A DNA stretch of 64,000 nucleotides from Nostoc sp. FACHB-280 (GTDB lineage Bacteria > Cyanobacteriota > Cyanobacteriia > Cyanobacteriales > Nostocaceae). The position numbers and the translations under genes are program-made. The stretch covers positions 1 to 64,000 of the forward strand of contig NZ_JACJSD010000038.1 in NCBI RefSeq assembly GCF_014697615.1. The letters run 5' to 3'. Below the pieces are notes generated by a model. That model saw only the letters and a program-made list of their open reading frames with translations, searched no databases and was not told the DNA's origin. Below, in pieces: positions 1 to 64,000 of the stretch (the first letter of the stretch is position 1; each line of letters begins with the position of its first letter).

Positions 1-1
1 C

Positions 2-1372
2 ACGAGAATTCTGACCACTGAGGGACTCAACCTTGGCGGACTGGTTGATTTGTTCTTTGATGAGCATAGTGGACTGGTGGAAGGATACGAAGTTTCAGGG
101 GGTATGTTTGCCGATGCTTACTCTGGGCGATCGTTCGTGCCTGCTCCCGAAACGCTGAAAATTGGTGATGATGTTGCTTTTGTGCCTCCAGAAACGGCTC
201 AAATGATGGCAGAACAGGTCGGTGGTATCCGAGGAGCCGTTAACGCAACTGACGATAAATTCCAAAACTCGGCGGAGACTGCTAACCGCAGACTGCAAAC
301 AGCAGTTCAAACCGTGAATGAGCAACTGCAAAGCTCGGTAGAGAACGTGAACCGCAGGCTAGAGGAAGCAAGCCAGAATGCAGGTGAGCAATTGCAGATC
401 GCAACTGATGCCACTAGCAGTAAACTGCAAGACCTGAATCGAGATGCGACTGCTTCGCTGACAAATAATCTGGTTGACCCTGCGGAGCAAAAGGTATATG
501 TGATTGGCAAGCACGTTGAGCAGGATGTGCTGACTCCAGACGGGAATGTATTGCTACTACAAGGGCAGGAAGTCACCCTAGTCGATGCAGAAGCGGCCGA
601 TCGCCTGGGTATCCTTGATCAACTCTATCTAGCCACAGGTGGCAGCCTGACTGCAAACATCAGCCGCAATCTGCAAGCAGCAGCAGAATCTACTAACAAT
701 CGAATTGGGCGCGCAACTCACAGTAGCGTCGCTAATCTGCGTCACTCAGTTGATGGGCTGGCTGCACACGTGGCTATCCAGCAAGCAAAAGGGCGCAGAG
801 TATTGCAAACAGTGCGTGCTGAAGACGGCTTAATTATTGCGGCATCTGGGCAGATTGTGACTGAATCCGTCCTTGATCGTGTCCAGACTTACGGCAAAGA
901 AGCAGAATTACTAAATGCTGTCGGTCTAGATCTGGCAACCGCAGTTCGTTCTAGTGCTAATGACACATGGTTAGAAACCAAAGTTCAACTGCGCGACAGT
1001 GCAAATATTGCTCAAGAGAACCTCAACACTTTTTGGCGAGCCTTGAAAAAGCAGTCTGAAAATCTACAAGGACGCAGCACACGGGCAATCAAGAAGCAAC
1101 GGATTGAACAAGCATTGGGTCGTCCAGTTACCCGTGTCATTCTTGACCCAGAAGACAAAGTAATTCTCAATGTGGGCGAACTAATTACGCATCGCGCCGT
1201 CCGTCAGGCTGAAGAAAGTGGAGTTTTGAATATCTTGCTGAGTTCAGTCTATACCAAGGAGCCAGAAATCTCTGACAAGGAGTTACGTGCTTCAGAACAC
1301 GGAATGGCAGCACTGGTGGATCGCGGTAATAGGCGATTGCAACTTGAATCTAAATCAATCGTGGTAAATTAA
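2..1372 (+). CDS. PRC-barrel protein with coiled coil and three tandem repeats (5' partial)
   Basis: The reading frame is open to the window edge, so the true start lies upstream; a TTG at 50 would cut into the first domain. The N-terminal part ([17 protein letters not shown] and on to about residue 80) has the PRC-barrel pattern. A Q/N/A-rich amphipathic helical stretch with repeating NRRLQ/NEQLQ units follows. Three similar modules come next: a short beta stretch with G-x-x-V, an acidic turn, then G-Q/E-x-(V/I)-T and a helix, starting near [20 protein letters not shown] and [13 protein letters not shown]-barrels occur in photosynthetic reaction-centre H subunits and in RNA-processing proteins; the role here is unknown. 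Its stop overlaps the next ATG by one base (TAATG), so the two are probably co-translated. Confidence 0.8.
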
Positions 1373-1689
1373 TGCTCGACTTTAACACTGTAATTGAATT
1401 CTCAAGCACTTACTGTATTCCAATTTGTGCCTTTTTAATTCCAGCCAATTTAGTTGCGACCGCATCAACAATAATTTTTACACAGTTGCATCATCCGACT
1501 ATTCATATCTGGCAAACTGCTTTCATTGCTAGTATCTTGGCTCTATTGATGATACTGCACGTATTTGCTTGGTTCATGATCGGAGTAGTCATGGCTCCGA
1601 CATACATTTTATTGGGGCTAGGAAGTATGTGTTTGCTGGCCAATTTGATAGCGATTCTCCCACACAGACGCTATGCTTTTCCCACATAA
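1372..1689 (+). CDS. Small three-helix membrane protein
   Basis: This 105-residue protein has about three hydrophobic segments (residues ~15-36, ~48-72, ~74-97) and so probably sits in the inner or thylakoid membrane. The family is not recognised. It is translationally coupled to the PRC-barrel gene through a TAATG overlap. A second gene at 8054 repeats its first ~32 residues almost exactly (MLDFNT, then EFSSTYCI and CAFLIPANL), which shows that this N-terminus belongs to a duplicated local family. Context with OCP, an ApcA paralog and an ssl1498-like protein suggests a light-stress role, but that is inference only. Confidence 0.7.
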   Translation: MLDFNTVIEFSSTYCIPICAFLIPANLVATASTIIFTQLHHPTIHIWQTAFIASILALLMILHVFAWFMIGVVMAPTYILLGLGSMCLLANLIAILPHRRYAFPT

Positions 1690-1805
1690 CTAAAGTACTT
1701 TAGTGATTATCAGCTAAAGCTATCAGGAGTTCAGGCAACAATGTATAAACCAATCCTAGAAAAAGATGGGATAAATCTGAGGGTGGAATTACTATACAGT
1801 GGTAT

Positions 1806-2012
1806 GTGGCCGTACATTCCCACCCTTTAGATCAAAAGAAGTATTCTTACGCGATCGCTATCGATAATGTATTAGAGCGCAACCCATACCCTATTGCCGA
1901 CTTTGACTCATGCTTGTTTGGTGGTTATGAAACAGCCTATCAAGCACTGAATGCCGCAGTTGAGGAAGCAAATCAGATAGTTGTGTCGCAAAAAACATTA
2001 CAGAACAAATGA
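1806..2012 (+). CDS. Small hypothetical protein, start uncertain
   Basis: The frame encodes a soluble protein of about 68 residues rich in A, Y and acidic residues (YSYAIAIDNVLERNPYPIAD, then a helix ending EEANQ). GTG at 1806 is the only plausible start, and no good ribosome site precedes it. The frame is open back to 1749 and encodes plausible sequence there (EGGITIQWYVAVHS), while an ATG at 1741 opens a neighbouring frame that stops at 1828. A frameshift between the two frames would explain this, so the gene may be damaged. No known domain was recognised. Confidence 0.4.
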   Translation: MAVHSHPLDQKKYSYAIAIDNVLERNPYPIADFDSCLFGGYETAYQALNAAVEEANQIVVSQKTLQNK

Positions 2013-2098
2013 GTAAGCTGGTGATGTTATGATCGCAGATCCTAAGCTACAATAAAGATATAAACAGCGATAACGCTACACATTGTGAGGCAACCAAT

Positions 2099-2386
2099 AT
2101 GGATGCCAATGAAGTTTTAAAACGATATGCAGCCGGCGAAAAAAATTTTAGACAGGCAGACTGGAGAGGAATAAGCCTACCTCAAGCTAATTTAAGTGGA
2201 ATAGATTTAAGTGGCGCACATTTGAGTAACGCAGACTTGAGTGGCTCAGATTTAAGCGGTGCTAATTTAAACTGGGCTGGACTTAAAGGAGCCAATCTCA
2301 GTAGGGCGAATCTGAGGGGGGCAAAAATGCCTGATGGAAGAACTCACAACGATCTGTTAGAATCTGCCAATTATTTCTTTAGCTAA
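2099..2386 (+). CDS. Pentapeptide-repeat protein
   Basis: This 95-residue protein has a short N-terminal helix followed by about a dozen A(D/N)LSG-type pentapeptides (residues ~24-83: ANLSG, IDLSG, AHLSN, ADLSG, SDLSG, ANLNW and so on). Such repeats fold as a right-handed quadrilateral beta helix. They are abundant in cyanobacteria, mostly with unknown function; a few mimic DNA against gyrase. A GAGG ribosome site lies 9-12 bases before the ATG, and TACAAT near 2050 could be a -10 box. It is the usual small form and intact. Confidence 0.9.
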   Translation: MDANEVLKRYAAGEKNFRQADWRGISLPQANLSGIDLSGAHLSNADLSGSDLSGANLNWAGLKGANLSRANLRGAKMPDGRTHNDLLESANYFFS

Positions 2387-2411
2387 CGCTTGACAATAAA
2401 TCTGTTATTCG

Positions 2412-2444
2412 TGAGCAGTGCCTTTAGATTATAGGCACTGCTCA
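2412..2444. terminator. 12-bp hairpin after the pentapeptide gene
   Basis: TGAGCAGTGCCT pairs perfectly with AGGCACTGCTCA around a 9-base loop. No T tract follows directly (a T-rich stretch starts only near 2464), so it may be a weak terminator or an RNA-stabilising hairpin. Confidence 0.45.
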
Positions 2445-2477
2445 TCGTTAGATGCTACAGATTATTTTTTAGGTCGT

Positions 2478-2543
2478 AGTTAATCAAATAAACCTAGAAA
2501 TGAAACAGTGGCTTGTAATGCTTGAGGTGAAGGAATGCTGTTT
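2478..2543 (+). promoter_or_regulatory. Upstream region shared with 3714-3780 (copy A)
   Basis: About 66 bases upstream of the ApcA-like gene align with 3714-3780, upstream of the dead response regulator and OCP, at roughly two-thirds identity. Shared blocks include AGTTAA, CAAATAA, AGAAAT, AAACAG, CTTGT and ATGCT. Conservation outside coding sequence suggests a duplicated promoter or leader used by both light-related transcripts. Confidence 0.5.
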
Positions 2544-2557
2544 ATTGCAGCATTCCT
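2531..2557. other. 10-bp hairpin in the apcA-like leader
   Basis: AGGAATGCTG pairs perfectly with CAGCATTCCT around the loop TTTATTG, about 42 bases before the ApcA-like start. It could stabilise the leader or attenuate transcription. There is no T tract. Confidence 0.4.
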
Positions 2558-2598
2558 CAATATGCCAGACCTAATTTTAATCTTTCAGGAGTTTGTAA

Positions 2599-3084
2599 AT
2601 GACTATTATTACCAAGATGATTCTAAATGCAGATGCAGATGTTCGCTATCTCACTCCCGGAGAACTAGACCAGATCAAGATATTTGTTAAGGGTAGTCAG
2701 CGCCGTCTACAACTTGTGGAAGGTTTAACTCAAAGCCGCGATCGTATTGTTAAGCAAGCTGGAAAGCAACTGTTTCAGAGGTTTCCCCGCCTTGTTGCTC
2801 CAGGTGGAAATGCCTATGGCGAAAATATGACTGCCACTTGTCTGCGGGATATGGATTACTACCTGCGGTTGATTACTTACAGTGTAGCAGCTGGAGATAC
2901 TACGCCAATTCAAGAGATCGGGATTATTGGTGTTCGACAAATGTACAGGTCTCTCGGCACTCCCATTGATGCCGTTGTCGAAAGTATCCGTGCTATGAAG
3001 AACATCACCGCCTCGATGTTATCTGGAGAAGATGCAAGCGAAGTTGGCACTTATTTCGACTACCTAATTACTAATCTCCAATAA
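2599..3084 (+). CDS. Allophycocyanin alpha-like (ApcA paralog) phycobiliprotein
   Basis: This 161-residue protein matches the alpha subunit of allophycocyanin, the phycobilisome core pigment, over its whole length. It has the N-terminal helices ([14 protein letters not shown]), the chromophore region [16 protein letters not shown] with the bilin-binding Cys near residue 81, DYYLRL, EEIGI-like [17 protein letters not shown] and the ending YFDYLITNL. It departs from housekeeping ApcA at many positions ([17 protein letters not shown]), so it is a divergent paralog, not the standard core subunit. No beta-subunit gene is adjacent. The start is supported by a CAGGAG site about 9 bases upstream. Plausibly it makes a special core or binds near OCP; this is inference. 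Confidence 0.9.
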
Positions 3085-3864
3085 GCAGACAATAACAATT
3101 ATTTGGAGAGGAATGTCTAGCAACAAGCCGTTCCGTATCGCAAGTCACAACCCAGATGAGTGATAATCTTACCTAAATTTTGGAGATGGGGTTTGAGGAT
3201 TGTTGACTCAAACCACTCAACCTTAGCTTAGTGAGATTGATTTTACTGTTATTGCTGAACCAGATGCAATTCAAGGGGTTAAATGACTAATTATCTTATC
3301 TTAATATTCATTTAGATCCCCCTAGCTTGAAAAAGCAAGTATATAAACAATTAATGGCAAATAACTAAACTTTTTACTTGTTTTGGTGTATGTCGCTTAT
3401 TATTGCTAATTACTAGGTAGTCTTCCTAGCTTTCCATAATATTGCTTTCTCTTAATTCAACATTTTGCTCAAAAACCAAAAGCAAATCATTGACGACAAG
3501 TTATAAAACTGGATAGAAAAGTCGGGGAATTACAAGGATAAACTATCTTTATAGTAAAACGTTTCCAGGTATTGATTGAAAAATGGTCCACTCCCAATTT
3601 AACTTACAGGATAGTGATATTTAATACTCATTGACCTATAACTGTCTGGATATTTTTTAATCAAAGAATCTTGAAATAACTCATTTCTAATTTTTTTTTA
3701 CTTTTCATCTTGAAGTTAAACAAATAACCCCAGAAATCAAACAGAAACTTGTCATACTGTAGAAGAAAGGATGCTATATTTTCGCTCTCTAACAGTTCAC
3801 TACTTTAGGGAATTACTGGGGGCTTTTAGCAGTCGTTGCACATGAAATCTCAATTGGAGTAGCT
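3085..3864. other. 780-base non-coding region
   Basis: No convincing gene is present. It holds a perfect 8-bp hairpin at 3190-3214 (GGTTTGAG/CTCAAACC) after the ApcA-like gene and the upstream copy B at 3714-3780. The rest is AT-rich sequence without a recognised element. Confidence 0.6.
3714..3780 (+). promoter_or_regulatory. Upstream region shared with 2478-2543 (copy B)
   Basis: This is the partner of the region upstream of the ApcA-like gene; see that entry for the shared blocks. Copy B lies about 85 bases before the ATG of the broken response regulator and may now drive OCP downstream. Confidence 0.5.
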
Positions 3865-4379
3865 ATGTATCCAAGTAATAGATTTCTTAATAATCTTTCA
3901 TCCCTCCAAGGGCTGTAAGTACTTATCGTAGACGATAATGTCGATTTCTGTAATTTGATGATGCTGCTGTTGCAACTCTATGATGTTGAGGTAAAACAAG
4001 CGTTTTCAGTCCCGCAAGCTCTGGAAATATTTGAGCAATGGCAACCTTATATCCTAGTTAGTGACATTGGTTTACCAAAGGGAGATGGCTATACCCTGAT
4101 TAAACAAGTAAAAAGCAAAGTACAAGAGCGAGGGCAAGTGGTGTTAACCATTGCTGTAACAGCTTATGTTATTGAAAAAATACTTCAAGGTGCTTTGTCT
4201 GCTGGCTTGACCTATGGTTTACCAAACCTCTGGATATTGATGAATTCCTGGCTGTGCTTGCCTGTTTAGCTATTTGCCAAGAGTCTTCATATGCCATCGC
4301 CCAACAGATTTTAGTCCACGATCCTAAACATAGTGATTTAAGTCTTGAAATGCAGTTAGAAGCATCAGTTTTAAGTTAG
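3865..4379 (+). pseudogene. Broken response-regulator receiver protein
   Basis: From ATG 3865 the frame reads a short leader and then hits TAA at 3916-3918, directly before the receiver start VLIVDDN in the same frame. The frame continues through the phospho-acceptor strand VSDIGLPKGDGY (D at SDIG) and the TAY strand. Near 4210 homology moves to another frame, which carries the expected WFTKPLDIDEF lysine motif and a C-terminal helix ending at TAG 4377-4379. One nonsense and one frameshift lesion therefore separate pieces of a single-domain response regulator of about 170 residues. It probably once regulated this photoprotection cluster. A shorter protein from ATG 3955 would lack the acidic pair and the KP loop. 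Confidence 0.75.
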
Positions 4380-4437
4380 CATCACCATTTTTAAAACACT
4401 ATCAACTAATGTAATTTCGTTCTGGAGATTTTGAAAA

Positions 4438-5397
4438 ATGTCGTTTACTATCGAGTCTGCACGCTCTATTTTTCCTGAAACTCAAGTTGCTAATGCAATT
4501 CCAGCTACGGTTGAATCATTCAATCAGCTCAGTGCTGAGGATCAGTTGGCTTTACTTTGGTTTGCCTATACCGAGATGGGAGTTACAATCACTCCTGCTG
4601 CTATGGGAGCAGCCAATATGGTCTTCGCAGAAAAAACCCTGACTCAAATCAAGCAGATGCCTGCTAGAGAGCAAACACAAGTTATGTGCGATCTGGTTAA
4701 CCATAGTGATACTCCCATCTGCCGTACATATTCATCTTTCGGCACAAATGTTAAGTTGGGCTTCTGGTATCAGTTAGGCGAGTGGATGAAACAAGGAATA
4801 GTTGCTCCCATTCCAGAAAGTTATGAACTGTCTGCACAGGCATCAGATGTCCTCCAAGCTATCCGTCAACTTGAAGGGGGTCAGCAACTCACCGTATTAC
4901 AAAATATTGTCATCAATATGGGGTATGCCCCAACGGTTAGCACCCAAAAAGTCAAAGAACCTGTGGTTCCTCCTAAAGATATCGCACCCAGAGCTAAGGT
5001 CAGCATTGAGGGCATCAACAATTTGACAGTCCTAAGCTATGTGGAGAATATGAACGCCTTTGAATTCCAAGGGGCTGTAGCTTTATTTGCTGAAGATGGT
5101 GCCCTGCAACCCCCTTTCCAAGAACCGATTGTGGGTCAGGAGAACATCCTGGCCTATATGCGCGAAGAATGCTACGGACTCAAGCTCATACCAGAGCGAG
5201 GGGTATCTGAAGCAACACAAGGAGAATTCACCCAGATTAAAGTGACGGGTAAAGTGCAAACTCCCTGGTTTGGTGACAGTGTTGGCATAAATCTAGCATG
5301 GCGGTTCTTGCTCAATCCGCAAGGCAAAATTTTCTTTGTGGCAATTGACGTGCTGGCAACTCCCCAGGAACTACTTAACATGGGCTTTATCCAGTAG
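4438..5397 (+). CDS. ocp: Orange carotenoid protein, divergent form
   Basis: The protein is 319 residues, full length for OCP. The N-terminal carotenoid-binding domain (1-~165) is followed by a linker (EPVVPPKD) and an NTF2-like C-terminal domain (~190-319). OCP binds a ketocarotenoid, is converted by blue light and quenches the phycobilisome. Numbering agrees with Synechocystis OCP without gaps to beyond residue 160. Retained are W41, Y44, W110, Y111, Y201, E244, W277 and W288, including the two C-terminal residues (Y201, W288) that hydrogen-bond the carotenoid keto group. Changed are position 155 (Gln instead of the Arg that bridges to E244 and contacts the phycobilisome) and position 101 (Phe instead of Trp). 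No FRP gene is nearby. A GGAG site precedes the ATG. Confidence 0.95.
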   Translation: MSFTIESARSIFPETQVANAIPATVESFNQLSAEDQLALLWFAYTEMGVTITPAAMGAANMVFAEKTLTQIKQMPAREQTQVMCDLVNHSDTPICRTYSSFGTNVKLGFWYQLGEWMKQGIVAPIPESYELSAQASDVLQAIRQLEGGQQLTVLQNIVINMGYAPTVSTQKVKEPVVPPKDIAPRAKVSIEGINNLTVLSYVENMNAFEFQGAVALFAEDGALQPPFQEPIVGQENILAYMREECYGLKLIPERGVSEATQGEFTQIKVTGKVQTPWFGDSVGINLAWRFLLNPQGKIFFVAIDVLATPQELLNMGFIQ

Positions 5398-5492
5398 AAC
5401 ACGTTTGGGGTGTTTTGGGATGTAGACCCGACAAGTTCCTCAATTTGGTTCTCTATAACCATGATGATTAGACTTAAATGCTGGAGGTTTTT

Positions 5493-5849
5493 ATGAATTG
5501 GGTAAAGGTGCTTGCTCAAGATGCGCTCCCCCAAGATGCGCGTTATGTGCTGAAAGTGGGTAACTACACGATCTTACTCCTGCATCACAAAGAGCAGATC
5601 TATGCGATAGATAATGCCTGTCCTCACATGAGGCTGCCTCTGCAAGGTGGCAAAGTAACGGAAGACAATGCAATCGTTTGTCCTTGGCATCATAGTGCCT
5701 TCGACCTCCAAAGTGGAGATGTCAAAGACTGGAGTCCCTGGCCGCCTGGGGTGGGACGAGTTCTAGCTATGGTTTCCAAACAAAAGGCTCTGACAATTTT
5801 ACCAATCCGCGTGGAAGAAGGCAGTATCTGGGTGGGTCTAGAGGAGTAG
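5493..5849 (+). CDS. Rieske [2Fe-2S] ferredoxin-like protein
   Basis: This is a small soluble Rieske domain protein of the NirD/ferredoxin type. The cluster ligands are visible as C-P-H (ACPHMRLPL) and C-P-W-H (IVCPWHHSAFDL). Such proteins carry electrons for oxygenases or reductases; the partner is unknown. ATG 5493 is preferred over ATG 5478 because GGAGG lies 6 bases before it, inside the longer frame. It follows OCP by about 95 bases and is closed by a strong terminator, so OCP and Rieske may share a transcript. A role in carotenoid or redox chemistry for OCP is possible but unproven. Confidence 0.9.
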   Translation: MNWVKVLAQDALPQDARYVLKVGNYTILLLHHKEQIYAIDNACPHMRLPLQGGKVTEDNAIVCPWHHSAFDLQSGDVKDWSPWPPGVGRVLAMVSKQKALTILPIRVEEGSIWVGLEE

Positions 5850-5921
5850 AGTTGATAAATATTCTATTAGAAAGAGGCTATTTAGGTAGCGAGCAACTCA
5901 TTTACACCTGCATAACCCTCT

Positions 5922-5954
5922 GAAACCCCGTATTTCAGGGGTTTCTTTGTTTTT
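5922..5954 (+). terminator. Rho-independent terminator after Rieske gene
   Basis: GAAACCCC pairs with GGGGTTTC around an 8-base loop, followed immediately by TTTGTTTTT. Confidence 0.85.
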
Positions 5955-6179
5955 ATCAAGCTCAATTATTAGCAATACTATTTGTTGAACCTTGGGTGCA
6001 ACATGAATTAAGGGTTGATAGACAAGACCCCATATTTAGTTGCAACATAGTGTTTGGAACTTTTACAAAGGCAAAAATGTTATGAGTAAAACAAGGCAAG
6101 CAATACTATCACGAGTATTCCAATTTTGTAAATAATTTGTTATAATAATTACATATAACTTAAACACGAGGTCACGCCC

Positions 6180-6632
6180 ATGCGCTACACCGATAAAGAA
6201 GGGAAGACCCTCAAACTTGATGATTGTATGACTGCTGACAGCTTCTTTATGGAAGCTGAGGTGTACATCTGCGAACCATGGGAAATGCATTTCAATAAAG
6301 AAGGAGAGTTAAAAGCAGGAAAGAAACCGAACAAAGCGATCAGCTATGCTGGGCGGAACGCCATCGCACATCTTCCTAGTGATGGCAGTGAACTGATCCC
6401 CGCTGAAGTTCAAGCGCGTACACACAGAGAAGGCAGTCAATTACTGAATTTACCCCTCGCAACTGGCTATACAATAGATGATGAGGGAATAATCAATAAC
6501 TACGCAATTCAGCCTGGTATGTCCTTGGCAGAGTATCCCTCACCAGAACAGCAACAGCGATACATCTTCCAGGGGGCAGTAGCTATTGTGTTTGTTGCTC
6601 TGACACTGCTAACTGCATTGGCTGTCAGCTAG
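6180..6632 (+). CDS. ssl1498-family light-harvesting-like protein with long N-terminal extension
   Basis: The last ~58 residues (TGYTIDDEGIINNYAIQP, then SPEQQQRYIFQGAVAI and a single hydrophobic helix) match the small cyanobacterial ssl1498 family of light-harvesting-like, one-helix proteins. These are normally only about 55-60 residues. Here ~90 extra residues precede it, soluble and charged (YTDKEGKTLKLDD, ICEPWEMHF), without a recognised domain. The protein is probably anchored in the thylakoid membrane by its C-terminal helix. A GAGG site lies 10-13 bases before the ATG. It extends the light-stress theme of this region. Confidence 0.7.
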   Translation: MRYTDKEGKTLKLDDCMTADSFFMEAEVYICEPWEMHFNKEGELKAGKKPNKAISYAGRNAIAHLPSDGSELIPAEVQARTHREGSQLLNLPLATGYTIDDEGIINNYAIQPGMSLAEYPSPEQQQRYIFQGAVAIVFVALTLLTALAVS

Positions 6633-6846
6633 GTTTAACAATAGCTAGCAGTCTGTCCCATTAATTTTGATGAGCTACAATATCCCGGACTTCTCCAAGA
6701 AGCCTGGTATCTGACCACCATTAACAACTCAGAACTCATGCGATGAACTACTAGTTAAAGTTGTTGCCCAACAATCGGATGTAAATATCGGGCGATAATA
6801 CAGCGTGGTTCTGAGCGTTTTTTCTAAGTTATGTTAACAAAAAAAT

Positions 6847-7293
6847 GTGATGAATATAGATTTTTCAAAGAAAATTACTAGCTTATCTTTATTACTACTT
6901 TGTGTTGCTTACGCTTTCTTCGGTTGGTATCTATCTGCTTATCATATTATTTGGCTTGTAGGAAGTTTTATAGCAACTGTGGCTTTCTTTGGCGGACGGA
7001 AAAATAGTTCTCTGTTTGAGCGTGCGTTGAGTTTTTTTCTTCCAGGCTCGTTGGGAATCTTTATTATCTCTTTAATTGTGAGTGTAATACTATTTGCTTT
7101 AGCAGTAAATAGCCCTATTCTAGGAATTTTCATTATCACCCCGCTAGCTACTACTGTTTTAGCAGAATTAGAAATGCGTCTTACTGGTTTAAACAAACTA
7201 AATGCATTAGTAATTTTAACAGTGATAGCTGGATTTGGTTTAGTATTGGGCAAAATGATAGATGTCTTGCTTGTGCCAAGTACCAGGTACTAA
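6847..7293 (+). CDS. Multi-span membrane protein of unknown function
   Basis: This 148-residue protein is almost entirely hydrophobic, with about four or five membrane helices (residues ~8-30, ~33-48, ~66-92, ~94-112, ~118-142) and few charged residues. No family was recognised. The ribosome site is poor: only A-rich sequence precedes the ATG. It stands alone between non-coding stretches. Confidence 0.55.
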   Translation: MMNIDFSKKITSLSLLLLCVAYAFFGWYLSAYHIIWLVGSFIATVAFFGGRKNSSLFERALSFFLPGSLGIFIISLIVSVILFALAVNSPILGIFIITPLATTVLAELEMRLTGLNKLNALVILTVIAGFGLVLGKMIDVLLVPSTRY

Positions 7294-7750
7294 GTTATAG
7301 ATGTTGTCTCAATACAAAAGTCTAAGACTGATTAATAACTAATTTAAGTAATAGCTCACCGTTCGCGCAATCGATTCAGGAAAATAAAGAATTAAGCTAA
7401 ATGGCTAAAAGCTTTGTCATACATGAATGAAACGCATTAAGCATTGGGATATCTAGACTTTGGACAATCAATACTGCGATCGCTCTCGACAAATCTAGAT
7501 TTCTGGCAATATGTTTTGTGAAAGTTGGTATGCAAGAGACTTATACCCTGGTTTAAAATATCAAAGCTAGACATAGCAATACTTTCAAGTACTTTTCGGG
7601 AATTAATTATTTCCTATTTGGATTACGCGAACGCTGAGTAATAGCTTTTAAAATTGAGTTTTCTTAGTTTTGATGATAACTATAAATGCTTGTTTTTCTT
7701 TCTAGGATCACAAACATAAAATCACAAACAAATAATAAAGAAGATAAAAA
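7294..7750. other. 457-base non-coding stretch
   Basis: No gene could be supported. It contains one HIP1 octamer (near 7480) and AT-rich DNA. Nothing else was recognised. Confidence 0.5.
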
Positions 7751-8029
7751 ATGCTAGTTTTATCCACTAATTCGAGTCAATTACTGACTCTTAATCTAAC
7801 TGATAACAGCCAAAGAAATACAACTACATATACCTGGAACTCTTTATGGAGTCACCATAGTTGCCCTTGCTGTTCATATTGTTTACTCCGTCATATAAGT
7901 AATGATGGTATTTACTGGCGTTGTAGCCATTGTTATCAAGAAATGCCAGTTTGGGACATATCTAAGTGCAGAACTAGCTACTCTAGCTTCCTGCCTCTAC
8001 AAGATTTTCAAGCCAAACATCTATATTAA
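7751..8029 (+). CDS. Small zinc-ribbon protein
   Basis: The 92-residue product has two cysteine pairs, CPCCSYC and WRCSHC, spaced about 20 residues apart, the pattern of a treble-clef or ribbon zinc finger. The flanks are low in structure. The family is common as small proteins in cyanobacteria, but no function was recognised. It lies directly before the truncated copy of the small membrane protein. Confidence 0.5.
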   Translation: MLVLSTNSSQLLTLNLTDNSQRNTTTYTWNSLWSHHSCPCCSYCLLRHISNDGIYWRCSHCYQEMPVWDISKCRTSYSSFLPLQDFQAKHLY

Positions 8030-8053
8030 ACCAACAACTTAGCCAGAAAACTA

Positions 8054-8278
8054 ATGCTCGACTTTAACACGTTAACTGAATTCTCAAGCACTTACTGCAT
8101 TGGCATTTGTGCTTTTCTAATTCCAGCCAACCTGCTTGCTAGGTTAGGTATATCATCAGGTGTCCATACTATCCTCAGCCAATCTTTATCTGATTGTTGG
8201 GCTTTAGTCTTCTTCATTACTACTTGTACCCCTACCTTCTATTTCACCGTGAGTCCGTCAGCATATCTTTACTGTTAG
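8054..8278 (+). pseudogene. Truncated paralog of the small membrane protein at 1372
   Basis: The first ~32 residues (MLDFNTLTEFSSTYCI, CAFLIPANLL) match the protein at 1372-1689 nearly residue for residue, and the DNA is nearly identical over about 85 bases. Beyond this the sequence diverges, the hydrophobic helices are lost, and the frame closes after 74 codons next to the structured, insertion-derived DNA at 8279. This looks like a duplicated gene broken by mutation or insertion. Confidence 0.6.
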
Positions 8279-8852
8279 GTACAGCATTCACTTCTGACTC
8301 AATCTCTCCCATCTGTTACCTAGTCTCCTAGAGGTTTCGTCTTAGCTGACTGCTCAATCTATCGACCTAGATTGAGAGTAATCAGGTGGGTTACTTCGTT
8401 CCTAATAGCCATTGGTTTGTCCCTTTAGGATGATGCTCTCCAGCTATATTCGGGAAACGCATATCAACTGAGAGAGAACATCGTTGATTCCCTTAGTCTT
8501 TGCCCGTTTTGGGACTCCCAGTGTAATAGCTTTATTTCGCTGGTTATTACTAAAGGTAGTTTAACACGTCTTCGCTTTGGCTATCCATAAGGACTTGCTA
8601 AGTGTCACTGGATTTAGGCTACTTTCACTTTTCGTCCCCGCTTCAGGTGCTGATGGCTAGTCGCAAACCTGGGGGAAGTGCTTGCACTCCTGCGTCTGGA
8701 GGATAGGACTTGAGTTTTCTAGGATACTTGCTCTCACCTATACGTCTATTAAGTTGTCATCAGCAGGGTCTTTAAGAGTGCGCCCAACCTATGTTGGGTT
8801 CCCTACTGAAGCTATCCATGGAACGAGTCCATTTCGGATGAACGAATCGCAC
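8279..8852 (-). other. Structured non-coding DNA, possible group II intron 5' fragment
   Basis: About 570 bases without a credible gene abut the point where the IS5-type transposase loses homology. Read on the - strand, the block starts GTGCG at 8852, the usual 5' end of a group II intron. It contains several short hairpins, for example AGTGC/GCACT near 8679-8690, and a TATGG element that could belong to a tetraloop receptor. No domain V and no reverse transcriptase were found, so it would be a 5' remnant. It could also be another kind of insertion-derived DNA. Confidence 0.3.
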
Positions 8853-9007
8853 TTTCTAGGTAAATTACACCCATTTTTTAGTTGATAAAAGATACCATCT
8901 AATATTTGTCGCTTTGTCCACGTTGGCGGTTTAGTTTGCTTTTTCTGGGGCAACAGTGGTTCAATTATTTGCCACTCTTTATCCGTTAAGCTGCTGGAAT
9001 ACGGCAT
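8853..9007 (-). pseudogene. IS5-family transposase N-terminal fragment
   Basis: From ATG 9007 the protein reads SSSLTDKEWQIIEPLLPQ and TKRQILDGIFYQLKNGCN, the helical N-terminal domain of IS5/IS4-type transposases. Homology ends after NGCN (about 8865), where the expected W-x-x-LP region is replaced by unrelated sequence. The catalytic DDE core is absent, so this is a dead fragment. Confidence 0.75.
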
Positions 9008-9108
9008 TTATTGTTTATTTTACCCTCCCTCCCAATATCTCAAATGGGTTCTATACTCATCTAATGATTACTTAATCTATGAGTTGGCTTCTAGCGATCC
9101 AGTACCTT

Positions 9109-10095
9109 TTACAGAGAGTTGTCCGAGACTAGACTACCTTGCTGTAAAGAAGGATCATCTTTGTTGTCTTCTTCTAGAAGTGCTTCAATTTGAGCAAAAA
9201 GCTTATTAATTTTTTTTAGCTTTTTCTCATCATTCCAAATTTTACTTTTTCTAAGTGCTTTGTATATTTTATCAGCTTTTTCTTTTTGCTCTTGGTTATG
9301 AGATGATGGCTTACTTTCTGACTGTTGCTGAAGAATATTTCCTACTAGAACCCTAATTTCAGATAGTGATAAACCTTCTGCGATCGCTTTATTTAAAACT
9401 TTCTGTCTTTCATCATCATTTTTTATCCGGTTGATTTCCTTAGCTTTTGTATATTCAATTTCACCTTTTTGCAGTGCGGTTTGGATATCTAAATGGAGTT
9501 TGAGTAAAGGAAGACGATTGGCTACAAATGACTGCCAAGTAATTTTTCCTAACCTCAAGAATACATCTTGTATGATTCGTCCTTCATCACTAACCATAAC
9601 GTTATGGTTAGAATTACCTTTGCTTTCGTTATTCATGTCATAGAGCAGTTTGACCACTGTCTCTTGGTCAACATCGAGTTCTTCGGCTAGTAATTCGAGA
9701 ATTCCGATAGTTTCCTCGTAAGCATTGAGGTCTTCCCTTTGGAGGTTTTCAACTAAGCGGAGCTTACGAGCTTTTTTTTCGTCGCACTCAATAATGACTG
9801 CGGGTATTTCCTCAAGTTTTGCTATTTCACAAGCTTTGAGACGGCGTTCACCAGCGACCAACTCGTACTTGTCTTCCTGAAGCTTTCTAACGACAATAGG
9901 TTCTAGTAACCCTACTTCCTTGATACTGTCAGCGAGCGATTTGAGTTTTACAGGGTCAAAATAGCGACGGGGCTGACTTGGCGGAAGGATGATTTGAGAT
10001 AAAGGTAAAGTGGAATCAGATAAAGATTGTTCTTCTTCATCTCCAAATAAATTATCCAGTCCAGTAAGTTTTTCTAGTTCGCGTTTTTGGCTCAT
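9109..10095 (-). CDS. parB: ParB-family partition protein
   Basis: This 328-residue protein has the ParB/Spo0J N-terminal nuclease-like domain: PSQPRRYFDPVKLKSLADSI, then GLLEPIVVRK, the GERRLKAC box and LVENLQREDLNAYEE. A helix-turn-helix core and a lysine-rich C-terminal coiled coil follow. It binds centromere-like parS sites and, in the CTP-clamp model of the family, spreads along DNA for ParA-driven segregation. A GAGG ribosome site lies 7 bases before the ATG, at the edge of the inserted IscB element. ParA is the next gene upstream beyond iscB, so the partition operon is split. Confidence 0.92.
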   Translation of the reverse strand: MSQKRELEKLTGLDNLFGDEEEQSLSDSTLPLSQIILPPSQPRRYFDPVKLKSLADSIKEVGLLEPIVVRKLQEDKYELVAGERRLKACEIAKLEEIPAVIIECDEKKARKLRLVENLQREDLNAYEETIGILELLAEELDVDQETVVKLLYDMNNESKGNSNHNVMVSDEGRIIQDVFLRLGKITWQSFVANRLPLLKLHLDIQTALQKGEIEYTKAKEINRIKNDDERQKVLNKAIAEGLSLSEIRVLVGNILQQQSESKPSSHNQEQKEKADKIYKALRKSKIWNDEKKLKKINKLFAQIEALLEEDNKDDPSLQQGSLVSDNSL

Positions 10096-10179
10096 ACAAA
10101 ATCCTCGGTAAGCGGGAAACTCAGAGGCTTTAGCCCTGAGAGGGAAGCGACAGGAGCGAATTTATTCGCTGAGGTCTTT

Positions 10180-11463
10180 TTAACTTGAATAACTGTAACC
10201 ATCTTTTTTGTGAATTGATTTACAGAACTTATAGTTTATTCCTTGAATCAATCCTCTCTGAGCAGAGATATTAAAGCTACCTGTAGAACGTACAGCTACA
10301 CGTCCAATGTATTCACCAATTTTTTTTCCATTGGTGACAACAGCTTTAACAATATCACCTGTCTGAAAACCTTTGATAAATTTCAGTTTGGGAACATATC
10401 TATTAGGAAATCCAAATTTGTCAGTTCTACACATCTGCCTTGTTCCGTGCCCATTAGCGGTAATTAACAACGGTTTGATACCTTTGATAATTAATATTGG
10501 AGTTGATTGACCAACACAAGCAGCGTCTAACCAATGAGTCTTGATTAATTGCTGCCTAGTTCTGTTGAACTTTGTTAATCCACCAGAACCACACTCAACG
10601 GGTAAGTCAGTTGATTTCAAAACCTCTAAAAGCTTGTATCTAGTAGCATTAACTGCTGCTGCGTCAGCTAATGGTTTCTTAGCTTGTGCCAAGATTTTCT
10701 GTAACTTAGTAGGGTCTTTTTTGAGGAAATCCTTAATATCCTTAGTCCCTTTTTTGACGTTACATTTTTCGCAACTTAATGTAAGGTTTGTGATTGAATT
10801 AGAACCTCCCTTTGAGCGTGAGTGAATGTGTTCAATCTGTAAAGGTATATCTTTGATACCACAATAGGCGCATTGTCTGTTCCATTTTTCTAGAAGAAAT
10901 TCTCTGGTTTCATATCCAGCTAACGTACCTTGTTGATATTCCTTACCTTCGATTTCAGGATTACGCATTAATTGCATATCAAACTTGACTAATTCGGTAC
11001 TAATCGCTGTGATTGGTGCGAATTTGCGTAATCTGTTTACCCATGTTTCAACATTGTGAACCCGACTCATAAGGCTAGGAGCTAACCATCCTTCTGGTCT
11101 AGTTCTGTTGAGAAATCTGGGTTTTCTGTATCGTGTTTTGCGATTCCTCCTAGTACGTCTTAGTTGCCTTCTGGAAATCAAAGCATCTCTGATAGCGAAG
11201 CCTCTATGCTTTAAATCAGCAGCAAAAACTACTTCACCTGTGGAATCATTGACTAATGCTATTCCCGTTATTTTAGCTCCAGGGTCTAGCTTAATTCTCA
11301 AGTCAGATACAGATGCATCTGCTCTAGATTCTTTCAGAATAATTGTGAAAGGAAAACGCCGAAATACTGCTGCTTTTTTGTTTCGTAATAACTGTCTAGC
11401 TTGCGCTGCATGAATTGGGTCTAAGGGTCTTTTTTCGGTATCTAAAACAAATACTTTGGACAT
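10180..11463 (-). CDS. iscB: IscB RNA-guided DNA endonuclease
   Basis: At 427 residues this has the size and domain order of IscB, the transposon-encoded ancestor of Cas9. Seen in order are the N-terminal PLMP-type domain (KRPLDPIHAAQARQLL, 11-26), RuvC-I with D60 (KLDPGAKITGIAL), an arginine-rich bridge helix (98-117), RuvC-II with E157 (AISTELVKFD), an HNH domain with CxxC (198/201), EH at 211-212 and CxxC (231/234), RuvC-III H310/D313 (THWLDAACVG), and a C-terminal beta-rich domain. All catalytic residues are present, so both DNA strands could be cut under omegaRNA guidance. The AAGGAGGG site before the ATG is the strongest in this region. Older annotations would call it an RRXRR/HNH endonuclease. 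Confidence 0.92.
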   Translation of the reverse strand: MSKVFVLDTEKRPLDPIHAAQARQLLRNKKAAVFRRFPFTIILKESRADASVSDLRIKLDPGAKITGIALVNDSTGEVVFAADLKHRGFAIRDALISRRQLRRTRRNRKTRYRKPRFLNRTRPEGWLAPSLMSRVHNVETWVNRLRKFAPITAISTELVKFDMQLMRNPEIEGKEYQQGTLAGYETREFLLEKWNRQCAYCGIKDIPLQIEHIHSRSKGGSNSITNLTLSCEKCNVKKGTKDIKDFLKKDPTKLQKILAQAKKPLADAAAVNATRYKLLEVLKSTDLPVECGSGGLTKFNRTRQQLIKTHWLDAACVGQSTPILIIKGIKPLLITANGHGTRQMCRTDKFGFPNRYVPKLKFIKGFQTGDIVKAVVTNGKKIGEYIGRVAVRSTGSFNISAQRGLIQGINYKFCKSIHKKDGYSYSS

Positions 11464-11670
11464 TAGTCCCTCCTTGCGGGTAATGTTAGCTTCGTCAATG
11501 TTTTAAGAGCTTTTTACACTTGCAACACTGTTTCAGTGACTTTAAAACTGTTTAATTGCAAATGACAGAGCGGAAAACTAGCTTCGCATTCTCTGGTGTC
11601 GTGACTCAAAAAACGTAGTCAGTTAAGACTTAGACTGGTCAGTACAGCTTGCTTGATTTCTCTTACAAGC
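11464..11670 (-). ncRNA. Candidate omegaRNA for IscB
   Basis: IscB guide RNAs are encoded directly 5' of the iscB gene. Here 207 gene-free bases lie between the parA stop and iscB, a fitting size for the scaffold. On the - strand they fold into local hairpins: GCTTG/CAAGC near the 5' side and CACTG-AAA-CAGTG in the middle, and the block ends in the AAGGAGGG ribosome site. The guide would be read at the 5' end, close to or within the end of parA. Expression and the exact 5' end are unknown. Confidence 0.5.
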
Positions 11671-12465
11671 TCAGTGGCTTTGTCCCTGAGTTACTGACAG
11701 TTGAGTAATATATTTTGTAATTTCTTCGAGTATGCTAACTGCGGGGTGGTTTTTCTTGTGGAGTGCAAGTGGTAGATGTGCTTGGGTTGCGTCAGGAAAA
11801 GCTGTTGATTTAGGAATAGGGGCAGTAACGTGTATCCGTCCTTCAACCTGTTGTTTAATTTCTTCCAGTATTCCTGTGTCTTGAAGATTACGATTATCGT
11901 ATTTGGTTGGAATTATACAGGCAATTTGTAATTTCTGGTGTCCTCCTTTTTTGAGTCGGGCAATTGTTTCTAGTAGTTGGTTGGTGCCAAGATAGCACTT
12001 ATATTGCGTTTCAACAGGAATAATAACGTGTGAAGCAGCGACTAAGCTCATAATGCTTAGGATTCCTAGAGAAGGCGGGCAATCAATCAAAATATAATCA
12101 TACTGGTCAAGTACATTTGATAGCACAAACTTGAGCCGTTGGCGGTTGTCGATGGTCAAGTCATGAAAAATTTTTTGCTCCGTACCTGCCAATTGGATAT
12201 TTGTTGGTACAAGGTGCATCCCGTGAATAGGTTTTTCCCATATATACAGGGGAGTTTCTTCAGCGATCGCACCATAGATAGTTTGTTCCGTTTGCAGCTT
12301 GACTTCCCCTAATCCCATAAAAGCTGTTAGTGATGCTTGTGGGTCCATATCCACAAGCAGTACACGGTGTTTTTTAGCAAGGTGGTATCCAAGATTGTGT
12401 GTAATAGTCGTCTTAGCTGCACCACCTGACTGATTGAAAGTGGCAATTATTTTGGTTGATGACAT
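11671..12465 (-). CDS. parA: ParA-family partition ATPase
   Basis: This 264-residue P-loop ATPase has a deviant Walker A (NQSGGAAKTT, residues 11-20), where Ser replaces the first signature lysine while the second is kept. Walker A' (LLVDMDPQASLTAFMGL), Walker B (YDYILIDCPPSLGIL) and the typical C-terminal helices follow. ParA forms ATP-dependent dynamic patterns on nucleoid DNA that move ParB-bound plasmids. The iscB element now separates it from parB. Confidence 0.93.
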   Translation of the reverse strand: MSSTKIIATFNQSGGAAKTTITHNLGYHLAKKHRVLLVDMDPQASLTAFMGLGEVKLQTEQTIYGAIAEETPLYIWEKPIHGMHLVPTNIQLAGTEQKIFHDLTIDNRQRLKFVLSNVLDQYDYILIDCPPSLGILSIMSLVAASHVIIPVETQYKCYLGTNQLLETIARLKKGGHQKLQIACIIPTKYDNRNLQDTGILEEIKQQVEGRIHVTAPIPKSTAFPDATQAHLPLALHKKNHPAVSILEEITKYITQLSVTQGQSH

Positions 12466-12535
12466 ATATTAATGAAGCGATTTTGTGAACCCATGTCAGC
12501 GATTCTACCAAACAGTGGATTTTTATTTTGTATTT

Positions 12536-12586
12536 TTGAAAAAAATAACGCTAGTTCAAACCAGTAAACCTGTCTGGACTAGCATT
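12536..12586 (-). terminator. Terminator after the SSB-like gene
   Basis: On the - strand GCTAGT/ACTAGC (12578-12583 with 12550-12555) and an inner CCAG/CTGG form a stem, followed by a T-rich run (complement of the A run at 12538-12545). It separates the ssb pair from parA. Confidence 0.6.
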
Positions 12587-12602
12587 ATTCAGTTAGTTGG
12601 TT

Positions 12603-13022
12603 CTAAAATGGAGGTTCTTCGTCTAGGTCTTCATTTGTCGAAGTAACGTTATCTTCGAGTAGTTCCTTGGCAAAATCGGGAGTCTCAAGCGAGTGAGAGT
12701 TTTTGCTAACTTGGGTGAGTTCGTTAATCGGTTGTGCTGAGATAAAGTTTCTAATTACGAATGTGGCAATCTTTTCTTTGTACTCACCCCTATTATCTAC
12801 CACTAAATCAAGATATCCTTCTGCTGTACCATGTACGCCTTCCCCCTGTTCGTTGATGAGGACAGCAGGTGCGCCCTTGGAACGGAATGGTATCTCGTCA
12901 GTAACGACTCCTTCCTTGGAACGATAGTAGAATTCAGCAATCCCAAAAGCAATCAAGGAACCTTCTTTGTCGTGGGTTGTGTTCACTGATTTAAGATTAA
13001 TAGTTGCAGTATTATGAATCAT
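12603..13022 (-). CDS. SSB-like protein with acidic tip
   Basis: The 139-residue protein is beta-rich over residues ~1-95, in keeping with an OB-fold. It ends in the acidic tail NEDLDEEPPF, which closely resembles the C-terminal tip of bacterial single-strand DNA-binding proteins (DDDIPF), the docking peptide for replication and repair partners. The core is too divergent to call SSB from sequence alone. It follows the clear ssb gene by about 75 bases, and the two are probably co-transcribed. Confidence 0.65.
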   Translation of the reverse strand: MIHNTATINLKSVNTTHDKEGSLIAFGIAEFYYRSKEGVVTDEIPFRSKGAPAVLINEQGEGVHGTAEGYLDLVVDNRGEYKEKIATFVIRNFISAQPINELTQVSKNSHSLETPDFAKELLEDNVTSTNEDLDEEPPF

Positions 13023-13055
13023 GGTCGTTTGGTTTGTAGATTGATTAGATGGTTG

Positions 13056-13085
13056 ATCGCCTATGATTTATACTGCATAGGCGAT
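13056..13085. repeat. 10-bp inverted repeat between the two ssb-type genes
   Basis: ATCGCCTATG pairs perfectly with CATAGGCGAT around a 10-base loop. There is no T tract, so it is more likely an RNA-processing or attenuating hairpin than a terminator. Confidence 0.4.
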
Positions 13086-13095
13086 TTGTAATTTT

Positions 13096-13479
13096 CTAGA
13101 AATTTGCGTTAGCTACAGCCTGTGTTTCGTTTGGTACAGAAGTAGATGTAGATTCTTCCTTACGGGGTGAACCTAATAATTCGATGGCGTTGATTGTGAT
13201 TACAGGTTTTTGCCGCATAGTGCCAGAATTTTTATCAGCCCAACGATCAAATCCAAACTCACCAGTAATTGCAATCTGAGTCCCTTTACGAACGTAATTT
13301 CCAATCACTTCTGCTTGATTTCCCCAAGCGACTAAATCAAACCAAAGGGCTTGTTCACTTCTGTAGGGTGGTCTGACTGCAATAGAGATTGAAGCTTTAA
13401 CTGCTCCCGACTCGAAAAATTTCAGGTCGGGTTCTTGTCCACATCTGCCAACTAGCATGACTTTGTTGATATAGTTCAT
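13096..13479 (-). CDS. ssb: Single-stranded DNA-binding protein without acidic tip
   Basis: At 127 residues the OB-fold of SSB is clear: MNYINKVMLVGRCGQEPDLK, then SISIAVRPPY, WFDLVAWGNQAEVIGNYVRKG and ITGEFGFDRW. It coats single-stranded DNA during replication. Unusually the C-terminus ends ...VANANF without the acidic DDxxPF tip that recruits partners; that tip is instead found on the next gene in the same transcript unit. This is a division of labour or a specialised plasmid SSB. Confidence 0.9.
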   Translation of the reverse strand: MNYINKVMLVGRCGQEPDLKFFESGAVKASISIAVRPPYRSEQALWFDLVAWGNQAEVIGNYVRKGTQIAITGEFGFDRWADKNSGTMRQKPVITINAIELLGSPRKEESTSTSVPNETQAVANANF

Positions 13480-13714
13480 AACGCGAGAATTGATATATTT
13501 CTTTTATTGCTGCGTCAGCATTAGTTCTTTTAGGATTTATCATTTTGACAACTTGTTTTATTTAAAACTCATCTTTTGCTTCATACTTATGAGTTATTTT
13601 TTATCCCTGTTTCTCATAACATTGCGGTTTTTACCAAGGAATGGCTAATTATCCTGTGCTATGGTGGGATCGCAAATGTCGTGGTATGTATCTAAAAATT
13701 ATAAGTAATGACTT

Positions 13715-14890
13715 ATGCTTGAATATCTTCTCCTAAAGCGAGTAAGTATTTGTAAGCTGATGCTCTTGGCTTTGATGTGGATACAGTTCGATGAAGACAG
13801 CCAAAATCAGCTAACTCCTGACTACTCTTCACCTTTGCAAGTAGAAAATCTTATGTGGTTAGGAGAAACATATGTTGGAGAAGAGGTTGAGCATTTTTGT
13901 GATGTTTCCAATACCGCTAGGATAGGCGTTTGGAGAGAAATTCTAGAACTGAAGTTAGTAGATTTAATTGCTGATTTACCAACTTGTTTGCACGATGCTT
14001 CATGGTTTGCTCTACTGGCAATTACTATGATGTTGGTGGATAAAGAATTAGACGGGATTTGTGTACACCCACAAGATGAGTATTTTGCCCGGAGTCTTGC
14101 GCTTGAAAGTTTGGCAGATTTGAGTGATTCTTACTTAGCCAAAGGACATCCTTATTTAGATTTTCCTTTATCATTAGAAGATGCTAAATCATTACTGCCA
14201 GTTAATAGAAAACAAGAGCTAAAAATCGAGTTGAAGAAATTTATTATTGATACTTATGAAAATGATTTTGATGATGAAGCGCCAAATATTAGTGAGTTTT
14301 CATCCATCTACTTGCAAGATATTTTAAAAGAGTTTTTTGTTGAATCTGACTGGCAAGGTGATATCAATCAAGAGGCGGTTGCACAGCTTCAAGAAAAGTA
14401 TGGCTCACAATATTCAGAAGGTGCATTCTCTCCTGAAACTAAGGAACACGAACGTTGGGGCAAAACGCTTGTTTTTCTTAAACAGTTTATAGGTCTGGAT
14501 TCCAGTTTTATCGAAAGCCAAAGCGATTTATTCCTTGATGAATCTCAAGCAGCTGATTTACCTGATTACTTCCGTATCAAGACCCGTTTAGAACGTTGGC
14601 AAGACCGAACAGTTGTTTTATCCCAGTTGGTTCATACTTTAGTTTATTTTTTGCTGGTAGGGCAAAATTATCATCCTAGTCATTTGGAAGATTTGATGGC
14701 TATTCCGGCTTCTTCACGGGCTATATCCAGCCTACAAGCTTGTTTAGGTGTAGCTGCTTACAGAAGTGGTTATTACATGGCTGCTTCAAATATTCCCGAA
14801 TCAGAAATTGGGCGGAACTGGTTGCTACAAAAAGCTTTCCCTAACCTTCTTGAGTTTTATCAAACAGGTCGTTTGAATGGAAAACAATAA
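13715..14890 (+). CDS. Hypothetical helical protein
   Basis: The 391-residue product is acidic and largely alpha-helical, rich in D, E, L and S, with a slightly hydrophobic start (CKLMLLALMWIQF). No domain was recognised. It is transcribed divergently from the ssb-par operon, and the lipoprotein gene follows 42 bases downstream. The start is uncertain: ATG 13760 or 13775 would also serve. Confidence 0.6.
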   Translation: MLEYLLLKRVSICKLMLLALMWIQFDEDSQNQLTPDYSSPLQVENLMWLGETYVGEEVEHFCDVSNTARIGVWREILELKLVDLIADLPTCLHDASWFALLAITMMLVDKELDGICVHPQDEYFARSLALESLADLSDSYLAKGHPYLDFPLSLEDAKSLLPVNRKQELKIELKKFIIDTYENDFDDEAPNISEFSSIYLQDILKEFFVESDWQGDINQEAVAQLQEKYGSQYSEGAFSPETKEHERWGKTLVFLKQFIGLDSSFIESQSDLFLDESQAADLPDYFRIKTRLERWQDRTVVLSQLVHTLVYFLLVGQNYHPSHLEDLMAIPASSRAISSLQACLGVAAYRSGYYMAASNIPESEIGRNWLLQKAFPNLLEFYQTGRLNGKQ

Positions 14891-14931
14891 TTAATATTCT
14901 GCTGTTGGTTAATAAAGACAAATTTATATTT

Positions 14932-15630
14932 ATGAAAAAATATTTATTTATAGGATTATTATTCTTACTGGTTGGATGTTCATCTCCAGAAAAAGAAAAT
15001 AAAGTTTCAGCTATAGAATCGAATCCTTCACCTACGCCTTCATTATCTTCAGCTAATGTTAATAATGCTACGCCGTCGTTAAATTCAGAATTGTTACCTG
15101 ATTTATCAAATAAAGAGAAGCTTGGAGAAGTTAGTGCAGAGAACGACTTAATTGACTCGTTTTATTTTGATGGTAATGGTGTAAAAGTAAGTTTGACTGT
15201 AGCGGCTGATAAGGCTTGTTTTCTCTACGTGCGTCGCAGTACTCCAGACCGAGTTGGTGAGGTTGAAATTGAGTCACTACAGCGCGAAAAGTTAGGTCTA
15301 TGGCGTTCGTATAATACTCAGCGTCTTTTAACTCAACCTGCTGGCAATAGACTAAGCGTTTATTCATCAAGTGAGGAACTTTATTCTACTTATGAAAATC
15401 CTGCCATATCACCAGAAATTCTTGTAGCAGCAAAAGAATTGAAGGAGCGTGAAAAATCATTTAAATTACTTTTGCGTCAGGACTTGGGGGCAAGTGAATC
15501 AGCAAGACGAATTTATGTCAATCAATGTCAGAAATTAGGCAATTTTTATTATAAGCAAGAACTCCCTCCTCTCACGGACAAAGAGAGGAAGGAATTTGGG
15601 AGGAATGTTGAAAAAAGTACTAACAATTAG
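14932..15630 (+). CDS. Lipoprotein of unknown function
   Basis: ATG 14932 gives a textbook type II signal: MKK, a hydrophobic stretch and the lipobox LVGC with the lipidated Cys at residue 16. An upstream TTG would only add a non-signal tail. A Ser/Pro/Asn-rich linker follows, then a ~150-residue domain with mixed beta strands (SFYFDGNGVKVSLTV, KACFLYVRRS) and charged helices. It probably sits in the periplasm, anchored to a membrane. The domain is not recognised. It converges with the clamp-binding gene on the other strand. Confidence 0.75.
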   Translation: MKKYLFIGLLFLLVGCSSPEKENKVSAIESNPSPTPSLSSANVNNATPSLNSELLPDLSNKEKLGEVSAENDLIDSFYFDGNGVKVSLTVAADKACFLYVRRSTPDRVGEVEIESLQREKLGLWRSYNTQRLLTQPAGNRLSVYSSSEELYSTYENPAISPEILVAAKELKEREKSFKLLLRQDLGASESARRIYVNQCQKLGNFYYKQELPPLTDKERKEFGRNVEKSTNN

Positions 15631-15633
15631 TTA

Positions 15634-16305
15634 TTAAAACAATGACAATTGCTCCATCTTAGTATTACTCTCAGTTGAAGTTGCTGTAACAGGGTGCTTG
15701 TTGTTATTTGAAGACTTCTTACCCCATCCCTCTTTCGCTGCGTGTTTGACTACACGAGAACGAATATCAGTAGCCAGGGTTTGATAATCAGAGCGAATTT
15801 TGTTATACGAAACCGGAGTTGTACCAATCTTCTCCCAGAGGTTTTCGTAGTTGAAATTCTTGAAAGGCCTGTGTCTGACAAGGGCATCATAACTTGCCCA
15901 GAGGTAAACATCTGTCCATTCGGATGATAGCGGCACTTCAAAAGCAATTGGCATCATCAGTGCAACAACTTCGCTGCTACAGGCAAGTTTACCTACTTCT
16001 CCCTTGTCTATCTCTTGTAAAGCTGCATCTAATCTATCAACTGCGATCGCGCGCCAAACCCAAGTGGGAATTGACTGTTGCCAGCCGTTCTGCTGAGTGA
16101 CAATCGGCCCGGCGATGTACTGAACAATTTCACGATTTGCGCCTGCTAGATCGAGTAGGCTGGCTGTTACAGCTTTGTTAATCCCTTGGCTGGTTAGTAG
16201 TTGAAGTATCTTTCTAGTGCTGGGGTTTAATATTTCGCTGGTTTTTTGGTTTTTACTGTTGCGGATGGTTTCTTCGACATCGAATAAACTGTGCTGCTGG
16301 TTCAT
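15634..16305 (-). CDS. Protein with clamp-binding peptides at both ends
   Basis: This 223-residue protein is of unknown fold, mainly helical (residues ~25-190). Its last residues are EQLSLF, an exact match to the bacterial beta-clamp binding consensus QL(S/D)LF. Near the N-terminus QQHSLF is a second, slightly weaker match. Two motifs would let it bridge both pockets of a clamp dimer or hold two clamps. It lies just downstream of holB in the replisome block. It is not a recognised Pol III subunit; a plasmid replication accessory factor is the best guess. Confidence 0.65.
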   Translation of the reverse strand: MNQQHSLFDVEETIRNSKNQKTSEILNPSTRKILQLLTSQGINKAVTASLLDLAGANREIVQYIAGPIVTQQNGWQQSIPTWVWRAIAVDRLDAALQEIDKGEVGKLACSSEVVALMMPIAFEVPLSSEWTDVYLWASYDALVRHRPFKNFNYENLWEKIGTTPVSYNKIRSDYQTLATDIRSRVVKHAAKEGWGKKSSNNNKHPVTATSTESNTKMEQLSLF

Positions 16306-16326
16306 ATTATTTATGTGTAAACTAAT

Positions 16327-16358
16327 ACTGCCAGTTAGAAATACTTCTAGCTGGCAGT
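16327..16358. terminator. 14-bp hairpin downstream of holB
   Basis: ACTGCCAGTTAGAA pairs with TTCTAGCTGGCAGT with a single mismatch around ATAC. CTTTTT follows on the + side, and T-poor sequence follows on the - side. Confidence 0.5.
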
Positions 16359-16383
16359 GCTTTTTGATAATGAGTGTGTTTTG

Positions 16384-17268
16384 CTATGGCAGAAGTAGGC
16401 TATCCCAAACGCTTCTGGGCGTAACGTGATGCAGCAATTGCTGTCTTGCATGGGTGAATTTAGCTAGTAGCTTAGTGCTTTTTAATTTCTGCCACCAGTT
16501 GTATTGCAGGTAGGTAAGCAACCATAACTGCGTCTGGTGATTCCAGCTTGAGATGGAGTTACTCAAACTGAGTGCCTTGAGGATATCGTCAGGAGGCACT
16601 TCCAGTTCCTTTGTGATTTCTTGAGAGATGGAAGCTAACATTTTAATATTGGCGATCGCTTGACCAGGACTGCCAGAACTGATAGCTAGTATTTTTTCTG
16701 TTACCTCAATTTGTTGGTCTTTAAGGACAGAAATAACCTCCTCATCAGTTAACCTTTGGAAAGGTATGATTTGACACCTACTCTTGATAGTGGGTAATAG
16801 CTTTTGAGGATAGGATGATATCAGAATAAACGTTCCAGTTTTAGGTTCTTCCAGCGTCTTGAGAAGTTTGTTAGCGGCAGTAGGGTTGAGCATATCTGCT
16901 TCGTGGATAATCACCACCTTTTGCTTGCCCTCGACTGCACTAGTTGAGAGAAATTCAATTACCTCGCGCACCTGTTCTACTCGGATAGCAGGGACACTTT
17001 TCTGCTGGGAGGTGTTTTCGGTATAGGTTGGTTTGATTTGTAAGATGTCTAGATGTTTAGATTCTCCTGCGATCGCGGAGCGGCTTCCTCTTGAGAGTAT
17101 TGCATTTGCGAATGCCAGAGCAGTTTTTCCTTTGCCCACTCCTTCAATTTCGCTGCTAAATAGGTATGCGGGAGCAATTTGATTACGTTCGATTGCTTCA
17201 GTTAGTAGAAGTTTGGCGGTATGCTGTCCGATGATTTCTGTAAATAAATCGTTTTTCATATCGTGCAA
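16384..17268 (-). CDS. holB: DNA polymerase III delta-prime-like clamp-loader subunit
   Basis: This 294-residue AAA+ protein opens like bacterial delta-prime (FTEIIGQHTAKLLLTEAI, PAYLFSSEIEGVGKGKTALA). It has a P-loop GVGKGKT, Walker B region VVIIHEADML (HEAD), LLKTLEEP and the SRC arginine-finger box IKSRCQIIPF. The collar region is short. Delta-prime is the stator of the clamp loader, holding delta and gamma/tau while the beta ring is opened. The gene overlaps the end of holA by 13 bases; ATG 17259 is an alternative start. The retained P-loop is like cyanobacterial delta-prime, whereas E. coli lacks one. Confidence 0.85.
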   Translation of the reverse strand: MHDMKNDLFTEIIGQHTAKLLLTEAIERNQIAPAYLFSSEIEGVGKGKTALAFANAILSRGSRSAIAGESKHLDILQIKPTYTENTSQQKSVPAIRVEQVREVIEFLSTSAVEGKQKVVIIHEADMLNPTAANKLLKTLEEPKTGTFILISSYPQKLLPTIKSRCQIIPFQRLTDEEVISVLKDQQIEVTEKILAISSGSPGQAIANIKMLASISQEITKELEVPPDDILKALSLSNSISSWNHQTQLWLLTYLQYNWWQKLKSTKLLAKFTHARQQLLHHVTPRSVWDSLLLP

Positions 17269-18215
17269 ATTTCAATAATTCGGCTAGTTAAATTGTTAGT
17301 GCCGCTTTTGAGTTCCGTTTCGAGTTGTAAAAGTAAGGTAAGGCTGTTTTTCAGTTTTTGAATGCCTACAAGCTTGATTTCATCTTTGAGGTAATACAAT
17401 CTTTTAGGGTTTTTCAGTTCGGCTATTTCTGCAATCTTTATGTCAGATAATTTAGCTTCTATGCCAGCTTTAGTTATTAGCCAAGTGCGAAAAATTGACG
17501 TAAGAGTTGCTACTATTTTGAGTGGATGTTCATTACTATCTACTAGTTTATCCACCTGCGCTATTGCCAAGTTTGAATGATTTCTTAACATAGCCATAGT
17601 AAGCTTTTGATAGTCAGTATTGTGATTACTAACTAATTGTTTTATTTCCTCAAGAGAAATAATTTTTTCACTTGCATAGACAGCAAGTTTAGCAAATTCG
17701 CTATCGGCTCGTGCAGTGTTATTACCAATTGCTTCAACTAGATAATCGGTCACATCCGGTGTAAGGTTAACTTGATGGATAGCTGCATACTTCCCTATCA
17801 AACTAACTATTCCCTTTTTATCCCAACAAGGAACGAGAGGAAACTCTTCTTGTTGAGCATATTTTAAGATAGTTTTCACTACTGTTCTGCGGGAATCTGG
17901 CTTTTTGTTACTAGTAATTAAAAGAATGTTACTTGCAGGGATTCGAGAAAGTTGATTTTCAAGTCCTTGGTTATTATCCTCATTTGATAAACTTCCAATG
18001 AAATGATCGCTCTCTGTATGAACAATTTTATTACCCTCTCCAAAGGGTAACGTCATAACCTCAGTAAAAACCTTGGCAGCAATATTTTTCTCATTTGCAG
18101 ATAGCTTGATGTAGTTGAAAGCTTTCCATTCAGTATGAACATTTTGATTTACCAAACGGTTTATTTTTTGATTGAGCGAATAGGTATCTTCGCCGTAGTA
18201 TAGGTATACTGGCAT
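17256..18215 (-). CDS. holA: DNA polymerase III delta-like clamp-loader subunit
   Basis: This 319-residue protein matches HolA in its start (MPVYLYYGEDTYSLNQKI), the NILLITSNKKPDSRRTVVK region, LTPDVTDYLVEAIGNN and the C-terminal collar helices. Delta is the wrench that opens the beta clamp. It is translationally coupled to holB (13-base overlap), giving a delta/delta-prime pair. The conserved 20-bp motif at 18245-18264 lies 30 bases upstream of the ATG, so this is probably the first gene of a transcript with holB. Confidence 0.85.
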   Translation of the reverse strand: MPVYLYYGEDTYSLNQKINRLVNQNVHTEWKAFNYIKLSANEKNIAAKVFTEVMTLPFGEGNKIVHTESDHFIGSLSNEDNNQGLENQLSRIPASNILLITSNKKPDSRRTVVKTILKYAQQEEFPLVPCWDKKGIVSLIGKYAAIHQVNLTPDVTDYLVEAIGNNTARADSEFAKLAVYASEKIISLEEIKQLVSNHNTDYQKLTMAMLRNHSNLAIAQVDKLVDSNEHPLKIVATLTSIFRTWLITKAGIEAKLSDIKIAEIAELKNPKRLYYLKDEIKLVGIQKLKNSLTLLLQLETELKSGTNNLTSRIIEICTI

Positions 18216-18244
18216 TGCAGATTAGATAAACATCTAATTATCAT

Positions 18245-18264
18245 GCGTTAGTTATCAGCAGTGG
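18245..18264 (-). promoter_or_regulatory. Recurrent upstream motif, copy 1 (holA)
   Basis: On the + strand the site reads gcgttagttatcagcagtgg, that is GCGTTAGT, 7 bases, AGTGG. The same two half-sites with 6-7 base spacing recur before primase and helicase, always 30-42 bases upstream of a - strand start. Looser versions (GCGTAAG or GCGTATG ... GTGG) lie at 21086-21101 (polymerase), 28406-28422 (nuclease) and 34358-34376. It may be a promoter or a regulator site. Confidence 0.55.
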
Positions 18265-18340
18265 TTAAAAAAAGAAGAGTTAGTATTAACTCTTTCTACT
18301 TGATTGGTATTTGTTATGTAGTGACCAGTAAATACCTTAC

Positions 18341-18517
18341 TTAAGTTTGTGCTGGTTGTACGAAATTTTGAATTGAGTCTTTTTCAATATGGTTATCTAC
18401 TGGTTTATTACCCAAGTATTTGCGCCAAGAATCTAACTGTTGAAGATACTCTATTACTCCACTAGAACCAGCTACCTCGTATAGTGTAATAGCTGTTTCC
18501 CATTCCTTTAAGCTGGC
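18341..18517 (-). other. In-frame continuation of the next gene beyond a TAA
   Basis: The frame of the gene at 18518-19123 continues past its TAA for 58 more codons (SLKEWETAITLYEVAGSSG, LQQLDSWRKYLG) and stops at 18341. The composition is protein-like (helical, W-, Y- and L-containing) in an otherwise empty 300-base gap. It is either the amputated C-terminus of that protein or a read-through extension. Confidence 0.45.
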
Positions 18518-19123
18518 TTATTTCTCTGAGAGAATTTTGACTATAGCTTCGGGAAGTTTAGTGTCTTTACCAGTATCTAAATTTAAGTGTGGTGTGTTTT
18601 CTAGTAATATTTCTTGTCCACATAGAGTAACACCATCATCTTTTATATTTGTAGTATGAAGTTGAACACTAACCTCTGATAAAGGAAGAGTATATTGAAG
18701 AAATTTTTTAACTTTTTTGGTTTTAGTATTTCTCCTTTTTGGTTTAATGATAACTGGGTTGTTTGGTTCTGCAACTTCGTAACATTGAGGGAGTTCTAGA
18801 GAGAGTTGACCTGTTAAGTGCCATGATGCGCTTCGTTTTTCTGGTGGGGTAATGCGATAAGAGAACTCAGCCGTTTTCCTGGGATCGCCAGACTTTCTTA
18901 GTTTAACCCACATGTTGTAGCTGATAATTCCTTGGATGTAAATTTTCGGGTCTAATATTACTGGGGTTGTGTTTTCCCACCACTCAATTTGAACTACGCG
19001 ATCGCCATCTAATTCGTAGATAGTTCTAACTCTGGCATTAGGATGAGACGACAGGAATGAGTTTACCCAAGCCCTTTGCTTTTTATTAAGCCTGGGCTTG
19101 CGAGAAGAGGATTTATTTTTCAT
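18518..19123 (-). CDS. Hypothetical protein in the replisome block, possibly truncated
   Basis: This 201-residue basic protein has an N-terminal K/R-rich tail and a beta-rich middle (RTIYELDGDRVVQIEWWENT, YIQGIISYNMWVKLR). It contains TGQLSLELP, resembling but not matching a clamp-binding peptide. No family was recognised. It lies between the polymerase and holA on the same strand. Its TAA may be a nonsense mutation, because coding-like sequence continues in the same frame. Confidence 0.55.
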   Translation of the reverse strand: MKNKSSSRKPRLNKKQRAWVNSFLSSHPNARVRTIYELDGDRVVQIEWWENTTPVILDPKIYIQGIISYNMWVKLRKSGDPRKTAEFSYRITPPEKRSASWHLTGQLSLELPQCYEVAEPNNPVIIKPKRRNTKTKKVKKFLQYTLPLSEVSVQLHTTNIKDDGVTLCGQEILLENTPHLNLDTGKDTKLPEAIVKILSEK

Positions 19124-19211
19124 TAGTTACAGGCAAATCAGAATGTATGAATTTGAAAAACCTTTATATTTAGTGCCTTCAAAATTTACCTAAAATCTCA
19201 ACTTTCTTCAT

Positions 19212-21029
19212 TTAGAAAAGAGATAACTGACGTTTGTTACTTTCTAGCATTGCAGGAGCAGCTATTTTGAGAATTTCTTCTCGCCTTTTGTCAACAAGGT
19301 GAAGATAGTATTGACGTGAATAATTCTCATTACTGCTGATATTGGTTATGCCGCTAATTCCGTAATAGTAATTTACTACATCTCCAGGTTTACCTAGTTT
19401 GAGAATTTCTTTTTCGCCCTCTTTAATCTTGCGTGTGATTGCAAGTTTTTCTTTTGGATATTCCCTTGATAAAATCTGGGATTTGATGTGTGCATAATAA
19501 TCTTCTGCTACTGATACATTTTGAATTAGCAGGGTTAAATACTCAATAGAAAACTCTTTCTCCAGTTGAGAGCGATCGCGGTTGCGCCAGTTACCTTTAG
19601 TGATGATTTTCCCGTCTGGAAGCCATAAAAGGTAATTTTTGGTTCCCCGTTCGGGGATAAACATAGCGTCAGCGATAAACTCTAGCTTGACAGTTATCCC
19701 TTTAGGCAATTGAGATTGCAGTAAACTACGTACCTCTTCTGGGTTGGGATGGGTGAAAAACACTCCATCGGTGTCAACTTCCACAGGGGTACCACCGTGC
19801 CGAGTGATAATTTCAATCATTAGCTTGAGTACTTTTCGACTGTAGGCTGTAACTAATGCAGCAGCCTCCATATCATTGAAGGCGAGTTCAGAGGTGCCGA
19901 AGAATCCAAACTCGGAGTTAGCTAAAACCTTGACGGATTCTCTTTTTTCCTTAGCAGCAATATCTCCAGCAGATGCAAGTTGTTCCAACCTAAATTTTTC
20001 ATTCACCAAATATTGCAGAATACTTAGCCCAATACGTTCTGTATCTTTAATTGAGCAAATACCCTTGTCTAGCATTGCCCAAGGGTGCATTGAGCTAATA
20101 TCTGCATATCCAACCCTTCTATACAGTCCAGGGATAGAGTAAGCCATCCCTCCTTGGAATTTGTACTTGCGATCGGGTTTTGGTTTATAACCTGGATAAT
20201 GATGCTCAAATATTCGCTCCCATTTAGTACCATTACCAGCAAGTGTTAGCTGCTGGAGATTCATTTCCGGTACAACTAGTGCTTCGTAATAGTATGAGGG
20301 TACAAGTCTATTCGCAATTAGCCGAGTGTCTTCAAGGTCGTAAATAAGATACTCTTTCAGGCGTTTCCATCCCTTACTGTTGGGGCCATCTTTCCAACAA
20401 CTGAGGATTTCCTCATAGGGAAGAACTAGCCTGGTGTTCTGGCGCAGTCCCATTTCCAATACAGCCTTTTTGAGCGATCTGCCGTTAGTTAGCTTTTTGG
20501 CTATGAAATCCCACCTCAGAACGCAGATATAAATGTCTACGTGTTGGCTATTTCGGATGAATACCTCCTGAATTTTTAGTGGCTCGCCCCTTACTTGGGC
20601 GGTACGAATAGTCCGAGATTTGGATGCAACTTTAAATGGGTGTTTTATACCGTGCAAGTTGCATCGAGTAATAATAAATGGAATATCAAATGCCATCCCG
20701 TTATATGTGAAAATGACATCTGGATTTCTTTTACTGAGATGGTTGATAAATTTGGTTAATATTTTAGCTTCTGAGATATCCATGAAAATAGTAGAATATC
20801 CCAATAAATCCATACAACCAATAGCATAAATACGGCTTTCAAATGGGTTGATTCCTGCTGTTTCGATATCAACAAATATTTGTGAAAGTTCCTGATACGG
20901 CTTGAGTTGTATTTTGGGCTGCCAAGGTTTTATTGGAGAGGGGTCTTTCCAATAAATGTTTAGTTTGTCTTCATCGACAAAGATTATCCCTCTAGATTTT
21001 TTCACATAATCTCTGTGGTTATAACTCAT
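19212..21029 (-). CDS. polB: Compact family B DNA polymerase with 3'-5' exonuclease and clamp-binding tail
   Basis: This 605-residue protein carries all family B motifs. Exo I is FVDIETAG (D54, E56), Exo II TYNGMAFDIPF (D115) and Exo III YDLED (Y230, D234). Pol motif A is YADISSMHPW (D310), motif B KVLANSEFGFFG (K367, N371) and motif C VDTDGVFF (D419, D421). So both proofreading and synthesis should work. It is shorter than typical PolB (700-900 residues), and motif C has DTDG instead of DTDS. The last residues RQLSLF form a perfect beta-clamp peptide, implying use of a bacterial clamp, most simply the one encoded at 23259. Cyanobacterial chromosomes use Pol III, so this is a plasmid or phage-type replicase. 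Confidence 0.93.
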   Translation of the reverse strand: MSYNHRDYVKKSRGIIFVDEDKLNIYWKDPSPIKPWQPKIQLKPYQELSQIFVDIETAGINPFESRIYAIGCMDLLGYSTIFMDISEAKILTKFINHLSKRNPDVIFTYNGMAFDIPFIITRCNLHGIKHPFKVASKSRTIRTAQVRGEPLKIQEVFIRNSQHVDIYICVLRWDFIAKKLTNGRSLKKAVLEMGLRQNTRLVLPYEEILSCWKDGPNSKGWKRLKEYLIYDLEDTRLIANRLVPSYYYEALVVPEMNLQQLTLAGNGTKWERIFEHHYPGYKPKPDRKYKFQGGMAYSIPGLYRRVGYADISSMHPWAMLDKGICSIKDTERIGLSILQYLVNEKFRLEQLASAGDIAAKEKRESVKVLANSEFGFFGTSELAFNDMEAAALVTAYSRKVLKLMIEIITRHGGTPVEVDTDGVFFTHPNPEEVRSLLQSQLPKGITVKLEFIADAMFIPERGTKNYLLWLPDGKIITKGNWRNRDRSQLEKEFSIEYLTLLIQNVSVAEDYYAHIKSQILSREYPKEKLAITRKIKEGEKEILKLGKPGDVVNYYYGISGITNISSNENYSRQYYLHLVDKRREEILKIAAPAMLESNKRQLSLF

Positions 21030-21170
21030 TAATTAGAGATTTTCCTAATTCATGTTGATATTAATTTTTAACTATCAACTTAATTGCGTATGCTGCTGTG
21101 GTAGTAAATGTTAATTTATTTGGTTATTTGATTAAATAAATACAGAAATAAGTATGGTTAATCAGTACTT

Positions 21171-21797
21171 ATGAATGAATTAAGCAATGAAACACGAGTG
21201 ATTTTAATTGGTGGCTCCTCTCATGTAGGCAAATCCACCCTTGGCCAATCTTTGGCGGCGAAGCTTGGTTGGAGTTATCGTTCTACAGACAAACTCGCTC
21301 GACATCCTGGACATCCTTGGGTGGGTGCAAATAGAAATGCTATTCCAGAACACGTAGCAGAACATTATGGAACTTTGTCTGTTGACGCTCTTTTTGTAGA
21401 TGTATTGTCGCATTATGAGAAAAATGTGTTACCGCAAGTCGAGATTATCGTTCATTCTCATGCGTCTGATTTATCAACGGAATGCCTTATCCTTGAAGGC
21501 TCTGCATTATGGCCTGAATTTGTAGCGAATTTAGTTAGCGAAAATGATGTTAAAGCGATTTGGCTTACGGCTAGTGACCAACTCTTCTCTTATCGAATCT
21601 TTAGTGAAAGTAATTTTTATAATGTAAGTGAGGATAAAAAGTACCTAATTCAAAAATTTTTAGACCGTACCTTATTATATAATAAACGCATGAGGGAGAA
21701 GGTTGAACATCTCGGATTTATGTGTATTGATGTAGAATCTGTGTCAGTGGCAGACGAACTTTCAAAGAAATGTATGGAATTGATGCAGGTTGCCTAA
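21171..21797 (+). CDS. P-loop kinase-like protein
   Basis: This 208-residue protein has a Walker A (GGSSHVGKSTLGQSLAAKLG) followed by a deoxynucleotide- or sugar-kinase-like layout: STDKLARHPGHPW, then LILEGSALWPEF as a possible Walker B strand and IWLTASDQLF. It resembles 2-phosphoglycerate kinase/adenylate-kinase-type P-loop kinases, but the substrate is unknown. It is the only + strand gene inside the - strand replisome block and has its own terminator, so it is probably an independent cargo gene. Confidence 0.6.
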   Translation: MNELSNETRVILIGGSSHVGKSTLGQSLAAKLGWSYRSTDKLARHPGHPWVGANRNAIPEHVAEHYGTLSVDALFVDVLSHYEKNVLPQVEIIVHSHASDLSTECLILEGSALWPEFVANLVSENDVKAIWLTASDQLFSYRIFSESNFYNVSEDKKYLIQKFLDRTLLYNKRMREKVEHLGFMCIDVESVSVADELSKKCMELMQVA

Positions 21798-21870
21798 ATG
21801 AGAGTATTTTAATAAATATTAAGCCCTTTAGTAGTTTGAGCATTTTAACTGTTACTAGAAAACTATAAAT

Positions 21871-21900
21871 GGAGGGTTATAACTATAGTAATAACCCTCC
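21871..21900. terminator. Hairpin between convergent genes
   Basis: GGAGGGTTAT pairs perfectly with ATAACCCTCC around a 10-base loop, between the ends of the kinase-like gene and dnaX. It probably ends transcription from both sides. Confidence 0.65.
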
Positions 21901-21906
21901 TTAAAG

Positions 21907-23196
21907 TTAAGCTTGCTGTAGTTGTTTTTGTTGCAGCTTTTGGACAGCTTCTACCCAAGCAGGTGCTTTTTTACCATTAATAGGTGTTAGTTTTTGCCAG
22001 TGTTCTTGTAACTGCGCTTGTGTTAAGTGAGGTAACTGTTCCTTGCCCCAGTTAATCGCATCTTGAGCAGTTTTCCAATCTTTCCAGGGTTGTGATTGGT
22101 GACTACCCTTGTTGGTTGGCACTATCTCGATAAGTGTAGCTTCCAACCAAAGATGTGCGTTTTCATCCCGCATCAGATTTTGGCGTGCCATTAAGATTGC
22201 GATCGCATTTCGGATCTGGTCAATATTCCACAACTGCGAGATACTTACTAATTCCTCCCAGGTGTCCTCTTCTAGCTGTGTAAGATGTCTGCTATTGGGA
22301 TTAGTTTTGCACACAAGTAAGTCTTTGAGGAAGTTGACAAGACTTGTATGGATGGCAGCTGGCTGTTTCCCAGATTCAATCCAATCTTGGAGAATGCCTA
22401 AATTGCCCGTAATTTCTCCTTTGATGATATTTTCACAGACGGTGAGTAGATCGTATTTGGGAATAGTGCCTGATAGTTCCCAAACCCAGTTAGAGGTAAT
22501 TTCCTCTTCACCTAGTAAAGTTAGCTGATCTAACAGTTTGAGTGAGTCGCGCAGATGTCCCTTGTTTGCTTTAGCTACGGCGGTAACTGCTGATGGCGCA
22601 ATTTTGATACTTTCCTGGTGAGATATTTGTTCCAGGTAGCTTGCAACTAGCGAGACAGGAACTCTCTTAAAATCAAACTTTTGGCAACGGGAGACAATGG
22701 TTTCTGGAACTTTGTGTAACTCGGTTGTGCAGAAGATAAATACTACATGACGGGGAGGGCTTTCAATGGTTTTGAGGAGTGCTTGCCACGATTGGCTACT
22801 TAGGGCATGACATTCATCAATAATGAATATTTTGAATCTACTCTCCACTGGTGCAAATTGGGTAGTGGATATAAGCTCTCGGATCAGTTCTACCCCACTA
22901 TTGCTTGCTGCATCCAGTTCGGTTACATCAACAGAAGAAGATGCTGTAATTCCCTTACATGAATTGCATTCTCCACAGGGCTTGGTTGTCGGCTCATTGC
23001 TTGATTGACAGTTGAGGGATTTAGCGATGATGCGGGCGGTACTGGTTTTGCCCGTACCTTTAGGGCCACTAAATAGGTAAGCAGGTGCAATCTTTTGGAG
23101 TGCGATCGCATTTATGAGAGTGCGAACGATATGTTCTTGTCCAATAACTTCACTAAGAGTCTGGGGACGGTATTTGAGATGTAGTGGTTGGTACAT
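21907..23196 (-). CDS. dnaX: DNA polymerase III gamma/tau-like clamp-loader ATPase
   Basis: The start HLKYRPQTLSEVIGQEHIVR, the P-loop FSGPKGTGKTSTAR, the zinc module (CGECNSC after NCQ), Walker B FIIDECHAL, LLKTIESPP and the SRC box VSRCQKFDF identify DnaX. It is the motor subunit that loads the beta ring. At ~430 residues it lacks the long tau tail that binds DnaE and DnaB. Instead it ends in a ~55-residue helical domain (AINWGKEQLPHLTQAQLQEH, GKKAPAWVEAVQKL). ATG 23196 is preferred to TTG 23208, because GGAAAG lies a few bases before that ATG. Confidence 0.9.
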   Translation of the reverse strand: MYQPLHLKYRPQTLSEVIGQEHIVRTLINAIALQKIAPAYLFSGPKGTGKTSTARIIAKSLNCQSSNEPTTKPCGECNSCKGITASSSVDVTELDAASNSGVELIRELISTTQFAPVESRFKIFIIDECHALSSQSWQALLKTIESPPRHVVFIFCTTELHKVPETIVSRCQKFDFKRVPVSLVASYLEQISHQESIKIAPSAVTAVAKANKGHLRDSLKLLDQLTLLGEEEITSNWVWELSGTIPKYDLLTVCENIIKGEITGNLGILQDWIESGKQPAAIHTSLVNFLKDLLVCKTNPNSRHLTQLEEDTWEELVSISQLWNIDQIRNAIAILMARQNLMRDENAHLWLEATLIEIVPTNKGSHQSQPWKDWKTAQDAINWGKEQLPHLTQAQLQEHWQKLTPINGKKAPAWVEAVQKLQQKQLQQA

Positions 23197-23225
23197 AGTT
23201 CTTTCCAATAATTTATTTTAAATTC

Positions 23226-23249
23226 CTCCTACCAGTTATCTGGTAGGAG
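23226..23249. terminator. 10-bp hairpin between dnaN and dnaX
   Basis: CTCCTACCAG pairs perfectly with CTGGTAGGAG around TTAT. Downstream on the - strand is A/T-rich without a pure T tract, so termination may be partial. Confidence 0.5.
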
Positions 23250-23258
23250 AGTTTGCTT

Positions 23259-24629
23259 TTATACAGAAGCAGCCTCTTTCTTGGCTCGTGTACGCGAACT
23301 TGGCTTACTTTTGTTACTAGCTTTGGCCTCAGCTGTTGATGTCTCTACTTCCGAGGTTTCACCATTGCTTTCCGTTTGAGAAGTCTGAGTATTATTTATG
23401 GCTTCTTCTAGTTCGGCTACTACAGTAGTTTCTGTTGTTTCTAATGCTTCAGGAGTTTTCTCTGCTGTTGTCGTTTTGCTTGGGGTGGATTTATTTTCAA
23501 ACCCCTGCTTAATTTCTACAGGCATTACCAGATACAGCTGATTGAGCAGTCCTCCCATCGGGCAGATAATAACTGGTTGCGTGGGTTTGTTACACCGCAC
23601 CACGATTTCATCAGTACTGATGTGCTTTAATCCTTCGAGAAGGTAATCGATATTTAATCCAATACTGATGTTTTCTGAATGACTAGTTGCTGGTTTCATC
23701 AGTACCGAGTCAACTGCATCCCCGATATCAGTAGCTTCAGTGTATAGTGTTGCCTGTGTAGCTTCCAATTCCCAGAGAATTTTGACAACCTTTTGCTTGC
23801 GTTCGGCTAGATAACTTACCCGCTTCAGTGCGCTCTCAAATCCCTTGCGTTCTAATGTAAATTCATACTCAAATGTTCTGGGAATCAAACTATTGATTTT
23901 GGGGTATTCTCCCTCTAAAAGTCGGGAAATGACCTTTGTATTAGGAAGACTAAACTCAATAGTTTTATTTGATAGAAGAATATTGCACACGCTTGTATCG
24001 GCACTTTGAGAGAGAATTTTGTTTAACTCGCCAAGTGACTTACCTGGAACAGTAAAGTCAATTGGGTCAGAATATTCGCTATCAAGTGTTCCTGTGACTA
24101 ATGCTAATTTGTGACCATTTGTACTAGCAGCTTGCCACTTATTGGTATCAATTTTGAAGTTGACACCAGTTAAAACTAACTTTGTTTCGTCACCATTGGT
24201 GCAATAGAGTGTCCCTTCAAGTGCAGCTTGGAGTTTCTTGGCACTTAAATTTACTTCTATTGGATTTTCTCCCTTGGGAAGAGTTGGAAACTCGTCAGGT
24301 TTTCCACCAATCAGACGGCATTTACCGCTATTGTGAGTAATTATGCAGGCTTGGTTTTCTACCTCTAAGGTAATTTCTCCTCTGACATTGTTAATAGTGT
24401 CAGTTAATAGTTTGGCTGGTAGTGCTACCTGACCTGAAGTTTCTACATTAGCCGTCGTTGTAGTATGAATTGTGAGGTTAAGGTTTGTTCCTGTTGCTGA
24501 TACCATCCCATCTTCATTTGCTATCAGTAAGATATTTCCTAAAATTGGGTCAGTAGGTTTAGGACTAATTGCGAGATAAGCGGTTTCTAGAATTTCTGCG
24601 AGTTTAGATTGTTCAATGTTTAGTTTCAT
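23259..24629 (-). CDS. dnaN: Beta sliding clamp with long C-terminal tail
   Basis: The first ~375 residues are a bacterial DnaN: MKLNIEQSKLAEILETAYLA, NILLIANEDG, the SREYPKI-like SRLLEGEYPKINSLIP region, and YLVMPVEI where standard clamps end. The ring dimer tethers polymerases and other QLSLF-bearing proteins to DNA. Here ~80 residues follow the normal end. They are Thr/Glu-rich and then lysine/arginine-rich (KSKPSSRTRAKKEAASV) and look disordered. Since the hydrophobic binding pocket is built partly from the C-terminus, the tail could modulate access or accept a modification. It neighbours dnaX, DUF-type and polymerase genes. Confidence 0.92.
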   Translation of the reverse strand: MKLNIEQSKLAEILETAYLAISPKPTDPILGNILLIANEDGMVSATGTNLNLTIHTTTTANVETSGQVALPAKLLTDTINNVRGEITLEVENQACIITHNSGKCRLIGGKPDEFPTLPKGENPIEVNLSAKKLQAALEGTLYCTNGDETKLVLTGVNFKIDTNKWQAASTNGHKLALVTGTLDSEYSDPIDFTVPGKSLGELNKILSQSADTSVCNILLSNKTIEFSLPNTKVISRLLEGEYPKINSLIPRTFEYEFTLERKGFESALKRVSYLAERKQKVVKILWELEATQATLYTEATDIGDAVDSVLMKPATSHSENISIGLNIDYLLEGLKHISTDEIVVRCNKPTQPVIICPMGGLLNQLYLVMPVEIKQGFENKSTPSKTTTAEKTPEALETTETTVVAELEEAINNTQTSQTESNGETSEVETSTAEAKASNKSKPSSRTRAKKEAASV

Positions 24630-24709
24630 TTGTTATTTTGCTTTTAGTAGATGATGTTTTAACGGGTGCTAGAAATAGCACCCTTTTCGGTTACATGAGA
24701 TAGTTTTTT

Positions 24710-25702
24710 TTAGTAGGGCAGTTCTTCCATCTCAGTACTGTATGCTGTATAAGCTTGACCTGCTGTACTAGGAGGAAGTGCTGCTACTGGCATATCAGCC
24801 GCACCTACCAGGCGATTATGTTCTGCTACAACAGTTGATGTTTTACCGATGCGGTGAGAGAATTCGGGGTTTGCCTGCATTGTTGTTTGGATATCGATTT
24901 CTTTGCCTTCTGAGAAGAATTCGAGAAAATCGCTGCCATCGGGGTTTGGTGATTTATAGGAAGTGACAACTGCTACCCAAGATTTATCTCTTTGATTGAC
25001 TGCTTCTTTAGGTTCAAGAGATGGCGTAAAGGTGGGTTGAAATACACCGAGGCGATGAAACTCTGCACGTTTTTCAGCAACAGTTGTATCAGTAAATCGG
25101 GCGAATGCAACCTCTAGTTCGCGTTGGAACTGTTTATAAGCCTCGCCAAATTTTGATGATGCAACGCCTTTAATTGATAAGACAATTGGTACTGAGTGCA
25201 GGTTATGATTATTTTCATCAACAAGCTGCAATAAGTAGAACCTTCTCAATACTGCGGCATCTTTGCCAAGTGCTTGGTACATTTCGTACCCATCAGGTGA
25301 TTCGTACACTCCTACAATTTTGCCGTCATCGCGCTGTTCAATATATCTGGGAGAAACATCAAGAATGTGCATCCTGGGCGATTGCAACAACACTCCCATT
25401 TCTGGCGTGCCACTAGAGAAGGTGTGCTTGTGTGTAGGTTCTTGTCCTTGCCAGTTAATTGCTGCTAAGTATTTATCTTTGATAAACAACCCGACTTTTT
25501 CTGCTTCCATGTGATTGATTACTTGGCAGATGCAGATATTACTAATCGGCGCATTGTACTCAGGATTTGCAAATTTAGAAATAGCTAATTTACGCTTTTG
25601 TATTTTTGTACTATTTTGAACTGTTTGTTCAGGGGGTTCAGACTGGGATACTGTGCTTTCTTCAGTAGCAGAATTAGTAGGCTTTGTTTGACTTTTTGGC
25701 AT
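24710..25702 (-). CDS. Conserved cyanobacterial plasmid protein with SSB-like acidic end
   Basis: The 330-residue product has a disordered, Ser/Thr/Gln-rich N-terminus (1-~40), a conserved-looking alpha/beta core (~45-250, ISNICICQVINHMEAEKVGLF; VVTSYKSPNPDGSDFLEFFS), and the end STEMEELPY, which resembles the acidic partner-docking tip of SSB. It may belong to a cyanobacterial domain family of unknown function (possibly DUF5895; not verifiable here). It lies directly upstream of dnaN, so a single-strand DNA-binding or loader-associated role is plausible but unproven. A GCGTAAAG variant of the recurrent motif lies about 27 bases upstream. Confidence 0.6.
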   Translation of the reverse strand: MPKSQTKPTNSATEESTVSQSEPPEQTVQNSTKIQKRKLAISKFANPEYNAPISNICICQVINHMEAEKVGLFIKDKYLAAINWQGQEPTHKHTFSSGTPEMGVLLQSPRMHILDVSPRYIEQRDDGKIVGVYESPDGYEMYQALGKDAAVLRRFYLLQLVDENNHNLHSVPIVLSIKGVASSKFGEAYKQFQRELEVAFARFTDTTVAEKRAEFHRLGVFQPTFTPSLEPKEAVNQRDKSWVAVVTSYKSPNPDGSDFLEFFSEGKEIDIQTTMQANPEFSHRIGKTSTVVAEHNRLVGAADMPVAALPPSTAGQAYTAYSTEMEELPY

Positions 25703-25749
25703 AATTTTAATTAATTGAAATCAATCTTTAATGCGTAAAGCAAAAAGTC

Positions 25750-25788
25750 GTTGTAAAAAATAAAAGTCGTCTGTTGTTAAGACGACTT
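25750..25788 (-). terminator. Terminator downstream of the 25.9-33.3 kb operon
   Basis: On the - strand AAGTCGTCT pairs with AGACGACTT around a 7-base loop, and TTTATTTTTT follows. This closes the gene run that begins at the primase. Confidence 0.75.
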
Positions 25789-25886
25789 GAAAGATTGATT
25801 GATGCTTAGTTATTTAGATGAACTTTTCATCACACTTTCCCCTTAAGTCTGTAAAGCTGTCAATGGAAGTATCTCCCTGAATAATT

Positions 25887-26102
25887 TCAGTTTTTAGTAT
25901 TTATAAGTGTCTGGTATATTTGCTGAAGACTGATGATAATTTGTCTAAGAACAGATGTGTTTTCAGTTGTGAAAGTCAGTGACACAGATGCCATGCTTGA
26001 ATTATGAATTGCGACTGTTTGTTCTTCAGGAGATCCATAACTGGTTATTTGACTGTCTTTACCAGGAATAAATCTATAAGAAGCAATAGTTTCAATTGCC
26101 AT
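25887..26102 (-). CDS. Small hypothetical protein
   Basis: A 71-residue protein with a beta-rich first half (IASYRFIPGKDSQITSYG, VAIHNSSMASVSLTF) and an amphipathic C-terminal helix (SVLRQIIISLQQIYQTL). No family was recognised. A GGAG ribosome site is close to the ATG. It follows the short PCD-like gene by two bases, the last member of the operon. Confidence 0.55.
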   Translation of the reverse strand: MAIETIASYRFIPGKDSQITSYGSPEEQTVAIHNSSMASVSLTFTTENTSVLRQIIISLQQIYQTLINTKN

Positions 26103-26104
26103 AT

Positions 26105-26242
26105 TTATCTCCTTGTTCGTTGGGGTTTAATTTCAAGCATTTTATTACTAAGTTTGGTGATATTACTGACCTTCCAACCAGCAAGCTTGCACTTATTAAG
26201 TGCTACTTCTAACTCTTGCTGTGTAAGGATTTTGTATCTCAT
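26105..26242 (-). CDS. Short protein resembling the start of pterin-4a-carbinolamine dehydratase
   Basis: From ATG 26242 the 45 residues read YKILTQQELEVALNKCKLAG-WKV..., matching the first helix and the GW turn of PCD/DCoH proteins. The catalytic H-H...H half is missing, so it cannot be an enzyme by itself. GGGGAC lies about 6 bases before this ATG, which favours it over ATG 26323. It could be a fragment or a repurposed small protein. Confidence 0.4.
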   Translation of the reverse strand: MRYKILTQQELEVALNKCKLAGWKVSNITKLSNKMLEIKPQRTRR

Positions 26243-26322
26243 ATATTGTCCCCATATAGGGAAAATATACGTGACATATTTAGTTTGATCAATTTGGCAG
26301 TATGCCATACACTTGTAGTACA

Positions 26323-27378
26323 CTATGGTTTAATGAGTTTAATGATTCTGGTAGCTACGTTTGTAGGATTATTTGAACTCAAGAAGGCATCTTTATCTAC
26401 CATTTCCACATAGCTATTATTGGCTTGTAGCCAGCCTTTGAAGGTTTTGTACTTACGATTGAAGAAAACTGATTCAGGTATAACTGAAACTAATACACCA
26501 CCCGGTACGAGTAACTTCCAAGCCTGGTAGATATGTTGGACAAGTTCACAAAATGGAGGATTCATGATACAGGCATTGTACAAATGACTGGGGTTAAACT
26601 CCAGAAAATTTTTCCCTACGAGATTAAATCCTTTGAGTTCTAGAATTTGTCGTAAATCGTAATTAATCTCAACCACCTCTAGTTGAACATTAGGATAGGT
26701 ATCAGTGATATACTCAGCAATATTTCCACTACCAGCACTAGGCTCTAAAATTTGCCAATTTGGTTTAATATCTGCCAGTTGAACAAGCCGTTGACAGACT
26801 AGTTTAGGAGTAGGGAAGAAATCTCCATCTTTCATCCCAATGATTTCTAACTCAAGCTTATTGAGTAGTTGCTTGGTAGTATCAATTGCTTCAGGTTTTA
26901 CTACCCGTTGAATTTCTGTTATTGCGGATATGATTTCGCTTGGTGTATGTAATCCGGCGCGACTCAAAGACTTTACCCAGTCTCGGTAATATTCGCCTGC
27001 CAATTTTTCTTGGACTTTCTGAATTGTTTCTCCCATTTGGAAAATTCTAAATAGGGCTTCTACTTGCGATTTGTGAGATATACCGCGTAGTATTGGTGGG
27101 ATATTTCCTACTTCCCACATTTGTGCGATCGCAAATAACCAAGACTGGATAATCTCAAGTTCAATTCCTTCTTGGATGATCCCTTGAGCTATAGTTTTAC
27201 GACGCTTTGTCGCCCTTTGATTTCCAATAGCAGGATTTTTCTTTTGGTCGATTGTTGACTGCATGGAAGCAGCTAAATTACGGAGGAATTCTGCTTTTTC
27301 TAAGTTAGGAATATTAAAAATATCTGCTATGGGTGAATTATCATCGTTGTAGGGTAGATTTAGTAGAGATAGTTGCAT
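26323..27378 (-). CDS. Class I SAM-dependent N6-adenine-type DNA methyltransferase with N-terminal clamp-like peptide
   Basis: The C-terminal half has methyltransferase motif I (LEPSAGSGNIAEYI), an acidic strand (VQLEVVEINYD) and the NPPF motif IV (IMNPPFCELV), which marks amino-group (N6-adenine or N4-cytosine) DNA methylation. The N-terminal ~190 residues are helical and may recognise DNA. The protein begins MQLSLLNLPYN; QLSLL is a near-match to the beta-clamp peptide, so it might work at replication forks. Its start overlaps the preceding gene by 38 bases. No partner endonuclease with clear homology follows, so it may be an orphan. Confidence 0.8.
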   Translation of the reverse strand: MQLSLLNLPYNDDNSPIADIFNIPNLEKAEFLRNLAASMQSTIDQKKNPAIGNQRATKRRKTIAQGIIQEGIELEIIQSWLFAIAQMWEVGNIPPILRGISHKSQVEALFRIFQMGETIQKVQEKLAGEYYRDWVKSLSRAGLHTPSEIISAITEIQRVVKPEAIDTTKQLLNKLELEIIGMKDGDFFPTPKLVCQRLVQLADIKPNWQILEPSAGSGNIAEYITDTYPNVQLEVVEINYDLRQILELKGFNLVGKNFLEFNPSHLYNACIMNPPFCELVQHIYQAWKLLVPGGVLVSVIPESVFFNRKYKTFKGWLQANNSYVEMVDKDAFLSSNNPTNVATRIIKLIKP

Positions 27379-27688
27379 TACTTGATTCCTTTAAATCTTT
27401 GACGGCGCATTCAAGAATTAGGGAGGTTGGTACATTCCAAGCTTTTACCTCCCATTCAGTAGCTAATCGTTCTGAGTGACGGATAACTGCACTACTACAT
27501 TTGTTTTTTCTGACAAGCCAATCTCTAAACTTTTCGGCTTGTTCTTTGGTATCGAACCCGAAATAGCTGGTTTTTCTATTTCCCAAGGGGTCAGTAATAG
27601 TCGCTACCCGACACGAGAGAATATTGAGCGTCCAACCACTGTTAGGAGTGAGTTCGATTTTCGTGATATTTAATTCTGTTGGATTCAT
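27341..27688 (-). CDS. Hypothetical protein, operon member
   Basis: A 115-residue protein: a beta-rich N-terminus (LNITKIELTPNSGWTLNILS, YFGFDTKEQAEKFRDWL) then mixed helices. It resembles small proteins that assist phage or plasmid functions, but no family was recognised. It starts with a 4-base ATGA overlap with the nuclease-like gene and overlaps the methyltransferase gene, so all three are translated together. Confidence 0.6.
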   Translation of the reverse strand: MNPTELNITKIELTPNSGWTLNILSCRVATITDPLGNRKTSYFGFDTKEQAEKFRDWLVRKNKCSSAVIRHSERLATEWEVKAWNVPTSLILECAVKDLKESSNATISTKSTLQR

Positions 27689-28368
27689 ATTTCAACTTCA
27701 GGAATTGCTGCTAAATATTCCATAGTTGATATTTCTTTTGCTAGCCATTTATCATGTGCTTCTTGAGGAGTCATTTTTTGGGTTAAAAGTTTTTTCTCTT
27801 TATCGTCTTCTACAAAAGGAGCGAGTGTTTCTTCTAGTCGGGCTTTGAAATTCAAATGTTTATCTTCAGAATAAGTAAACTGGTAAATACTATCAGTATT
27901 AACGAACAAGTAAACCAGGCTAATTTGCTCCAATGGTATTCCAGTTTGTTCGTATAGGAGAAATAACCTCAGTTGAGTTTGCCATTTGCTCTCAATAATT
28001 TCAAATTTCGGAGGTTTTTGAATTGTCCAGTCAAACCCAACTACTTGATTTTCACCGTAGATAATGAGGTCGCACTCGCTGTAGAGAAGAATATCGTGAT
28101 ATAAATATTGAAGTTGGGCGTTCCATTGTTTGTTGCCAGGAATATTTAGAAAAGGTTTTACCTTATCGACCCAGTTATTAATTTGGGGGTATGCCTTCAA
28201 TAAAGCTTCCACTGGTAGCCCTAACCCAATTTGTTGCATAATGAGGTGAAACTGACCGCCAGCAACTTCAGATTCACTTTTGACAGTTAGATTACGATAA
28301 TTTATCGTTGATAAACATTCTGGATTCTGTTCAACTAGTTCAAGTGTTTTGTGATTAAAACGATTCAT
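27685..28368 (-). CDS. PD-(D/E)XK nuclease-like protein
   Basis: The core shows the arrangement of RecB/Cas4-type nucleases: a helix with acidic residues, then CDLIIYGENQVVGFDWTIQK (acidic residue, then D-x-x-x-x-K), and the later QLRLFLLYEQTG helix that matches the QxxxY-type motif. Such enzymes process DNA ends. Strict catalytic spacing could not be confirmed. ATG 28368 is preferred to TTG 28383. A variant of the recurrent upstream motif lies at 28406-28422. Confidence 0.6.
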   Translation of the reverse strand: MNRFNHKTLELVEQNPECLSTINYRNLTVKSESEVAGGQFHLIMQQIGLGLPVEALLKAYPQINNWVDKVKPFLNIPGNKQWNAQLQYLYHDILLYSECDLIIYGENQVVGFDWTIQKPPKFEIIESKWQTQLRLFLLYEQTGIPLEQISLVYLFVNTDSIYQFTYSEDKHLNFKARLEETLAPFVEDDKEKKLLTQKMTPQEAHDKWLAKEISTMEYLAAIPEVEI

Positions 28369-28412
28369 GAAAATATATCCCAAATTTAGTTTTTGGGATA
28401 TATATGCGTAAG

Positions 28413-29270
28413 CTATTTGTGGTAATTTAGCTGCGGATTATAGTATTTTTTAAGTTGGTTGATGCTTGTATATAAACTTCGGGTTGACATTGCTTTGAGG
28501 TCAAAATAACTGGCGAACTTTTTCAACCCCCCAGTGAGGGTTAATTCTAGTAAATACTGGGCTGCGATCGCACTTGTCATTTTATTGACGAATAGTGATT
28601 GATAATTCCGTGCTTGAATTTCTGCACATGAAAGGTTGTTGTCGCTAAGTTCTTCTGGCTGAGGAACTAGCAGTTCTGGGTGAACCAGCACCGGGGAGGG
28701 AAGATGTAACCAAAATTGAGGTTTGTCTGGGTTATTGGAAGCTTGGACTATATCAAAATTAGAGTGCGTTCCAATTACTATTTGTCCAGAGTAGTTGCTG
28801 TTTCCACAATCCAGCCAAAATAGCGATGCTGGCTCATTTGCACTGTTTATTTTGAGAACAGAGTGAATTTTGCTCCTGGCTGTGCTGTTATCTACACAGC
28901 CAATAATTACCGTTAGGGTATTCCACCAACTGGCCGTGCGAATCATGTCTTCTTCAAACCAGTCGCAAACGGCTGTAATTTCTATTCCATACTTGGCACT
29001 GCATCTTGCAGCCAGTGTTTCTGCCTTTGGTAGCCCAATTTCAGCTTGTTGATAATTTTGGCGGCTGATATTTTTGAGTTCGACAGTATCACCATCAACG
29101 ATCGCAAAGTTAATTTCTTTCCTAGTGCGCTGGAGTTGCAGAAGAATTCGACATAAATCTTCTGCAAGAAACCCGCCTGTTCCTCCTACTCCTACTAAGA
29201 CGAAGTTGATACGAGTATGATTGCGAGGTAAGACGGGTAAAGCTTGTTGGTAAGTAGTTAATTCAAGCAT
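28413..29270 (-). CDS. E1-like ThiF-family adenylyltransferase (PRTRC ThiF)
   Basis: This 285-residue protein has the Rossmann start VLVGVGGTGGFLAEDLCRIL, the nucleotide-binding DGDTVELKNISRQNYQ element, the GLPKAETLAAR region and the IIGCVDNSTAR stretch typical of ThiF/E1 enzymes, which adenylate a C-terminal carboxylate on a ubiquitin-like protein. The late segment (LSCAEIQARNYQSLFVN) matches the plasmid-associated PRTRC ThiF type. It overlaps the JAMM gene by 13 bases. With the E2-like and JAMM genes it completes an activation, transfer and cleavage set. Confidence 0.85.
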   Translation of the reverse strand: MLELTTYQQALPVLPRNHTRINFVLVGVGGTGGFLAEDLCRILLQLQRTRKEINFAIVDGDTVELKNISRQNYQQAEIGLPKAETLAARCSAKYGIEITAVCDWFEEDMIRTASWWNTLTVIIGCVDNSTARSKIHSVLKINSANEPASLFWLDCGNSNYSGQIVIGTHSNFDIVQASNNPDKPQFWLHLPSPVLVHPELLVPQPEELSDNNLSCAEIQARNYQSLFVNKMTSAIAAQYLLELTLTGGLKKFASYFDLKAMSTRSLYTSINQLKKYYNPQLNYHK

Positions 29271-29854
29271 TTTACCTGTGGCGGCAGTTCAAATATTTGA
29301 TTGGGGCTAATGTCGAAAAAGTGATTGTATATCCCGATACGAGTATAAATTGTGGGAATGGTATTCAGCGTGCCAATAATCGCGAACACTCGAAATTTGC
29401 CTTTTTCTTCTTGATTGTCTGCACTTGAAGGATAAGCAGCTAGAGTTCCATGACTGTGCATTTCCACCAAGCTTTCTGTATAGCTTTTATCAAGTGCGCT
29501 TTCTAAAGATAAGACATGAGTAGAGGACGCGGTTTGCAGTGGTGTGTGACACCACCATTGGTTATTTGTCACTCCCAAGTAGAATAGGATTTCCTGTTGG
29601 GGGTTGATACTAGCAGCATTGATAATCTCAGCGATCGCTTGACTGGGGACTTTTGGGACTTTCAGACGAAAGTAGGGTTCAAGGGGTTGGAGTCCAGCCA
29701 CTTGAGTTTGAGTTAGTTGCAAGCAAACCTCTAACTCGCGGCGGTGCGATCGCAAGAAAAGCCCATTTGCTGCCAGCCAGTATTCCTGGAGTTTTTGACT
29801 GTAGGGAGGAAAGTTATTACTTGTAGCAAGGTGATAACCGATAAAAGGATTCAT
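29258..29854 (-). CDS. JAMM/MPN metallopeptidase (PRTRC protein A-like)
   Basis: The C-terminal half carries a complete JAMM zinc site: EMHSHGTLAAYPSSADN, with H133-x-H135, seven residues, S143, two residues, D146. An acidic residue sits in the strand before it. JAMM enzymes remove ubiquitin-like proteins or process their C-termini. The N-terminal ~75 residues are a separate beta domain (YWLAANGLFLRSHRRELEVCLQL). It is coupled to the E1-like gene and follows the E2-like gene by two bases, as in PRTRC cassettes. Confidence 0.85.
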   Translation of the reverse strand: MNPFIGYHLATSNNFPPYSQKLQEYWLAANGLFLRSHRRELEVCLQLTQTQVAGLQPLEPYFRLKVPKVPSQAIAEIINAASINPQQEILFYLGVTNNQWWCHTPLQTASSTHVLSLESALDKSYTESLVEMHSHGTLAAYPSSADNQEEKGKFRVFAIIGTLNTIPTIYTRIGIYNHFFDISPNQIFELPPQVKCLN

Positions 29855-29856
29855 GG

Positions 29857-30579
29857 TTAACTAAACAAATGATTGATAATGTCTTCTGGGGTTGTGACTT
29901 TCCAGCTATGAACGGGAACAAGGTCACTTGAAGGGTAGGATTTAGCTTTAGATTCGTGCAATTTGATTAGCTGATTGCAGATATTATCGGGATGAGTTTT
30001 TGACTTGCCTTGAGACAAATCCTTGTTAAAAGGTGATTTCCAGAACAGATCCCAGACTTGGCTTATGATTGCAGCACTGCACATACTGAGAGAATTTCCC
30101 CCAAAGCAAATACTAGAGTCGTCCCAAACGTTAGGTAGAGGAGGCTTGTACAGTTGTGCGTCTGGTTTAAATACCCTCCCTTTAACTGCCCACAGGTAAT
30201 ATCTACTACCGCATCCAGCAAATAAGAATGCAGGCATTGGTACAGTAATTACTTCAGGTTCCTGTCCTATAATTTGAATTTGATATTTTTGGGGAGAGTA
30301 AAACTGAATAATGGCCTCTCCCTCTGGATTTTTACCCCACCAAATCGTGTTGCTAGAAAGCCATCCAGATGCGGCAGTTTTACTTGTGAAGGCTTTCTCT
30401 ACTGCTTCAGGAGACAAGAATTTGTATTTAGACTCTTTGCCTTCGCGTTCGACTAGAATAAACTGTCCTTTGAGGATAATTAACTGCCCTAGTAAATCAT
30501 CTTGGGGAATATTGGCAAGCAGGATTTGGGAGACATTTTCTAAGTTAATTATCGGTAATATATTTGTATCTACATTCAT
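29857..30579 (-). CDS. Prokaryotic E2-like protein (PRTRC protein B-like)
   Basis: About 240 residues. The central part (VPMPAFLFAGCGSRYYLWAV, then PPLPNVWDDSSICFGGNS) matches the plasmid E2 family D, in which the segment P-x-x-N-V-W-D-D-x-x-I-C-F/L-G carries the candidate thioester Cys. It would take the ubiquitin-like protein from the E1-like enzyme. ATG 30579 forms an ATGA overlap with the upstream gene's stop and is preferred to TTG 30600. Confidence 0.8.
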   Translation of the reverse strand: MNVDTNILPIINLENVSQILLANIPQDDLLGQLIILKGQFILVEREGKESKYKFLSPEAVEKAFTSKTAASGWLSSNTIWWGKNPEGEAIIQFYSPQKYQIQIIGQEPEVITVPMPAFLFAGCGSRYYLWAVKGRVFKPDAQLYKPPLPNVWDDSSICFGGNSLSMCSAAIISQVWDLFWKSPFNKDLSQGKSKTHPDNICNQLIKLHESKAKSYPSSDLVPVHSWKVTTPEDIINHLFS

Positions 30580-31304
30580 GCTTTTGATGCTTGGTTCCAA
30601 ATTTTTACTGCTGCTTTTCGAGCAGAAAGAGATGTTTCTAACAAATGGCTAACCTCATTTGATTTCTCTATCATCGAGACGGCTTCTTGCCACTTTTGAG
30701 CGAGAAATACGATATTCTCATAAGTCCATTCCAGCCAATCGCTTGTTTCACACGTAATATCTAGCCAAATATTTTCAGTTGAGTAATCTATAATTCGTAT
30801 GGCTATATCTAAATATTGCAGGGGACTTTTGTAACGACGACACAACTTTACAAATTTCTCAAAATAAATTCCTTCTGCTGGAGCAATGTAGTCAGGAGTA
30901 AAACCAAAATTTATTTTCCATTGGCTGATATTGTACCCTTGCCCCATCAATGAAAGTAGGAACTTCTCCGAGTATACCAGTTCCTCAAAATCTTCATTCC
31001 ACCATTCAAGTCTTTGTGGTGAAACTAGAATACTATCACGTTCGGAATTAAACTCGATTTCATCTATATATTCTATTGGGAATAAATTTTCATTCACTAG
31101 GTTAATAAATTCAATTTCTCTATCTAGGTAAGCACTTGATGGATGTGATTGTTTATTAATAGGTATGGTTGATTCTAACCATTTTTCTGGAAATAATCTT
31201 TGATACAGACTCAAGATATTAACTCGTTCGGAAAGATTTTCTAGATAATTAACTGCTGTTATACAAGTAATGGGTATTTTGAATGAGTAGATATTGCCAA
31301 GCAT
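30576..31304 (-). CDS. Unknown protein in the PRTRC protein-F position
   Basis: The 242-residue product is alpha/beta, rich in aromatic and acidic residues (SPQRLEWWNEDFEEL, WLDITCETSDWLEWTYENI), with a helical end. No family was recognised. It lies between the C-like and B-like genes, where classical PRTRC operons carry protein F, and it is coupled to the E2-like gene by ATGA. Position alone suggests that it is the local F equivalent. Confidence 0.55.
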   Translation of the reverse strand: MLGNIYSFKIPITCITAVNYLENLSERVNILSLYQRLFPEKWLESTIPINKQSHPSSAYLDREIEFINLVNENLFPIEYIDEIEFNSERDSILVSPQRLEWWNEDFEELVYSEKFLLSLMGQGYNISQWKINFGFTPDYIAPAEGIYFEKFVKLCRRYKSPLQYLDIAIRIIDYSTENIWLDITCETSDWLEWTYENIVFLAQKWQEAVSMIEKSNEVSHLLETSLSARKAAVKIWNQASKA

Positions 31305-31312
31305 AATGAATC

Positions 31313-31335
31313 AGCCGCTACGAGTTATAGCGGCT
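31313..31335. other. 8-bp hairpin inside the PRTRC operon
   Basis: AGCCGCTA pairs perfectly with TAGCGGCT around cgagtta, between the C-like gene and the next. No T tract follows, so it may tune expression inside the operon. Confidence 0.4.
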
Positions 31336-31347
31336 ATAGATTTGTGA

Positions 31348-31770
31348 TTACAGTACAGGATATTTACTCCTAATAGCGGGTTGCTGTTTAAGGTTTTGAG
31401 CAACTTTTTCGCTATAGGTTTCCCAAGATTGACCGAGCTTGATAGCTTTATCTATCTCAGGTTGTAAGGTAATTAAATTTTCGAGACTAATTTGACTGTT
31501 TATCTCTAGAAGCTTTATCTGCCATCCTAACTTTAGTGCAGGATTTATTTCTTCAAAACAGTTGTTCAATTCTCTAAATAGACTTCCTTTAGTACCAGCT
31601 TTTTTCACCAAACGAATTGAAACTGTATCATCAGTTGTTTGTCGTTCAATTTCGGCATTAGCATACTCTGGAAAGTAGACGCTAATCGCTGTTTTGAGGG
31701 TATTGTCATCCTGGGCGATCGCCTCATCAAGAGGAATTTCTTGTCCTTCGATAATAGCAATGTACTTCAT
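31348..31770 (-). CDS. PRTRC protein C-like, ubiquitin-like-associated factor
   Basis: The first ~75 residues (IEGQEIPLDEA, AISVYFPEYANAEIERQ, then VSIRLVKKAGTKG) follow the PRTRC protein C pattern, including the aromatic-proline helix and the AGTKG signature. That family has been proposed to be linked to a ubiquitin-like fold. Here ~65 additional helical residues extend the C-terminus. Ending ...RSKYPVL, it lacks a diglycine, so whether it is the conjugated modifier is unclear. It starts five bases after the E-like gene. Confidence 0.65.
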   Translation of the reverse strand: MKYIAIIEGQEIPLDEAIAQDDNTLKTAISVYFPEYANAEIERQTTDDTVSIRLVKKAGTKGSLFRELNNCFEEINPALKLGWQIKLLEINSQISLENLITLQPEIDKAIKLGQSWETYSEKVAQNLKQQPAIRSKYPVL

Positions 31771-31774
31771 GGTA

Positions 31775-32257
31775 TTAAAATAGTGACAGTTGGTTGTTAG
31801 GTGTAGGTTTTTTATCTTTATCTTCAGGTAGGTTACGCTTTTGTACTTGTTTTGATTGTTCCTGTCGATTCTGCTCTGTAGTCTGCTTTTCCATCCTTTG
31901 TTTGCAGATATTTAGCATTTCCGGGAGAGATTTTTCTAAATCATTTAGCCAGTTATTTATGATAGGCTGAGATTTAATCTCAGCTAGAGGAATTATCTTT
32001 ATGATTGGAGGTGCATCTTGAATTCCAACTGAGACAATTGCTTTTTCAGAATTTGGTGTTAACTGAATTGTTATTATGGCGGTTTTGGTAAAAGTTATCC
32101 CGCTAGATGAATCTTGACTTATAACTTCAGTATTTACTGATTCATCTAATGTTTCTTCTGAATTTAGATCGTCCTGAATATCAGGATTGAAATCTTTACT
32201 GCTATAGTTATCTTCAAAGCCAGTTACATTCTCGTCAGGTGATGTTTGATTACTCAT
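31775..32257 (-). CDS. PRTRC protein E-like factor with clamp-binding tail
   Basis: About 55 disordered acidic residues precede a compact beta-helix domain (KTAIITIQLTPNSEKAIVSV, NNWLNDLEKSLPEML), followed by a charged linker ending PNNQLSLF. That final peptide is an exact match to the clamp-binding consensus also present on the polymerase. Its gene position, first after the primase and before the C-like gene, and its beta core suggest PRTRC protein E. If so, the ubiquitin-like module would be physically tied to the sliding clamp. Confidence 0.6.
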   Translation of the reverse strand: MSNQTSPDENVTGFEDNYSSKDFNPDIQDDLNSEETLDESVNTEVISQDSSSGITFTKTAIITIQLTPNSEKAIVSVGIQDAPPIIKIIPLAEIKSQPIINNWLNDLEKSLPEMLNICKQRMEKQTTEQNRQEQSKQVQKRNLPEDKDKKPTPNNQLSLF

Positions 32258-32259
32258 GA

Positions 32260-33258
32260 TTAAGAGAGATTGGCTAATCTAAATAAGGTGCGGATAGTGA
32301 TACCTGTCTTGTTAAAAGACTGCCATTTGTAGGCGCATTCGCCTGGTTTGTACTTAGGAGAAAGTTGGCTCCAGGTGTCCCATGCTTTAAATAAAATGGG
32401 ACTAACACTCTTGAGTGCCATCCCGACTTGAATCCACGAATGGTAGTCATCTGCAAACCGAGGGTGGATGACTTCGAGTAGTACAAGTGCGGTTTGAATA
32501 TTGGTTTCTATTGACGGAATTAAATGAGCGTACCTGTCTACCCCATATCTGCGGTTATATTTTTCTTTGGGTAGGTTAAACTTTCTTGTTTTCTCCTGTT
32601 TGGCAAGCATTTGGGCAATTACCCAATCGGGAGCTATTTCTATTTGGCGTTCAGATGGACTACAGCCGGGAAGCCATCTGTAATTTCTACCTTCTGGGTG
32701 AAAGGATGGGGGAAGAATTGAAGCTAGGTTTTTGCCTCGAAACTCCAGGTGTTCGTCCTTCCCAGTTTTGATTTTGCGAGATTTGACATCGCAAGCTTTT
32801 GAATTTGGGATGAGGTATAAGCGTTGGCTGCGATATTTCCTCCCAGAGGTAAATGCAATTGTGGGAGGGAGATATTTTTGAGCGCGATTGTGTAACGATT
32901 CCGTAGGAGTATCGCGTGTTTCGGCGGGTGTTAGCTGGTTGAGTTCTTCTGGTTCAGAATGTTCGTTAATTTGGATGATGTGTCGCCAGGATGTTTCCCC
33001 ATCGCAGTCAATAGCTACTAAGTACCCTTGAGGATGATTAAAACCGCATACCAAAGCTACACCAGTGGGTGTGATAAATCTGTTATTTGTCCAAACTTTT
33101 AGCCGACGGCGGATGAGTTCAGTTTGTAGTTCTTTGGGAGAGTAAGTGTTTTTTTCCCATTCTTTCCCTAAAGGACGTTTACCAAAGGTAGGAACGATTC
33201 GCCATTCTTCGGGTAGGTTGTCAAGCGAAGATACCAAATGACGGATTTGGGCGTGCAT
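32260..33258 (-). CDS. Prim-pol type DNA primase
   Basis: The 332-residue protein has an archaeo-eukaryotic primase-like N-terminal domain: WRIVPTFGKRPLGKEW, a catalytic acidic pair in YLVAIDCDGETSW, and FRGKNLASILPPSFHPEGRNY with its conserved His. A PriCT_2-type C-terminus follows (YHSWIQVGMALKSVSP, YKWQSFNKTGITIRTLFRLA). Such enzymes make primers and often extend them on plasmids and phages. With the polymerase, clamp, loader and SSBs it makes a near-complete replisome. It opens the operon that runs into the PRTRC genes. No clear ribosome site is seen; the start codon lies in an inverted repeat. Confidence 0.85.
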   Translation of the reverse strand: MHAQIRHLVSSLDNLPEEWRIVPTFGKRPLGKEWEKNTYSPKELQTELIRRRLKVWTNNRFITPTGVALVCGFNHPQGYLVAIDCDGETSWRHIIQINEHSEPEELNQLTPAETRDTPTESLHNRAQKYLPPTIAFTSGRKYRSQRLYLIPNSKACDVKSRKIKTGKDEHLEFRGKNLASILPPSFHPEGRNYRWLPGCSPSERQIEIAPDWVIAQMLAKQEKTRKFNLPKEKYNRRYGVDRYAHLIPSIETNIQTALVLLEVIHPRFADDYHSWIQVGMALKSVSPILFKAWDTWSQLSPKYKPGECAYKWQSFNKTGITIRTLFRLANLS

Positions 33259-33296
33259 GAATTCATGTGGCTAATTATTTCGATAATTCATGCACG
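33252..33296 (-). promoter_or_regulatory. 12-bp inverted repeat covering the primase start codon
   Basis: CGTGCATGAATT (33252-33263) pairs perfectly with AATTCATGCACG (33285-33296). On the mRNA the primase AUG (33256-33258) lies inside the stem, so folding would hide it. This is a candidate for translational control, or a dimeric operator. Confidence 0.5.
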
Positions 33297-33299
33297 AGT

Positions 33300-33318
33300 G
33301 CGTTAGTGACCGTAGTGG
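33300..33318 (-). promoter_or_regulatory. Recurrent upstream motif, copy 2 (primase)
   Basis: GCGTTAGT, 6 bases, AGTGG on the + strand, 42 bases before the primase start and directly beyond the inverted repeat. See copy 1 for the family of sites. Confidence 0.55.
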
Positions 33319-33334
33319 TTTGAGATTATGACTG

Positions 33335-33550
33335 TCATGCTAATTGATGGCCAGCTTCAACTAGCTTAACAAGTGTATTTTGGTCAAACGCTTTAATACC
33401 GGATACAAATTGTTGCCACTGCTGCCATTTCTCTTTTGAATAGGTGTCGTTAGGGTCAAAGTTGCAAACTTGACAGAATTTATGAAAATCAGCATTCCAG
33501 TGAAACGTACAAATACCTGTTATTAAATAGTTGATTTGTTGCTCGTCCAT
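33335..33550 (-). CDS. Small hypothetical protein
   Basis: A 71-residue, aromatic-rich helical protein (CTFHWNADFHKFCQVCNFDP, EKWQQWQQF). Two Cys and two His could bind metal, but the spacing fits no known finger. It lies between the primase and an unknown gene on the same strand. Confidence 0.5.
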   Translation of the reverse strand: MDEQQINYLITGICTFHWNADFHKFCQVCNFDPNDTYSKEKWQQWQQFVSGIKAFDQNTLVKLVEAGHQLA

Positions 33551-33578
33551 GATTAATATTTCAGATGGCGATTATGTT

Positions 33579-34325
33579 TTAAGCTAACCTTTTGTTAAGT
33601 GCATTTTCGACTTGATAAGTCCCAAGAGTACAGTTTGCATTGCAAGGAAATGTGGGAAATTCAAGATAGTTATTCATAGTTTTTGTTACCTTGCACAGTA
33701 CCATTATCCCCTCCCTACCCTTCTTTTTTTGATTGTGATAGTAGCTGATAACCTCAAATTCATTATTGCCAGCCTCAAATCTACTTCCTCTATATTGAGA
33801 GATAGCCTTGTTCCAATCTGGTTGCCAGAGCATGAGTGTATCTATTGCCATTGCTCTCACAGTTGGATTATCTAATTTCATTAGGATATCTGGTAAGTAA
33901 TGACATTGTTTGGCAATTACTTCTCGTGCGTAATTTATCAGCCAATACTCTGCTTCTCTTAAAAGAGCTTTTGATTCAAGGTTTTGACACACTTCATCGT
34001 AAACCTTAGACATTAAATATGCCCTTTGTTCAAAAACCATCCCATTAGTTCGCAGTTTTAAGTCTGATGGATAATTAATTATCAAATCAGCTAGTTCATC
34101 ACTAATTTTGGGAAGAGGATATTCATTGTATTGTGGGATTTCAGGATGGGTTATTTTCACCTGATACCCTAGATTAACAGCATAATTTATAATAAAATCA
34201 ATATTGTTAGACTCGACAAAATCTCCTATTTGGAAATTTGTTTCTAGAAGTAGATATGTTGGTGCGTGGAGAATTTGAAACCGTTTGGGGTTCGGACTTG
34301 AATCGGCTAATAGTTCGACGTACAT
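33579..34325 (-). CDS. Hypothetical protein
   Basis: This 248-residue protein has a beta-containing N-terminus (MYVELLADSS, LLLETNFQIGDFVESNNID) and a helical remainder, with a Cys pair near the end (FPTFPCNANCTLGTY). No family was recognised. A looser copy of the recurrent upstream motif lies at 34358-34376, about 33 bases before the ATG, which suggests control shared with the replication genes. Confidence 0.55.
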   Translation of the reverse strand: MYVELLADSSPNPKRFQILHAPTYLLLETNFQIGDFVESNNIDFIINYAVNLGYQVKITHPEIPQYNEYPLPKISDELADLIINYPSDLKLRTNGMVFEQRAYLMSKVYDEVCQNLESKALLREAEYWLINYAREVIAKQCHYLPDILMKLDNPTVRAMAIDTLMLWQPDWNKAISQYRGSRFEAGNNEFEVISYYHNQKKKGREGIMVLCKVTKTMNNYLEFPTFPCNANCTLGTYQVENALNKRLA

Positions 34326-34426
34326 CGCTTATTATCATAAACTTTCATCAATCTTGCGCGTAAGCGATGTATGTGGTTTTATTACTGAAAAGATAATCCT
34401 ACCCAAGCTGGATAGGAGTATCTTAG

Positions 34427-37147
34427 TTATTGATTAATAGTTCTTGTCTGTGTAGGATTGATTATTTCCTCTAGTAGAGATAACCCAACTGATTTAAACA
34501 GTGCTTTGTTATCATCAGGGCAGCGTTGAATTGTTGTAAAAGAAGAGCAGCCGTATTTACAAGGACAATTATCGACTAGAAACTTTGCTTTAATAAAGGC
34601 AGTCTCTAAATATTTGATGAGGGTATCGCACATACCTGTACCATGTTCACAAGTATCAAAGAAATAGCCAACTATCTTAGTATTAGACGGCACTTCTACT
34701 AACATGAAATCTATATCTCGACTGTTTGCTCCATGTTCGACAAGTGGTAAACTGAGTATAAGGTGATGAGCGAGAGTATGAACGCAAATTTGGGTTTCAT
34801 TGCTTTCAAATAGTTGTTTCTCCTCATTGGTAATATATTTCTGTTTATTAAGTATCTCTTTTCTGTGATTTTTGACCACAACTGAAAAATATTTTCTTGC
34901 ATCAGCGTTAATTTCAACCCTAACGCAGAATGTATTGTAGTTAAGAGCAAGTGATTCTTCGTATTTATTTTCCTCCAAAAGTTCGACAGATTCTCGTTCA
35001 ATCAGTTGGGTTTTACAAGCAGAGCAAGTTTGTAAGTGTCCAGGTAAGTTTAAATTGAAATTGCGACATCTGTTATTAGTGCAAGTCCATTTTTGTTCCA
35101 GTCTGTACAAGTTGTACCCGTAAACTTCTTCTTTGATTTTGGCTAAAACAGGTGTAAATCTAGTAGCCCCTTGGGAAAGATTGATAATTTTGGCTTCCCC
35201 TGCAATTTTGATTTCCTCGAAATTTAGGCTTCCTTCGGGACGACTAAATAAGTTGGTTGCTTCAATTGGCTTGAGAATTGCTTTTCCTTCGGTTAAATTT
35301 AGCTCTTGTGATTTATATTGTACGGGGTTGCCATCAAAATCTTGAGCAAGATATATGGCACCAGGGTAAACTTCTCTTAGTGCAGAAGATGCCGAACTTT
35401 CCTCAAACTCTTCCGCGCTATCTTGATTGATATAACTGATGTTTTGGTCAGTGTTGCCTCTGACTTTAATTTTTGAGTGGACATAACCGAGATTTCGATT
35501 AGTTGTCAGTCTTTGATTGTAGCTGAATATCAGTTGATTATTACCGATTAACTGTCGGGCGATCGCATTACCAGAACTACCAAAATGTTGGGCAATTTGA
35601 GCTTGTGTCGGTTTACTTTCTTTGCAACAAGCGAGAATATGCTGCTCCAAAGTTGTTTCATAATTGTGGTTAAAGTTGATAATTTCTGGAGGATCAGATA
35701 AAAGGCGTTCTGGGTAATTGGCGTAGTAAGAATCCATAATCGACCTTTTCGACGGAATAAACACCAATAGTCCTGCTTCCTGCCTCCCTGCACGTCCTCC
35801 CCTTTGGCGAAAGGCAAGAATTGAGCCAGGGTAACTATGTACGATAGTTGCATCAATAGACCCAATATCTAAACCCGCCTCCAAAGCACTTGTGGATATA
35901 ATGAACTTGACCTTCCCGCTTTGTATATCTGCAATAATTTTGTTACGCTGATTTGCCTTCATGCTCCCATAAAATGCTGAGATAGTTTCTCCCAGATGGG
36001 GCAGTTGCATCTCGATTAAAGCTTTACGTATGGCATTAGTTAAAACCTTAACCAGTTCCCTACTATCGCAGAAACAAATCCCGACGATGCCTTTACTTAC
36101 GAGCATAGCTGCGACTTGGGCAGTTTGGTAAAATGTATTGTTCCGTGGTTTGAGACTAATAAAAGTAATCTCCGAGCGTTTTGCCCCACTTTGGTCAATA
36201 ATAGCAAGGTTACTTTGTTCTTCTCGATTAGATATCTTCTGGGCAATTTCGCTGCTGTTACTAATTGTTGCAGAAGCGAAGATGTATTGTAATTTTGAAA
36301 TATCATTGCCGACAGATTCTATCATGAGTTGAGTTCGCCGATTAAGTAGTGCAAAATGCGAACCAAATATGCCTTGATAAAAGTGCATTTCGTCACAGAC
36401 AATGATTGAAAGTTTTCTGATTGTTTCTCTAAATCCCCAGTTGGAATCGAATTGGTAGTTGTTTAGCTCGTGGTTCCATACATCAGGAGTCACGCATAAA
36501 ATTGAAGGTTGATTGCTGTAAAGTTGTTTGCGCTCTTGGGGAGGAATATCTCCATTAATATTGAGAATTTGGGGACGAATATTTTCATCTAAGTGGCTAA
36601 CAAAGGAACGTATTTTCTCTACCTGGTCAAATGCTAGTGCTTTCAAGTTAAAGAATACTAAAGCTGATTTACCCTTTAGACACTCATGAATGACTGGAAT
36701 GAGAAAAGAAATACTTTTACCACTGCTGGTAGGAGTTTGGAGAATTATATCTTCTCCTTTTTTGTAAGCTTGCCATGCCTCGACTTGATGAGAGTATAGT
36801 TGGGTGATTCCTGACTTACTTAGGGCCAGTTTAACTAGAGGGTGAATATCATCTGGGATGGGATAAAGTTTAGCTTTTTGAGCGGGAATTACTTCACAGC
36901 TTTGTAATTTTCCTGAGCCGTCAAGAATAGCAGCTATCTCTTGGTAGAGAATGCTTTTACCTGTTGGTGCTTGGTTTAGAGGTAATAAATTACCGCTATT
37001 GACTTCATGCTCCCAGTCGAAAATAATTTGGTTTAAACTACCCTTTTTAAAGTAAAGGTTTTTCTCAATGATGGCGGCGATATGTATAACACCATGTTCT
37101 TTAGAATAAACCTGCTTGTTTGCTTCTAACCATTCAGGCTGGTTCAT
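34427..37147 (-). CDS. MrfA/Hrq1-like SF2 DNA helicase with DUF1998-type zinc end
   Basis: A 906-residue superfamily 2 helicase. It has the Q-like region YSHQVEAWQAYKKGED, P-loop QTPTSSGKS, motif II CDEMH (DEMH rather than DEAH or DEVH), motif III SATISN, a second RecA domain (ISTSALEAGLDIGSID) and motif VI QRGGRAGR. The C-terminus carries a four-Cys cluster (NCPCKYGCSSFTTIQRCPDD) as in YprA/MrfA, which repair mitomycin-type lesions together with MrfB. An extra zinc ribbon (WTCTNN and, later, LQTCSACKT) precedes it. It is probably for repair or fork restart on the plasmid; no MrfB-like nuclease is adjacent. Confidence 0.85.
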   Translation of the reverse strand: MNQPEWLEANKQVYSKEHGVIHIAAIIEKNLYFKKGSLNQIIFDWEHEVNSGNLLPLNQAPTGKSILYQEIAAILDGSGKLQSCEVIPAQKAKLYPIPDDIHPLVKLALSKSGITQLYSHQVEAWQAYKKGEDIILQTPTSSGKSISFLIPVIHECLKGKSALVFFNLKALAFDQVEKIRSFVSHLDENIRPQILNINGDIPPQERKQLYSNQPSILCVTPDVWNHELNNYQFDSNWGFRETIRKLSIIVCDEMHFYQGIFGSHFALLNRRTQLMIESVGNDISKLQYIFASATISNSSEIAQKISNREEQSNLAIIDQSGAKRSEITFISLKPRNNTFYQTAQVAAMLVSKGIVGICFCDSRELVKVLTNAIRKALIEMQLPHLGETISAFYGSMKANQRNKIIADIQSGKVKFIISTSALEAGLDIGSIDATIVHSYPGSILAFRQRGGRAGRQEAGLLVFIPSKRSIMDSYYANYPERLLSDPPEIINFNHNYETTLEQHILACCKESKPTQAQIAQHFGSSGNAIARQLIGNNQLIFSYNQRLTTNRNLGYVHSKIKVRGNTDQNISYINQDSAEEFEESSASSALREVYPGAIYLAQDFDGNPVQYKSQELNLTEGKAILKPIEATNLFSRPEGSLNFEEIKIAGEAKIINLSQGATRFTPVLAKIKEEVYGYNLYRLEQKWTCTNNRCRNFNLNLPGHLQTCSACKTQLIERESVELLEENKYEESLALNYNTFCVRVEINADARKYFSVVVKNHRKEILNKQKYITNEEKQLFESNETQICVHTLAHHLILSLPLVEHGANSRDIDFMLVEVPSNTKIVGYFFDTCEHGTGMCDTLIKYLETAFIKAKFLVDNCPCKYGCSSFTTIQRCPDDNKALFKSVGLSLLEEIINPTQTRTINQ

Positions 37148-37180
37148 AAAAAGATACCTACTTGCTGTTTTAGCAGGTAG

Positions 37181-37200
37181 GCGTTAGTCCAAAGTAGTGG
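37181..37200 (-). promoter_or_regulatory. Recurrent upstream motif, copy 3 (helicase)
   Basis: The + strand reads gcgttagtccaaagtagtgg: GCGTTAGT, 7 bases, AGTGG, 34 bases before the helicase ATG. See copy 1. Confidence 0.55.
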
Positions 37201-37241
37201 TTTTGGTTATTGCTATACTATTGATGCTCTGCTTTATATTG

Positions 37242-38075
37242 TCAGAACGCAAATGCTTTTGGCGTTAATGAAATTTGTGCTTTAGTACTATAACTATTTA
37301 CAAGCTGTTCTAAGCGTTCAACAATACTGCCTTTAAGTATGGAATAGTTAGCTTGATTAGTGACAATTATCGATAGCTCAGTTGCCCATTGCTCATAATT
37401 AGAACTACCAATAATACCAGTAGAAGACTGGATATAGTTAACAAGAATGCTGTCATTGAAACCAAAGCCACTTTCACCCCAGATGCAGGCAGATTGCAGC
37501 AAATACTCGTAGTCTGCGAATACTTGAAACAAGGGGTTCCATCTAGGGGCATCGCTTCGATAGTGGACGAAACCATTGCTGTCGAATATCTCTTGTTGCC
37601 ATAGAAGCTGCTGTAGGGAGCAGCAATTGCTAGGCGAAACAAAAGGCTTTCCTTGGCGAACCACACTACCATTGCGGATGACATCGCGGCGGCGCTGCTG
37701 TCTTGCTATGCCATATCGGATATTGGAATGTTGTTTAAAGTACTGCCGCATTGAGGCAACAAATTCAGGAGCAATGCTGTTGTCATCGTCCAGGTATGAA
37801 ACAATGTCACCACCAGCTGCATCTAGTCCCAGGTTACGGGCGTAGCACAAGCCAAAGCCACTGCAAGGGTCAGGGTGTTCCATTTCAACGTAAGTGATAG
37901 GGAAATCAGCTTTTGCCCTAATGCTGGTGATAATATCTCTAGTATCAGGATTAGTGCCATCATTGATAACGATCCATTCAAAATTGCGGTCAGTTTGACT
38001 TTGAATGCTTGGCAGTGCAGTAGATGCAAGCTGCACAGGTCTATTGTATGTTGCAGTGATGATTGATAATTTCAA
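37242..38075 (-). CDS. Family 2 (GT-A) glycosyltransferase
   Basis: The protein starts LSIITATYNRPVQLASTALP, has the acidic IVINDGTNPD loop, CYARNLGLDAAGGDIVSYLD and the metal-binding DDD (YLDDDNSI), all typical of GT2 enzymes using a nucleotide-sugar donor. The acceptor is unknown. It starts with TTG in a TTGA overlap with the end of folD, with GGAG just upstream, so the two proteins are made together. The pairing with FolD is unusual. Confidence 0.8.
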   Translation of the reverse strand: MKLSIITATYNRPVQLASTALPSIQSQTDRNFEWIVINDGTNPDTRDIITSIRAKADFPITYVEMEHPDPCSGFGLCYARNLGLDAAGGDIVSYLDDDNSIAPEFVASMRQYFKQHSNIRYGIARQQRRRDVIRNGSVVRQGKPFVSPSNCCSLQQLLWQQEIFDSNGFVHYRSDAPRWNPLFQVFADYEYLLQSACIWGESGFGFNDSILVNYIQSSTGIIGSSNYEQWATELSIIVTNQANYSILKGSIVERLEQLVNSYSTKAQISLTPKAFAF

Positions 38076-39262
38076 AGCTCCATACCTCTATCATTTGATT
38101 GCGTTGTTGTTGAATCGATCGCAGCTTGAATTTGTTGCCATCTTGTTACGTCCTCGTTTGTTATACCTCTAGCGGTTTCAATTTGATTACTTGCAAGAGA
38201 TAGCCGAATTAACGTTAGCTTTTCATTGGTTCTGGCAACAGTTAAACTTTGCGTGGTGCTATTGAAGCGGATCTGGTAGTTACTGCCTTCCAAGACAAAT
38301 AGGTTTTCTCTCTCTGTGCGAATGGATTGAGGGTAGGCAGTTGTTTGTTGTGCGAAGAACACTCTAGCTATGGGGGCTATTATAGTAGCACGTTGCATTT
38401 GTTCTTGCTGTAATTGCTGGTAGTTCCATTTCCCAAGTTCTACGCCCAAATCCATTTTTACCAAACGTTCTGCTAAAATTGCCATTTCTATCGGGCCAAC
38501 ACCTCCAGGGACGGGCGTAATGTTTTGGGGGATTCTGTAAGCACTACGATCTACATCACCAGCAGCACCAGAAGCAGTAGGTGTGAAGCCACCATCGACA
38601 ACCAAGCGATGAGACGGGAGTACATAAGGAGTGAAAATTCCTTGTCTTCCGGTGACTGATACCACAATGTCAGCTGCTTGAGTTCTACTCAAGTCATCGC
38701 CGTCTTCCAAACAGAAACAGCTGATTCTACTTGCTTCTAAATATTTGATGACACCATTACCTACAAAGCCACCTCCGCCGACAACTGCAACATTGGAATC
38801 CCTTTGTGCGTAGGATTCAACAATTCTGGCGATTCCTTCAGCAGTAGCACAACTTTCAAAGAAATTGTTGCTTTGTCTGCGGACGATATCTATATCTTTT
38901 TGTGGTTCTAATAGCCCAATTGAACTTGTAAACTTAGCTGGAATTGGGTATTGAACAATAGCAGCAGTCACCTTACTATTTTCATTAATGGATTGGATAA
39001 TGTTGTCAAATTGCTCTACTGCAATATTGGGTGAAAGCACAATATAATTGGGAGTAATGCCAATAGCGTTGAACGTTGCTACTTTTTGTTCTGCTGAGAT
39101 TCTGGCTGCTTCATGTCTAGCTCTTAGTCCGTTGCTGGCATTTTCTGAAGCCTCAAATCTGATGATTGCTACTTCTTTTTGAGATGCTTGAAAAATGGAT
39201 TTGTATTTTTGACATTCTTGCTTTACGTGTTCTCGTATTAATTGTCCGTCTATGAGTGTCAT
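38072..39262 (-). CDS. folD: FolD-like methylene-THF dehydrogenase/cyclohydrolase with extra C-terminal domain
   Basis: The first ~280 residues follow FolD: an N-terminal domain, EPQKDIDIVR (from the L-x-P-x-K-D-V-D element), a Rossmann part (VAVVGGGGFVGNGVIKYLE) and ITPVPGGVGPIEMAIL. FolD interconverts 5,10-methylene-THF, methenyl-THF and 10-formyl-THF. The usual catalytic Y-x-x-x-K is altered in this copy (ARHEAARISAEQK), so activity is uncertain. About 115 extra residues follow (LEGSNYQIRFNSTTQSLTVA, ITNEDVTRWQQI), resembling segments of the 747-residue protein at 47605. The end reads DRGMEL. Confidence 0.75.
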   Translation of the reverse strand: MTLIDGQLIREHVKQECQKYKSIFQASQKEVAIIRFEASENASNGLRARHEAARISAEQKVATFNAIGITPNYIVLSPNIAVEQFDNIIQSINENSKVTAAIVQYPIPAKFTSSIGLLEPQKDIDIVRRQSNNFFESCATAEGIARIVESYAQRDSNVAVVGGGGFVGNGVIKYLEASRISCFCLEDGDDLSRTQAADIVVSVTGRQGIFTPYVLPSHRLVVDGGFTPTASGAAGDVDRSAYRIPQNITPVPGGVGPIEMAILAERLVKMDLGVELGKWNYQQLQQEQMQRATIIAPIARVFFAQQTTAYPQSIRTERENLFVLEGSNYQIRFNSTTQSLTVARTNEKLTLIRLSLASNQIETARGITNEDVTRWQQIQAAIDSTTTQSNDRGMEL

Positions 39263-39325
39263 TTAATATGGAGTTAAATTTGATCGAAAAAATTGTCTGG
39301 TACAAACAATCTTCTGAATTCCTAA

Positions 39326-39568
39326 TTAGAATTCATTGGAACTAGGACGTTTAGTGATTTCACCAACTTCTTTACCGTCGCAGGAAACCCAGTTTGTGAC
39401 GTAGCGTTCAGTGTCATGGAAGCCACTAAATTCAATACTGTTACCAGAACACTTATCTTTGAACCATTGTTCGGCTTCTTGTTCTGTATTGAATGTTCTA
39501 GCAGTGACTTCTTCTATTGGAAGATTCCAGTTTGTATTGCCATATAAATCGCAAACATAATGTGTCAT
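39326..39568 (-). CDS. Small hypothetical protein
   Basis: An 80-residue, aromatic- and acid-rich protein (YVCDLYGNTNWNLPIEEVTA, WFKDKCSGNSIEFSGFHDT) with a likely alpha/beta fold. No family was recognised. It is transcribed divergently from the gene at 39604. Confidence 0.5.
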   Translation of the reverse strand: MTHYVCDLYGNTNWNLPIEEVTARTFNTEQEAEQWFKDKCSGNSIEFSGFHDTERYVTNWVSCDGKEVGEITKRPSSNEF

Positions 39569-39603
39569 ATCTGTTACTCTTTTAACAATATCTAAAAACC
39601 ACT

Positions 39604-40017
39604 ATGACAATTTTAAATCAACAACAGCAGGCTGAATTAATTATCCAACAAGCTTGCAAGGAAAATTTTACTGATAGCGAGAAAGCTATTTACGATGACT
39701 TTATTCTGGAAGCGGGGGTAAAAAATCCAGCTAAGATGACTGAGGCTACTGCTGATGCTTTGATTAGATTCCTTAATGGCTGCGAAGCATCTAACGAGTT
39801 TGTTGCTAATGTATTAAATCGCCTCGCGCAAGTTGTCCCGGCTCATATTATGACCAAGATTCTTCTTAGTGATAATGACGGTGATGGTGTGCCTTTATAC
39901 GAGGAATTAAAACTTGGAACAAAGGTTACGGAATTTGATACCTCTTTTGAAATAGCGTCTGCAAGACAAAGGCAATATCAATTTTCTCCAACTCGGAATT
40001 GCGATATGGAGTTGTAA
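39604..40017 (+). CDS. Hypothetical protein with EF-hand-like loop
   Basis: The 137-residue, mostly helical protein contains DNDGDGVPLYEE, an acidic loop with the D-x-D-x-D-G spacing and distal Glu of calcium-binding EF-hand or dockerin loops. Only one loop is seen. The family is unknown. It ends RNCDMEL, like the FolD end (GMEL). Confidence 0.55.
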   Translation: MTILNQQQQAELIIQQACKENFTDSEKAIYDDFILEAGVKNPAKMTEATADALIRFLNGCEASNEFVANVLNRLAQVVPAHIMTKILLSDNDGDGVPLYEELKLGTKVTEFDTSFEIASARQRQYQFSPTRNCDMEL

Positions 40018-40243
40018 GTATAACCTGAACATTATTAGGAATTTTTATTGAAAATATAGATAATACATTTTGAAGTGCGGCATGTGAGTATAAAACAACC
40101 TTCCTTACAATAGAAGAATTAAAAACGGGAAATCCTCGAAATAAACCTGACATCAGGCATGATAATGTCGATAAAAAAAGCTTCAGATGAACTCTGTACA
40201 ATAAATTATTAGTCCTTACTGCATCTGCTTCACCATACCGCTT

Positions 40244-40627
40244 ATGTCAGATCAAAGAGCACCAGAAATCGAGCTGCTCCGTGCAGCGTATGCAGCCTTC
40301 AACGCGCGAGACATTGACGCTGCCCTTGCCCTCATGACTCCGGACGTGGTTTGGCCGAGAGCGTTCAAAGGCGGTTTTGTCCGTGGGCCTGAAGAAGTTC
40401 GCGCTTACTGGACGGAGCAATGGAGCGAGATCGATCCGCACGTTGAGCCGGTTTCCTTTTACTTGGAGGAGGGCGGGCACATTTTGGTCGATGTACATCA
40501 GGTCGTGCGTGACTTGGCTGGAGCTGTTCTTGCCGATGAGCACGTGGGTCATCGATTCACCCTTGAACACGGCTTGATTCAAGCTATGGAAGTGGACAGA
40601 CTTCCATCGTCCACCCCAAAGACCTAA
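40244..40627 (+). CDS. SnoaL/NTF2-like protein, probably recently acquired
   Basis: This 127-residue protein shows the SnoaL-like cone fold: an N-terminal helix (EIELLRAAYAAFNARDIDAA), LALMTPDVVWPRAFKGGFVRG, RAYWTEQWSEIDPHVEP, and strands with RFTLEHGLIQAMEV. Members are polyketide cyclases, isomerases or non-catalytic sensors; the substrate is unknown. Codons are clearly GC-rich (GCC, GCG, CTC, GAC) against AT-rich neighbours, a sign of transfer from a high-GC bacterium. The end of the protein may be shortened. Confidence 0.85.
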   Translation: MSDQRAPEIELLRAAYAAFNARDIDAALALMTPDVVWPRAFKGGFVRGPEEVRAYWTEQWSEIDPHVEPVSFYLEEGGHILVDVHQVVRDLAGAVLADEHVGHRFTLEHGLIQAMEVDRLPSSTPKT

Positions 40628-40780
40628 CCACGCGCAAAGAGCGAACAGGCATTTCTAGGGCGGCCTTCTTCTGTATATTGAGTATAAAAATGCGCTACTG
40701 TTAATCGCAAGCGCATTCCCGATCGTGTACAGCGATCGCAAGACTCCCAGCCTAAATAATTAGGCGATTCCCCTGTAAGT

Positions 40781-41623
40781 TTAACTTTGGAAAATTACGC
40801 CAGTATCGTTATCTTCATCCCAAAACCACCAACCTTGAGATAATTCACAAAGAACGCGCATTAGTGCTAATTGTTGATGTGTGATTTCCCCACTACCGTA
40901 GCTGACGTTACTAGTGCCATCCCATGATTTAAGAATTGATTCTAAATTGTATCCATTGCCCATAATCCAACTGGCGTAGAAGCAGTCTTTGGATATTTCT
41001 TCCATGATGGCCAGTAGTTCGAGTGCGGCATCAGGATTGGGTGATTTTAGGGCTTCAAGTGCAAGGCGGAGGTTTTCTTCTCTGTCTGCAATAAACTCCG
41101 AAAAAGCTGCTCTATTTGATGGTAAATTGTCCTTTTCAAGTGTGATTAATTTTCCATTTACAATCTTGACTGGAGTTATATTTGAGTAGTCAGTTTGGTC
41201 ATCTTCACTTGCCTTTACTTTTATAGCTAAAGGATGCCAATGGATGCGTTCAATTTTATTAGTCTGAGGATTTGTCCATGCCCAGAATAGTTTGTGAGAT
41301 GCAGCACCCTTAACTGTAAGATAAGTTCTTTTATGTCGAATGGGATAGTCTACACCTTCCTCTTGTTTCGCTTGTAAAAATGCTTCTATTGACGGATATT
41401 CTTCATTGGGATAAACCATTATCCGTGGTGCTATCGCATATGTGTAACCTGATATGCTGCTATCACCATTTTTACATGGTAACAAATTCCATTTTTCGTT
41501 TATTGGATTCTGTATCCAAAACTCAACTGATATTGTCTGTACAAACTGATCTAAAATCTGAATTGCACAAGGATAGTAAAGTGTGAGTTGTTGGTTGCTA
41601 TTATTCATTATTATTCCATCCAT
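40781..41623 (-). CDS. Hypothetical protein
   Basis: A 280-residue protein with a beta-rich front part (VEFWIQNPINEKWNLLPCKN, PIRHKRTYLTVKGAASHKLF) and a helical, acidic back part. No family was recognised. The last part (YASWIMGNGYNLESILKSWD) resembles segments of uncharacterised cyanobacterial plasmid proteins. ATG 41608 just after the stop of the preceding gene is an alternative start; the two genes are coupled. Confidence 0.55.
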   Translation of the reverse strand: MDGIIMNNSNQQLTLYYPCAIQILDQFVQTISVEFWIQNPINEKWNLLPCKNGDSSISGYTYAIAPRIMVYPNEEYPSIEAFLQAKQEEGVDYPIRHKRTYLTVKGAASHKLFWAWTNPQTNKIERIHWHPLAIKVKASEDDQTDYSNITPVKIVNGKLITLEKDNLPSNRAAFSEFIADREENLRLALEALKSPNPDAALELLAIMEEISKDCFYASWIMGNGYNLESILKSWDGTSNVSYGSGEITHQQLALMRVLCELSQGWWFWDEDNDTGVIFQS

Positions 41624-42072
41624 TCGATAGCGGATATGGTTTCCTTTTTGGCGGGAAGTATTTTGACTTCATAGCCATAAAGAATTAATTCGTGCAAAGT
41701 TGCTAGTAGTTGCTTGAGTGATATACTGTCCCATTGGCTGCACTCTAATATATGTTTCAATACCTGTTCGGGAGCATTAACCACCCAAAGACTATGAATT
41801 CTTTTGTTCCTAAATCCAGCACATAATTGAACAATTGGTTGTAACTCAACTGTTATTTTTGGTACATGAATAATTGCTGAACTTATAGGGATTACTGGTT
41901 TATATTCTAAGTTTTTAGATTGTGAAAAATATGGGTCACTGTACCATTGTCCGTCGATTTGGTATGCAATCATTAGGTATGGCAATGCTTTAATTGCATT
42001 TATAGTTCCCCATCTAGCAGTTTGTCCTGCATGAAACCAGATATAAGAGCCGTTGTGTATTATCATGTACAA
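41611..42072 (-). CDS. Hypothetical protein
   Basis: A 153-residue protein with a beta-rich pattern (MIIHNGSYIWFHAGQTARWG, IHVPKITVELQPIVQL) and a C-terminal helix. No family was recognised. It overlaps the start of the following gene by 13 bases. The upstream 350 bases are AT-rich and non-coding. Confidence 0.5.
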   Translation of the reverse strand: MYMIIHNGSYIWFHAGQTARWGTINAIKALPYLMIAYQIDGQWYSDPYFSQSKNLEYKPVIPISSAIIHVPKITVELQPIVQLCAGFRNKRIHSLWVVNAPEQVLKHILECSQWDSISLKQLLATLHELILYGYEVKILPAKKETISAIEWME

Positions 42073-42426
42073 GTTTTATAATTTTGACTTGAGGCTTTGC
42101 TTGTCCAGCTAATTGATAACTTCGTCTGTGGTAGAAAGTTTAGGTACTTTGTTTACTGAACAATGATTTCGTATTTGTAGGAATACTTGGTTTCAAATAG
42201 CAAATATTATTCATTGCAGTAAACTTTATATTCATGTACAACACTTTAGATATAAGTGATTATTTCCTAAATCACTTATAATCAATGTTTCTCTTGCTGA
42301 TGTGTGTAACAATTGTGGTAATTAATCTACTAATTTGATGTCTGTTTTAAAACTAAATACTTGCTATAAAATAAAAAGTGCGCTTTTTTAATTGATGGCG
42401 CACTTTTATTAAAAATAAATTGATAG
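42073..42426. other. 354-base AT-rich intergenic region
   Basis: No gene was seen. It contains the terminator at 42374-42407 and probably the promoter of the gene at 41611-42072. Confidence 0.5.
42374..42407 (-). terminator. Terminator after the zinc/HNH-like gene
   Basis: AAAAGTGCGC pairs with GCGCACTTTT. On the - strand T-rich sequence follows the stem. The loop also contains a T run that could serve the other strand. Confidence 0.75.
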
Positions 42427-43269
42427 TTAAACGTGGTGAAGGATAATATTTATTGCGTCTTGAGTGCTAATTTTATATTGTATAGCAAGTTTATTCATGT
42501 TGGCTTCACCATTTGCATGATCTTTGATGATTGCTCGAACAATGTTTGGTGAAACATTAATCTCACTATTGGTAACGACTGGTTTGGGTAAAGTTTGAGA
42601 AATAAAGAATTCTTTTCTTCTTAATACATGTATTTGACGATAATGTTCTTTTCTGGGTATCCATAGACAATTTCCGGGGGCAAAATCGCTCTCTTGATCG
42701 ATACGAGATATAACTGTTCCTTCGGGTGCTAATCCCATATCTTTTAGAAATTGGGCAAAGTTATCACGCCAGGATGCATCAACTTCAATTCCGCACCCAC
42801 CATGATATTTGTACTGATGGTGGTTCTTGTTATAGCAGATGCGCTTGATGTGTAACCAGGAGTTATACTCGTGGCTTTTGCAGTGACCGTGGATAGTTTT
42901 ATCGGTTTTGAGGCTGTCCCGTTGCAAACATCCGCAACTTTGCGTTAGCCCTCTTTTTAAACTATTTTTACTAACATATTTTTGGGTTCCGCATCTGCAT
43001 AAGGTAAGGAGGAGTAGTTCACCCCTTTTCCCCTTAACTTCTATATCAGATATCACTGTTAGTCTCCCAAAATTTACCCCAACTGGGATAGATTCTTTTC
43101 TTTTCTTACAACCGCAGTTAGTTGAGCGACCATTGGTGAGAGTGTGACTGTAGACAAGTTTTTGAGTTCCACAATCACACTTACATAATACTTGCTTTCC
43201 TTGTTTTTCTATTACAGTCCAACTACCGAATTTTCCACTTATATTAATTACTCGCTTTGTAGTCTCCAT
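42427..43269 (-). CDS. Cys-rich, HNH-like phage/plasmid protein
   Basis: The 280-residue protein has two copies of a small zinc module (CKCDCGTQKLVYSHTLTNG ending NCGC; CRCGTQKYVSKNSLKRG ending SCGC). After these comes a domain of the phage type with Y-x-Y-x-G-G-x-G-I, W, F and D-M-G (YHGGCGIEVDASWRDNFAQF) and SRIDQESDFAPGNCLW, which fits an HNH-like or AP2-type DNA-binding/nuclease unit. A C-terminal helical DNA-binding end follows. The Cys in GGCGIE replaces the usual Arg. It is probably a homing-type or mobile DNA-related protein. Confidence 0.6.
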   Translation of the reverse strand: METTKRVINISGKFGSWTVIEKQGKQVLCKCDCGTQKLVYSHTLTNGRSTNCGCKKRKESIPVGVNFGRLTVISDIEVKGKRGELLLLTLCRCGTQKYVSKNSLKRGLTQSCGCLQRDSLKTDKTIHGHCKSHEYNSWLHIKRICYNKNHHQYKYHGGCGIEVDASWRDNFAQFLKDMGLAPEGTVISRIDQESDFAPGNCLWIPRKEHYRQIHVLRRKEFFISQTLPKPVVTNSEINVSPNIVRAIIKDHANGEANMNKLAIQYKISTQDAINIILHHV

Positions 43270-43297
43270 AAATTATTTTGGTGTTATTACTGCTGGG

Positions 43298-43399
43298 TTA
43301 AATATTTAAAACAAGCTGTTTTTCTTGCTCCAGTTCCTTCTTTATCCAAGCAAGTTGTTGATCACCAGATTGAGGTTGTGGGCGATTCTTCCCATACTG
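43298..43399 (-). pseudogene. C-terminal piece of a small gene split by the TnpB element
   Basis: Directly beyond the element end, the frame QYGKNRPQPQSGDQQLAWIK ... LVLNI reads to a TAA at 43298. It has no start of its own. Its N-terminal half is at 44943-45056 on the other side of the element. Together they would make a hydrophilic protein of about 60 residues. Confidence 0.55.
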
Positions 43400-44990
43400 A
43401 ACTACCCCATGCCTAAAGACATGAGGTTCCAACTTGCTACGCAAGTTTCGTTTGCCCTCACTGGCTCCGACTCCTCACGCGCTATTGGATTACTAGACAT
43501 CAACTCTGACCCATTATTGATAGGTGACTTTGAACTAGTCGCAGTTCTCGCTGATTGATTTGACCCGCTCCGCCAACCGTCTAGCAAGGATTGTTCCATC
43601 CCTAACCAACCATTTCTAGCTGATGGGATTGACAGAGTTTCTGTTTTTGGATCAACGTACCTACTCAAATAAGCAGAGAAAATATCTCGTTGCATACGTA
43701 ATCCACATTCTGAGCAATCATGGACACGTTGAGATAATGATTTTTTCTGCCTATTACCACACAAACAAGTTTGAGACAGTGCAGTTTTTCGAGTAGAGAA
43801 CTTTAGAACTGTACCGCCAGCACTTTCAGCCTTGCGTACTAGTTCTGATTGAAAACTTGATGGTGCTTTAAAACCTATTGACTTACCGTAAATTTGCTGC
43901 CAAGCCTTAACATTAATTTTCTCAGTTTTAACTGTTTTACCTAAAGCTAATGTTTGATTTACTAATTGACCGTGCAAAGACTTACGGTGTCCTGCTTGTT
44001 TGCGGTCAATTTCACGTTTTTTGTTAGCAGTCTTTTGATATCGTTTTGATGTATGCCAGCGTTTTACACCTTTTTTTACAGTGCCATTGGGATTAAAATT
44101 ATCAGGATTGTTGGCGCGTCTTTGTCTGTCCATCTTTCGCTGTAATCTTCTAATTTTCTTTTGCTTAGAAGTTAATTCTTCAGCGAATGGTTGCCAAATA
44201 GTTTGATTATCTCCAACTATTGCAACAGTTGAAACACCTAAATCAACACCAACAATACCATCACCAATAACATTTTTTGGCTTTTGATAAGCTAATCCTT
44301 CACAAACTAACTGAGCGTACCAGTAAGTTTTTTGGTTGATAATACGACGCACTAAGCGAACATATTTAATCCTAGAATTTAAACCATGTAATAATACAGG
44401 GTCATTACTATCAATAATTCCCGAAAGTTTTAACCCTAACCATTCAACACTATAACCAGTCCAGCGAATACCTTGCTTGTTAGTTTTACCTTCTAAAGAC
44501 GCAAACTGTCCTTTTTGTTTAAATCTAGCTTTCTTAGCCTTTCCATAAATTAATCTTTCTAAAGTTTTAAACGCTCTGGTTGCTATTTTTTGAATAGTTT
44601 GAGCGTCAAGATTTAATTTAATCCAAACACTAGCTATAGCTGTTGTATTGGCAAAAGATTGTAAATAATAATCGCTAAATCTATAAGCTTCACGCGCTTT
44701 TTGAAATGCTGTAGCACGTTCTTTCTTGTTAGTTTTTGAAACTAGTTTAGCTTGATTATATAGATTAGAATTACGAACTAATTCTAATCTAGTTAAACCT
44801 TCAGACAATACAGCGTTATACAACTGTCTTCCTGCTTCTAATCTGGCAGCAAGTATAGCCATGTCTTTAGAGGTTGTTTTTAATGGAATTTCAGTTATAA
44901 AACTAGGTGTTTTTGCTGCCAAAATTTATCACCTCCCAATACTTATTTATTAGTTTTCTGTATTTTATCATTATAGGTGCGTTGTAGAAA
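43400..44990 (-). mobile_element. TnpB-only IS200/IS605-like element, boundaries approximate
   Basis: The element carries tnpB and ends near the sequence complementary to catgcctaaagacatg, a hairpin of the type seen at IS605-family right ends. No tnpA is present. It interrupts a small gene, whose halves flank it. The left end lies in about 44975-44995. Confidence 0.55.
43402..44922 (-). CDS. tnpB: TnpB-family RNA-guided endonuclease (506 residues)
   Basis: The protein has RuvC-I (GIVGVDLGVSTVAIV), an E-containing RuvC-II strand (TEKINVKAWQ), a zinc ribbon (CLCGNRQKKSL; HDCSECGL) and RuvC-III (RDIFSAYLSRY). The catalytic D-E-D set is intact. It is longer than the common ~400-residue TnpB: it has a different helical N-terminus (LAARLEAGRQLYNAVL) and a ~95-residue low-complexity C-terminal tail that merely translates the element's right end. 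TTG 44922 is the start, since GGGAGGTGAT lies 6 bases upstream and no ATG fits. Its guide RNA would overlap the gene's 3' end. Confidence 0.88.
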   Translation of the reverse strand: MAAKTPSFITEIPLKTTSKDMAILAARLEAGRQLYNAVLSEGLTRLELVRNSNLYNQAKLVSKTNKKERATAFQKAREAYRFSDYYLQSFANTTAIASVWIKLNLDAQTIQKIATRAFKTLERLIYGKAKKARFKQKGQFASLEGKTNKQGIRWTGYSVEWLGLKLSGIIDSNDPVLLHGLNSRIKYVRLVRRIINQKTYWYAQLVCEGLAYQKPKNVIGDGIVGVDLGVSTVAIVGDNQTIWQPFAEELTSKQKKIRRLQRKMDRQRRANNPDNFNPNGTVKKGVKRWHTSKRYQKTANKKREIDRKQAGHRKSLHGQLVNQTLALGKTVKTEKINVKAWQQIYGKSIGFKAPSSFQSELVRKAESAGGTVLKFSTRKTALSQTCLCGNRQKKSLSQRVHDCSECGLRMQRDIFSAYLSRYVDPKTETLSIPSARNGWLGMEQSLLDGWRSGSNQSARTATSSKSPINNGSELMSSNPIAREESEPVRANETCVASWNLMSLGMG

Positions 44991-45056
44991 ACTATGATAC
45001 TCCATACCATCAAAGTAAATATTGAAGCTAGGATTAAGTTGAAAGTCTTGAATCAT
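44943..45056 (-). pseudogene. N-terminal piece of the small gene split by the TnpB element
   Basis: From ATG 45056 the frame reads IQDFQLNPSFNIYFDGMEYH-SFLQ, then about 14 more codons, probably element-derived, to TAA at 44943. The C-terminal remainder is at 43298-43399. Confidence 0.5.
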
Positions 45057-45066
45057 ATTGTTATCC

Positions 45067-45951
45067 TTACTGGGGAAGATATAAACACTTATTTTGTTCT
45101 GCTAGCCTATTTGTGTGATAGTTATCAAGAATCATTTTCTTAAATTCTTCTCTTGTTGCTCGCAAGTCGCGGAATATTTTGTTAGTGGGATAGAAGAATA
45201 CCGACTGTTGACGGCTGTAAAACCAGACCATTTGATTGATACTATAGGTATCATTGCTATCAAGCAGGACGTAACTAATTTGTTGGTAAAAATTTTCTAG
45301 AGAGAAGGGACGCTTTTTGGCAGTTGTTCGTACATCGATGAGAGTATTTCCAGCAATTATCTGGCAATCAGCACCTCCAAGATATTGACTTAAAGGGTAT
45401 GAAGCATTGCAGGTAATATTCCCACTTACTTGATTAGCTACAGTTTGCCAAGTACGGGGTACAATACCGATAATTTGAGATGTATCTTGAATACTAGGAA
45501 GCCATTTTTTGAAATATTCTGGTTCAAGTTGAAGGGTTTTTTCTCCTTGTAGAAAGGGTTGAATAATCTCATGTATGTTACGGCTGCGTGCATAATTTTC
45601 TAACGCACCCAACAGCATACACTTTAGAGCTTCTTCTTCAAGGGAAGTTGAATTTGTAATACAGTAATCAAAAGCATATTCTATTTTGAGGGCTTTGGCT
45701 CCAACCTGAGCAAGACAATTAGTAAACCATGTTTTATCTTCATAGATGCTTCCTAGATACTTAGCAAGTGCTTTGGCGATCGCATTTCCTACTAATGGAA
45801 AATCTACACCATCAACTGGCCTGATAATTTCTTGATTTTCTAATAGTTGGTTATGGTTAGTAATCATTTTAATAAGTGTCTGGTTTAGTCTAGAGTCAAA
45901 CCATCTCCTGATAGGTGAATTTCTGTTTTTTAATTCAGAGGTTAAGCTCAC
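45067..45951 (-). CDS. PD-(D/E)XK-like protein, active site changed
   Basis: A 294-residue protein. A helical N-terminal half is followed by LGGADCQIIAGNTLIDVRTT and NFYQQISYVLLDS, the layout of a restriction-like (PD-(D/E)XK) fold with D...hydrophobic strand...D-x-K. Here the final K is R (DVRTT), as also seen in inactive or structural relatives. Similar proteins occur in mobile DNA as predicted nucleases. The next gene downstream is the truncated small gene; cooperation is unclear. Confidence 0.55.
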   Translation of the reverse strand: MSLTSELKNRNSPIRRWFDSRLNQTLIKMITNHNQLLENQEIIRPVDGVDFPLVGNAIAKALAKYLGSIYEDKTWFTNCLAQVGAKALKIEYAFDYCITNSTSLEEEALKCMLLGALENYARSRNIHEIIQPFLQGEKTLQLEPEYFKKWLPSIQDTSQIIGIVPRTWQTVANQVSGNITCNASYPLSQYLGGADCQIIAGNTLIDVRTTAKKRPFSLENFYQQISYVLLDSNDTYSINQMVWFYSRQQSVFFYPTNKIFRDLRATREEFKKMILDNYHTNRLAEQNKCLYLPQ

Positions 45952-46178
45952 TTTTTGATTTTTCGCTTGAAATACTACATTGAGTATCTGCGTGAGCTTT
46001 ACGTAGTAATTTCTCCTTGAATTGTGTAATTTAAAACAATGAACTAATCATTTAAATAAATGAAAAGCTTGTTGAATTTGAAATTTGCAACTGATGTCAA
46101 TTTGCGGAACTTCTAAACCCAAGTTTTTATATTGCCAATGCAACTTTGCAAACTTGGTGACGGGTAATTTATCTAAAC

Positions 46179-46234
46179 TCCACAATTCATCTCACCGCCA
46201 AGCCTGCGACTGTGGCGGTGAGATGAATTGTGGA
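46179..46234. repeat. Perfect 22-bp hairpin at the left side of a TnpB element
   Basis: The arm from 46179 (TCCACAATTCATCTCACCGCC and one more base) pairs perfectly with 46213-46234 around a 12-base loop. A second 8-bp palindrome (TTTATGTT/AACATAAA) lies at about 46322-46346, just before the tnpB start. Together they look like the folded left end of an IS605-type element. Confidence 0.6.
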
Positions 46235-46346
46235 TCAAAAACGAGACACCTTCTGACCAAAATAGAGCGTAAGCGAAATCAAGGAAGAGGGTAGTTGAGT
46301 TTTTGACAAAATGGTATATTTGTTTATGTTGGAATATGCAACATAA

Positions 46347-47558
46347 ATGCTGGTATTTGAGGCAAAACTTGAGGGACTGAACGAGCAGTATCAATCGCTC
46401 GACGAAGCGATTAGAACTGCTCGTTTTGTTCGTAATGCTTGCCTGAGATACTGGATGGACAATAAGGATATTGGGCGTTACGACCTCAATAAATTCTGTG
46501 CTGTCCTTGCTGCCGAAGTAAACTTTCCTTGGGTTGCCAAGCTCAACTCTATGGCAAGACAAGCCAGTGCGGAAAGAGCGTGGTCTGCAATTGTTCGATT
46601 TTTTGACAATTGCAAGAAATCTAAACCAGGGAAGAAAGGTTATCCACGTTTTAAGAAAGAACAGACTCATGGTTCTGTTGAGTACAAAACCTGTGGGTGG
46701 AAGCTCTCTGATGACCGGAGATACATCACTTTTAGCGATGGTTTTAATGCAGGAACTTTCAAACTTTGGGGAACTCGTGACCTGCATTTCTACCAGTTGA
46801 AACAGTTCAAACGGGTGCGGGTTGTGCGTCGTGCCGATGGGTACTACGCGCAGTTTTGCATTGACCAAGAACGAATCGAAAAGCGAGAGCCAACTGGTAA
46901 AACTATTGGTTTGGATGTGGGACTTAATCACTTCTACACTGATAGTGAAGGTAATCAGGTTGAAAATCCTAGACACCTGCGTAAAAGCGAGAAGTCTTTG
47001 AAACGCCTGCAACGCAGATTGTCTAAGACCAAGAAGGGTTCCAAGAACAGAGTTAAGGCGAGAAATCGCTTGAGTAGAAAGCACCTCAAAGTAAGTAGGC
47101 AGCGTAAAGACTTTGCCGTGAAATTGGCAAGGTGCGTAGTCCAGTCTAGCGACTTGGTAGCCTATGAGGATTTGCAGGTGCGAAATATGGTAAGGAACAG
47201 ACATCTTGCCAAATCGATTAGTGACGCAGCGTGGACTCAGTTTAGGCAGTGGGTTGAGTATTTTGGCAAAGTGTTTGGTGTGGTCACTGTTGCTGTGCCA
47301 CCTCATAGAACTAGCCAAAATTGTTCTAATTGTGGTGAGGTGGTGAAAAAATCTCTCAGCACCAGAACTCATGTTTGTCATCACTGTGGACATATTCAAG
47401 ACCGTGACCATAATGCTGCAAGAAACATACTTGAGATAGGACTCCGTACCGTGGGGCACACGGGAACGTTAATAGCCTCTGGAGATATCGACCTCTGCGT
47501 GGGTGGAGAAATCCCTCCAAGTAAGTCGAGTCGCAGAAAGAGGAAACCCAAAGAGTAA
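46347..47558 (+). CDS. tnpB: TnpB RNA-guided DNA endonuclease (403 residues)
   Basis: A canonical TnpB: HTH_OrfB-type N-terminus (LNEQYQSLDEAIRTARFVRN), RuvC-I (KTIGLDVGLNHFY), basic bridge helices, RuvC-II (LVAYEDLQVRNMV), zinc ribbon (CSNCGEVVKK; CHHCGH) and RuvC-III (DRDHNAARNIL). All catalytic residues are present. It cleaves DNA at sites matching a guide carried next to the element's right end and helps to maintain the transposon. It starts at the first ATG after the left-end palindrome. Confidence 0.92.
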   Translation: MLVFEAKLEGLNEQYQSLDEAIRTARFVRNACLRYWMDNKDIGRYDLNKFCAVLAAEVNFPWVAKLNSMARQASAERAWSAIVRFFDNCKKSKPGKKGYPRFKKEQTHGSVEYKTCGWKLSDDRRYITFSDGFNAGTFKLWGTRDLHFYQLKQFKRVRVVRRADGYYAQFCIDQERIEKREPTGKTIGLDVGLNHFYTDSEGNQVENPRHLRKSEKSLKRLQRRLSKTKKGSKNRVKARNRLSRKHLKVSRQRKDFAVKLARCVVQSSDLVAYEDLQVRNMVRNRHLAKSISDAAWTQFRQWVEYFGKVFGVVTVAVPPHRTSQNCSNCGEVVKKSLSTRTHVCHHCGHIQDRDHNAARNILEIGLRTVGHTGTLIASGDIDLCVGGEIPPSKSSRRKRKPKE

Positions 47559-47594
47559 TCTTTGGAATCTCCCGCTACACCCGCGAGTTAGCGG
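47548..47594 (+). ncRNA. Right-end hairpins, likely 3' part of the TnpB omegaRNA
   Basis: CCAAAGA/TCTTTGG (47548-47565) and CCGCTA/TAGCGG (47572-47594) form two stems across and after the tnpB stop. TnpB guide RNAs are derived from this position, with the guide just beyond the element end (about 47606 onward). The exact end was not determined. Confidence 0.5.
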
Positions 47595-47604
47595 AGAGAG
47601 GATG

Positions 47605-49848
47605 TCAAAGTTCAACTTCTCTTGACTTGGTTTTAGGTGCAGCAGCGACAGTTTGCTTTTGAGGGGAGGGTATGTGTTCAGTAGGGGTATATTGCTGCCG
47701 AATTTCTTCTCCTCGCCATGCTTGTAAGTCATTCATAATATCTTTAAGCGGAACAAAATCGACGACTGTTTCTCCCTGCTTTTGTGCCTCAGTTGCCTTA
47801 TAGGTCATAATCTTGAAGTACATCTCTCGCTGGTCGGCAATTGGTAACTTGCCGTTGTTCTCATTTATCCGTTGTAGAATTTCTTCATTGCCTTGATTCA
47901 TTGCCCCTCCCCAGTCAGGGCCACCATGCTTGACCATATTTGCCCATTCCTTGGCGATGTAGGGGTGAACTGTGACAGGCAAATCGCCAACTGCTTGTAT
48001 TACTTGTTTTTTGGGTGCAGATGCGGCGGTGGGAGTAGATTGTTCGTTACCAAAGATTTGTTCCAAGTTGAGTTTGCTGGCGTTTTGGGCAATAAACTTA
48101 ATTTGGTTGATATCGTACTCAGAGATATTCATCTTGCTGACTTCTTTGGTAATGCCGGCTTCGGTTTTAGTTAGGTCAAACCGGACAAGTTCATGAGTAC
48201 CTTTTTCTTCGGTAGTTTTAAATAATTGCAAGCTGGCTCGATTTTTTTCGGGGTTGCGCGATCGCTTGATGGTAAATTCACCTACTGTAAGTTCTTCCTT
48301 ATCAGCCTGGATGAGGACATTATTCAGGGTGTGTAACATCTCATTTTGTTTAAATACTTCCAGCGTTTTAATTGTGCCGGCAGGTGCAAGACTTCCCAAG
48401 CTGTTTGCTACATCACGGATATCGGCATTGTTGAGGTCAGGTAGCTTGCCATTGTCGCCTAAATATTCTGCCACCATGAGAAACTCCTGACGTTCAACAG
48501 GTAACATCTCTGTAGGCTTTTTCATGATTTTGGGTTCTTCTTTTTTGTTGAGTTTAAAATCCATCAAAGAGTTCTCCCACCCAAATAATTCATCACTGCG
48601 GCGATGAATGCTAACGGTGTCTCCCTGTTGGCGAATCACAAATGTATCGCTACGGTAAATACGTGAACCATCTTGTTCAAGAGTGCCGTATTTTTTTAAC
48701 ATTGCGATCGCAGTTTCAGCAATGTCTTTATTTTCCCCGTTGTAACGTTCTTCCTGCGCTTGTTTATTATTAATTTGATAAATAGGTACTTCAACCTGAC
48801 GCGCCCACTGTTGCGCTGCTGGCTCTACATCTTGAGAATTAGCTACTTCTTGATAGGTAAATTCAGGTGCATATTTTTTTCGATTATTAGTTGCTTGCTC
48901 CTCTGGCTCTTGTATAAAAAACTGATTGGGAGTTACATTTTTATTTACCTCCTCTTCAGCTGGATTTTGAGATTGATGGTTACTAGTAACTATCCGTCGA
49001 ATTTGAATAGTTTCTTCGGACTGTGCGATTTCTTCTTGAAGATTATTGACCACATCATCTTCAAGACTGTTATCTACCTCTATTTCAACAGATGAGTTTA
49101 TTTCTTGATTTATGGGCGAACTGTTTTCATCTTGTATTAACTTATTGGTCGAAAATTGACTATCATCTAACGATGAATTGTCTTCTATAGCAGTTAAATT
49201 TTCATTATCATCTTTTGTATCTTTATAATTGTTAATAATGTCAGCAGATGGTGGTAGCAGCTTAATTAATGGTTCACTTGCCACATCTATTATTTCATCT
49301 GGAGTAAGTATTTCAGTGACGAGATTAGTTGTACATTTACCTTCGCTATTTTGTTCGTAGATAACGATTTGTTTTTCTGAACCATCTGACTCTAGATAAG
49401 CTGTAATTTTCAGAGTATTATCACTTGTTTGCTGATAATTATTATTTAAATTGGGTACATTTTCTACTAATCTTGCAGCAATTATTTGTGCTTGATAGTC
49501 AGTAAAAGGTTCAGTTTCTATTGTGTATTGACCTTCTACTAATACATCGGGCATTAACACAATATTAGTTTCTTGATTGCTTTTTATACTTTGACTGGTT
49601 AAATCTACCTTTTCCCATTTATATGCACCAGGGGTAGATTCATCAGGTACAAGATTGTAGATATCTTTGCCAACTTCAACGGCAATTTTACTTGCTTCTT
49701 GAGCTTCTTTGAGTTTTTCGAGAATTACTTTAGTTATCTTAATAAGTGCATTAATTAGGCTTTTACTTAATTCTCGACTTGTTTGAATTGCAGTATCGGC
49801 TGTACCTAAATATGATTCATTAATTTGAGTGTGTCTAGGATCAAACAT
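47605..49848 (-). CDS. 747-residue conjugation-operon protein of unknown function
   Basis: It has a coiled N-terminal helix region (1-~75), long acidic low-complexity middle parts (Q/E/N-rich, ~150-330), and a C-terminal half with two similar beta-helix modules (SDTFVIRQQGDTVSIHRRSD; TVGEFTIKRSRN, then ELVRFDLTKTEAG). It ends in a possibly disordered tail ...KTKSREVEL. No relaxase or ATPase motif is visible. It is the last gene of the T4SS operon, behind the coupling protein. Similar modules occur in the FolD extension. Confidence 0.6.
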   Translation of the reverse strand: MFDPRHTQINESYLGTADTAIQTSRELSKSLINALIKITKVILEKLKEAQEASKIAVEVGKDIYNLVPDESTPGAYKWEKVDLTSQSIKSNQETNIVLMPDVLVEGQYTIETEPFTDYQAQIIAARLVENVPNLNNNYQQTSDNTLKITAYLESDGSEKQIVIYEQNSEGKCTTNLVTEILTPDEIIDVASEPLIKLLPPSADIINNYKDTKDDNENLTAIEDNSSLDDSQFSTNKLIQDENSSPINQEINSSVEIEVDNSLEDDVVNNLQEEIAQSEETIQIRRIVTSNHQSQNPAEEEVNKNVTPNQFFIQEPEEQATNNRKKYAPEFTYQEVANSQDVEPAAQQWARQVEVPIYQINNKQAQEERYNGENKDIAETAIAMLKKYGTLEQDGSRIYRSDTFVIRQQGDTVSIHRRSDELFGWENSLMDFKLNKKEEPKIMKKPTEMLPVERQEFLMVAEYLGDNGKLPDLNNADIRDVANSLGSLAPAGTIKTLEVFKQNEMLHTLNNVLIQADKEELTVGEFTIKRSRNPEKNRASLQLFKTTEEKGTHELVRFDLTKTEAGITKEVSKMNISEYDINQIKFIAQNASKLNLEQIFGNEQSTPTAASAPKKQVIQAVGDLPVTVHPYIAKEWANMVKHGGPDWGGAMNQGNEEILQRINENNGKLPIADQREMYFKIMTYKATEAQKQGETVVDFVPLKDIMNDLQAWRGEEIRQQYTPTEHIPSPQKQTVAAAPKTKSREVEL

Positions 49849-49934
49849 ATATTAAATATGGTGGAAATAATCTATAAATTCAAACAGTCTGACTGTGCTT
49901 TATAATAACCAGTTGGTCATCAAACTTAAAGTTT

Positions 49935-51722
49935 TTAGAAAAAGCTCTTGTACGCATCAACAGGTAACGGTGCATTGCCCGCTTGTACGGGTGCTTGTGG
50001 TATAGGGAACTTCCGATCTACTTCCTTGACTCGTAAATCTAAATCTTCCTGTGTCGGTTTTTTCTGGGTACTTTTTCTAGCAAGCTCTTTGATGAGTTTA
50101 TCCCAGCGAGCGTCATTTTCTTGTTCTAATCCAATGATATATTTAGGGATTTTGATATTTTTTAATAGTGGTACTGAACCCTCATTTTTATTACTATAAG
50201 CCGGGTTGATAAATAGACATTTCCCAGGTGGTAATTTGAGGAATTGGGCTGGCTCGAATAGCTTGCGAGTCCGTTCTTGTTCGCTGATAGATGTGCTGGA
50301 TTTACCCCCTCCCGTTGAGCGAGATTTTTGTTTATATTTAATTTCCTCTTCACCTAAATATGCAGAAAATAATCGTGCTGATTCTTCTTCACCAGGATTA
50401 AAAACAAATTTTGTACCGCACGCGCCAAGGATAGCTTTAGAGATTTCTTTACCATAAATCTTTTCAAGCTGACCCATATTTTGCCAACCCAGGATACCGC
50501 AGAATCCTTCGGAACGAGATTCGTTAAGCCATCTAAATAAATCTGGAAGAAAGATACTTGGCAACTCGTCAAGACACACTACTAATGGGCCATCTTCCTT
50601 ACGTTTTTTGGCAATACTGCGGGAAACTACCATGTGAAGAATACTAGTCATCAGGGGGCTGACAGCATCGCGGCGTTCGCGGTCTAACCCGAAGATAATC
50701 ATCTGTTTGCGTTTTACCTCCAGGGGCAAGGTTGTTTTACCAACAAAGCATCCCAATGTACCCCTTGCCATGAACCGGGTGAACATCAATGAAGCACTAC
50801 CAGCAATACCCGCTACAGTTTTCTCTGAGCCAGCCGAGCTAAATAATTGACCAAAAGCTATCCTAATCCAAGGGTTTAGTTCGGCTGCCATCAAGCGTTC
50901 GACCATCTTCTCGCTAGAAAGTATTGCCGCAGCCGTCATAATATCAGCGCGATGGCTATGCCCGCCGGAGGCATCGCCAAACTCTTTAGTTAGCATTAAA
51001 ATAGCCTGGGTCAACTGGTCGCCGGCGGGGCCAAAGAAAGCATCCTCAGACGCATTACCTAACAGGCGGAAGTTTTTGTTAATTACCGTAGCTAACTGCC
51101 GTGCGGTTTCAGCATCGCTACTGTCGCGCAAGAAATCGATTGGGTTACATACCTCTGATTCGGGAAATCCCGGTGCAAATATATGTACGTCATACCCCTT
51201 GGATTTGGCATAACTGGCGATTTTGGCTTGACTGGCATACTTAAAATCGTATAATACTATACCAAAGCCTTGGTCAATTGCTGAGTAAATCATCGGGTTG
51301 ATAGCCGAGAATGATTTACCGCTACCGGGTGCGCCAATTACAGCAGTTCCGCGTTGGACATCGGGTACATAAACTGGAACTCCGCCACCCCCCTTGGGTA
51401 ATTTTTGACCCTTGTATTTGTGTACTCCAATATATAAACTGGCACTATCGCACTTAGGAGCGACGATTTGCTTGAGGGCTTTTTTCTTAGCTTGAGCGGT
51501 TTCCTTTGCTCCACCCCAATAGCTAGTAGCAAGCTTGCCTTTTTTACCATTACTAAAAAGCTGTAAAAGCAATAATAAGCCAATTCCCCCGGCCAGTGCC
51601 AAACCTTGAGTTGACATGAACTTATCTGTATACTTACTAAAGTCAGTATTGCTATTTTTATGAGCAGCTTTTACTTCTCTAACTGTCTTAGTTTTAGCAG
51701 TTGCAAATAGATAATTATTCAT
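49935..51722 (-). CDS. virD4: VirD4/TraG-type type IV coupling protein
   Basis: The protein has an N-terminal membrane segment (LALAGGIGLLLLLQLF), then Walker A (VIGAPGSGKSFSAI, near residue 130), CNPIDFLRDSSDAE, Walker B (LVVCLDELPSIF, near residue 385) and the GWQNMGQLEKIYG motif. It recruits the relaxase-DNA substrate to the secretion channel and drives transfer by ATP hydrolysis. ATG 51722 is preferred to 51782, because the longer frame adds a non-conserved tail. It is the only clear coupling protein in the window. Confidence 0.9.
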   Translation of the reverse strand: MNNYLFATAKTKTVREVKAAHKNSNTDFSKYTDKFMSTQGLALAGGIGLLLLLQLFSNGKKGKLATSYWGGAKETAQAKKKALKQIVAPKCDSASLYIGVHKYKGQKLPKGGGGVPVYVPDVQRGTAVIGAPGSGKSFSAINPMIYSAIDQGFGIVLYDFKYASQAKIASYAKSKGYDVHIFAPGFPESEVCNPIDFLRDSSDAETARQLATVINKNFRLLGNASEDAFFGPAGDQLTQAILMLTKEFGDASGGHSHRADIMTAAAILSSEKMVERLMAAELNPWIRIAFGQLFSSAGSEKTVAGIAGSASLMFTRFMARGTLGCFVGKTTLPLEVKRKQMIIFGLDRERRDAVSPLMTSILHMVVSRSIAKKRKEDGPLVVCLDELPSIFLPDLFRWLNESRSEGFCGILGWQNMGQLEKIYGKEISKAILGACGTKFVFNPGEEESARLFSAYLGEEEIKYKQKSRSTGGGKSSTSISEQERTRKLFEPAQFLKLPPGKCLFINPAYSNKNEGSVPLLKNIKIPKYIIGLEQENDARWDKLIKELARKSTQKKPTQEDLDLRVKEVDRKFPIPQAPVQAGNAPLPVDAYKSFF

Positions 51723-51865
51723 ATTAATCTGTATTAATTGCATGAGGAAATCGAAGAAATATGCGGTGAAGTGAAGTTGCATATTTCTTCATTAGTTATC
51801 TGGTGTGTCCTCTCCAAGTCAAAAGTTAAAGAGGATAAATTCTTTTATGATTGCCTTTTTACTTG

Positions 51866-53281
51866 TTAATTTTTAGGTACGGTGAGGGGCGTACCAAGGA
51901 TAATTGGGTCTATCTCGCGGTAGGTGAAGAAGGGAACTGGGCCAATGAAGTAGGGCGAGCAACCCAAGTCAACCCATCCCCGTTTGCAGATACGGAAGAA
52001 CATCGCGGTGGTGATACTGCCGTCCGCTTCGTTAATGTCCCAGATGACTTGTTTAAATGATTTCCCAAAAGGATGGCGACCTGTGGGTTCTTTGCCACCG
52101 TTGAGACTGCCCAAGATGCCGAATCCGCCTTTAACGTTTTGGTCTTTGCCGGACATCCATTGTGCGCCAGTCACAATATCGCTTCCCGAAACTTCGATGT
52201 GACCACAGGTTTTCTCGCACGGGACATTAAACCCAGCTTGATAGCTACCGCTTATTGACTTCCAACGTCCGCTTTCAAGCGAACCGAGGGGTAGGTCTAC
52301 TTTGCCGATAAAGCTAACATCGGGGATGGGAACACTGGGGAACCGATCGAACGGTACATCAGCTAATCCCGGAACCTTACCAATTGTTGTGTTTTGCCAG
52401 TTAGTAAAGTCTTTTAGCTGTGCATCCTCAATACCAGGGATGCTGGTGAGTTTATATTTATCAAGTTTGACATACTCACCAAGTTCCACTTCTCCGAGTT
52501 GGGGATAATTGTCCAGCACCTCACTAACAGTTTGGTAGCTTGCGGTGCTGCCTGTTACTTTGGTCACTAGTTCTTGAATCGGGGGGATGGCTCCGACTTC
52601 TGAATCTTCTAAATTAGGAATTGCTTCGGCGAGGTCTTCAAGTGTTTGCCAATTGAGTGTTTCAAAATCTGACAGTTTGAGATTTTTAAGTTGAACGCCC
52701 GTGATGTCAGCGATATCTCCAAGCGTGAAATCTTCAATCTTGAACTCGGTTGCTTCAAAATCGCCCAGTTCCATGACTTCAGCAAGGCTTTGTCCGGCAC
52801 TCCAGGTGCGTGTTTCCTTCATACCAGGGTTTTTGATATTAGGGAATTCAACGCTGCCAGCACCGCCAAATTTCATGTTTCTAAACGTGATACTGCTCCA
52901 ATCGGGAGTAGGTGCGCCATTGACGTATTTTGTTGCAACGGGCTGTGGCTGTTTGGTTTGTTTTGTCTTATCTATCGAAGTGTTCAAATTTGAATACTTC
53001 GATGGAACTGTTTGAGCTACCGCTTTTTCGCCGAATAAGAGACTGCCGATATTATAGCTACCTCCATATCGGATTAATCCGTGTAGGGCAAGCCCAGCAA
53101 TAAGTCCTGCAACCATTAGGTAGCGTAATTTATTAAATTTTTCCATCCGATACTCAAGCCCTCGGTTGGTTTTGTTGTGAGTAGTTTCCTGGCTTGCAGC
53201 TCTCACTGGTACAATCGCAGTGACCTCTGGTGTAGTATCTAAAATTTGGTTGTTAGCGGCCAGATTTTCGGTATACATCAC
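51866..53281 (-). CDS. Membrane-anchored repeat protein of the T4SS operon
   Basis: A 471-residue protein with a cytoplasmic start, one membrane segment (MVAGLIAGLALHGLIRYG, ~55-72), then an external part. That part has degenerate repeats with I-P/G-x-(L/I)-x-D spacing (~165-320: ELGDFEATEFKIEDFTLGD, IPGIEDAQLKDFTNWQN), a Gly-rich stretch with two Cys (PCEKTCGHIEV) and a C-terminal beta part. No match to a standard VirB protein was recognised. It lies between VirB9-like and VirD4, so a surface or pilus-tip accessory is plausible. Confidence 0.65.
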   Translation of the reverse strand: MMYTENLAANNQILDTTPEVTAIVPVRAASQETTHNKTNRGLEYRMEKFNKLRYLMVAGLIAGLALHGLIRYGGSYNIGSLLFGEKAVAQTVPSKYSNLNTSIDKTKQTKQPQPVATKYVNGAPTPDWSSITFRNMKFGGAGSVEFPNIKNPGMKETRTWSAGQSLAEVMELGDFEATEFKIEDFTLGDIADITGVQLKNLKLSDFETLNWQTLEDLAEAIPNLEDSEVGAIPPIQELVTKVTGSTASYQTVSEVLDNYPQLGEVELGEYVKLDKYKLTSIPGIEDAQLKDFTNWQNTTIGKVPGLADVPFDRFPSVPIPDVSFIGKVDLPLGSLESGRWKSISGSYQAGFNVPCEKTCGHIEVSGSDIVTGAQWMSGKDQNVKGGFGILGSLNGGKEPTGRHPFGKSFKQVIWDINEADGSITTAMFFRICKRGWVDLGCSPYFIGPVPFFTYREIDPIILGTPLTVPKN

Positions 53282-53284
53282 TAT

Positions 53285-54133
53285 TTATTTAAAACTTGAT
53301 TTACCTGGATTTGTTGTGAAAGGGTTATTACGCTGTGGTGGTATTTCTAACAAGCGCTTTCCACCCAGTAGCATGAGTTTTTCAACCAATTGCATTGATA
53401 CTCCGGCAGTGCTGGCGGCGACGACAAGTTCTTCTCCTTGCGATCGCAACTCCACAAGTTGGTTCAGACGCTTCCAGAGCTTGCTGTCTGTAGTAACCCA
53501 CTGGTTTTTTAGAGCAACTTGCATCCCTTTGGCGATATGTCTGCTATCAGATAATGCGGTGTAACTGACCTTTGGTTTTACTTCTTCAGGTTTGCTGGGA
53601 GTATCGCCAATAATTTCAATTTGGCTGTACTCTGGTGTGCCACTGCCCGCTACAATTCGGAAGTGATAGCTTTTCCTTGTTGAGCCAGATTCGGTAATCA
53701 CCGTCATGTGCGCCCCGTAAGGAGCTGGTGGTAAACCGGGGATTTTGACTGTCTCGATGCGGCGAATGTGAATTAGTCCTGCACCCGTACTGCTTCCAGA
53801 ACACTTACCTAAGCCCTCAAGACATCCGTCTACATCAAAAACAAACCTAGATGGGTCATCCAGCCAGATTTTCTTGATGATTTCTCTGGTGTTGTAGAAC
53901 GATATTGATACCCCATGTCCAGGCCAGACCTTTACTGTCTGCAATTGGGCATTTTCCCCTGACACCTGGGACGCTGCAACTTGACGGATAGTATTTGCTA
54001 GTACAAGTTGGTTTGGTGCAAGCATGGTGGCGATGGTGAGGCATCCACCAAAGGCGATTGCGCGGAGCGCAGTGCCAGAGGCGATCGCCTCTGGCATCCT
54101 TAAACTAAAATCGGCTATATCTCTTAGTTTCAC
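53285..54133 (-). CDS. virB9: VirB9/TraK-like outer channel component
   Basis: The 282-residue protein has a long signal region, then a beta domain starting LQTVKVWPGHGVSISFYNT, with IKKIWLDDPSRFVFDVDG and IHIRRIETVKIPGL, the layout of the N-terminal VirB9/TraK/TrbG family. These line the periplasmic core of the channel with VirB10 and VirB7. It starts with GTG in a GTGA overlap with VirB10. Divergent from proteobacterial VirB9, but context supports the call. Confidence 0.7.
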   Translation of the reverse strand: MKLRDIADFSLRMPEAIASGTALRAIAFGGCLTIATMLAPNQLVLANTIRQVAASQVSGENAQLQTVKVWPGHGVSISFYNTREIIKKIWLDDPSRFVFDVDGCLEGLGKCSGSSTGAGLIHIRRIETVKIPGLPPAPYGAHMTVITESGSTRKSYHFRIVAGSGTPEYSQIEIIGDTPSKPEEVKPKVSYTALSDSRHIAKGMQVALKNQWVTTDSKLWKRLNQLVELRSQGEELVVAASTAGVSMQLVEKLMLLGGKRLLEIPPQRNNPFTTNPGKSSFK

Positions 54134-55959
54134 AGCTTGATTGACCTATCGACTTTGATTGTGATTTTGGTGTCTTTAGGCACATACCAAACATTGGGAC
54201 GGCGGTTGATTTCGTCAGTAGCACGTTCTGTACGCTTGCTGATTGTTTCGCCAAGTTTGCCAAAAGCACCTTCAAGGAAAGCAGCTCCCAAGTTGCGGTT
54301 GTTATTGCGGCTGCGAGTTCTTGTCCCACCTAAAGGCAAATCTTCTGTGACTTCTTCATCCGGCTGGTTAATAATTTCCCCTACCTTGGCAAGACCAGCT
54401 ATTGTCCCTAATGTGGCATCATATTTGGCAATTTCAGATCCCTTGTCGTCGTAAGGTCTGGCGATTAGGGGTGAACCCGCCTCTCCCAAAACTGATATCG
54501 TTCCAGGTGATAGAGGATATTCTGTGCCGTCTTTGAGGATGGCCGCGACTTCGGCACGCACACCTGATGTGCTATCAACCGAAATCATAGCGATAGTTAC
54601 CTGTGTTCCGGCGGGAATGGCTATTTCCCCAGTATTGCTATAAAGCGGCTCGTCCAACCGGGCGACAAACCGTAATGTATTTGTCTGCTCCTGGGAACGA
54701 CTGTTATTACTGGTTTGGGGCATAACGAGTGGAGTTACTAGGGTTGCACTTGCAAACGAACCGACAACTAGATACTGCGGTTGTGTTTCTTGGAGTATCT
54801 GCGCTTCTTCTGGCAGGTAGTTATTTGCAACTTGCTCAACTTGCAGAGTAGAGTTGTTTTCTTTATTACTAGCAAAACTGGATTCTACGGTCTTTTTTTT
54901 GTCAAGTTCTAAGCTAATTTGTGGCTGTTTCACCGAGAAACTATAAATCACTGGCATGGCTTGATTGTTATCTTTGTCACTAGTATTGCCATACTCAGGA
55001 GTACTATCATTTGTGGTTATAGGTTGCCAACGCGGGCGCAGTTCTTCAACTTGATTAGGAGTATTGGTAACTGTTTCGGTATTCTCGCTGCGTCGGCTAC
55101 GACGACGACGGGAGCGATCGCTATTTTGTTCTGCTGGGCGTAATGTTTCTTCAGTTTTAGCTGTAACTTCTGCTACTGTTGTGTTTGTAGGTTCACTGAC
55201 AGTAGTACTGGCTAGCATATACTCAACTCGACCAACCGAACCCAGGTTACGCAGGCGTTCGAGTTCAGCTATTGGGTCTTTGGCGACACTCTGGTTGCTA
55301 GCAACTAATTGTTTAGCAAATTTTGGCAGAGGAGCGCTAGGACGCAGAGGTGGTATTGGCTGTGAGGCGACTACTCTACGTGTTGGTCTAACAGGTTCGG
55401 ATGTTGCTTCCCGGTATACACGTCTTCTGGAAGTAGGGGGAGTTTCTTGAGCAACTACCCTTCGTTGTCGAATAGAACGGGTTTTCTCTTGGTTTTTGGC
55501 TTGTTCTTCTTCAGTAGCTTCTTTTTTCTCCTCTTTGTCTTCCGTGTTAGCTTTACCATTTAGGGCATCCAGTTCTTCCTGTTGCTTGGCGAGAGCAAGC
55601 TTGGCATAAACATCGCCTTCTTTTTTCTCAGATGCGGCAACCGTGGGAGTTGGAGTAGTAGTTAATTCTGGTTTTTTTGCGTTTTTACCACTCCCATTCA
55701 TCATGCCGTTGAGGACAACAAATATAACTAGAAACCCAGCACCAAATGCACCACCAATAATTCCTAATCTTGACCAGGGAGATGTAACAAAGTCGTGTTT
55801 AGTTTGGATTAACGCGGGGTCTTCTACTTCAGTTTCATCTTCTTCAACCACCTCAAATTGTGAATTTTCAACTTCATCTTCTTCTGTACTATCGATTGGT
55901 AAAAGACTATTTACAGAAGATATGTGTTTATTGGAAGCCTCATTTTCTAGCTGTAACAT
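54130..55959 (-). CDS. virB10: VirB10/TrbI-like channel protein
   Basis: A 609-residue protein. An N-terminal cytoplasmic acidic tail and one membrane segment (IIGGAFGAGFLVIFVVLNG, ~70-88) are followed by a long Pro/Glu/Arg-rich periplasmic linker (~90-330). The VirB10 beta-barrel domain ends the protein (FVARLDEPLYSNTGEIAIPA, VTIAMISVDS, ISVLGEAGSP, then NVWYVPKDTKITIKVDRSI). VirB10 spans both membranes and senses ATP use by VirB4 and VirD4. The long linker suits a thick cyanobacterial cell wall. Confidence 0.85.
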   Translation of the reverse strand: MLQLENEASNKHISSVNSLLPIDSTEEDEVENSQFEVVEEDETEVEDPALIQTKHDFVTSPWSRLGIIGGAFGAGFLVIFVVLNGMMNGSGKNAKKPELTTTPTPTVAASEKKEGDVYAKLALAKQQEELDALNGKANTEDKEEKKEATEEEQAKNQEKTRSIRQRRVVAQETPPTSRRRVYREATSEPVRPTRRVVASQPIPPLRPSAPLPKFAKQLVASNQSVAKDPIAELERLRNLGSVGRVEYMLASTTVSEPTNTTVAEVTAKTEETLRPAEQNSDRSRRRRSRRSENTETVTNTPNQVEELRPRWQPITTNDSTPEYGNTSDKDNNQAMPVIYSFSVKQPQISLELDKKKTVESSFASNKENNSTLQVEQVANNYLPEEAQILQETQPQYLVVGSFASATLVTPLVMPQTSNNSRSQEQTNTLRFVARLDEPLYSNTGEIAIPAGTQVTIAMISVDSTSGVRAEVAAILKDGTEYPLSPGTISVLGEAGSPLIARPYDDKGSEIAKYDATLGTIAGLAKVGEIINQPDEEVTEDLPLGGTRTRSRNNNRNLGAAFLEGAFGKLGETISKRTERATDEINRRPNVWYVPKDTKITIKVDRSIKL

Positions 55960-55983
55960 AGTTCTATGCTTGATTAATTATTT

Positions 55984-56760
55984 TTATTTCTTGCCGAGGT
56001 TATAATCAATAATTTGAGTAATTTCTAAACCTGGTTCTCTTACTAAATAAATTTTCTTATCGAGTTCAGTTGGCTTATTTGGTAATTTGGGAGTATCAAT
56101 AGCTTCGACAGTGATTGTTTTGTTAAATGCAATTCCTCTGCCTTGGTTTTCGTTTCTATTAAAGCTTACGAGCGTAGCGATATAATCAACTTCCCACTGT
56201 CCATCCTTAATTTTTCTGGGTTCAGAGATATGGCGGGTGACGAGCGAAACTTGAACTTCACCGTTAAATACACCACTTGGAACGATTTCTGCTAATTTCT
56301 TGAGAAAGTTTGCCCGGAAATCTTGATTTTCAGATAGTGCAAATGCAGCTTCCCAGGCTCTAGTCGGAATTTTTTTTCTACTATTTTTTGTTGTTTGAAT
56401 ATCTATTCCCCTATCAGGTTTAGTGACATTTTCGCCATTCTCTGTTGCTTCGATTATTCCGTTCCAACCGAACATTTTAATCATGCTATCTGAGATAAAG
56501 CGTTTGATAGTTTCGGCTTCGCGTTCATTAGGAGCGGCAAATTTACCAGGTGAAATAGACCCATCTTGGAGTTGAACAATCGTCATGCCTTTGACATGAT
56601 GATTTGTACTAGCAGTCATGCCAATATTTATGATTTGCAATAGGGTAGATAAGATAGTTCCTCCTGCTGTAACCGCGATCGCCATTGCAATAGGTGTGGA
56701 GGTAGATTGACCATAACTGAGAAGCCGAGCCGGTTGAGATTTAGACTTAGGTTTAAGCAT
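55984..56760 (-). CDS. VirB8-like inner membrane protein
   Basis: Residues ~20-50 form a membrane helix (IAMAIAVTAGGTILSTLLQI). A periplasmic alpha/beta domain follows (EREAETIKRFISDSMIKMFG, VQVSLVTRHISEPRKIKDGQ, EVDYIATLVSF), which fits the NTF2-like VirB8/TrbF fold. VirB8 nucleates the inner complex with VirB10. It lies between VirB6 and VirB10, the order typical for VirB8. Sequence identity to known members could not be checked. Confidence 0.6.
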   Translation of the reverse strand: MLKPKSKSQPARLLSYGQSTSTPIAMAIAVTAGGTILSTLLQIINIGMTASTNHHVKGMTIVQLQDGSISPGKFAAPNEREAETIKRFISDSMIKMFGWNGIIEATENGENVTKPDRGIDIQTTKNSRKKIPTRAWEAAFALSENQDFRANFLKKLAEIVPSGVFNGEVQVSLVTRHISEPRKIKDGQWEVDYIATLVSFNRNENQGRGIAFNKTITVEAIDTPKLPNKPTELDKKIYLVREPGLEITQIIDYNLGKK

Positions 56761-56773
56761 ATTTATTTGTTAA

Positions 56774-57925
56774 TTACTTTTTAACTTTGATTTTGGAACT
56801 AACAAATTTGGTGGCATTGACAGCAACCGTAGCAGTTGTACTTGCTCCACCTGTAGCGATTCCTGCTGCAATTTCAGAGCCAAATGCTACTGTTTTACCT
56901 AATCCTGTCCAAACAGCTATTCCACCACCTGCGGCTAATGCAGATGCCAGGATAGGAGAAACTAACCCAACAAAAAGCAGAAATATCATCGGTTGATTTT
57001 GTTCGGAATTAGCGATAAGTTGTCCGCATAAACCAATAATCATGTTGAAGCAGAGTTTCGCCATTCCAACGGTGAAATATCCAGTTAGCCAAGCGAAAAT
57101 AGGTTTTGCGCCAAAGGGGAGTAGCGAACCCCCTATTGCCAACGGGCCAAGTAGGGCAGTTAAAAGCATCGTAAATTCGATACCCCACTGGTAAGCGTTA
57201 TTGAGGGCGAGGAGGATGACTGCGACAAATCCGGTAATCATCGAACCGATTGTACTGGTGATAGTATTACCAATCTTTTCGGCGATTTGACCAGGGGAGA
57301 GATTTTCGAGCGCGTCTTTAGCATCAGATAAAGCCTGAAGTGGGTTAAATTCCCAACTACCGCTATCGGGGGCTTCTCCTTTAAATAGATCGGGCGCAGA
57401 GGTTTTAAGTTCTGCTTCTGCTTGTTGCAAGCAGGTGATTGAATCTTGCGTGTTACCAGGGATTGAGCGGCATCTTTCCATTGCCGCCCCTACTTGCTGC
57501 TGGAGGGCAATATTGCCGACTGCGCGGTTGAATGCTACTTCTAGGTTGGCTCCGGCAGCAGTAAATTCCAGGATGTCATTATTAACAGTATTAATGTATC
57601 CCCGGATGGCGAGTGTTCCACTTCTGAGTAAAGTGCCATTGTTAGCTAGTAGTCCGATCACCAGAATGGGCCATATCCAACTGGAGAGAGCTTTCATATC
57701 TTCTTGATTTATCCAGTTTTTGCCTAACTCAACCATAAAAAGGGTGAGTGTAGCGATCGCAAAAAACTGACCAACTTTGCACATCGAGCCGTACAAATTG
57801 CCGTTGAGGGTTTCCTGCCAAAGTTCATTAAAACCTTCTGCTACTAATTGCGCTCCAGCTGACGCATTTTCTAAAATGTCTTGCCCAAAGAATGGGTCGG
57901 TTGCAATTACAAGATGTTCTAACAT
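56774..57925 (-). CDS. virB6: VirB6/TrbL-like polytopic membrane protein
   Basis: A 383-residue protein with an N-terminal periplasmic-looking part, then at least six hydrophobic helices (FFAIATLTLFMVELGK; WIWPILVIGLLANN; GSMITGFVAVILLALNNAYQ; MLLTALLGPLAIGGSLLPFG; FLLFVGLVSPILASALAAGG). The W-x-x-N and proline-rich loops fit VirB6/TrbL, which forms part of the inner-membrane channel. A Cys pair (CRSIPGNTQDSITCLQQ) could form a disulfide outside. Confidence 0.75.
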   Translation of the reverse strand: MLEHLVIATDPFFGQDILENASAGAQLVAEGFNELWQETLNGNLYGSMCKVGQFFAIATLTLFMVELGKNWINQEDMKALSSWIWPILVIGLLANNGTLLRSGTLAIRGYINTVNNDILEFTAAGANLEVAFNRAVGNIALQQQVGAAMERCRSIPGNTQDSITCLQQAEAELKTSAPDLFKGEAPDSGSWEFNPLQALSDAKDALENLSPGQIAEKIGNTITSTIGSMITGFVAVILLALNNAYQWGIEFTMLLTALLGPLAIGGSLLPFGAKPIFAWLTGYFTVGMAKLCFNMIIGLCGQLIANSEQNQPMIFLLFVGLVSPILASALAAGGGIAVWTGLGKTVAFGSEIAAGIATGGASTTATVAVNATKFVSSKIKVKK

Positions 57926-57995
57926 GGTCTGTATTATGTACCTGATGGAGAATTGGTCATCTCAATTGCAGAGATGACCAACTAATTAAGGTGAA

Positions 57996-58727
57996 TTATT
58001 CACCTGCGGTAGTTTTGAGACTGCTAAACCCACTGATTTCGACATACTGAGCGCTGATACCGTCCATCATCAGGTTTTGACGGCGGCGATCGCTTGCCCC
58101 TTGTTCAGCAAGTTGAGATAGCATTAGGTTAGTTTGCTGGGCATCGTGCCGTGTTTGCAGTCCGTCAATGCGAGATTGACCCAACATTGAGACAATTTGC
58201 GAGTTTTGGGCAGCAATGACCTTGAGGATGTTTTGTGAAGCATCCATTGGTTGTGCAGATTCTGCGAGTTCTTTGGCCTCAGCTACAGTTTGTTCAGTTG
58301 CTTCTATCTCATTTTTGGTACGTTCCTGACCGACTTCCCCCAATACGCTGGCGATCGTAGCGCGGGTGGTTTCTCTCTCCAGTTCGTTAGCTGCACTGAC
58401 CGCAGCTTCAACTGTGTTGCTTTCATTCCAGTTACCCTTGTTCTTGAGTTGCTCTTTGAGCTTTTCGGCTGAGTTTACTGGATCTGGCATATCCATACTG
58501 CCAGTCTGAATAGCAGTTTTAGCTTCGCCTTTCATCCCACCCCATTTATTGGTTCCTGAAGTGAGTTCCTTTTTGGTTTCCTCAAAATAGTTATTGAATT
58601 TCCCTAAAACCTTGAAGAAATCATCAATTGAAAAGGCGTAACTGGGTGCTGTACCGAGTAAAGTAACCAGACCAATTATTGACCCGATTATTACTCCTTT
58701 CTTAGTAAACTTGAATTTTGGTTTCAT
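57996..58727 (-). CDS. VirB5/TrbJ-like secreted protein
   Basis: The N-terminal sec signal (IGSIIGLVTLLGTAPSYA) ends at a probable AYA|FS site. The mature part is helical: DDFFKVLGKFNNYFEETKKE, a long coil, then SQIVSMLGQSRIDGLQTRHDA and a terminal helix. This matches the VirB5/TrbJ group of pilus-tip or adhesion subunits by size, export and helix pattern. It lies between VirB4 and VirB6, the standard place for VirB5. Confidence is moderate since the family diverges strongly. Confidence 0.65.
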   Translation of the reverse strand: MKPKFKFTKKGVIIGSIIGLVTLLGTAPSYAFSIDDFFKVLGKFNNYFEETKKELTSGTNKWGGMKGEAKTAIQTGSMDMPDPVNSAEKLKEQLKNKGNWNESNTVEAAVSAANELERETTRATIASVLGEVGQERTKNEIEATEQTVAEAKELAESAQPMDASQNILKVIAAQNSQIVSMLGQSRIDGLQTRHDAQQTNLMLSQLAEQGASDRRRQNLMMDGISAQYVEISGFSSLKTTAGE

Positions 58728-58839
58728 ACTTTTCGTGGATAAAATAATCGATGTGGCAATTAAAGTTAAGCCACTTGTTTATGAGTTATTGATTCTTCTT
58801 GTTATCAATCCAGATTATTCTTAGCTTTACTTCTATAAT

Positions 58840-61668
58840 TTATGCTGACTTTAATTGCTGATTGTTATTGTTATCCAGTAATTGTTGTGCTTCTTGGCTT
58901 AACTCATCTCCCCGAAGCATCTGTATGTAGCTTTCTGAAAATTTCACCATACCCAGCATTGGATTATCGGCATATTTATTGAGAAATAGAGTGCGTAATT
59001 CTTGCTCATTTGGGTTATTTGCTACTGCTGCAAGTAAGCAATAAGCAGGATAATACCTACAGAAAGTAAGTTTGCCGTTATCATCAAGTAACCACTGTGA
59101 ATAAATACTTTCGCGTTTTGGGAAGAATGCTTCGGTACTATTGCGTGAGATAATTTCATAAGGGTATTTAAACCTGTTCACAAATGGGTCAACTGCCGAT
59201 GTTTGAATCCGACCAATCAAGCGAGTTGTGATGTTAGCAAATATCTTAGAAGCAGACTTACTTTGGAAAATACTTTCTGGTTCTTGGGCAGATAAAATTA
59301 CACGTATGCCTGCTTTTGCACCGTTAGCGCAGAGTCTACCAATTAACTCGGCTATGCTCTCAAAATTGAATAAAATTGGTGCTTCATCTAAGAAAAATAT
59401 TGATACTTTAGATGATAAAGCTCTACGTAAGGCTGCGGAATAGGCACTCAGGGCAAGGACTGCGGCATCGGCTTCACTCCCAAGCGATCGCAGTGCGAAT
59501 ACAAGCAATCGAGCATCAGTTCTAAAGCTAGATGGGTTGGCGATTGATTGCCCAACTCGTGAATTTAGCCAAAACTTTAATCGCAATCTGATTTGGTCAA
59601 GAGCATCGAGAATTTCTTTACTATTATTGGTGATGGAATCGAGTTTGATAAATCCAGGCGAACAATAATTATAGAAATCTTTAAGTGTAGGAATATCTGC
59701 CCATTCAGGTGTTCCCAATCCATTTTCTAATGCTAGCTTGTACCGAAGTTTGATATCTTCATCGTTGTAAAAAGTTTCAATTGTAATTGTAATGATACTT
59801 TCAATATTTGATACTGTTGTCGGACTTACCCCTATAGGATTTGTCCCTAGTACCATTATCATTAATGTGGATTTCAAGAATTCCTTGAAATCGGTCATTC
59901 TCTCTTTAATAACTTCAGGTTCATACCCCCTTAAATCAGGTAATTCAAATAGATTATTCGATTCTTTACTAATATCGAAATACGCCCCTTCCTCTCCCAT
60001 AAATTTGGTGTAGTCAGTAAACGTGCTAGTACCATCGGGTTTAGGATAATCAAGCGCAATTACGGGAATGTTTTGAGCCAAGGCAGGTGTTAATAAACCT
60101 GCTACTAAGACAGATTTACCCGCACGAGTAGTACCAAAAATGGCAAGATTTTTGTGCTGCTTGTACAAGTCAAGATGTACTGGGGTTCCTCCCTCTTCAG
60201 CAATTAGCTCAAACCCGGATTTATCTCCTGTAGCTGTTCTGACTATTGGCATGAGTCCGGGAACTTCTGATGAGAAATAGGGGAGACGACGGTTAAAGGG
60301 TCTCGTGAGTAAATTTTCCCAAACAACAGGTACACATTGTAACCATGTTTTCCAGGCATACTCGATTTCTCGATCAACTACAGCAGGTCGCAAGAAGCAG
60401 CTAGAAAGGTATTGACAAGCTTCATCAAGTTTTTGACGACTGTGACGATGGACACAAAAAACAACAGCAGTATGGATGGGGAGACTGCCTCTGAGGATAG
60501 TTTCTTGTGCCTTAACTGCCTCCTCAATGTTCATATTGGCTTTTACGTCAATTGACCCCTTCTCGGAAGACATGGCACTGGAGGTAATTGACTGTTTGGT
60601 AATCCGTTGCAGAGCAGTTTTGGCAAGTCCCTGGTTGGCTTTAGATAGCTGGCAGATAATCTCGGTGTCGGAGATTTTTTCTTTGGATATTACCTCCCAG
60701 AGGTATCGAAGCTGGGCGTATTCGTCTACCCAGCCCTGGGGCTTTTCGCTAAATTGCAGGACACCAATATACTTGTCTTGTAGTCTTACCCAGCTGCGAT
60801 CGAGAAACGGGACAGATTTTTCATTCTCCAGCATCAGGTGGCGAATGTGGAAATCGCTAGTTTGAACTTCTCGAAGTCCCTCTTCATCTAATATGAGGGG
60901 ATTGGGAACTTTGGGTGCATCGCTACGGTTAAATTGGCTCCAAAGAATTGACCATACTTCCTCACTTGTGACTGCTCGTACTGCTAGCCCCATCGAGTTT
61001 GTCAAAAGTTGTTCCCACCGTTGAAACCCAGAGGTAAAACTATCCCGTAAAATTGTTTCGATTCGTTCTTGCCGAACACCGTGAATTTGTCCAGTAAATT
61101 GGAACCAAGCATTTTGCAATTGTTTGATAGTTTTTTCAATTGCATCATTTGAGCGACTGTCTTCAGAAGCCAGGACACTATAGGTACACCAGAAACGTAA
61201 AAACTTATTTTTACGAGTTCCCGCTTTAGTGAGTTCTCTTGCTCGCAGACGTTCCGATCGCACTAATAAAGTTAGTTGCTCTAGGTCGCATTTATCCTCT
61301 ATCTTTTTGAGTTCCTGCTGCCGGAGGAAATCATCAGTGAACGAACCAAGATGAATTGTTAAGGTTTCGCGTTCGGGAAGTTCTTTGAGTCCACCCTCAA
61401 TATTTTCAAAAATCGGGAGAATCTGTTCTTCTGGTAAGGACGGGTGGACTCCTTGTACGTCGAAGCAGAACTTAATTTGAATATCTTCTTTTTTCTGGAG
61501 GATGAGTGCGCCGATATCTCTGCGACCAGCAAGCGAGATACTTGCAATCCCGGCTAAATGAGTAATATCCTCGAACGGTGTCAGATTTTTGACAACACCT
61601 AATTGTTCGGTATCGAGGGATTTTTTACCAATTTTGTCCTTTATTTTCGTTGAGGCGGTCGAACTCAT
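58840..61668 (-). CDS. virB4: VirB4-type conjugation ATPase
   Basis: A 942-residue cytoplasmic ATPase. The N-terminal half (~1-480) is the pilus-assembly domain with CagE/TrbE-type features. The C-terminal RecA-like part has Walker A (IFGTTRAGKSVLVAGLL, near 515) and Walker B (VSIFFLDEAPILF, near 760), with the conserved RVILSAQEPESIF. VirB4 powers pilus assembly and substrate translocation. It follows the VirB3-like gene by about 40 bases. It is the only clear VirB4 in the window. Confidence 0.92.
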   Translation of the reverse strand: MSSTASTKIKDKIGKKSLDTEQLGVVKNLTPFEDITHLAGIASISLAGRRDIGALILQKKEDIQIKFCFDVQGVHPSLPEEQILPIFENIEGGLKELPERETLTIHLGSFTDDFLRQQELKKIEDKCDLEQLTLLVRSERLRARELTKAGTRKNKFLRFWCTYSVLASEDSRSNDAIEKTIKQLQNAWFQFTGQIHGVRQERIETILRDSFTSGFQRWEQLLTNSMGLAVRAVTSEEVWSILWSQFNRSDAPKVPNPLILDEEGLREVQTSDFHIRHLMLENEKSVPFLDRSWVRLQDKYIGVLQFSEKPQGWVDEYAQLRYLWEVISKEKISDTEIICQLSKANQGLAKTALQRITKQSITSSAMSSEKGSIDVKANMNIEEAVKAQETILRGSLPIHTAVVFCVHRHSRQKLDEACQYLSSCFLRPAVVDREIEYAWKTWLQCVPVVWENLLTRPFNRRLPYFSSEVPGLMPIVRTATGDKSGFELIAEEGGTPVHLDLYKQHKNLAIFGTTRAGKSVLVAGLLTPALAQNIPVIALDYPKPDGTSTFTDYTKFMGEEGAYFDISKESNNLFELPDLRGYEPEVIKERMTDFKEFLKSTLMIMVLGTNPIGVSPTTVSNIESIITITIETFYNDEDIKLRYKLALENGLGTPEWADIPTLKDFYNYCSPGFIKLDSITNNSKEILDALDQIRLRLKFWLNSRVGQSIANPSSFRTDARLLVFALRSLGSEADAAVLALSAYSAALRRALSSKVSIFFLDEAPILFNFESIAELIGRLCANGAKAGIRVILSAQEPESIFQSKSASKIFANITTRLIGRIQTSAVDPFVNRFKYPYEIISRNSTEAFFPKRESIYSQWLLDDNGKLTFCRYYPAYCLLAAVANNPNEQELRTLFLNKYADNPMLGMVKFSESYIQMLRGDELSQEAQQLLDNNNNQQLKSA

Positions 61669-61710
61669 AGCCTGTAGTTTCGTTCGGTGATATTTTTTAC
61701 TTGAGGAACT

Positions 61711-62046
61711 TTATCTGCGTTTTTTCAGCTGGTGCTTTTTCTGGGATTGAGGTTGTAGAGGATTAACGAGAGAAACAAAAGGTTTATAGCCACGGGTAAT
61801 GCGGGGCGTGCCGACAAACTTACCGAAGAAGGCTTTGTTGGAACTTACCGTCCACCAAGTTGCCCATCCCCAAGCAGTTACCATTCCGGTTGCCAGCCAG
61901 GAAGCTTGCATAAAACCCTTGACTACCATGTAAGAGATGAGAGCGATCGCACTCCAGGGAACAATTTGGTCGGCGGGGAATGGCCCAAGGCGTGGCTGTT
62001 CTCCTAATACGCGGTTGACAGTACGAAATTCCCGTTCTCTGGCCAT
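61711..62046 (-). CDS. virB3: VirB3-like small membrane protein
   Basis: At 111 residues it has an N-terminal charged start (FRTVNRVLGEQPRLGPFPA), two adjacent hydrophobic stretches (VPWSAIALISYMVVKGFM; LATGMVTAWGWATWW), and a basic C-terminus rich in K/Q. VirB3 proteins have about this size and two helices, and often act with VirB4. It lies directly upstream of VirB4 and downstream of the VirB2-like gene, as in most T4SS operons. Confidence 0.75.
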   Translation of the reverse strand: MAREREFRTVNRVLGEQPRLGPFPADQIVPWSAIALISYMVVKGFMQASWLATGMVTAWGWATWWTVSSNKAFFGKFVGTPRITRGYKPFVSLVNPLQPQSQKKHQLKKRR

Positions 62047-62140
62047 TATTTACCAAAGGCAAAAGTCAGTTTTTGAAATCTTGATGAGTGGCACTTGTGG
62101 AAGTGTGCCACTCGTGGTGGCTTTTTTGACGAGTGACGTA

Positions 62141-62767
62141 TCAGCCTGTTACCAGTCCTGCAAGCAAGTCTCCGACTACAACTGTGAGGGCAACGATAAT
62201 TGGTGTACGGGCGATCGTTTGCCAATCTTCGTCGTTTCTGGCTGCTTGAACGACTCTAATAAGACCAATACCCAGGTAAATTAGGAACAAACCGCGCAGT
62301 ACCGCAAATACGTACCTAATAATATCTTCATTGACACCAGTAAAGTATTCTGTGAAGAAGTCCTCTGCGTTTTGCATGAACTGGGCGTTTGCAGGTGCAG
62401 TGGCAATGTCCAACATAAATACTACACCTACCAAGCAAAACAGGACAGTATAAATATTGATGCCATACTTGCGCTGCCATTTCTCAAAGTTGGAAAGTAG
62501 CAAGTTTGCTTCCTTGGGTAGTAACGCTACGATGCCAGTTCCAAACGCGAGTGATGCCATCACCATGTGGTGGAGTGAAATATCTGCAATCATCAAGCCA
62601 GTACCAACAGCCATTAGTCCGGCGATGCTGGCGTTTTCTTTCCAGTTGCGCTTTTTGCGGCGGGTGGAAGCGGGGTATCCGTATTCTTCGTAGGAAGGAA
62701 CGCGATCTGCGCTTCGCAGCAGCGCTTCGCTATCGCTGCCAAAATCAGATTCGTAGTCTGTTCTCAT
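62141..62767 (-). CDS. virB2: VirB2-like pilin with an N-terminal membrane extension
   Basis: The C-terminal ~85 residues look like a mature VirB2/TrbC pilin: after LDIATAPANAQF (possible cleavage after ANA), a helix (EDIIRYVFAVLRGLFLIYLG) and a second hydrophobic helix (PIIVALTVVVGDLLAGLV). About 125 residues precede it, including an acidic cytoplasmic part and two or three membrane segments (NASIAGLMAVGTGLMIAD; MASLAFGTGIVALLP; INIYTVLFCLVGVVFML). Standard VirB2 has only a signal peptide there. This could be a pilin precursor with a membrane-bound chaperone part. Confidence 0.65.
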   Translation of the reverse strand: MRTDYESDFGSDSEALLRSADRVPSYEEYGYPASTRRKKRNWKENASIAGLMAVGTGLMIADISLHHMVMASLAFGTGIVALLPKEANLLLSNFEKWQRKYGINIYTVLFCLVGVVFMLDIATAPANAQFMQNAEDFFTEYFTGVNEDIIRYVFAVLRGLFLIYLGIGLIRVVQAARNDEDWQTIARTPIIVALTVVVGDLLAGLVTG

Positions 62768-63139
62768 AAAAAGATTATTTCAGAAATTAGTGGATGAAAC
62801 TTTGTAGGGGTAATTAAGGCTGAATTACTGCTTTTTACCTAAGTTTTGATTGGAGTAAATATCTGCTCCAACTTCTCACTTGTGAAATTATTTTATGGGA
62901 TTAATAACCGTGAAATCATCTAAAAATTTTCTATTTTTAGACACTATGTTTTTCAGTAAATCATTCAATGAAAACTCAGACAAATTTGCTTGACAAGTTC
63001 CAACAATTAAATCAGTGATTTATTTCATAATGTTTGACCCCCGATATAGCTTATATCGGGGGTCAAACATTGATATATGAGGTAGTGTAATTACGGTTGT
63101 TTACCGCTAGGTTGTTGTGATGGATAAACTCTCTGTCAA
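62768..63139. other. 372-base intergenic region with a strong hairpin
   Basis: AT-rich, no gene. It holds the 20-bp hairpin at 63029-63071. The promoter for the VirB2-like gene probably lies here. Confidence 0.5.
63029..63071. terminator. Perfect 20-bp hairpin with 3-base loop
   Basis: AATGTTTGACCCCCGATATA pairs perfectly with its complement across GCT. There is no T tract on either side, so rho-independent termination is uncertain; a remnant of a small foldback insertion is also possible. Confidence 0.55.
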
Positions 63140-63748
63140 CTAATTCTGCATTATATTTGTGTTGAAATCGAGTTGGATTTTCTTACCTACTTTGAGATTG
63201 AGGGTTTTGGTACTGTTAGCAGGTAGTTCAATCACCTGGTTAACAGGATAGACTGAATCGTACTTAGGACAGGTTTTGGTTTTGCAAGGGGGAGCTGCTT
63301 CTACGATTGATTTGATAACTCCATCTCGCAGGAATATCATATCTAAAGGAATATACGTATCTTTCATCCAAAGTTTAACTTTTTCAGGTTTGTCGAGGAC
63401 AAACAACATTCCGTGATTTTCAGGAATCGAATTACGAAATTTGAGACCGTGGGCATATTCTTTTCTATCGTTAGCTAATTCGAGTTGAACTGTTTGATTG
63501 TTACTGGTAAAGGTTGCGCCAATAGGTAAATACTGGGGCTGGCGAGTCCAAAAGTATAGCGGTAGGGGTGAGAGGGCAGCAGTAAAACCAGCAATTGGCC
63601 CAACAAATTTGATAAATTTGATGAATTGGTAAAATAGGCTTTTTTCTGGATTTTGTGCTTGTTTAGTTTGAATGTTGGTTTGAGCAGTTTGTCTTGTAAC
63701 TTCCATAGTTTTAGCTAAATAAGGTAGTAAAGTGGTTAGAAATGGCAA
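63140..63748 (-). CDS. DUF192-family exported protein
   Basis: A 202-residue protein with a hydrophobic N-terminal segment (FVGPIAGFTAALSPLPLYFW) and a DUF192 domain (~75-195): TVQLELANDRKEYAHGLKFR, NHGMLFVLDKPEKVKLWMKD, TYIPLDMIFLRDGVIKSIV and VIELPAN. DUF192 is a beta-barrel family of unknown function, mostly exported. It is the first gene seen upstream of the T4SS operon, separated from it by the hairpin region. Confidence 0.85.
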   Translation of the reverse strand: MPFLTTLLPYLAKTMEVTRQTAQTNIQTKQAQNPEKSLFYQFIKFIKFVGPIAGFTAALSPLPLYFWTRQPQYLPIGATFTSNNQTVQLELANDRKEYAHGLKFRNSIPENHGMLFVLDKPEKVKLWMKDTYIPLDMIFLRDGVIKSIVEAAPPCKTKTCPKYDSVYPVNQVIELPANSTKTLNLKVGKKIQLDFNTNIMQN

Positions 63749-63830
63749 GCATTATGAACTGTTGAAATGTTTTGGTTACATTTGCTTTCGTCCAAACATG
63801 ATGAAACTTTGAATTGATTTATGAGGTGTG

Positions 63831-64000
63831 CTAGCTGAAAATATCAATGTTGCCAACAGCAAATTTGCTTTCATCGAGGGGGCTACTAGGTAAAGCTTGT
63901 TGGTCAGCTTTATTACGCATCGACTCGACTCTATCAGCTTCGCGGATGGCAAGCGGGTTAATCTGACGGCGTTCTTCTAGTAATGCCTCGATTGTTAGTT
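63831..64000 (-). CDS. C-terminal end of a helical protein (partial at window edge)
   Basis: The last 55 codons are charged and helical (LTIEALLEERRQINPLAIRE, then ADRVESMRNKADQQ), ending SKFAVGNIDIFS before TAG at 63831-63833. The start lies beyond the window. Not enough is visible for a family. Confidence 0.6.
   Translation of the reverse strand, partial: LTIEALLEERRQINPLAIREADRVESMRNKADQQALPSSPLDESKFAVGNIDIFS

Follow-up and report, generated by a model that had tools for sequence, protein, structure and literature searches.

Large plasmids are generally assumed to rely on the replicase of their host. Escherichia coli DNA polymerase II is a family B polymerase with a C-terminal clamp peptide that works with the β clamp and the γ complex; it is chromosomally encoded and damage-induced, and shares the clamp and loader of the host. 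T4-like and jumbo phages encode replisomes composed of their own family B polymerase (PolB), a PCNA-family clamp and an RFC-family loader, as outlined in PMC7824862. The PolBs of Nostoc and Salinibacter phages have been assigned to group G3 (Kazlauskas et al. 2020, PMC7544198), a group whose section in that paper mentions neither a clamp peptide nor a dnaN/dnaX/holA/holB block. Large cyanobacterial plasmids of the CyRepA/CyRepX type are the subject of PMC10899382, the main text of which does not contain the term 'DNA polymerase'. A literature search found no description of the gene set reported here.

The locus studied lies in a window of 64 kb, part of a 72.6-kb contig of what is presumably a larger plasmid of Nostoc sp. 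FACHB-280. It resembles the polymerase II system in combining a bacterial PolB, a C-terminal clamp peptide, a DnaN ring and a DnaX/HolA/HolB-type loader, but differs from it in that polymerase, clamp and loader form one conserved plasmid block. Since polymerase II is a precedent for the pairing of a PolB with the β clamp, the novelty resides in the plasmid-borne set. As in T4-like and jumbo phages, a family B polymerase, a clamp and a loader are all supplied by a mobile element, here with a clamp and loader of the bacterial DnaN/DnaX/HolA/HolB type.

The replication block and its surroundings

The genes of the block and the SSB-type, partition and helicase genes described below lie on the reverse strand. 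The replication block (15634–33258) specifies HolB (δ′; 16384–17268; PF13177, 7.2e-36), HolA (δ; 17256–18215; PF06144, 5.6e-30; TIGR01128, 2.7e-51), a 605-aa PolB with exonuclease and polymerase regions (19212–21029; exonuclease domain PF03104, 5e-12), a short form of DnaX (21907–23208; PF13177, 1.4e-41, with lid and domain III), the DnaN sliding clamp (23259–24629; TIGR00663, 2.4e-76, with a low-complexity C-terminal extension of ∼80 aa) and a prim-pol primase with a PriCT_2 domain (32260–33258; PF09250, 7.6e-24; PF08707, 1.3e-23). Profile searches confirmed these six identities and their coordinates, which had been proposed in a first-pass annotation made from the sequence alone; the genes are intact. 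Between the PolB and HolA genes lies an unnamed conserved gene (18518–19123) whose product belongs to no Pfam family and has 43 homologous open frames in the fetched loci. Partition genes for ParB (9109–10095) and ParA (11671–12465), separated by an IscB-like gene (10180–11463; PF14239 + HNH), occupy the region 9109–12465, which matched PF02195, PF13614 and PF14239 + HNH.

The two SSB-type proteins annotated nearby fared differently: that at 13096–13479 is an SSB (PF00436, 5.7e-22), while that at 12603–13022 gave no Pfam match and is SSB-like only in its DEEPPF tail, for which the tails of homologs were also compared. A DUF5895 protein of the block (24710–25702; PF19247, 3e-30) ends in an SSB-like EELPY tail, but an SSB fold was unsupported by structural search, in which its model, of middling confidence, matched nothing in the PDB at an E-value of 0.001 or below; only the ELPY/PPY tail points to such a fold.

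PolB resembles group G3

The polymerase domain of PolB scored 20.5 bits with PF00136, below the cut-off of 23. In an alignment of the 58 PolB sequences of at least 550 aa, 14 positions were invariant in all 58 (D54, E56, N110, D115, Y227, D231, D310, K367, N371, G375, D419, D421, K464 and Y466), and these we take to be the catalytic residues of Exo I–III, motifs A–C and KxY. The view that the polymerase and exonuclease motifs are intact was upheld, and by these motifs PolB would be an active family B polymerase. It does not appear to be a new type. The nearest phage matches were to PolBs of Nostoc, Anabaena and Dolichospermum phages (37–40% identity) and of Salinibacter phages (25–28%), and a glutamate two residues before the first aspartate of motif C, which is our interpretation of the position meant by the G3 criterion of Kazlauskas et al. 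(2020), was present in 51 of 58 sequences, that of the window included, and missing in the two phage PolBs compared and in that of Gloeothece. PolB thus looks like a G3 enzyme. PolB_SITDG of cyanobacteria and algae, with a hydrophobic residue instead of the first motif C aspartate (Kazlauskas et al. 2020, PMC7544198), could be ruled out since D419 was present in 58/58.

The plasmid clamp and loader are distinct from those of the host

The annotation had suggested that the plasmid combines its own polymerase with host-style clamp logic. The exact clamp peptide is confirmed; the clamp is the plasmid's own rather than the host's. With TIGR00663 the plasmid DnaN scored 257.1 bits against a cut-off of 137.65 and it has three Pfam domains, as expected of a three-domain β clamp; the segments that make up the cleft in the E. 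coli clamp are kept. It is 38.8% identical to the host clamp. Second copies of the genes were found on other contigs (DnaN on C21, DnaX on C73, HolB on C28 and HolA on C26). DnaE (C84) and DnaB (C67) also lie elsewhere and gave no match on the contig of the block (C46), in agreement with the absence noted earlier. The plasmid DnaX frame is much shorter than the C73 copy (436 versus 669 aa), in line with a loader that has no part in tethering Pol III. The possibility that the plasmid clamp is a recent duplicate of the host's was rejected in view of the 39% identity and of a quick tree with long branches. Speaking against a dedicated machine, the PolB-plasmid group had a support of only 89 in that tree, and three divergent members (L005, L063 and L067) lay nearest to the other clamps.

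Genes of the block co-occur, diverge in parallel and show purifying selection

Among the matches listed, DnaN was present on all 18 cyanobacterial PolB plasmids, which exceeds chance; co-occurrence on one replicon is supported. The order dnaN-dnaX-PolB-holA-holB was kept in 10 plasmid records from Nostocales, Chroococcidiopsis and Gloeothece, across PolB identities of 40–97%. Divergence of the five genes was parallel (r = 0.75–0.95 in 15 representatives; none of 2000 permutations reached such values), which is what joint travel would predict. The dN/dS ratio was 0.09–0.18 for PolB and 0.02–0.46 for the 12 other genes for which it could be computed, values that indicate purifying selection.

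A clamp-type peptide ends PolB and two further proteins

PolB ends, as reported in the first-pass annotation, in the exact clamp peptide RQLSLF. QLSLF is treated in PMC4549789 as the full consensus β-binding motif, serving there as an engineered stronger variant. The peptide is of the QL[SD]LF type, lies at a free end and is conserved in homologs, as a candidate clamp-binding peptide should be. Among 67 PolB loci, 54 had both the tail and at least one of dnaN, dnaX, holA and holB, none had these genes without the tail, nine had neither and four had the tail alone. A Fisher test on these counts (P = 1.7e-8) ignores kinship and is not relied upon; on the PolB tree the tail is explained by only two changes, i.e. 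the independent gains were few, and the independent pairs were too few for testing. Neither of the two related phage PolBs compared carries the tail. As a background, the 1514 other open frames of at least 100 aa read from all six frames of the fetched loci, some of them not real genes, included three that end in QL[STDG][LI][FL]; all three were on plasmids of the PolB class or of the family A class described below.

QLSLF also ends two more proteins of the block, which had previously gone unnoticed. One, of 223 aa (15634–16305), has an N-terminal QHSLF and a C-terminal MEQLSLF; the C-terminal motif recurs in 33 of the 37 open frames homologous to it, and the remaining four are pieces, truncated or changed at the end. 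It matched no Pfam family, and its structure model was of too low confidence for use. The other is a 160-aa protein adjoining the primase (31775–32257), which ends in NNQLSLF, with the tail present in 8/8 homologous open frames. Clamp-like matches in DnaX (30 of 56 open frames, with forms including QLTLL and QLSLL) were read as ordinary domain sequence and left uncounted.

A point against a dedicated machine is that the host clamp, too, would probably accommodate the tail: in viral contig L086 the PolB has a tail and there is no DnaN match, the Leptolyngbya genome of locus L072 has a tailed PolB and a single DnaN match, and the tailed PolBs of L057 and L076 have no clamp or loader gene within the fetched piece.

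A proposed dedicated elongation machine and its alternatives

We regard it as probable, if not strongly so, that the block encodes a machine for DNA synthesis (elongation) which is dedicated to the plasmid and tethered by its clamp, and in which the polymerase can be exchanged. The plasmid DnaX/HolA/HolB loader would place the plasmid DnaN ring onto primers made by the plasmid prim-pol or by a host primase; PolB, tethered to the ring by its C-terminal QLSLF peptide, would then extend processively along plasmid DNA coated with plasmid SSB. The 15634–16305 protein, with a peptide at both ends, and the primase neighbour (31775–32257) may bind this ring as well, where they could couple partners or hand them over. 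PolB would be the main replicase of the plasmid, and plasmid replication the task of the block.

The initiator and the fork helicase would be supplied from elsewhere, the latter as host DnaB or a plasmid DEAD helicase. In the strain's own genome, with the 72.6-kb plasmid contig covered, DnaB matches were on other contigs only. A DEAD/DEAH helicase with an MZB domain (34427–37147; PF00270, PF00271, PF09369), for which the fetched loci hold 15 open frames that match, might at a guess serve the element. A gene at 13715–14890 matched no family and was judged unlikely to encode an initiator from its acidic look. A CyRepX-type initiator gave no match in a single query of the own genome (a weak negative, with no positive control), yet at least 5 of 18 PolB plasmids were among the listed matches to a pSYSX protein, which from its place and size we assume to be CyRepX1 (Slr6031), or to its Brasilonema relative.

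That neither a DnaB-type helicase nor a CyRepX-type initiator was recognised on the plasmid would also suit a different role, in which the plasmid relies on host Pol III for its copying, with PolB, clamp and loader serving in gap filling or lesion bypass. Repair has a precedent in E. coli polymerase II, a PolB that binds the clamp and carries a C-terminal peptide. Moreover, ISAva7 interrupts PolB in strain 0441 and in plasmid C of Trichormus variabilis; in plasmid C the clamp and loader genes are still annotated, so that PolB is there either dispensable or functional as two pieces. For repair, however, the host clamp and loader could suffice, yet four extra genes are under purifying selection and diverge in parallel with PolB, and a prim-pol and an SSB lie nearby. 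We consider this role unlikely.

It seems quite improbable, too, that the block serves complementary-strand synthesis after single-stranded conjugative entry, ahead of host factors. The grouping of SSB, primase and polymerase and the TraD- and TrbI-like genes of the contig would suit such a role, as would the typing of 15 of the 27 PolB-carrying plasmids as conjugative; but four of the 27 are mobilizable and eight non-mobilizable, and the same block occurs on plasmids of Calothrix and Brasilonema typed as mobilizable only and as non-mobilizable, respectively. That the genes are remnants or passengers of chromosomal origin is very improbable, and is rejected for this lineage because dN/dS is not neutral but well below 1 in the 13 genes tested, besides which the gene order is conserved and the clamp is far from that of the host, even though fragments exist (matches in 12 of 386 cyanobacterial genomes, the own genome included, of which five were full-length).

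Sister plasmids carry a family A polymerase

Sister cyanobacterial plasmids, a class absent from the earlier annotation, carry DnaN/DnaX/HolA together with a family A polymerase unrelated to PolB; at least 13 of the 23 family A polymerase plasmids among the matches listed were also among the DnaN matches listed. A similar peptide lies in the exonuclease–polymerase linker of the family A enzyme in 24 of 34 alignment rows, some of them near-copies (QLPLF in Allocoleopsis), and is missing in 10. On two of these plasmids (L023 and L027) a homolog of the 15634–16305 protein is encoded one gene upstream of the polymerase. It is possible, though we would not yet call it probable, that these plasmids form a cyanobacterial family with autonomous elongation machines, whose polymerase slot was filled at least twice (family B and family A), each polymerase being independently given a similar clamp peptide, and whose adaptor and primase neighbour are organised by the plasmid ring.

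Both plasmid types occur in Anabaena cylindrica PCC 7122 and Aulosira laxa NIES-50; in each of these strains, three clamp-based replisomes would then coexist, one with host Pol III, one with the PolB and one with the PolA of the plasmids. If so, one bacterial clamp type would be a docking platform for unrelated replicases, and these plasmids would offer natural tests of whether several clamp systems stay separate within one cell and of what selects for polymerase replacement; they might also supply components with which DNA could be replicated separately in hosts used for biotechnology.

A divergent PRTRC-like cassette

Within the block there is also a divergent cassette, overlooked at first, that resembles the PRTRC cassette (NCBIfam TIGR03735–03737) in its adjacent plasmid-borne ThiF, E2-like and JAB proteins. 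It differs in that all three are below the curated cut-offs and in sitting within a replication block: the ThiF-type E1 (28413–29270; TIGR03736) scored 132.5 bits, just under 144.75, the PRTRC_A-like JAB/MPN peptidase (29258–29854; PF14464, 6.4e-12; TIGR03735) 45.8 against 101.8, and the PRTRC_B-like E2 family D protein (29857–30600; PF14460, 8.6e-46; TIGR03737) 63.7 against 131.45, scores by which they would not count as a PRTRC system proper. The JAB/MPN protein retains HSH...S..D, which we take to be the peptidase motif of that family.

Identity of the replication block

Contig C46 (NZ_JACJSD010000038.1; 72,556 bases of a 7.64-Mb genome in 113 contigs), of which the window covers bases 1–64,000, carries ParA, ParB, TraD-like and TrbI-like genes. 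The first-pass annotation had placed HolB, HolA, PolB, DnaX, DnaN and a prim-pol primase in one block (15634–33258). Pfam and NCBIfam models bore out each of these genes at its position on the minus strand, with a PriCT_2 domain in the primase; the 605-aa PolB does terminate in the clamp peptide RQLSLF. The Pfam model for family B polymerases gave only 20.5 bits with the window PolB, against a cut-off of 23, and a whole-genome search with that model found no match. A profile of ten PolB relatives matched archaeal family B structures at 1.7e-37 across the exonuclease and polymerase domains, and 14 catalytic positions were invariant in all 58 PolB sequences of 550 aa or more. The usual motif A tyrosine excludes ribonucleotides in other family B polymerases; in the window PolB (19212–21029) motif A reads SSMHP, residue 315 being a histidine, as in 17 of the 58 sequences (window included), with tyrosine in the other 41. 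The genome's second DnaN, DnaX, HolB and HolA lie on contigs other than C46. DnaE and DnaB, reported at first pass as missing from the window, were likewise found on other contigs, with no DnaB on C46, and no initiator was found.

Co-occurrence of polymerase, clamp and loader on plasmids

A tblastn search of PLSDB with PolB returned 27 plasmid records, 18 cyanobacterial (40–97%) and nine from Deinococcus (about 24–27%). The proposed co-occurrence held, since all 18 cyanobacterial records also matched in the DnaN search; the Deinococcus deserti record showed neither a DnaN match nor a clamp-loader block around PolB. The nearest relatives (∼97% PolB identity) were nine plasmid records of 215–301 kb, and both of the two opened with topology shown were circular. 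The order dnaN-dnaX-PolB-holA-holB was kept in all ten records opened in which PolB was unbroken (Brasilonema, two Chroococcidiopsis, Anabaena cylindrica, two Calothrix, Gloeothece, Sphaerospermopsis and two Nostoc), while on the Argonema and Phormidium contigs (L063 and L067) dnaN sits downstream of holB instead. The element is uncommon, since an even survey of 386 cyanobacterial genomes, that of the window included, gave PolB matches in 12, five of them at full length. In Trichormus variabilis plasmid C, ISAva7 interrupts PolB between its exonuclease and polymerase parts (L016, 20025–22730), and PolB is split by ISAva7 in strain 0441 too; the clamp and loader genes of plasmid C are still annotated despite the split. 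The block was also seen on chromosome-sized records of two Calothrix, C. brevissima NIES-22 (L037, PolB open) and strain PCC 7716 (L065, PolB broken in two), which suggests integration or assembly joining.

Clamp-like peptides on PolB and neighbouring proteins

The PolB tail was scored in 67 loci: the window, 12 plasmid records, two phages, 49 of 53 loci from GTDB genomes (three were duplicates, and L082, a 3.8-kb fragment, had no PolB open frame) and three of four viral contigs (one was a duplicate). In 54 loci PolB has a C-terminal QL[ST][LI][FL] and the fetched sequence includes at least one of dnaN, dnaX, holA and holB; in five of the 54 (L016, L065, L071, L075 and L078) PolB is fragmented, and its last fragment was scored. 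No locus had a clamp or loader gene without the tail, nine had neither (two of them, L079 and L081, cut by a contig end), and four had the tail with none of the four genes in the fetched piece (L057, L072, L076 and L086). The tail was present in the Gloeothece PolB, 41% identical to that of the window, and was read directly in 13 of the 18 cyanobacterial PLSDB plasmids. The PolBs of Nostoc phage N1 and Dolichospermum phage Dfl-JY23 (37–39% to the window) lack it, and neither record had a DnaN match; this comparison covers those two of the seven Nostoc, Anabaena or Dolichospermum phage records that matched. The trait is clustered, with two changes on the PolB tree and not enough independent pairs for testing. 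L086, a 65-kb IMG/VR contig, encodes a divergent PolB (28%) ending in QLSLFV, which may use a host clamp since the contig has no DnaN match.

Similar peptides were found on other proteins of the region. The 160-aa protein beside the primase (31775–32257) has a C-terminal peptide in all eight of its homologous open frames. For the 223-aa protein at 15634–16305 the count is 33 of 37, and the four exceptions are fragments, truncated or changed at the C terminus; most of its homologues have a further QQSLF or QHSLF close to the other end. As background, three of 1514 other six-frame open frames of at least 100 aa in the fetched loci end in QL[STDG][LI][FL]. Two of the three are orthologous Calothrix proteins of ∼1730 aa encoded downstream of HolB on PolB plasmids (L004, 24733–29934; L009, 24474–29669) and ending in QLSLFDL or QLSLFEL; the L004 copy, the one scanned, has helicase and methyltransferase domains. 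The third is a methyltransferase on an Oscillatoria plasmid that has its own DnaN. HolB of Chroococcidiopsis, Anabaena cylindrica and Sphaerospermopsis plasmids (L002, L003, L007 and L008) bears a clamp-like QLELL or QLDLL within residues 1–8.

Sister plasmids encoding a family A polymerase

Plasmids of Planktothrix, Oscillatoria and Nostoc UHCC 0926, none of them among the PolB records, combine dnaN-dnaX-holA with a family A polymerase bearing a 3′–5′ exonuclease (PF00476 and PF01612 in Planktothrix). Among the best 40 of 146 records matching this polymerase, 23 were cyanobacterial, and at least 13 of these were also among the DnaN matches listed. In 24 of 34 aligned sequences (some near-copies; loci L143 and L156 excluded by the limit on length or score) the exonuclease–polymerase linker contains Q[LMIV]xL[FL] or something close to it, the usual versions being QLSLFPE, QLSLLPE and QMSLLPE; the peptide is lacking in ten, Stanieria-type rows among these. 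On two plasmids a homologue of the 15634–16305 protein, ending in QISLF, is encoded one gene upstream of the family A polymerase. Anabaena cylindrica PCC 7122 and Aulosira laxa NIES-50 each carry one PolB-class and one family A-class plasmid, and every one of these plasmids has a DnaN of its own.

Origin and maintenance of the set

Over 366 aligned positions, the plasmid clamp and the other clamp of the genome share 38.8% identity. A quick tree was built from 81 clamps. In it a branch with support 89 separates the 45 from PolB plasmids from three of family A plasmids and 33 presumed to be chromosomal, namely the top-scoring copies in other genomes plus the genome's own copy on contig C21. Three divergent PolB-plasmid members (L005, L063 and L067) lie nearest the other clamps, and long branches meet in this tree. 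The five proteins diverge in parallel across 15 representatives (r 0.75–0.95; none of 2000 permutations as high), which shows joint inheritance. Against up to seven relatives, dN/dS was 0.09–0.18 for PolB and, where computable, 0.02–0.46 for 12 other genes (prim-pol and the 160-aa protein at 31775–32257 left out). With values well under 1 the tested genes are maintained, which argues against the first-pass concern that the loader genes might be chromosomal relics. In the alignment, clamps of the PolB class (window, 23259–24629) have a low-complexity C-terminal extension missing from the genome's other clamp; the three of the family A class have an N-terminal extension instead.

Proposed mechanism and precedents

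We infer binding, loading and a replicative role for the set, which as a whole probably works as follows: the plasmid loader would load the plasmid ring, on which PolB and two or more partners would dock via their end peptides, and primase and SSB would be supplied from the same region. In E. coli, DnaX has a tail that contacts both Pol III and DnaB. The open frame of the plasmid DnaX (436 aa, as against 669 aa for the genome's other copy) is of a length that would fit a loader lacking such a tail. Against the mechanism stand the missing initiator, the lack of DnaB on the contig, the PolB split by ISAva7 and the peptide itself, in that QLSLF would probably have affinity for the host clamp as well. 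In PMC4549789, QLSLF is the full beta-binding consensus, and in an engineered transposase it raised transposition about 4–6-fold.

No description of a plasmid-encoded clamp, loader and PolB was found among the open-licence papers searched. A clamp-bound PolB has a precedent in Pol II. The polymerase also resembles group G3 of PMC7544198.

Other genes of the block and contig

Between the primase and the clamp lies a PRTRC-like cassette (28413–31770) made up of E1 (ThiF), JAB and E2-D genes, whose products are related to PRTRC proteins but score under the curated cut-offs, with two unnamed proteins (30576–31304 and 31348–31770). It is present in the Nostoc, Brasilonema, Anabaena and Sphaerospermopsis blocks and partial in Chroococcidiopsis; it does not seem to be needed for the polymerase set, since the fetched Calothrix (L004 and L009) and Gloeothece (L005) loci gave no sign of it. 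A gene between ParA and ParB (10180–11463; RRXRR and HNH) is IscB-like, and another at 43402–44922 is TnpB-like. A gene for an orange carotenoid protein, with both of its domains, lies at 4438–5397 of this plasmid contig.
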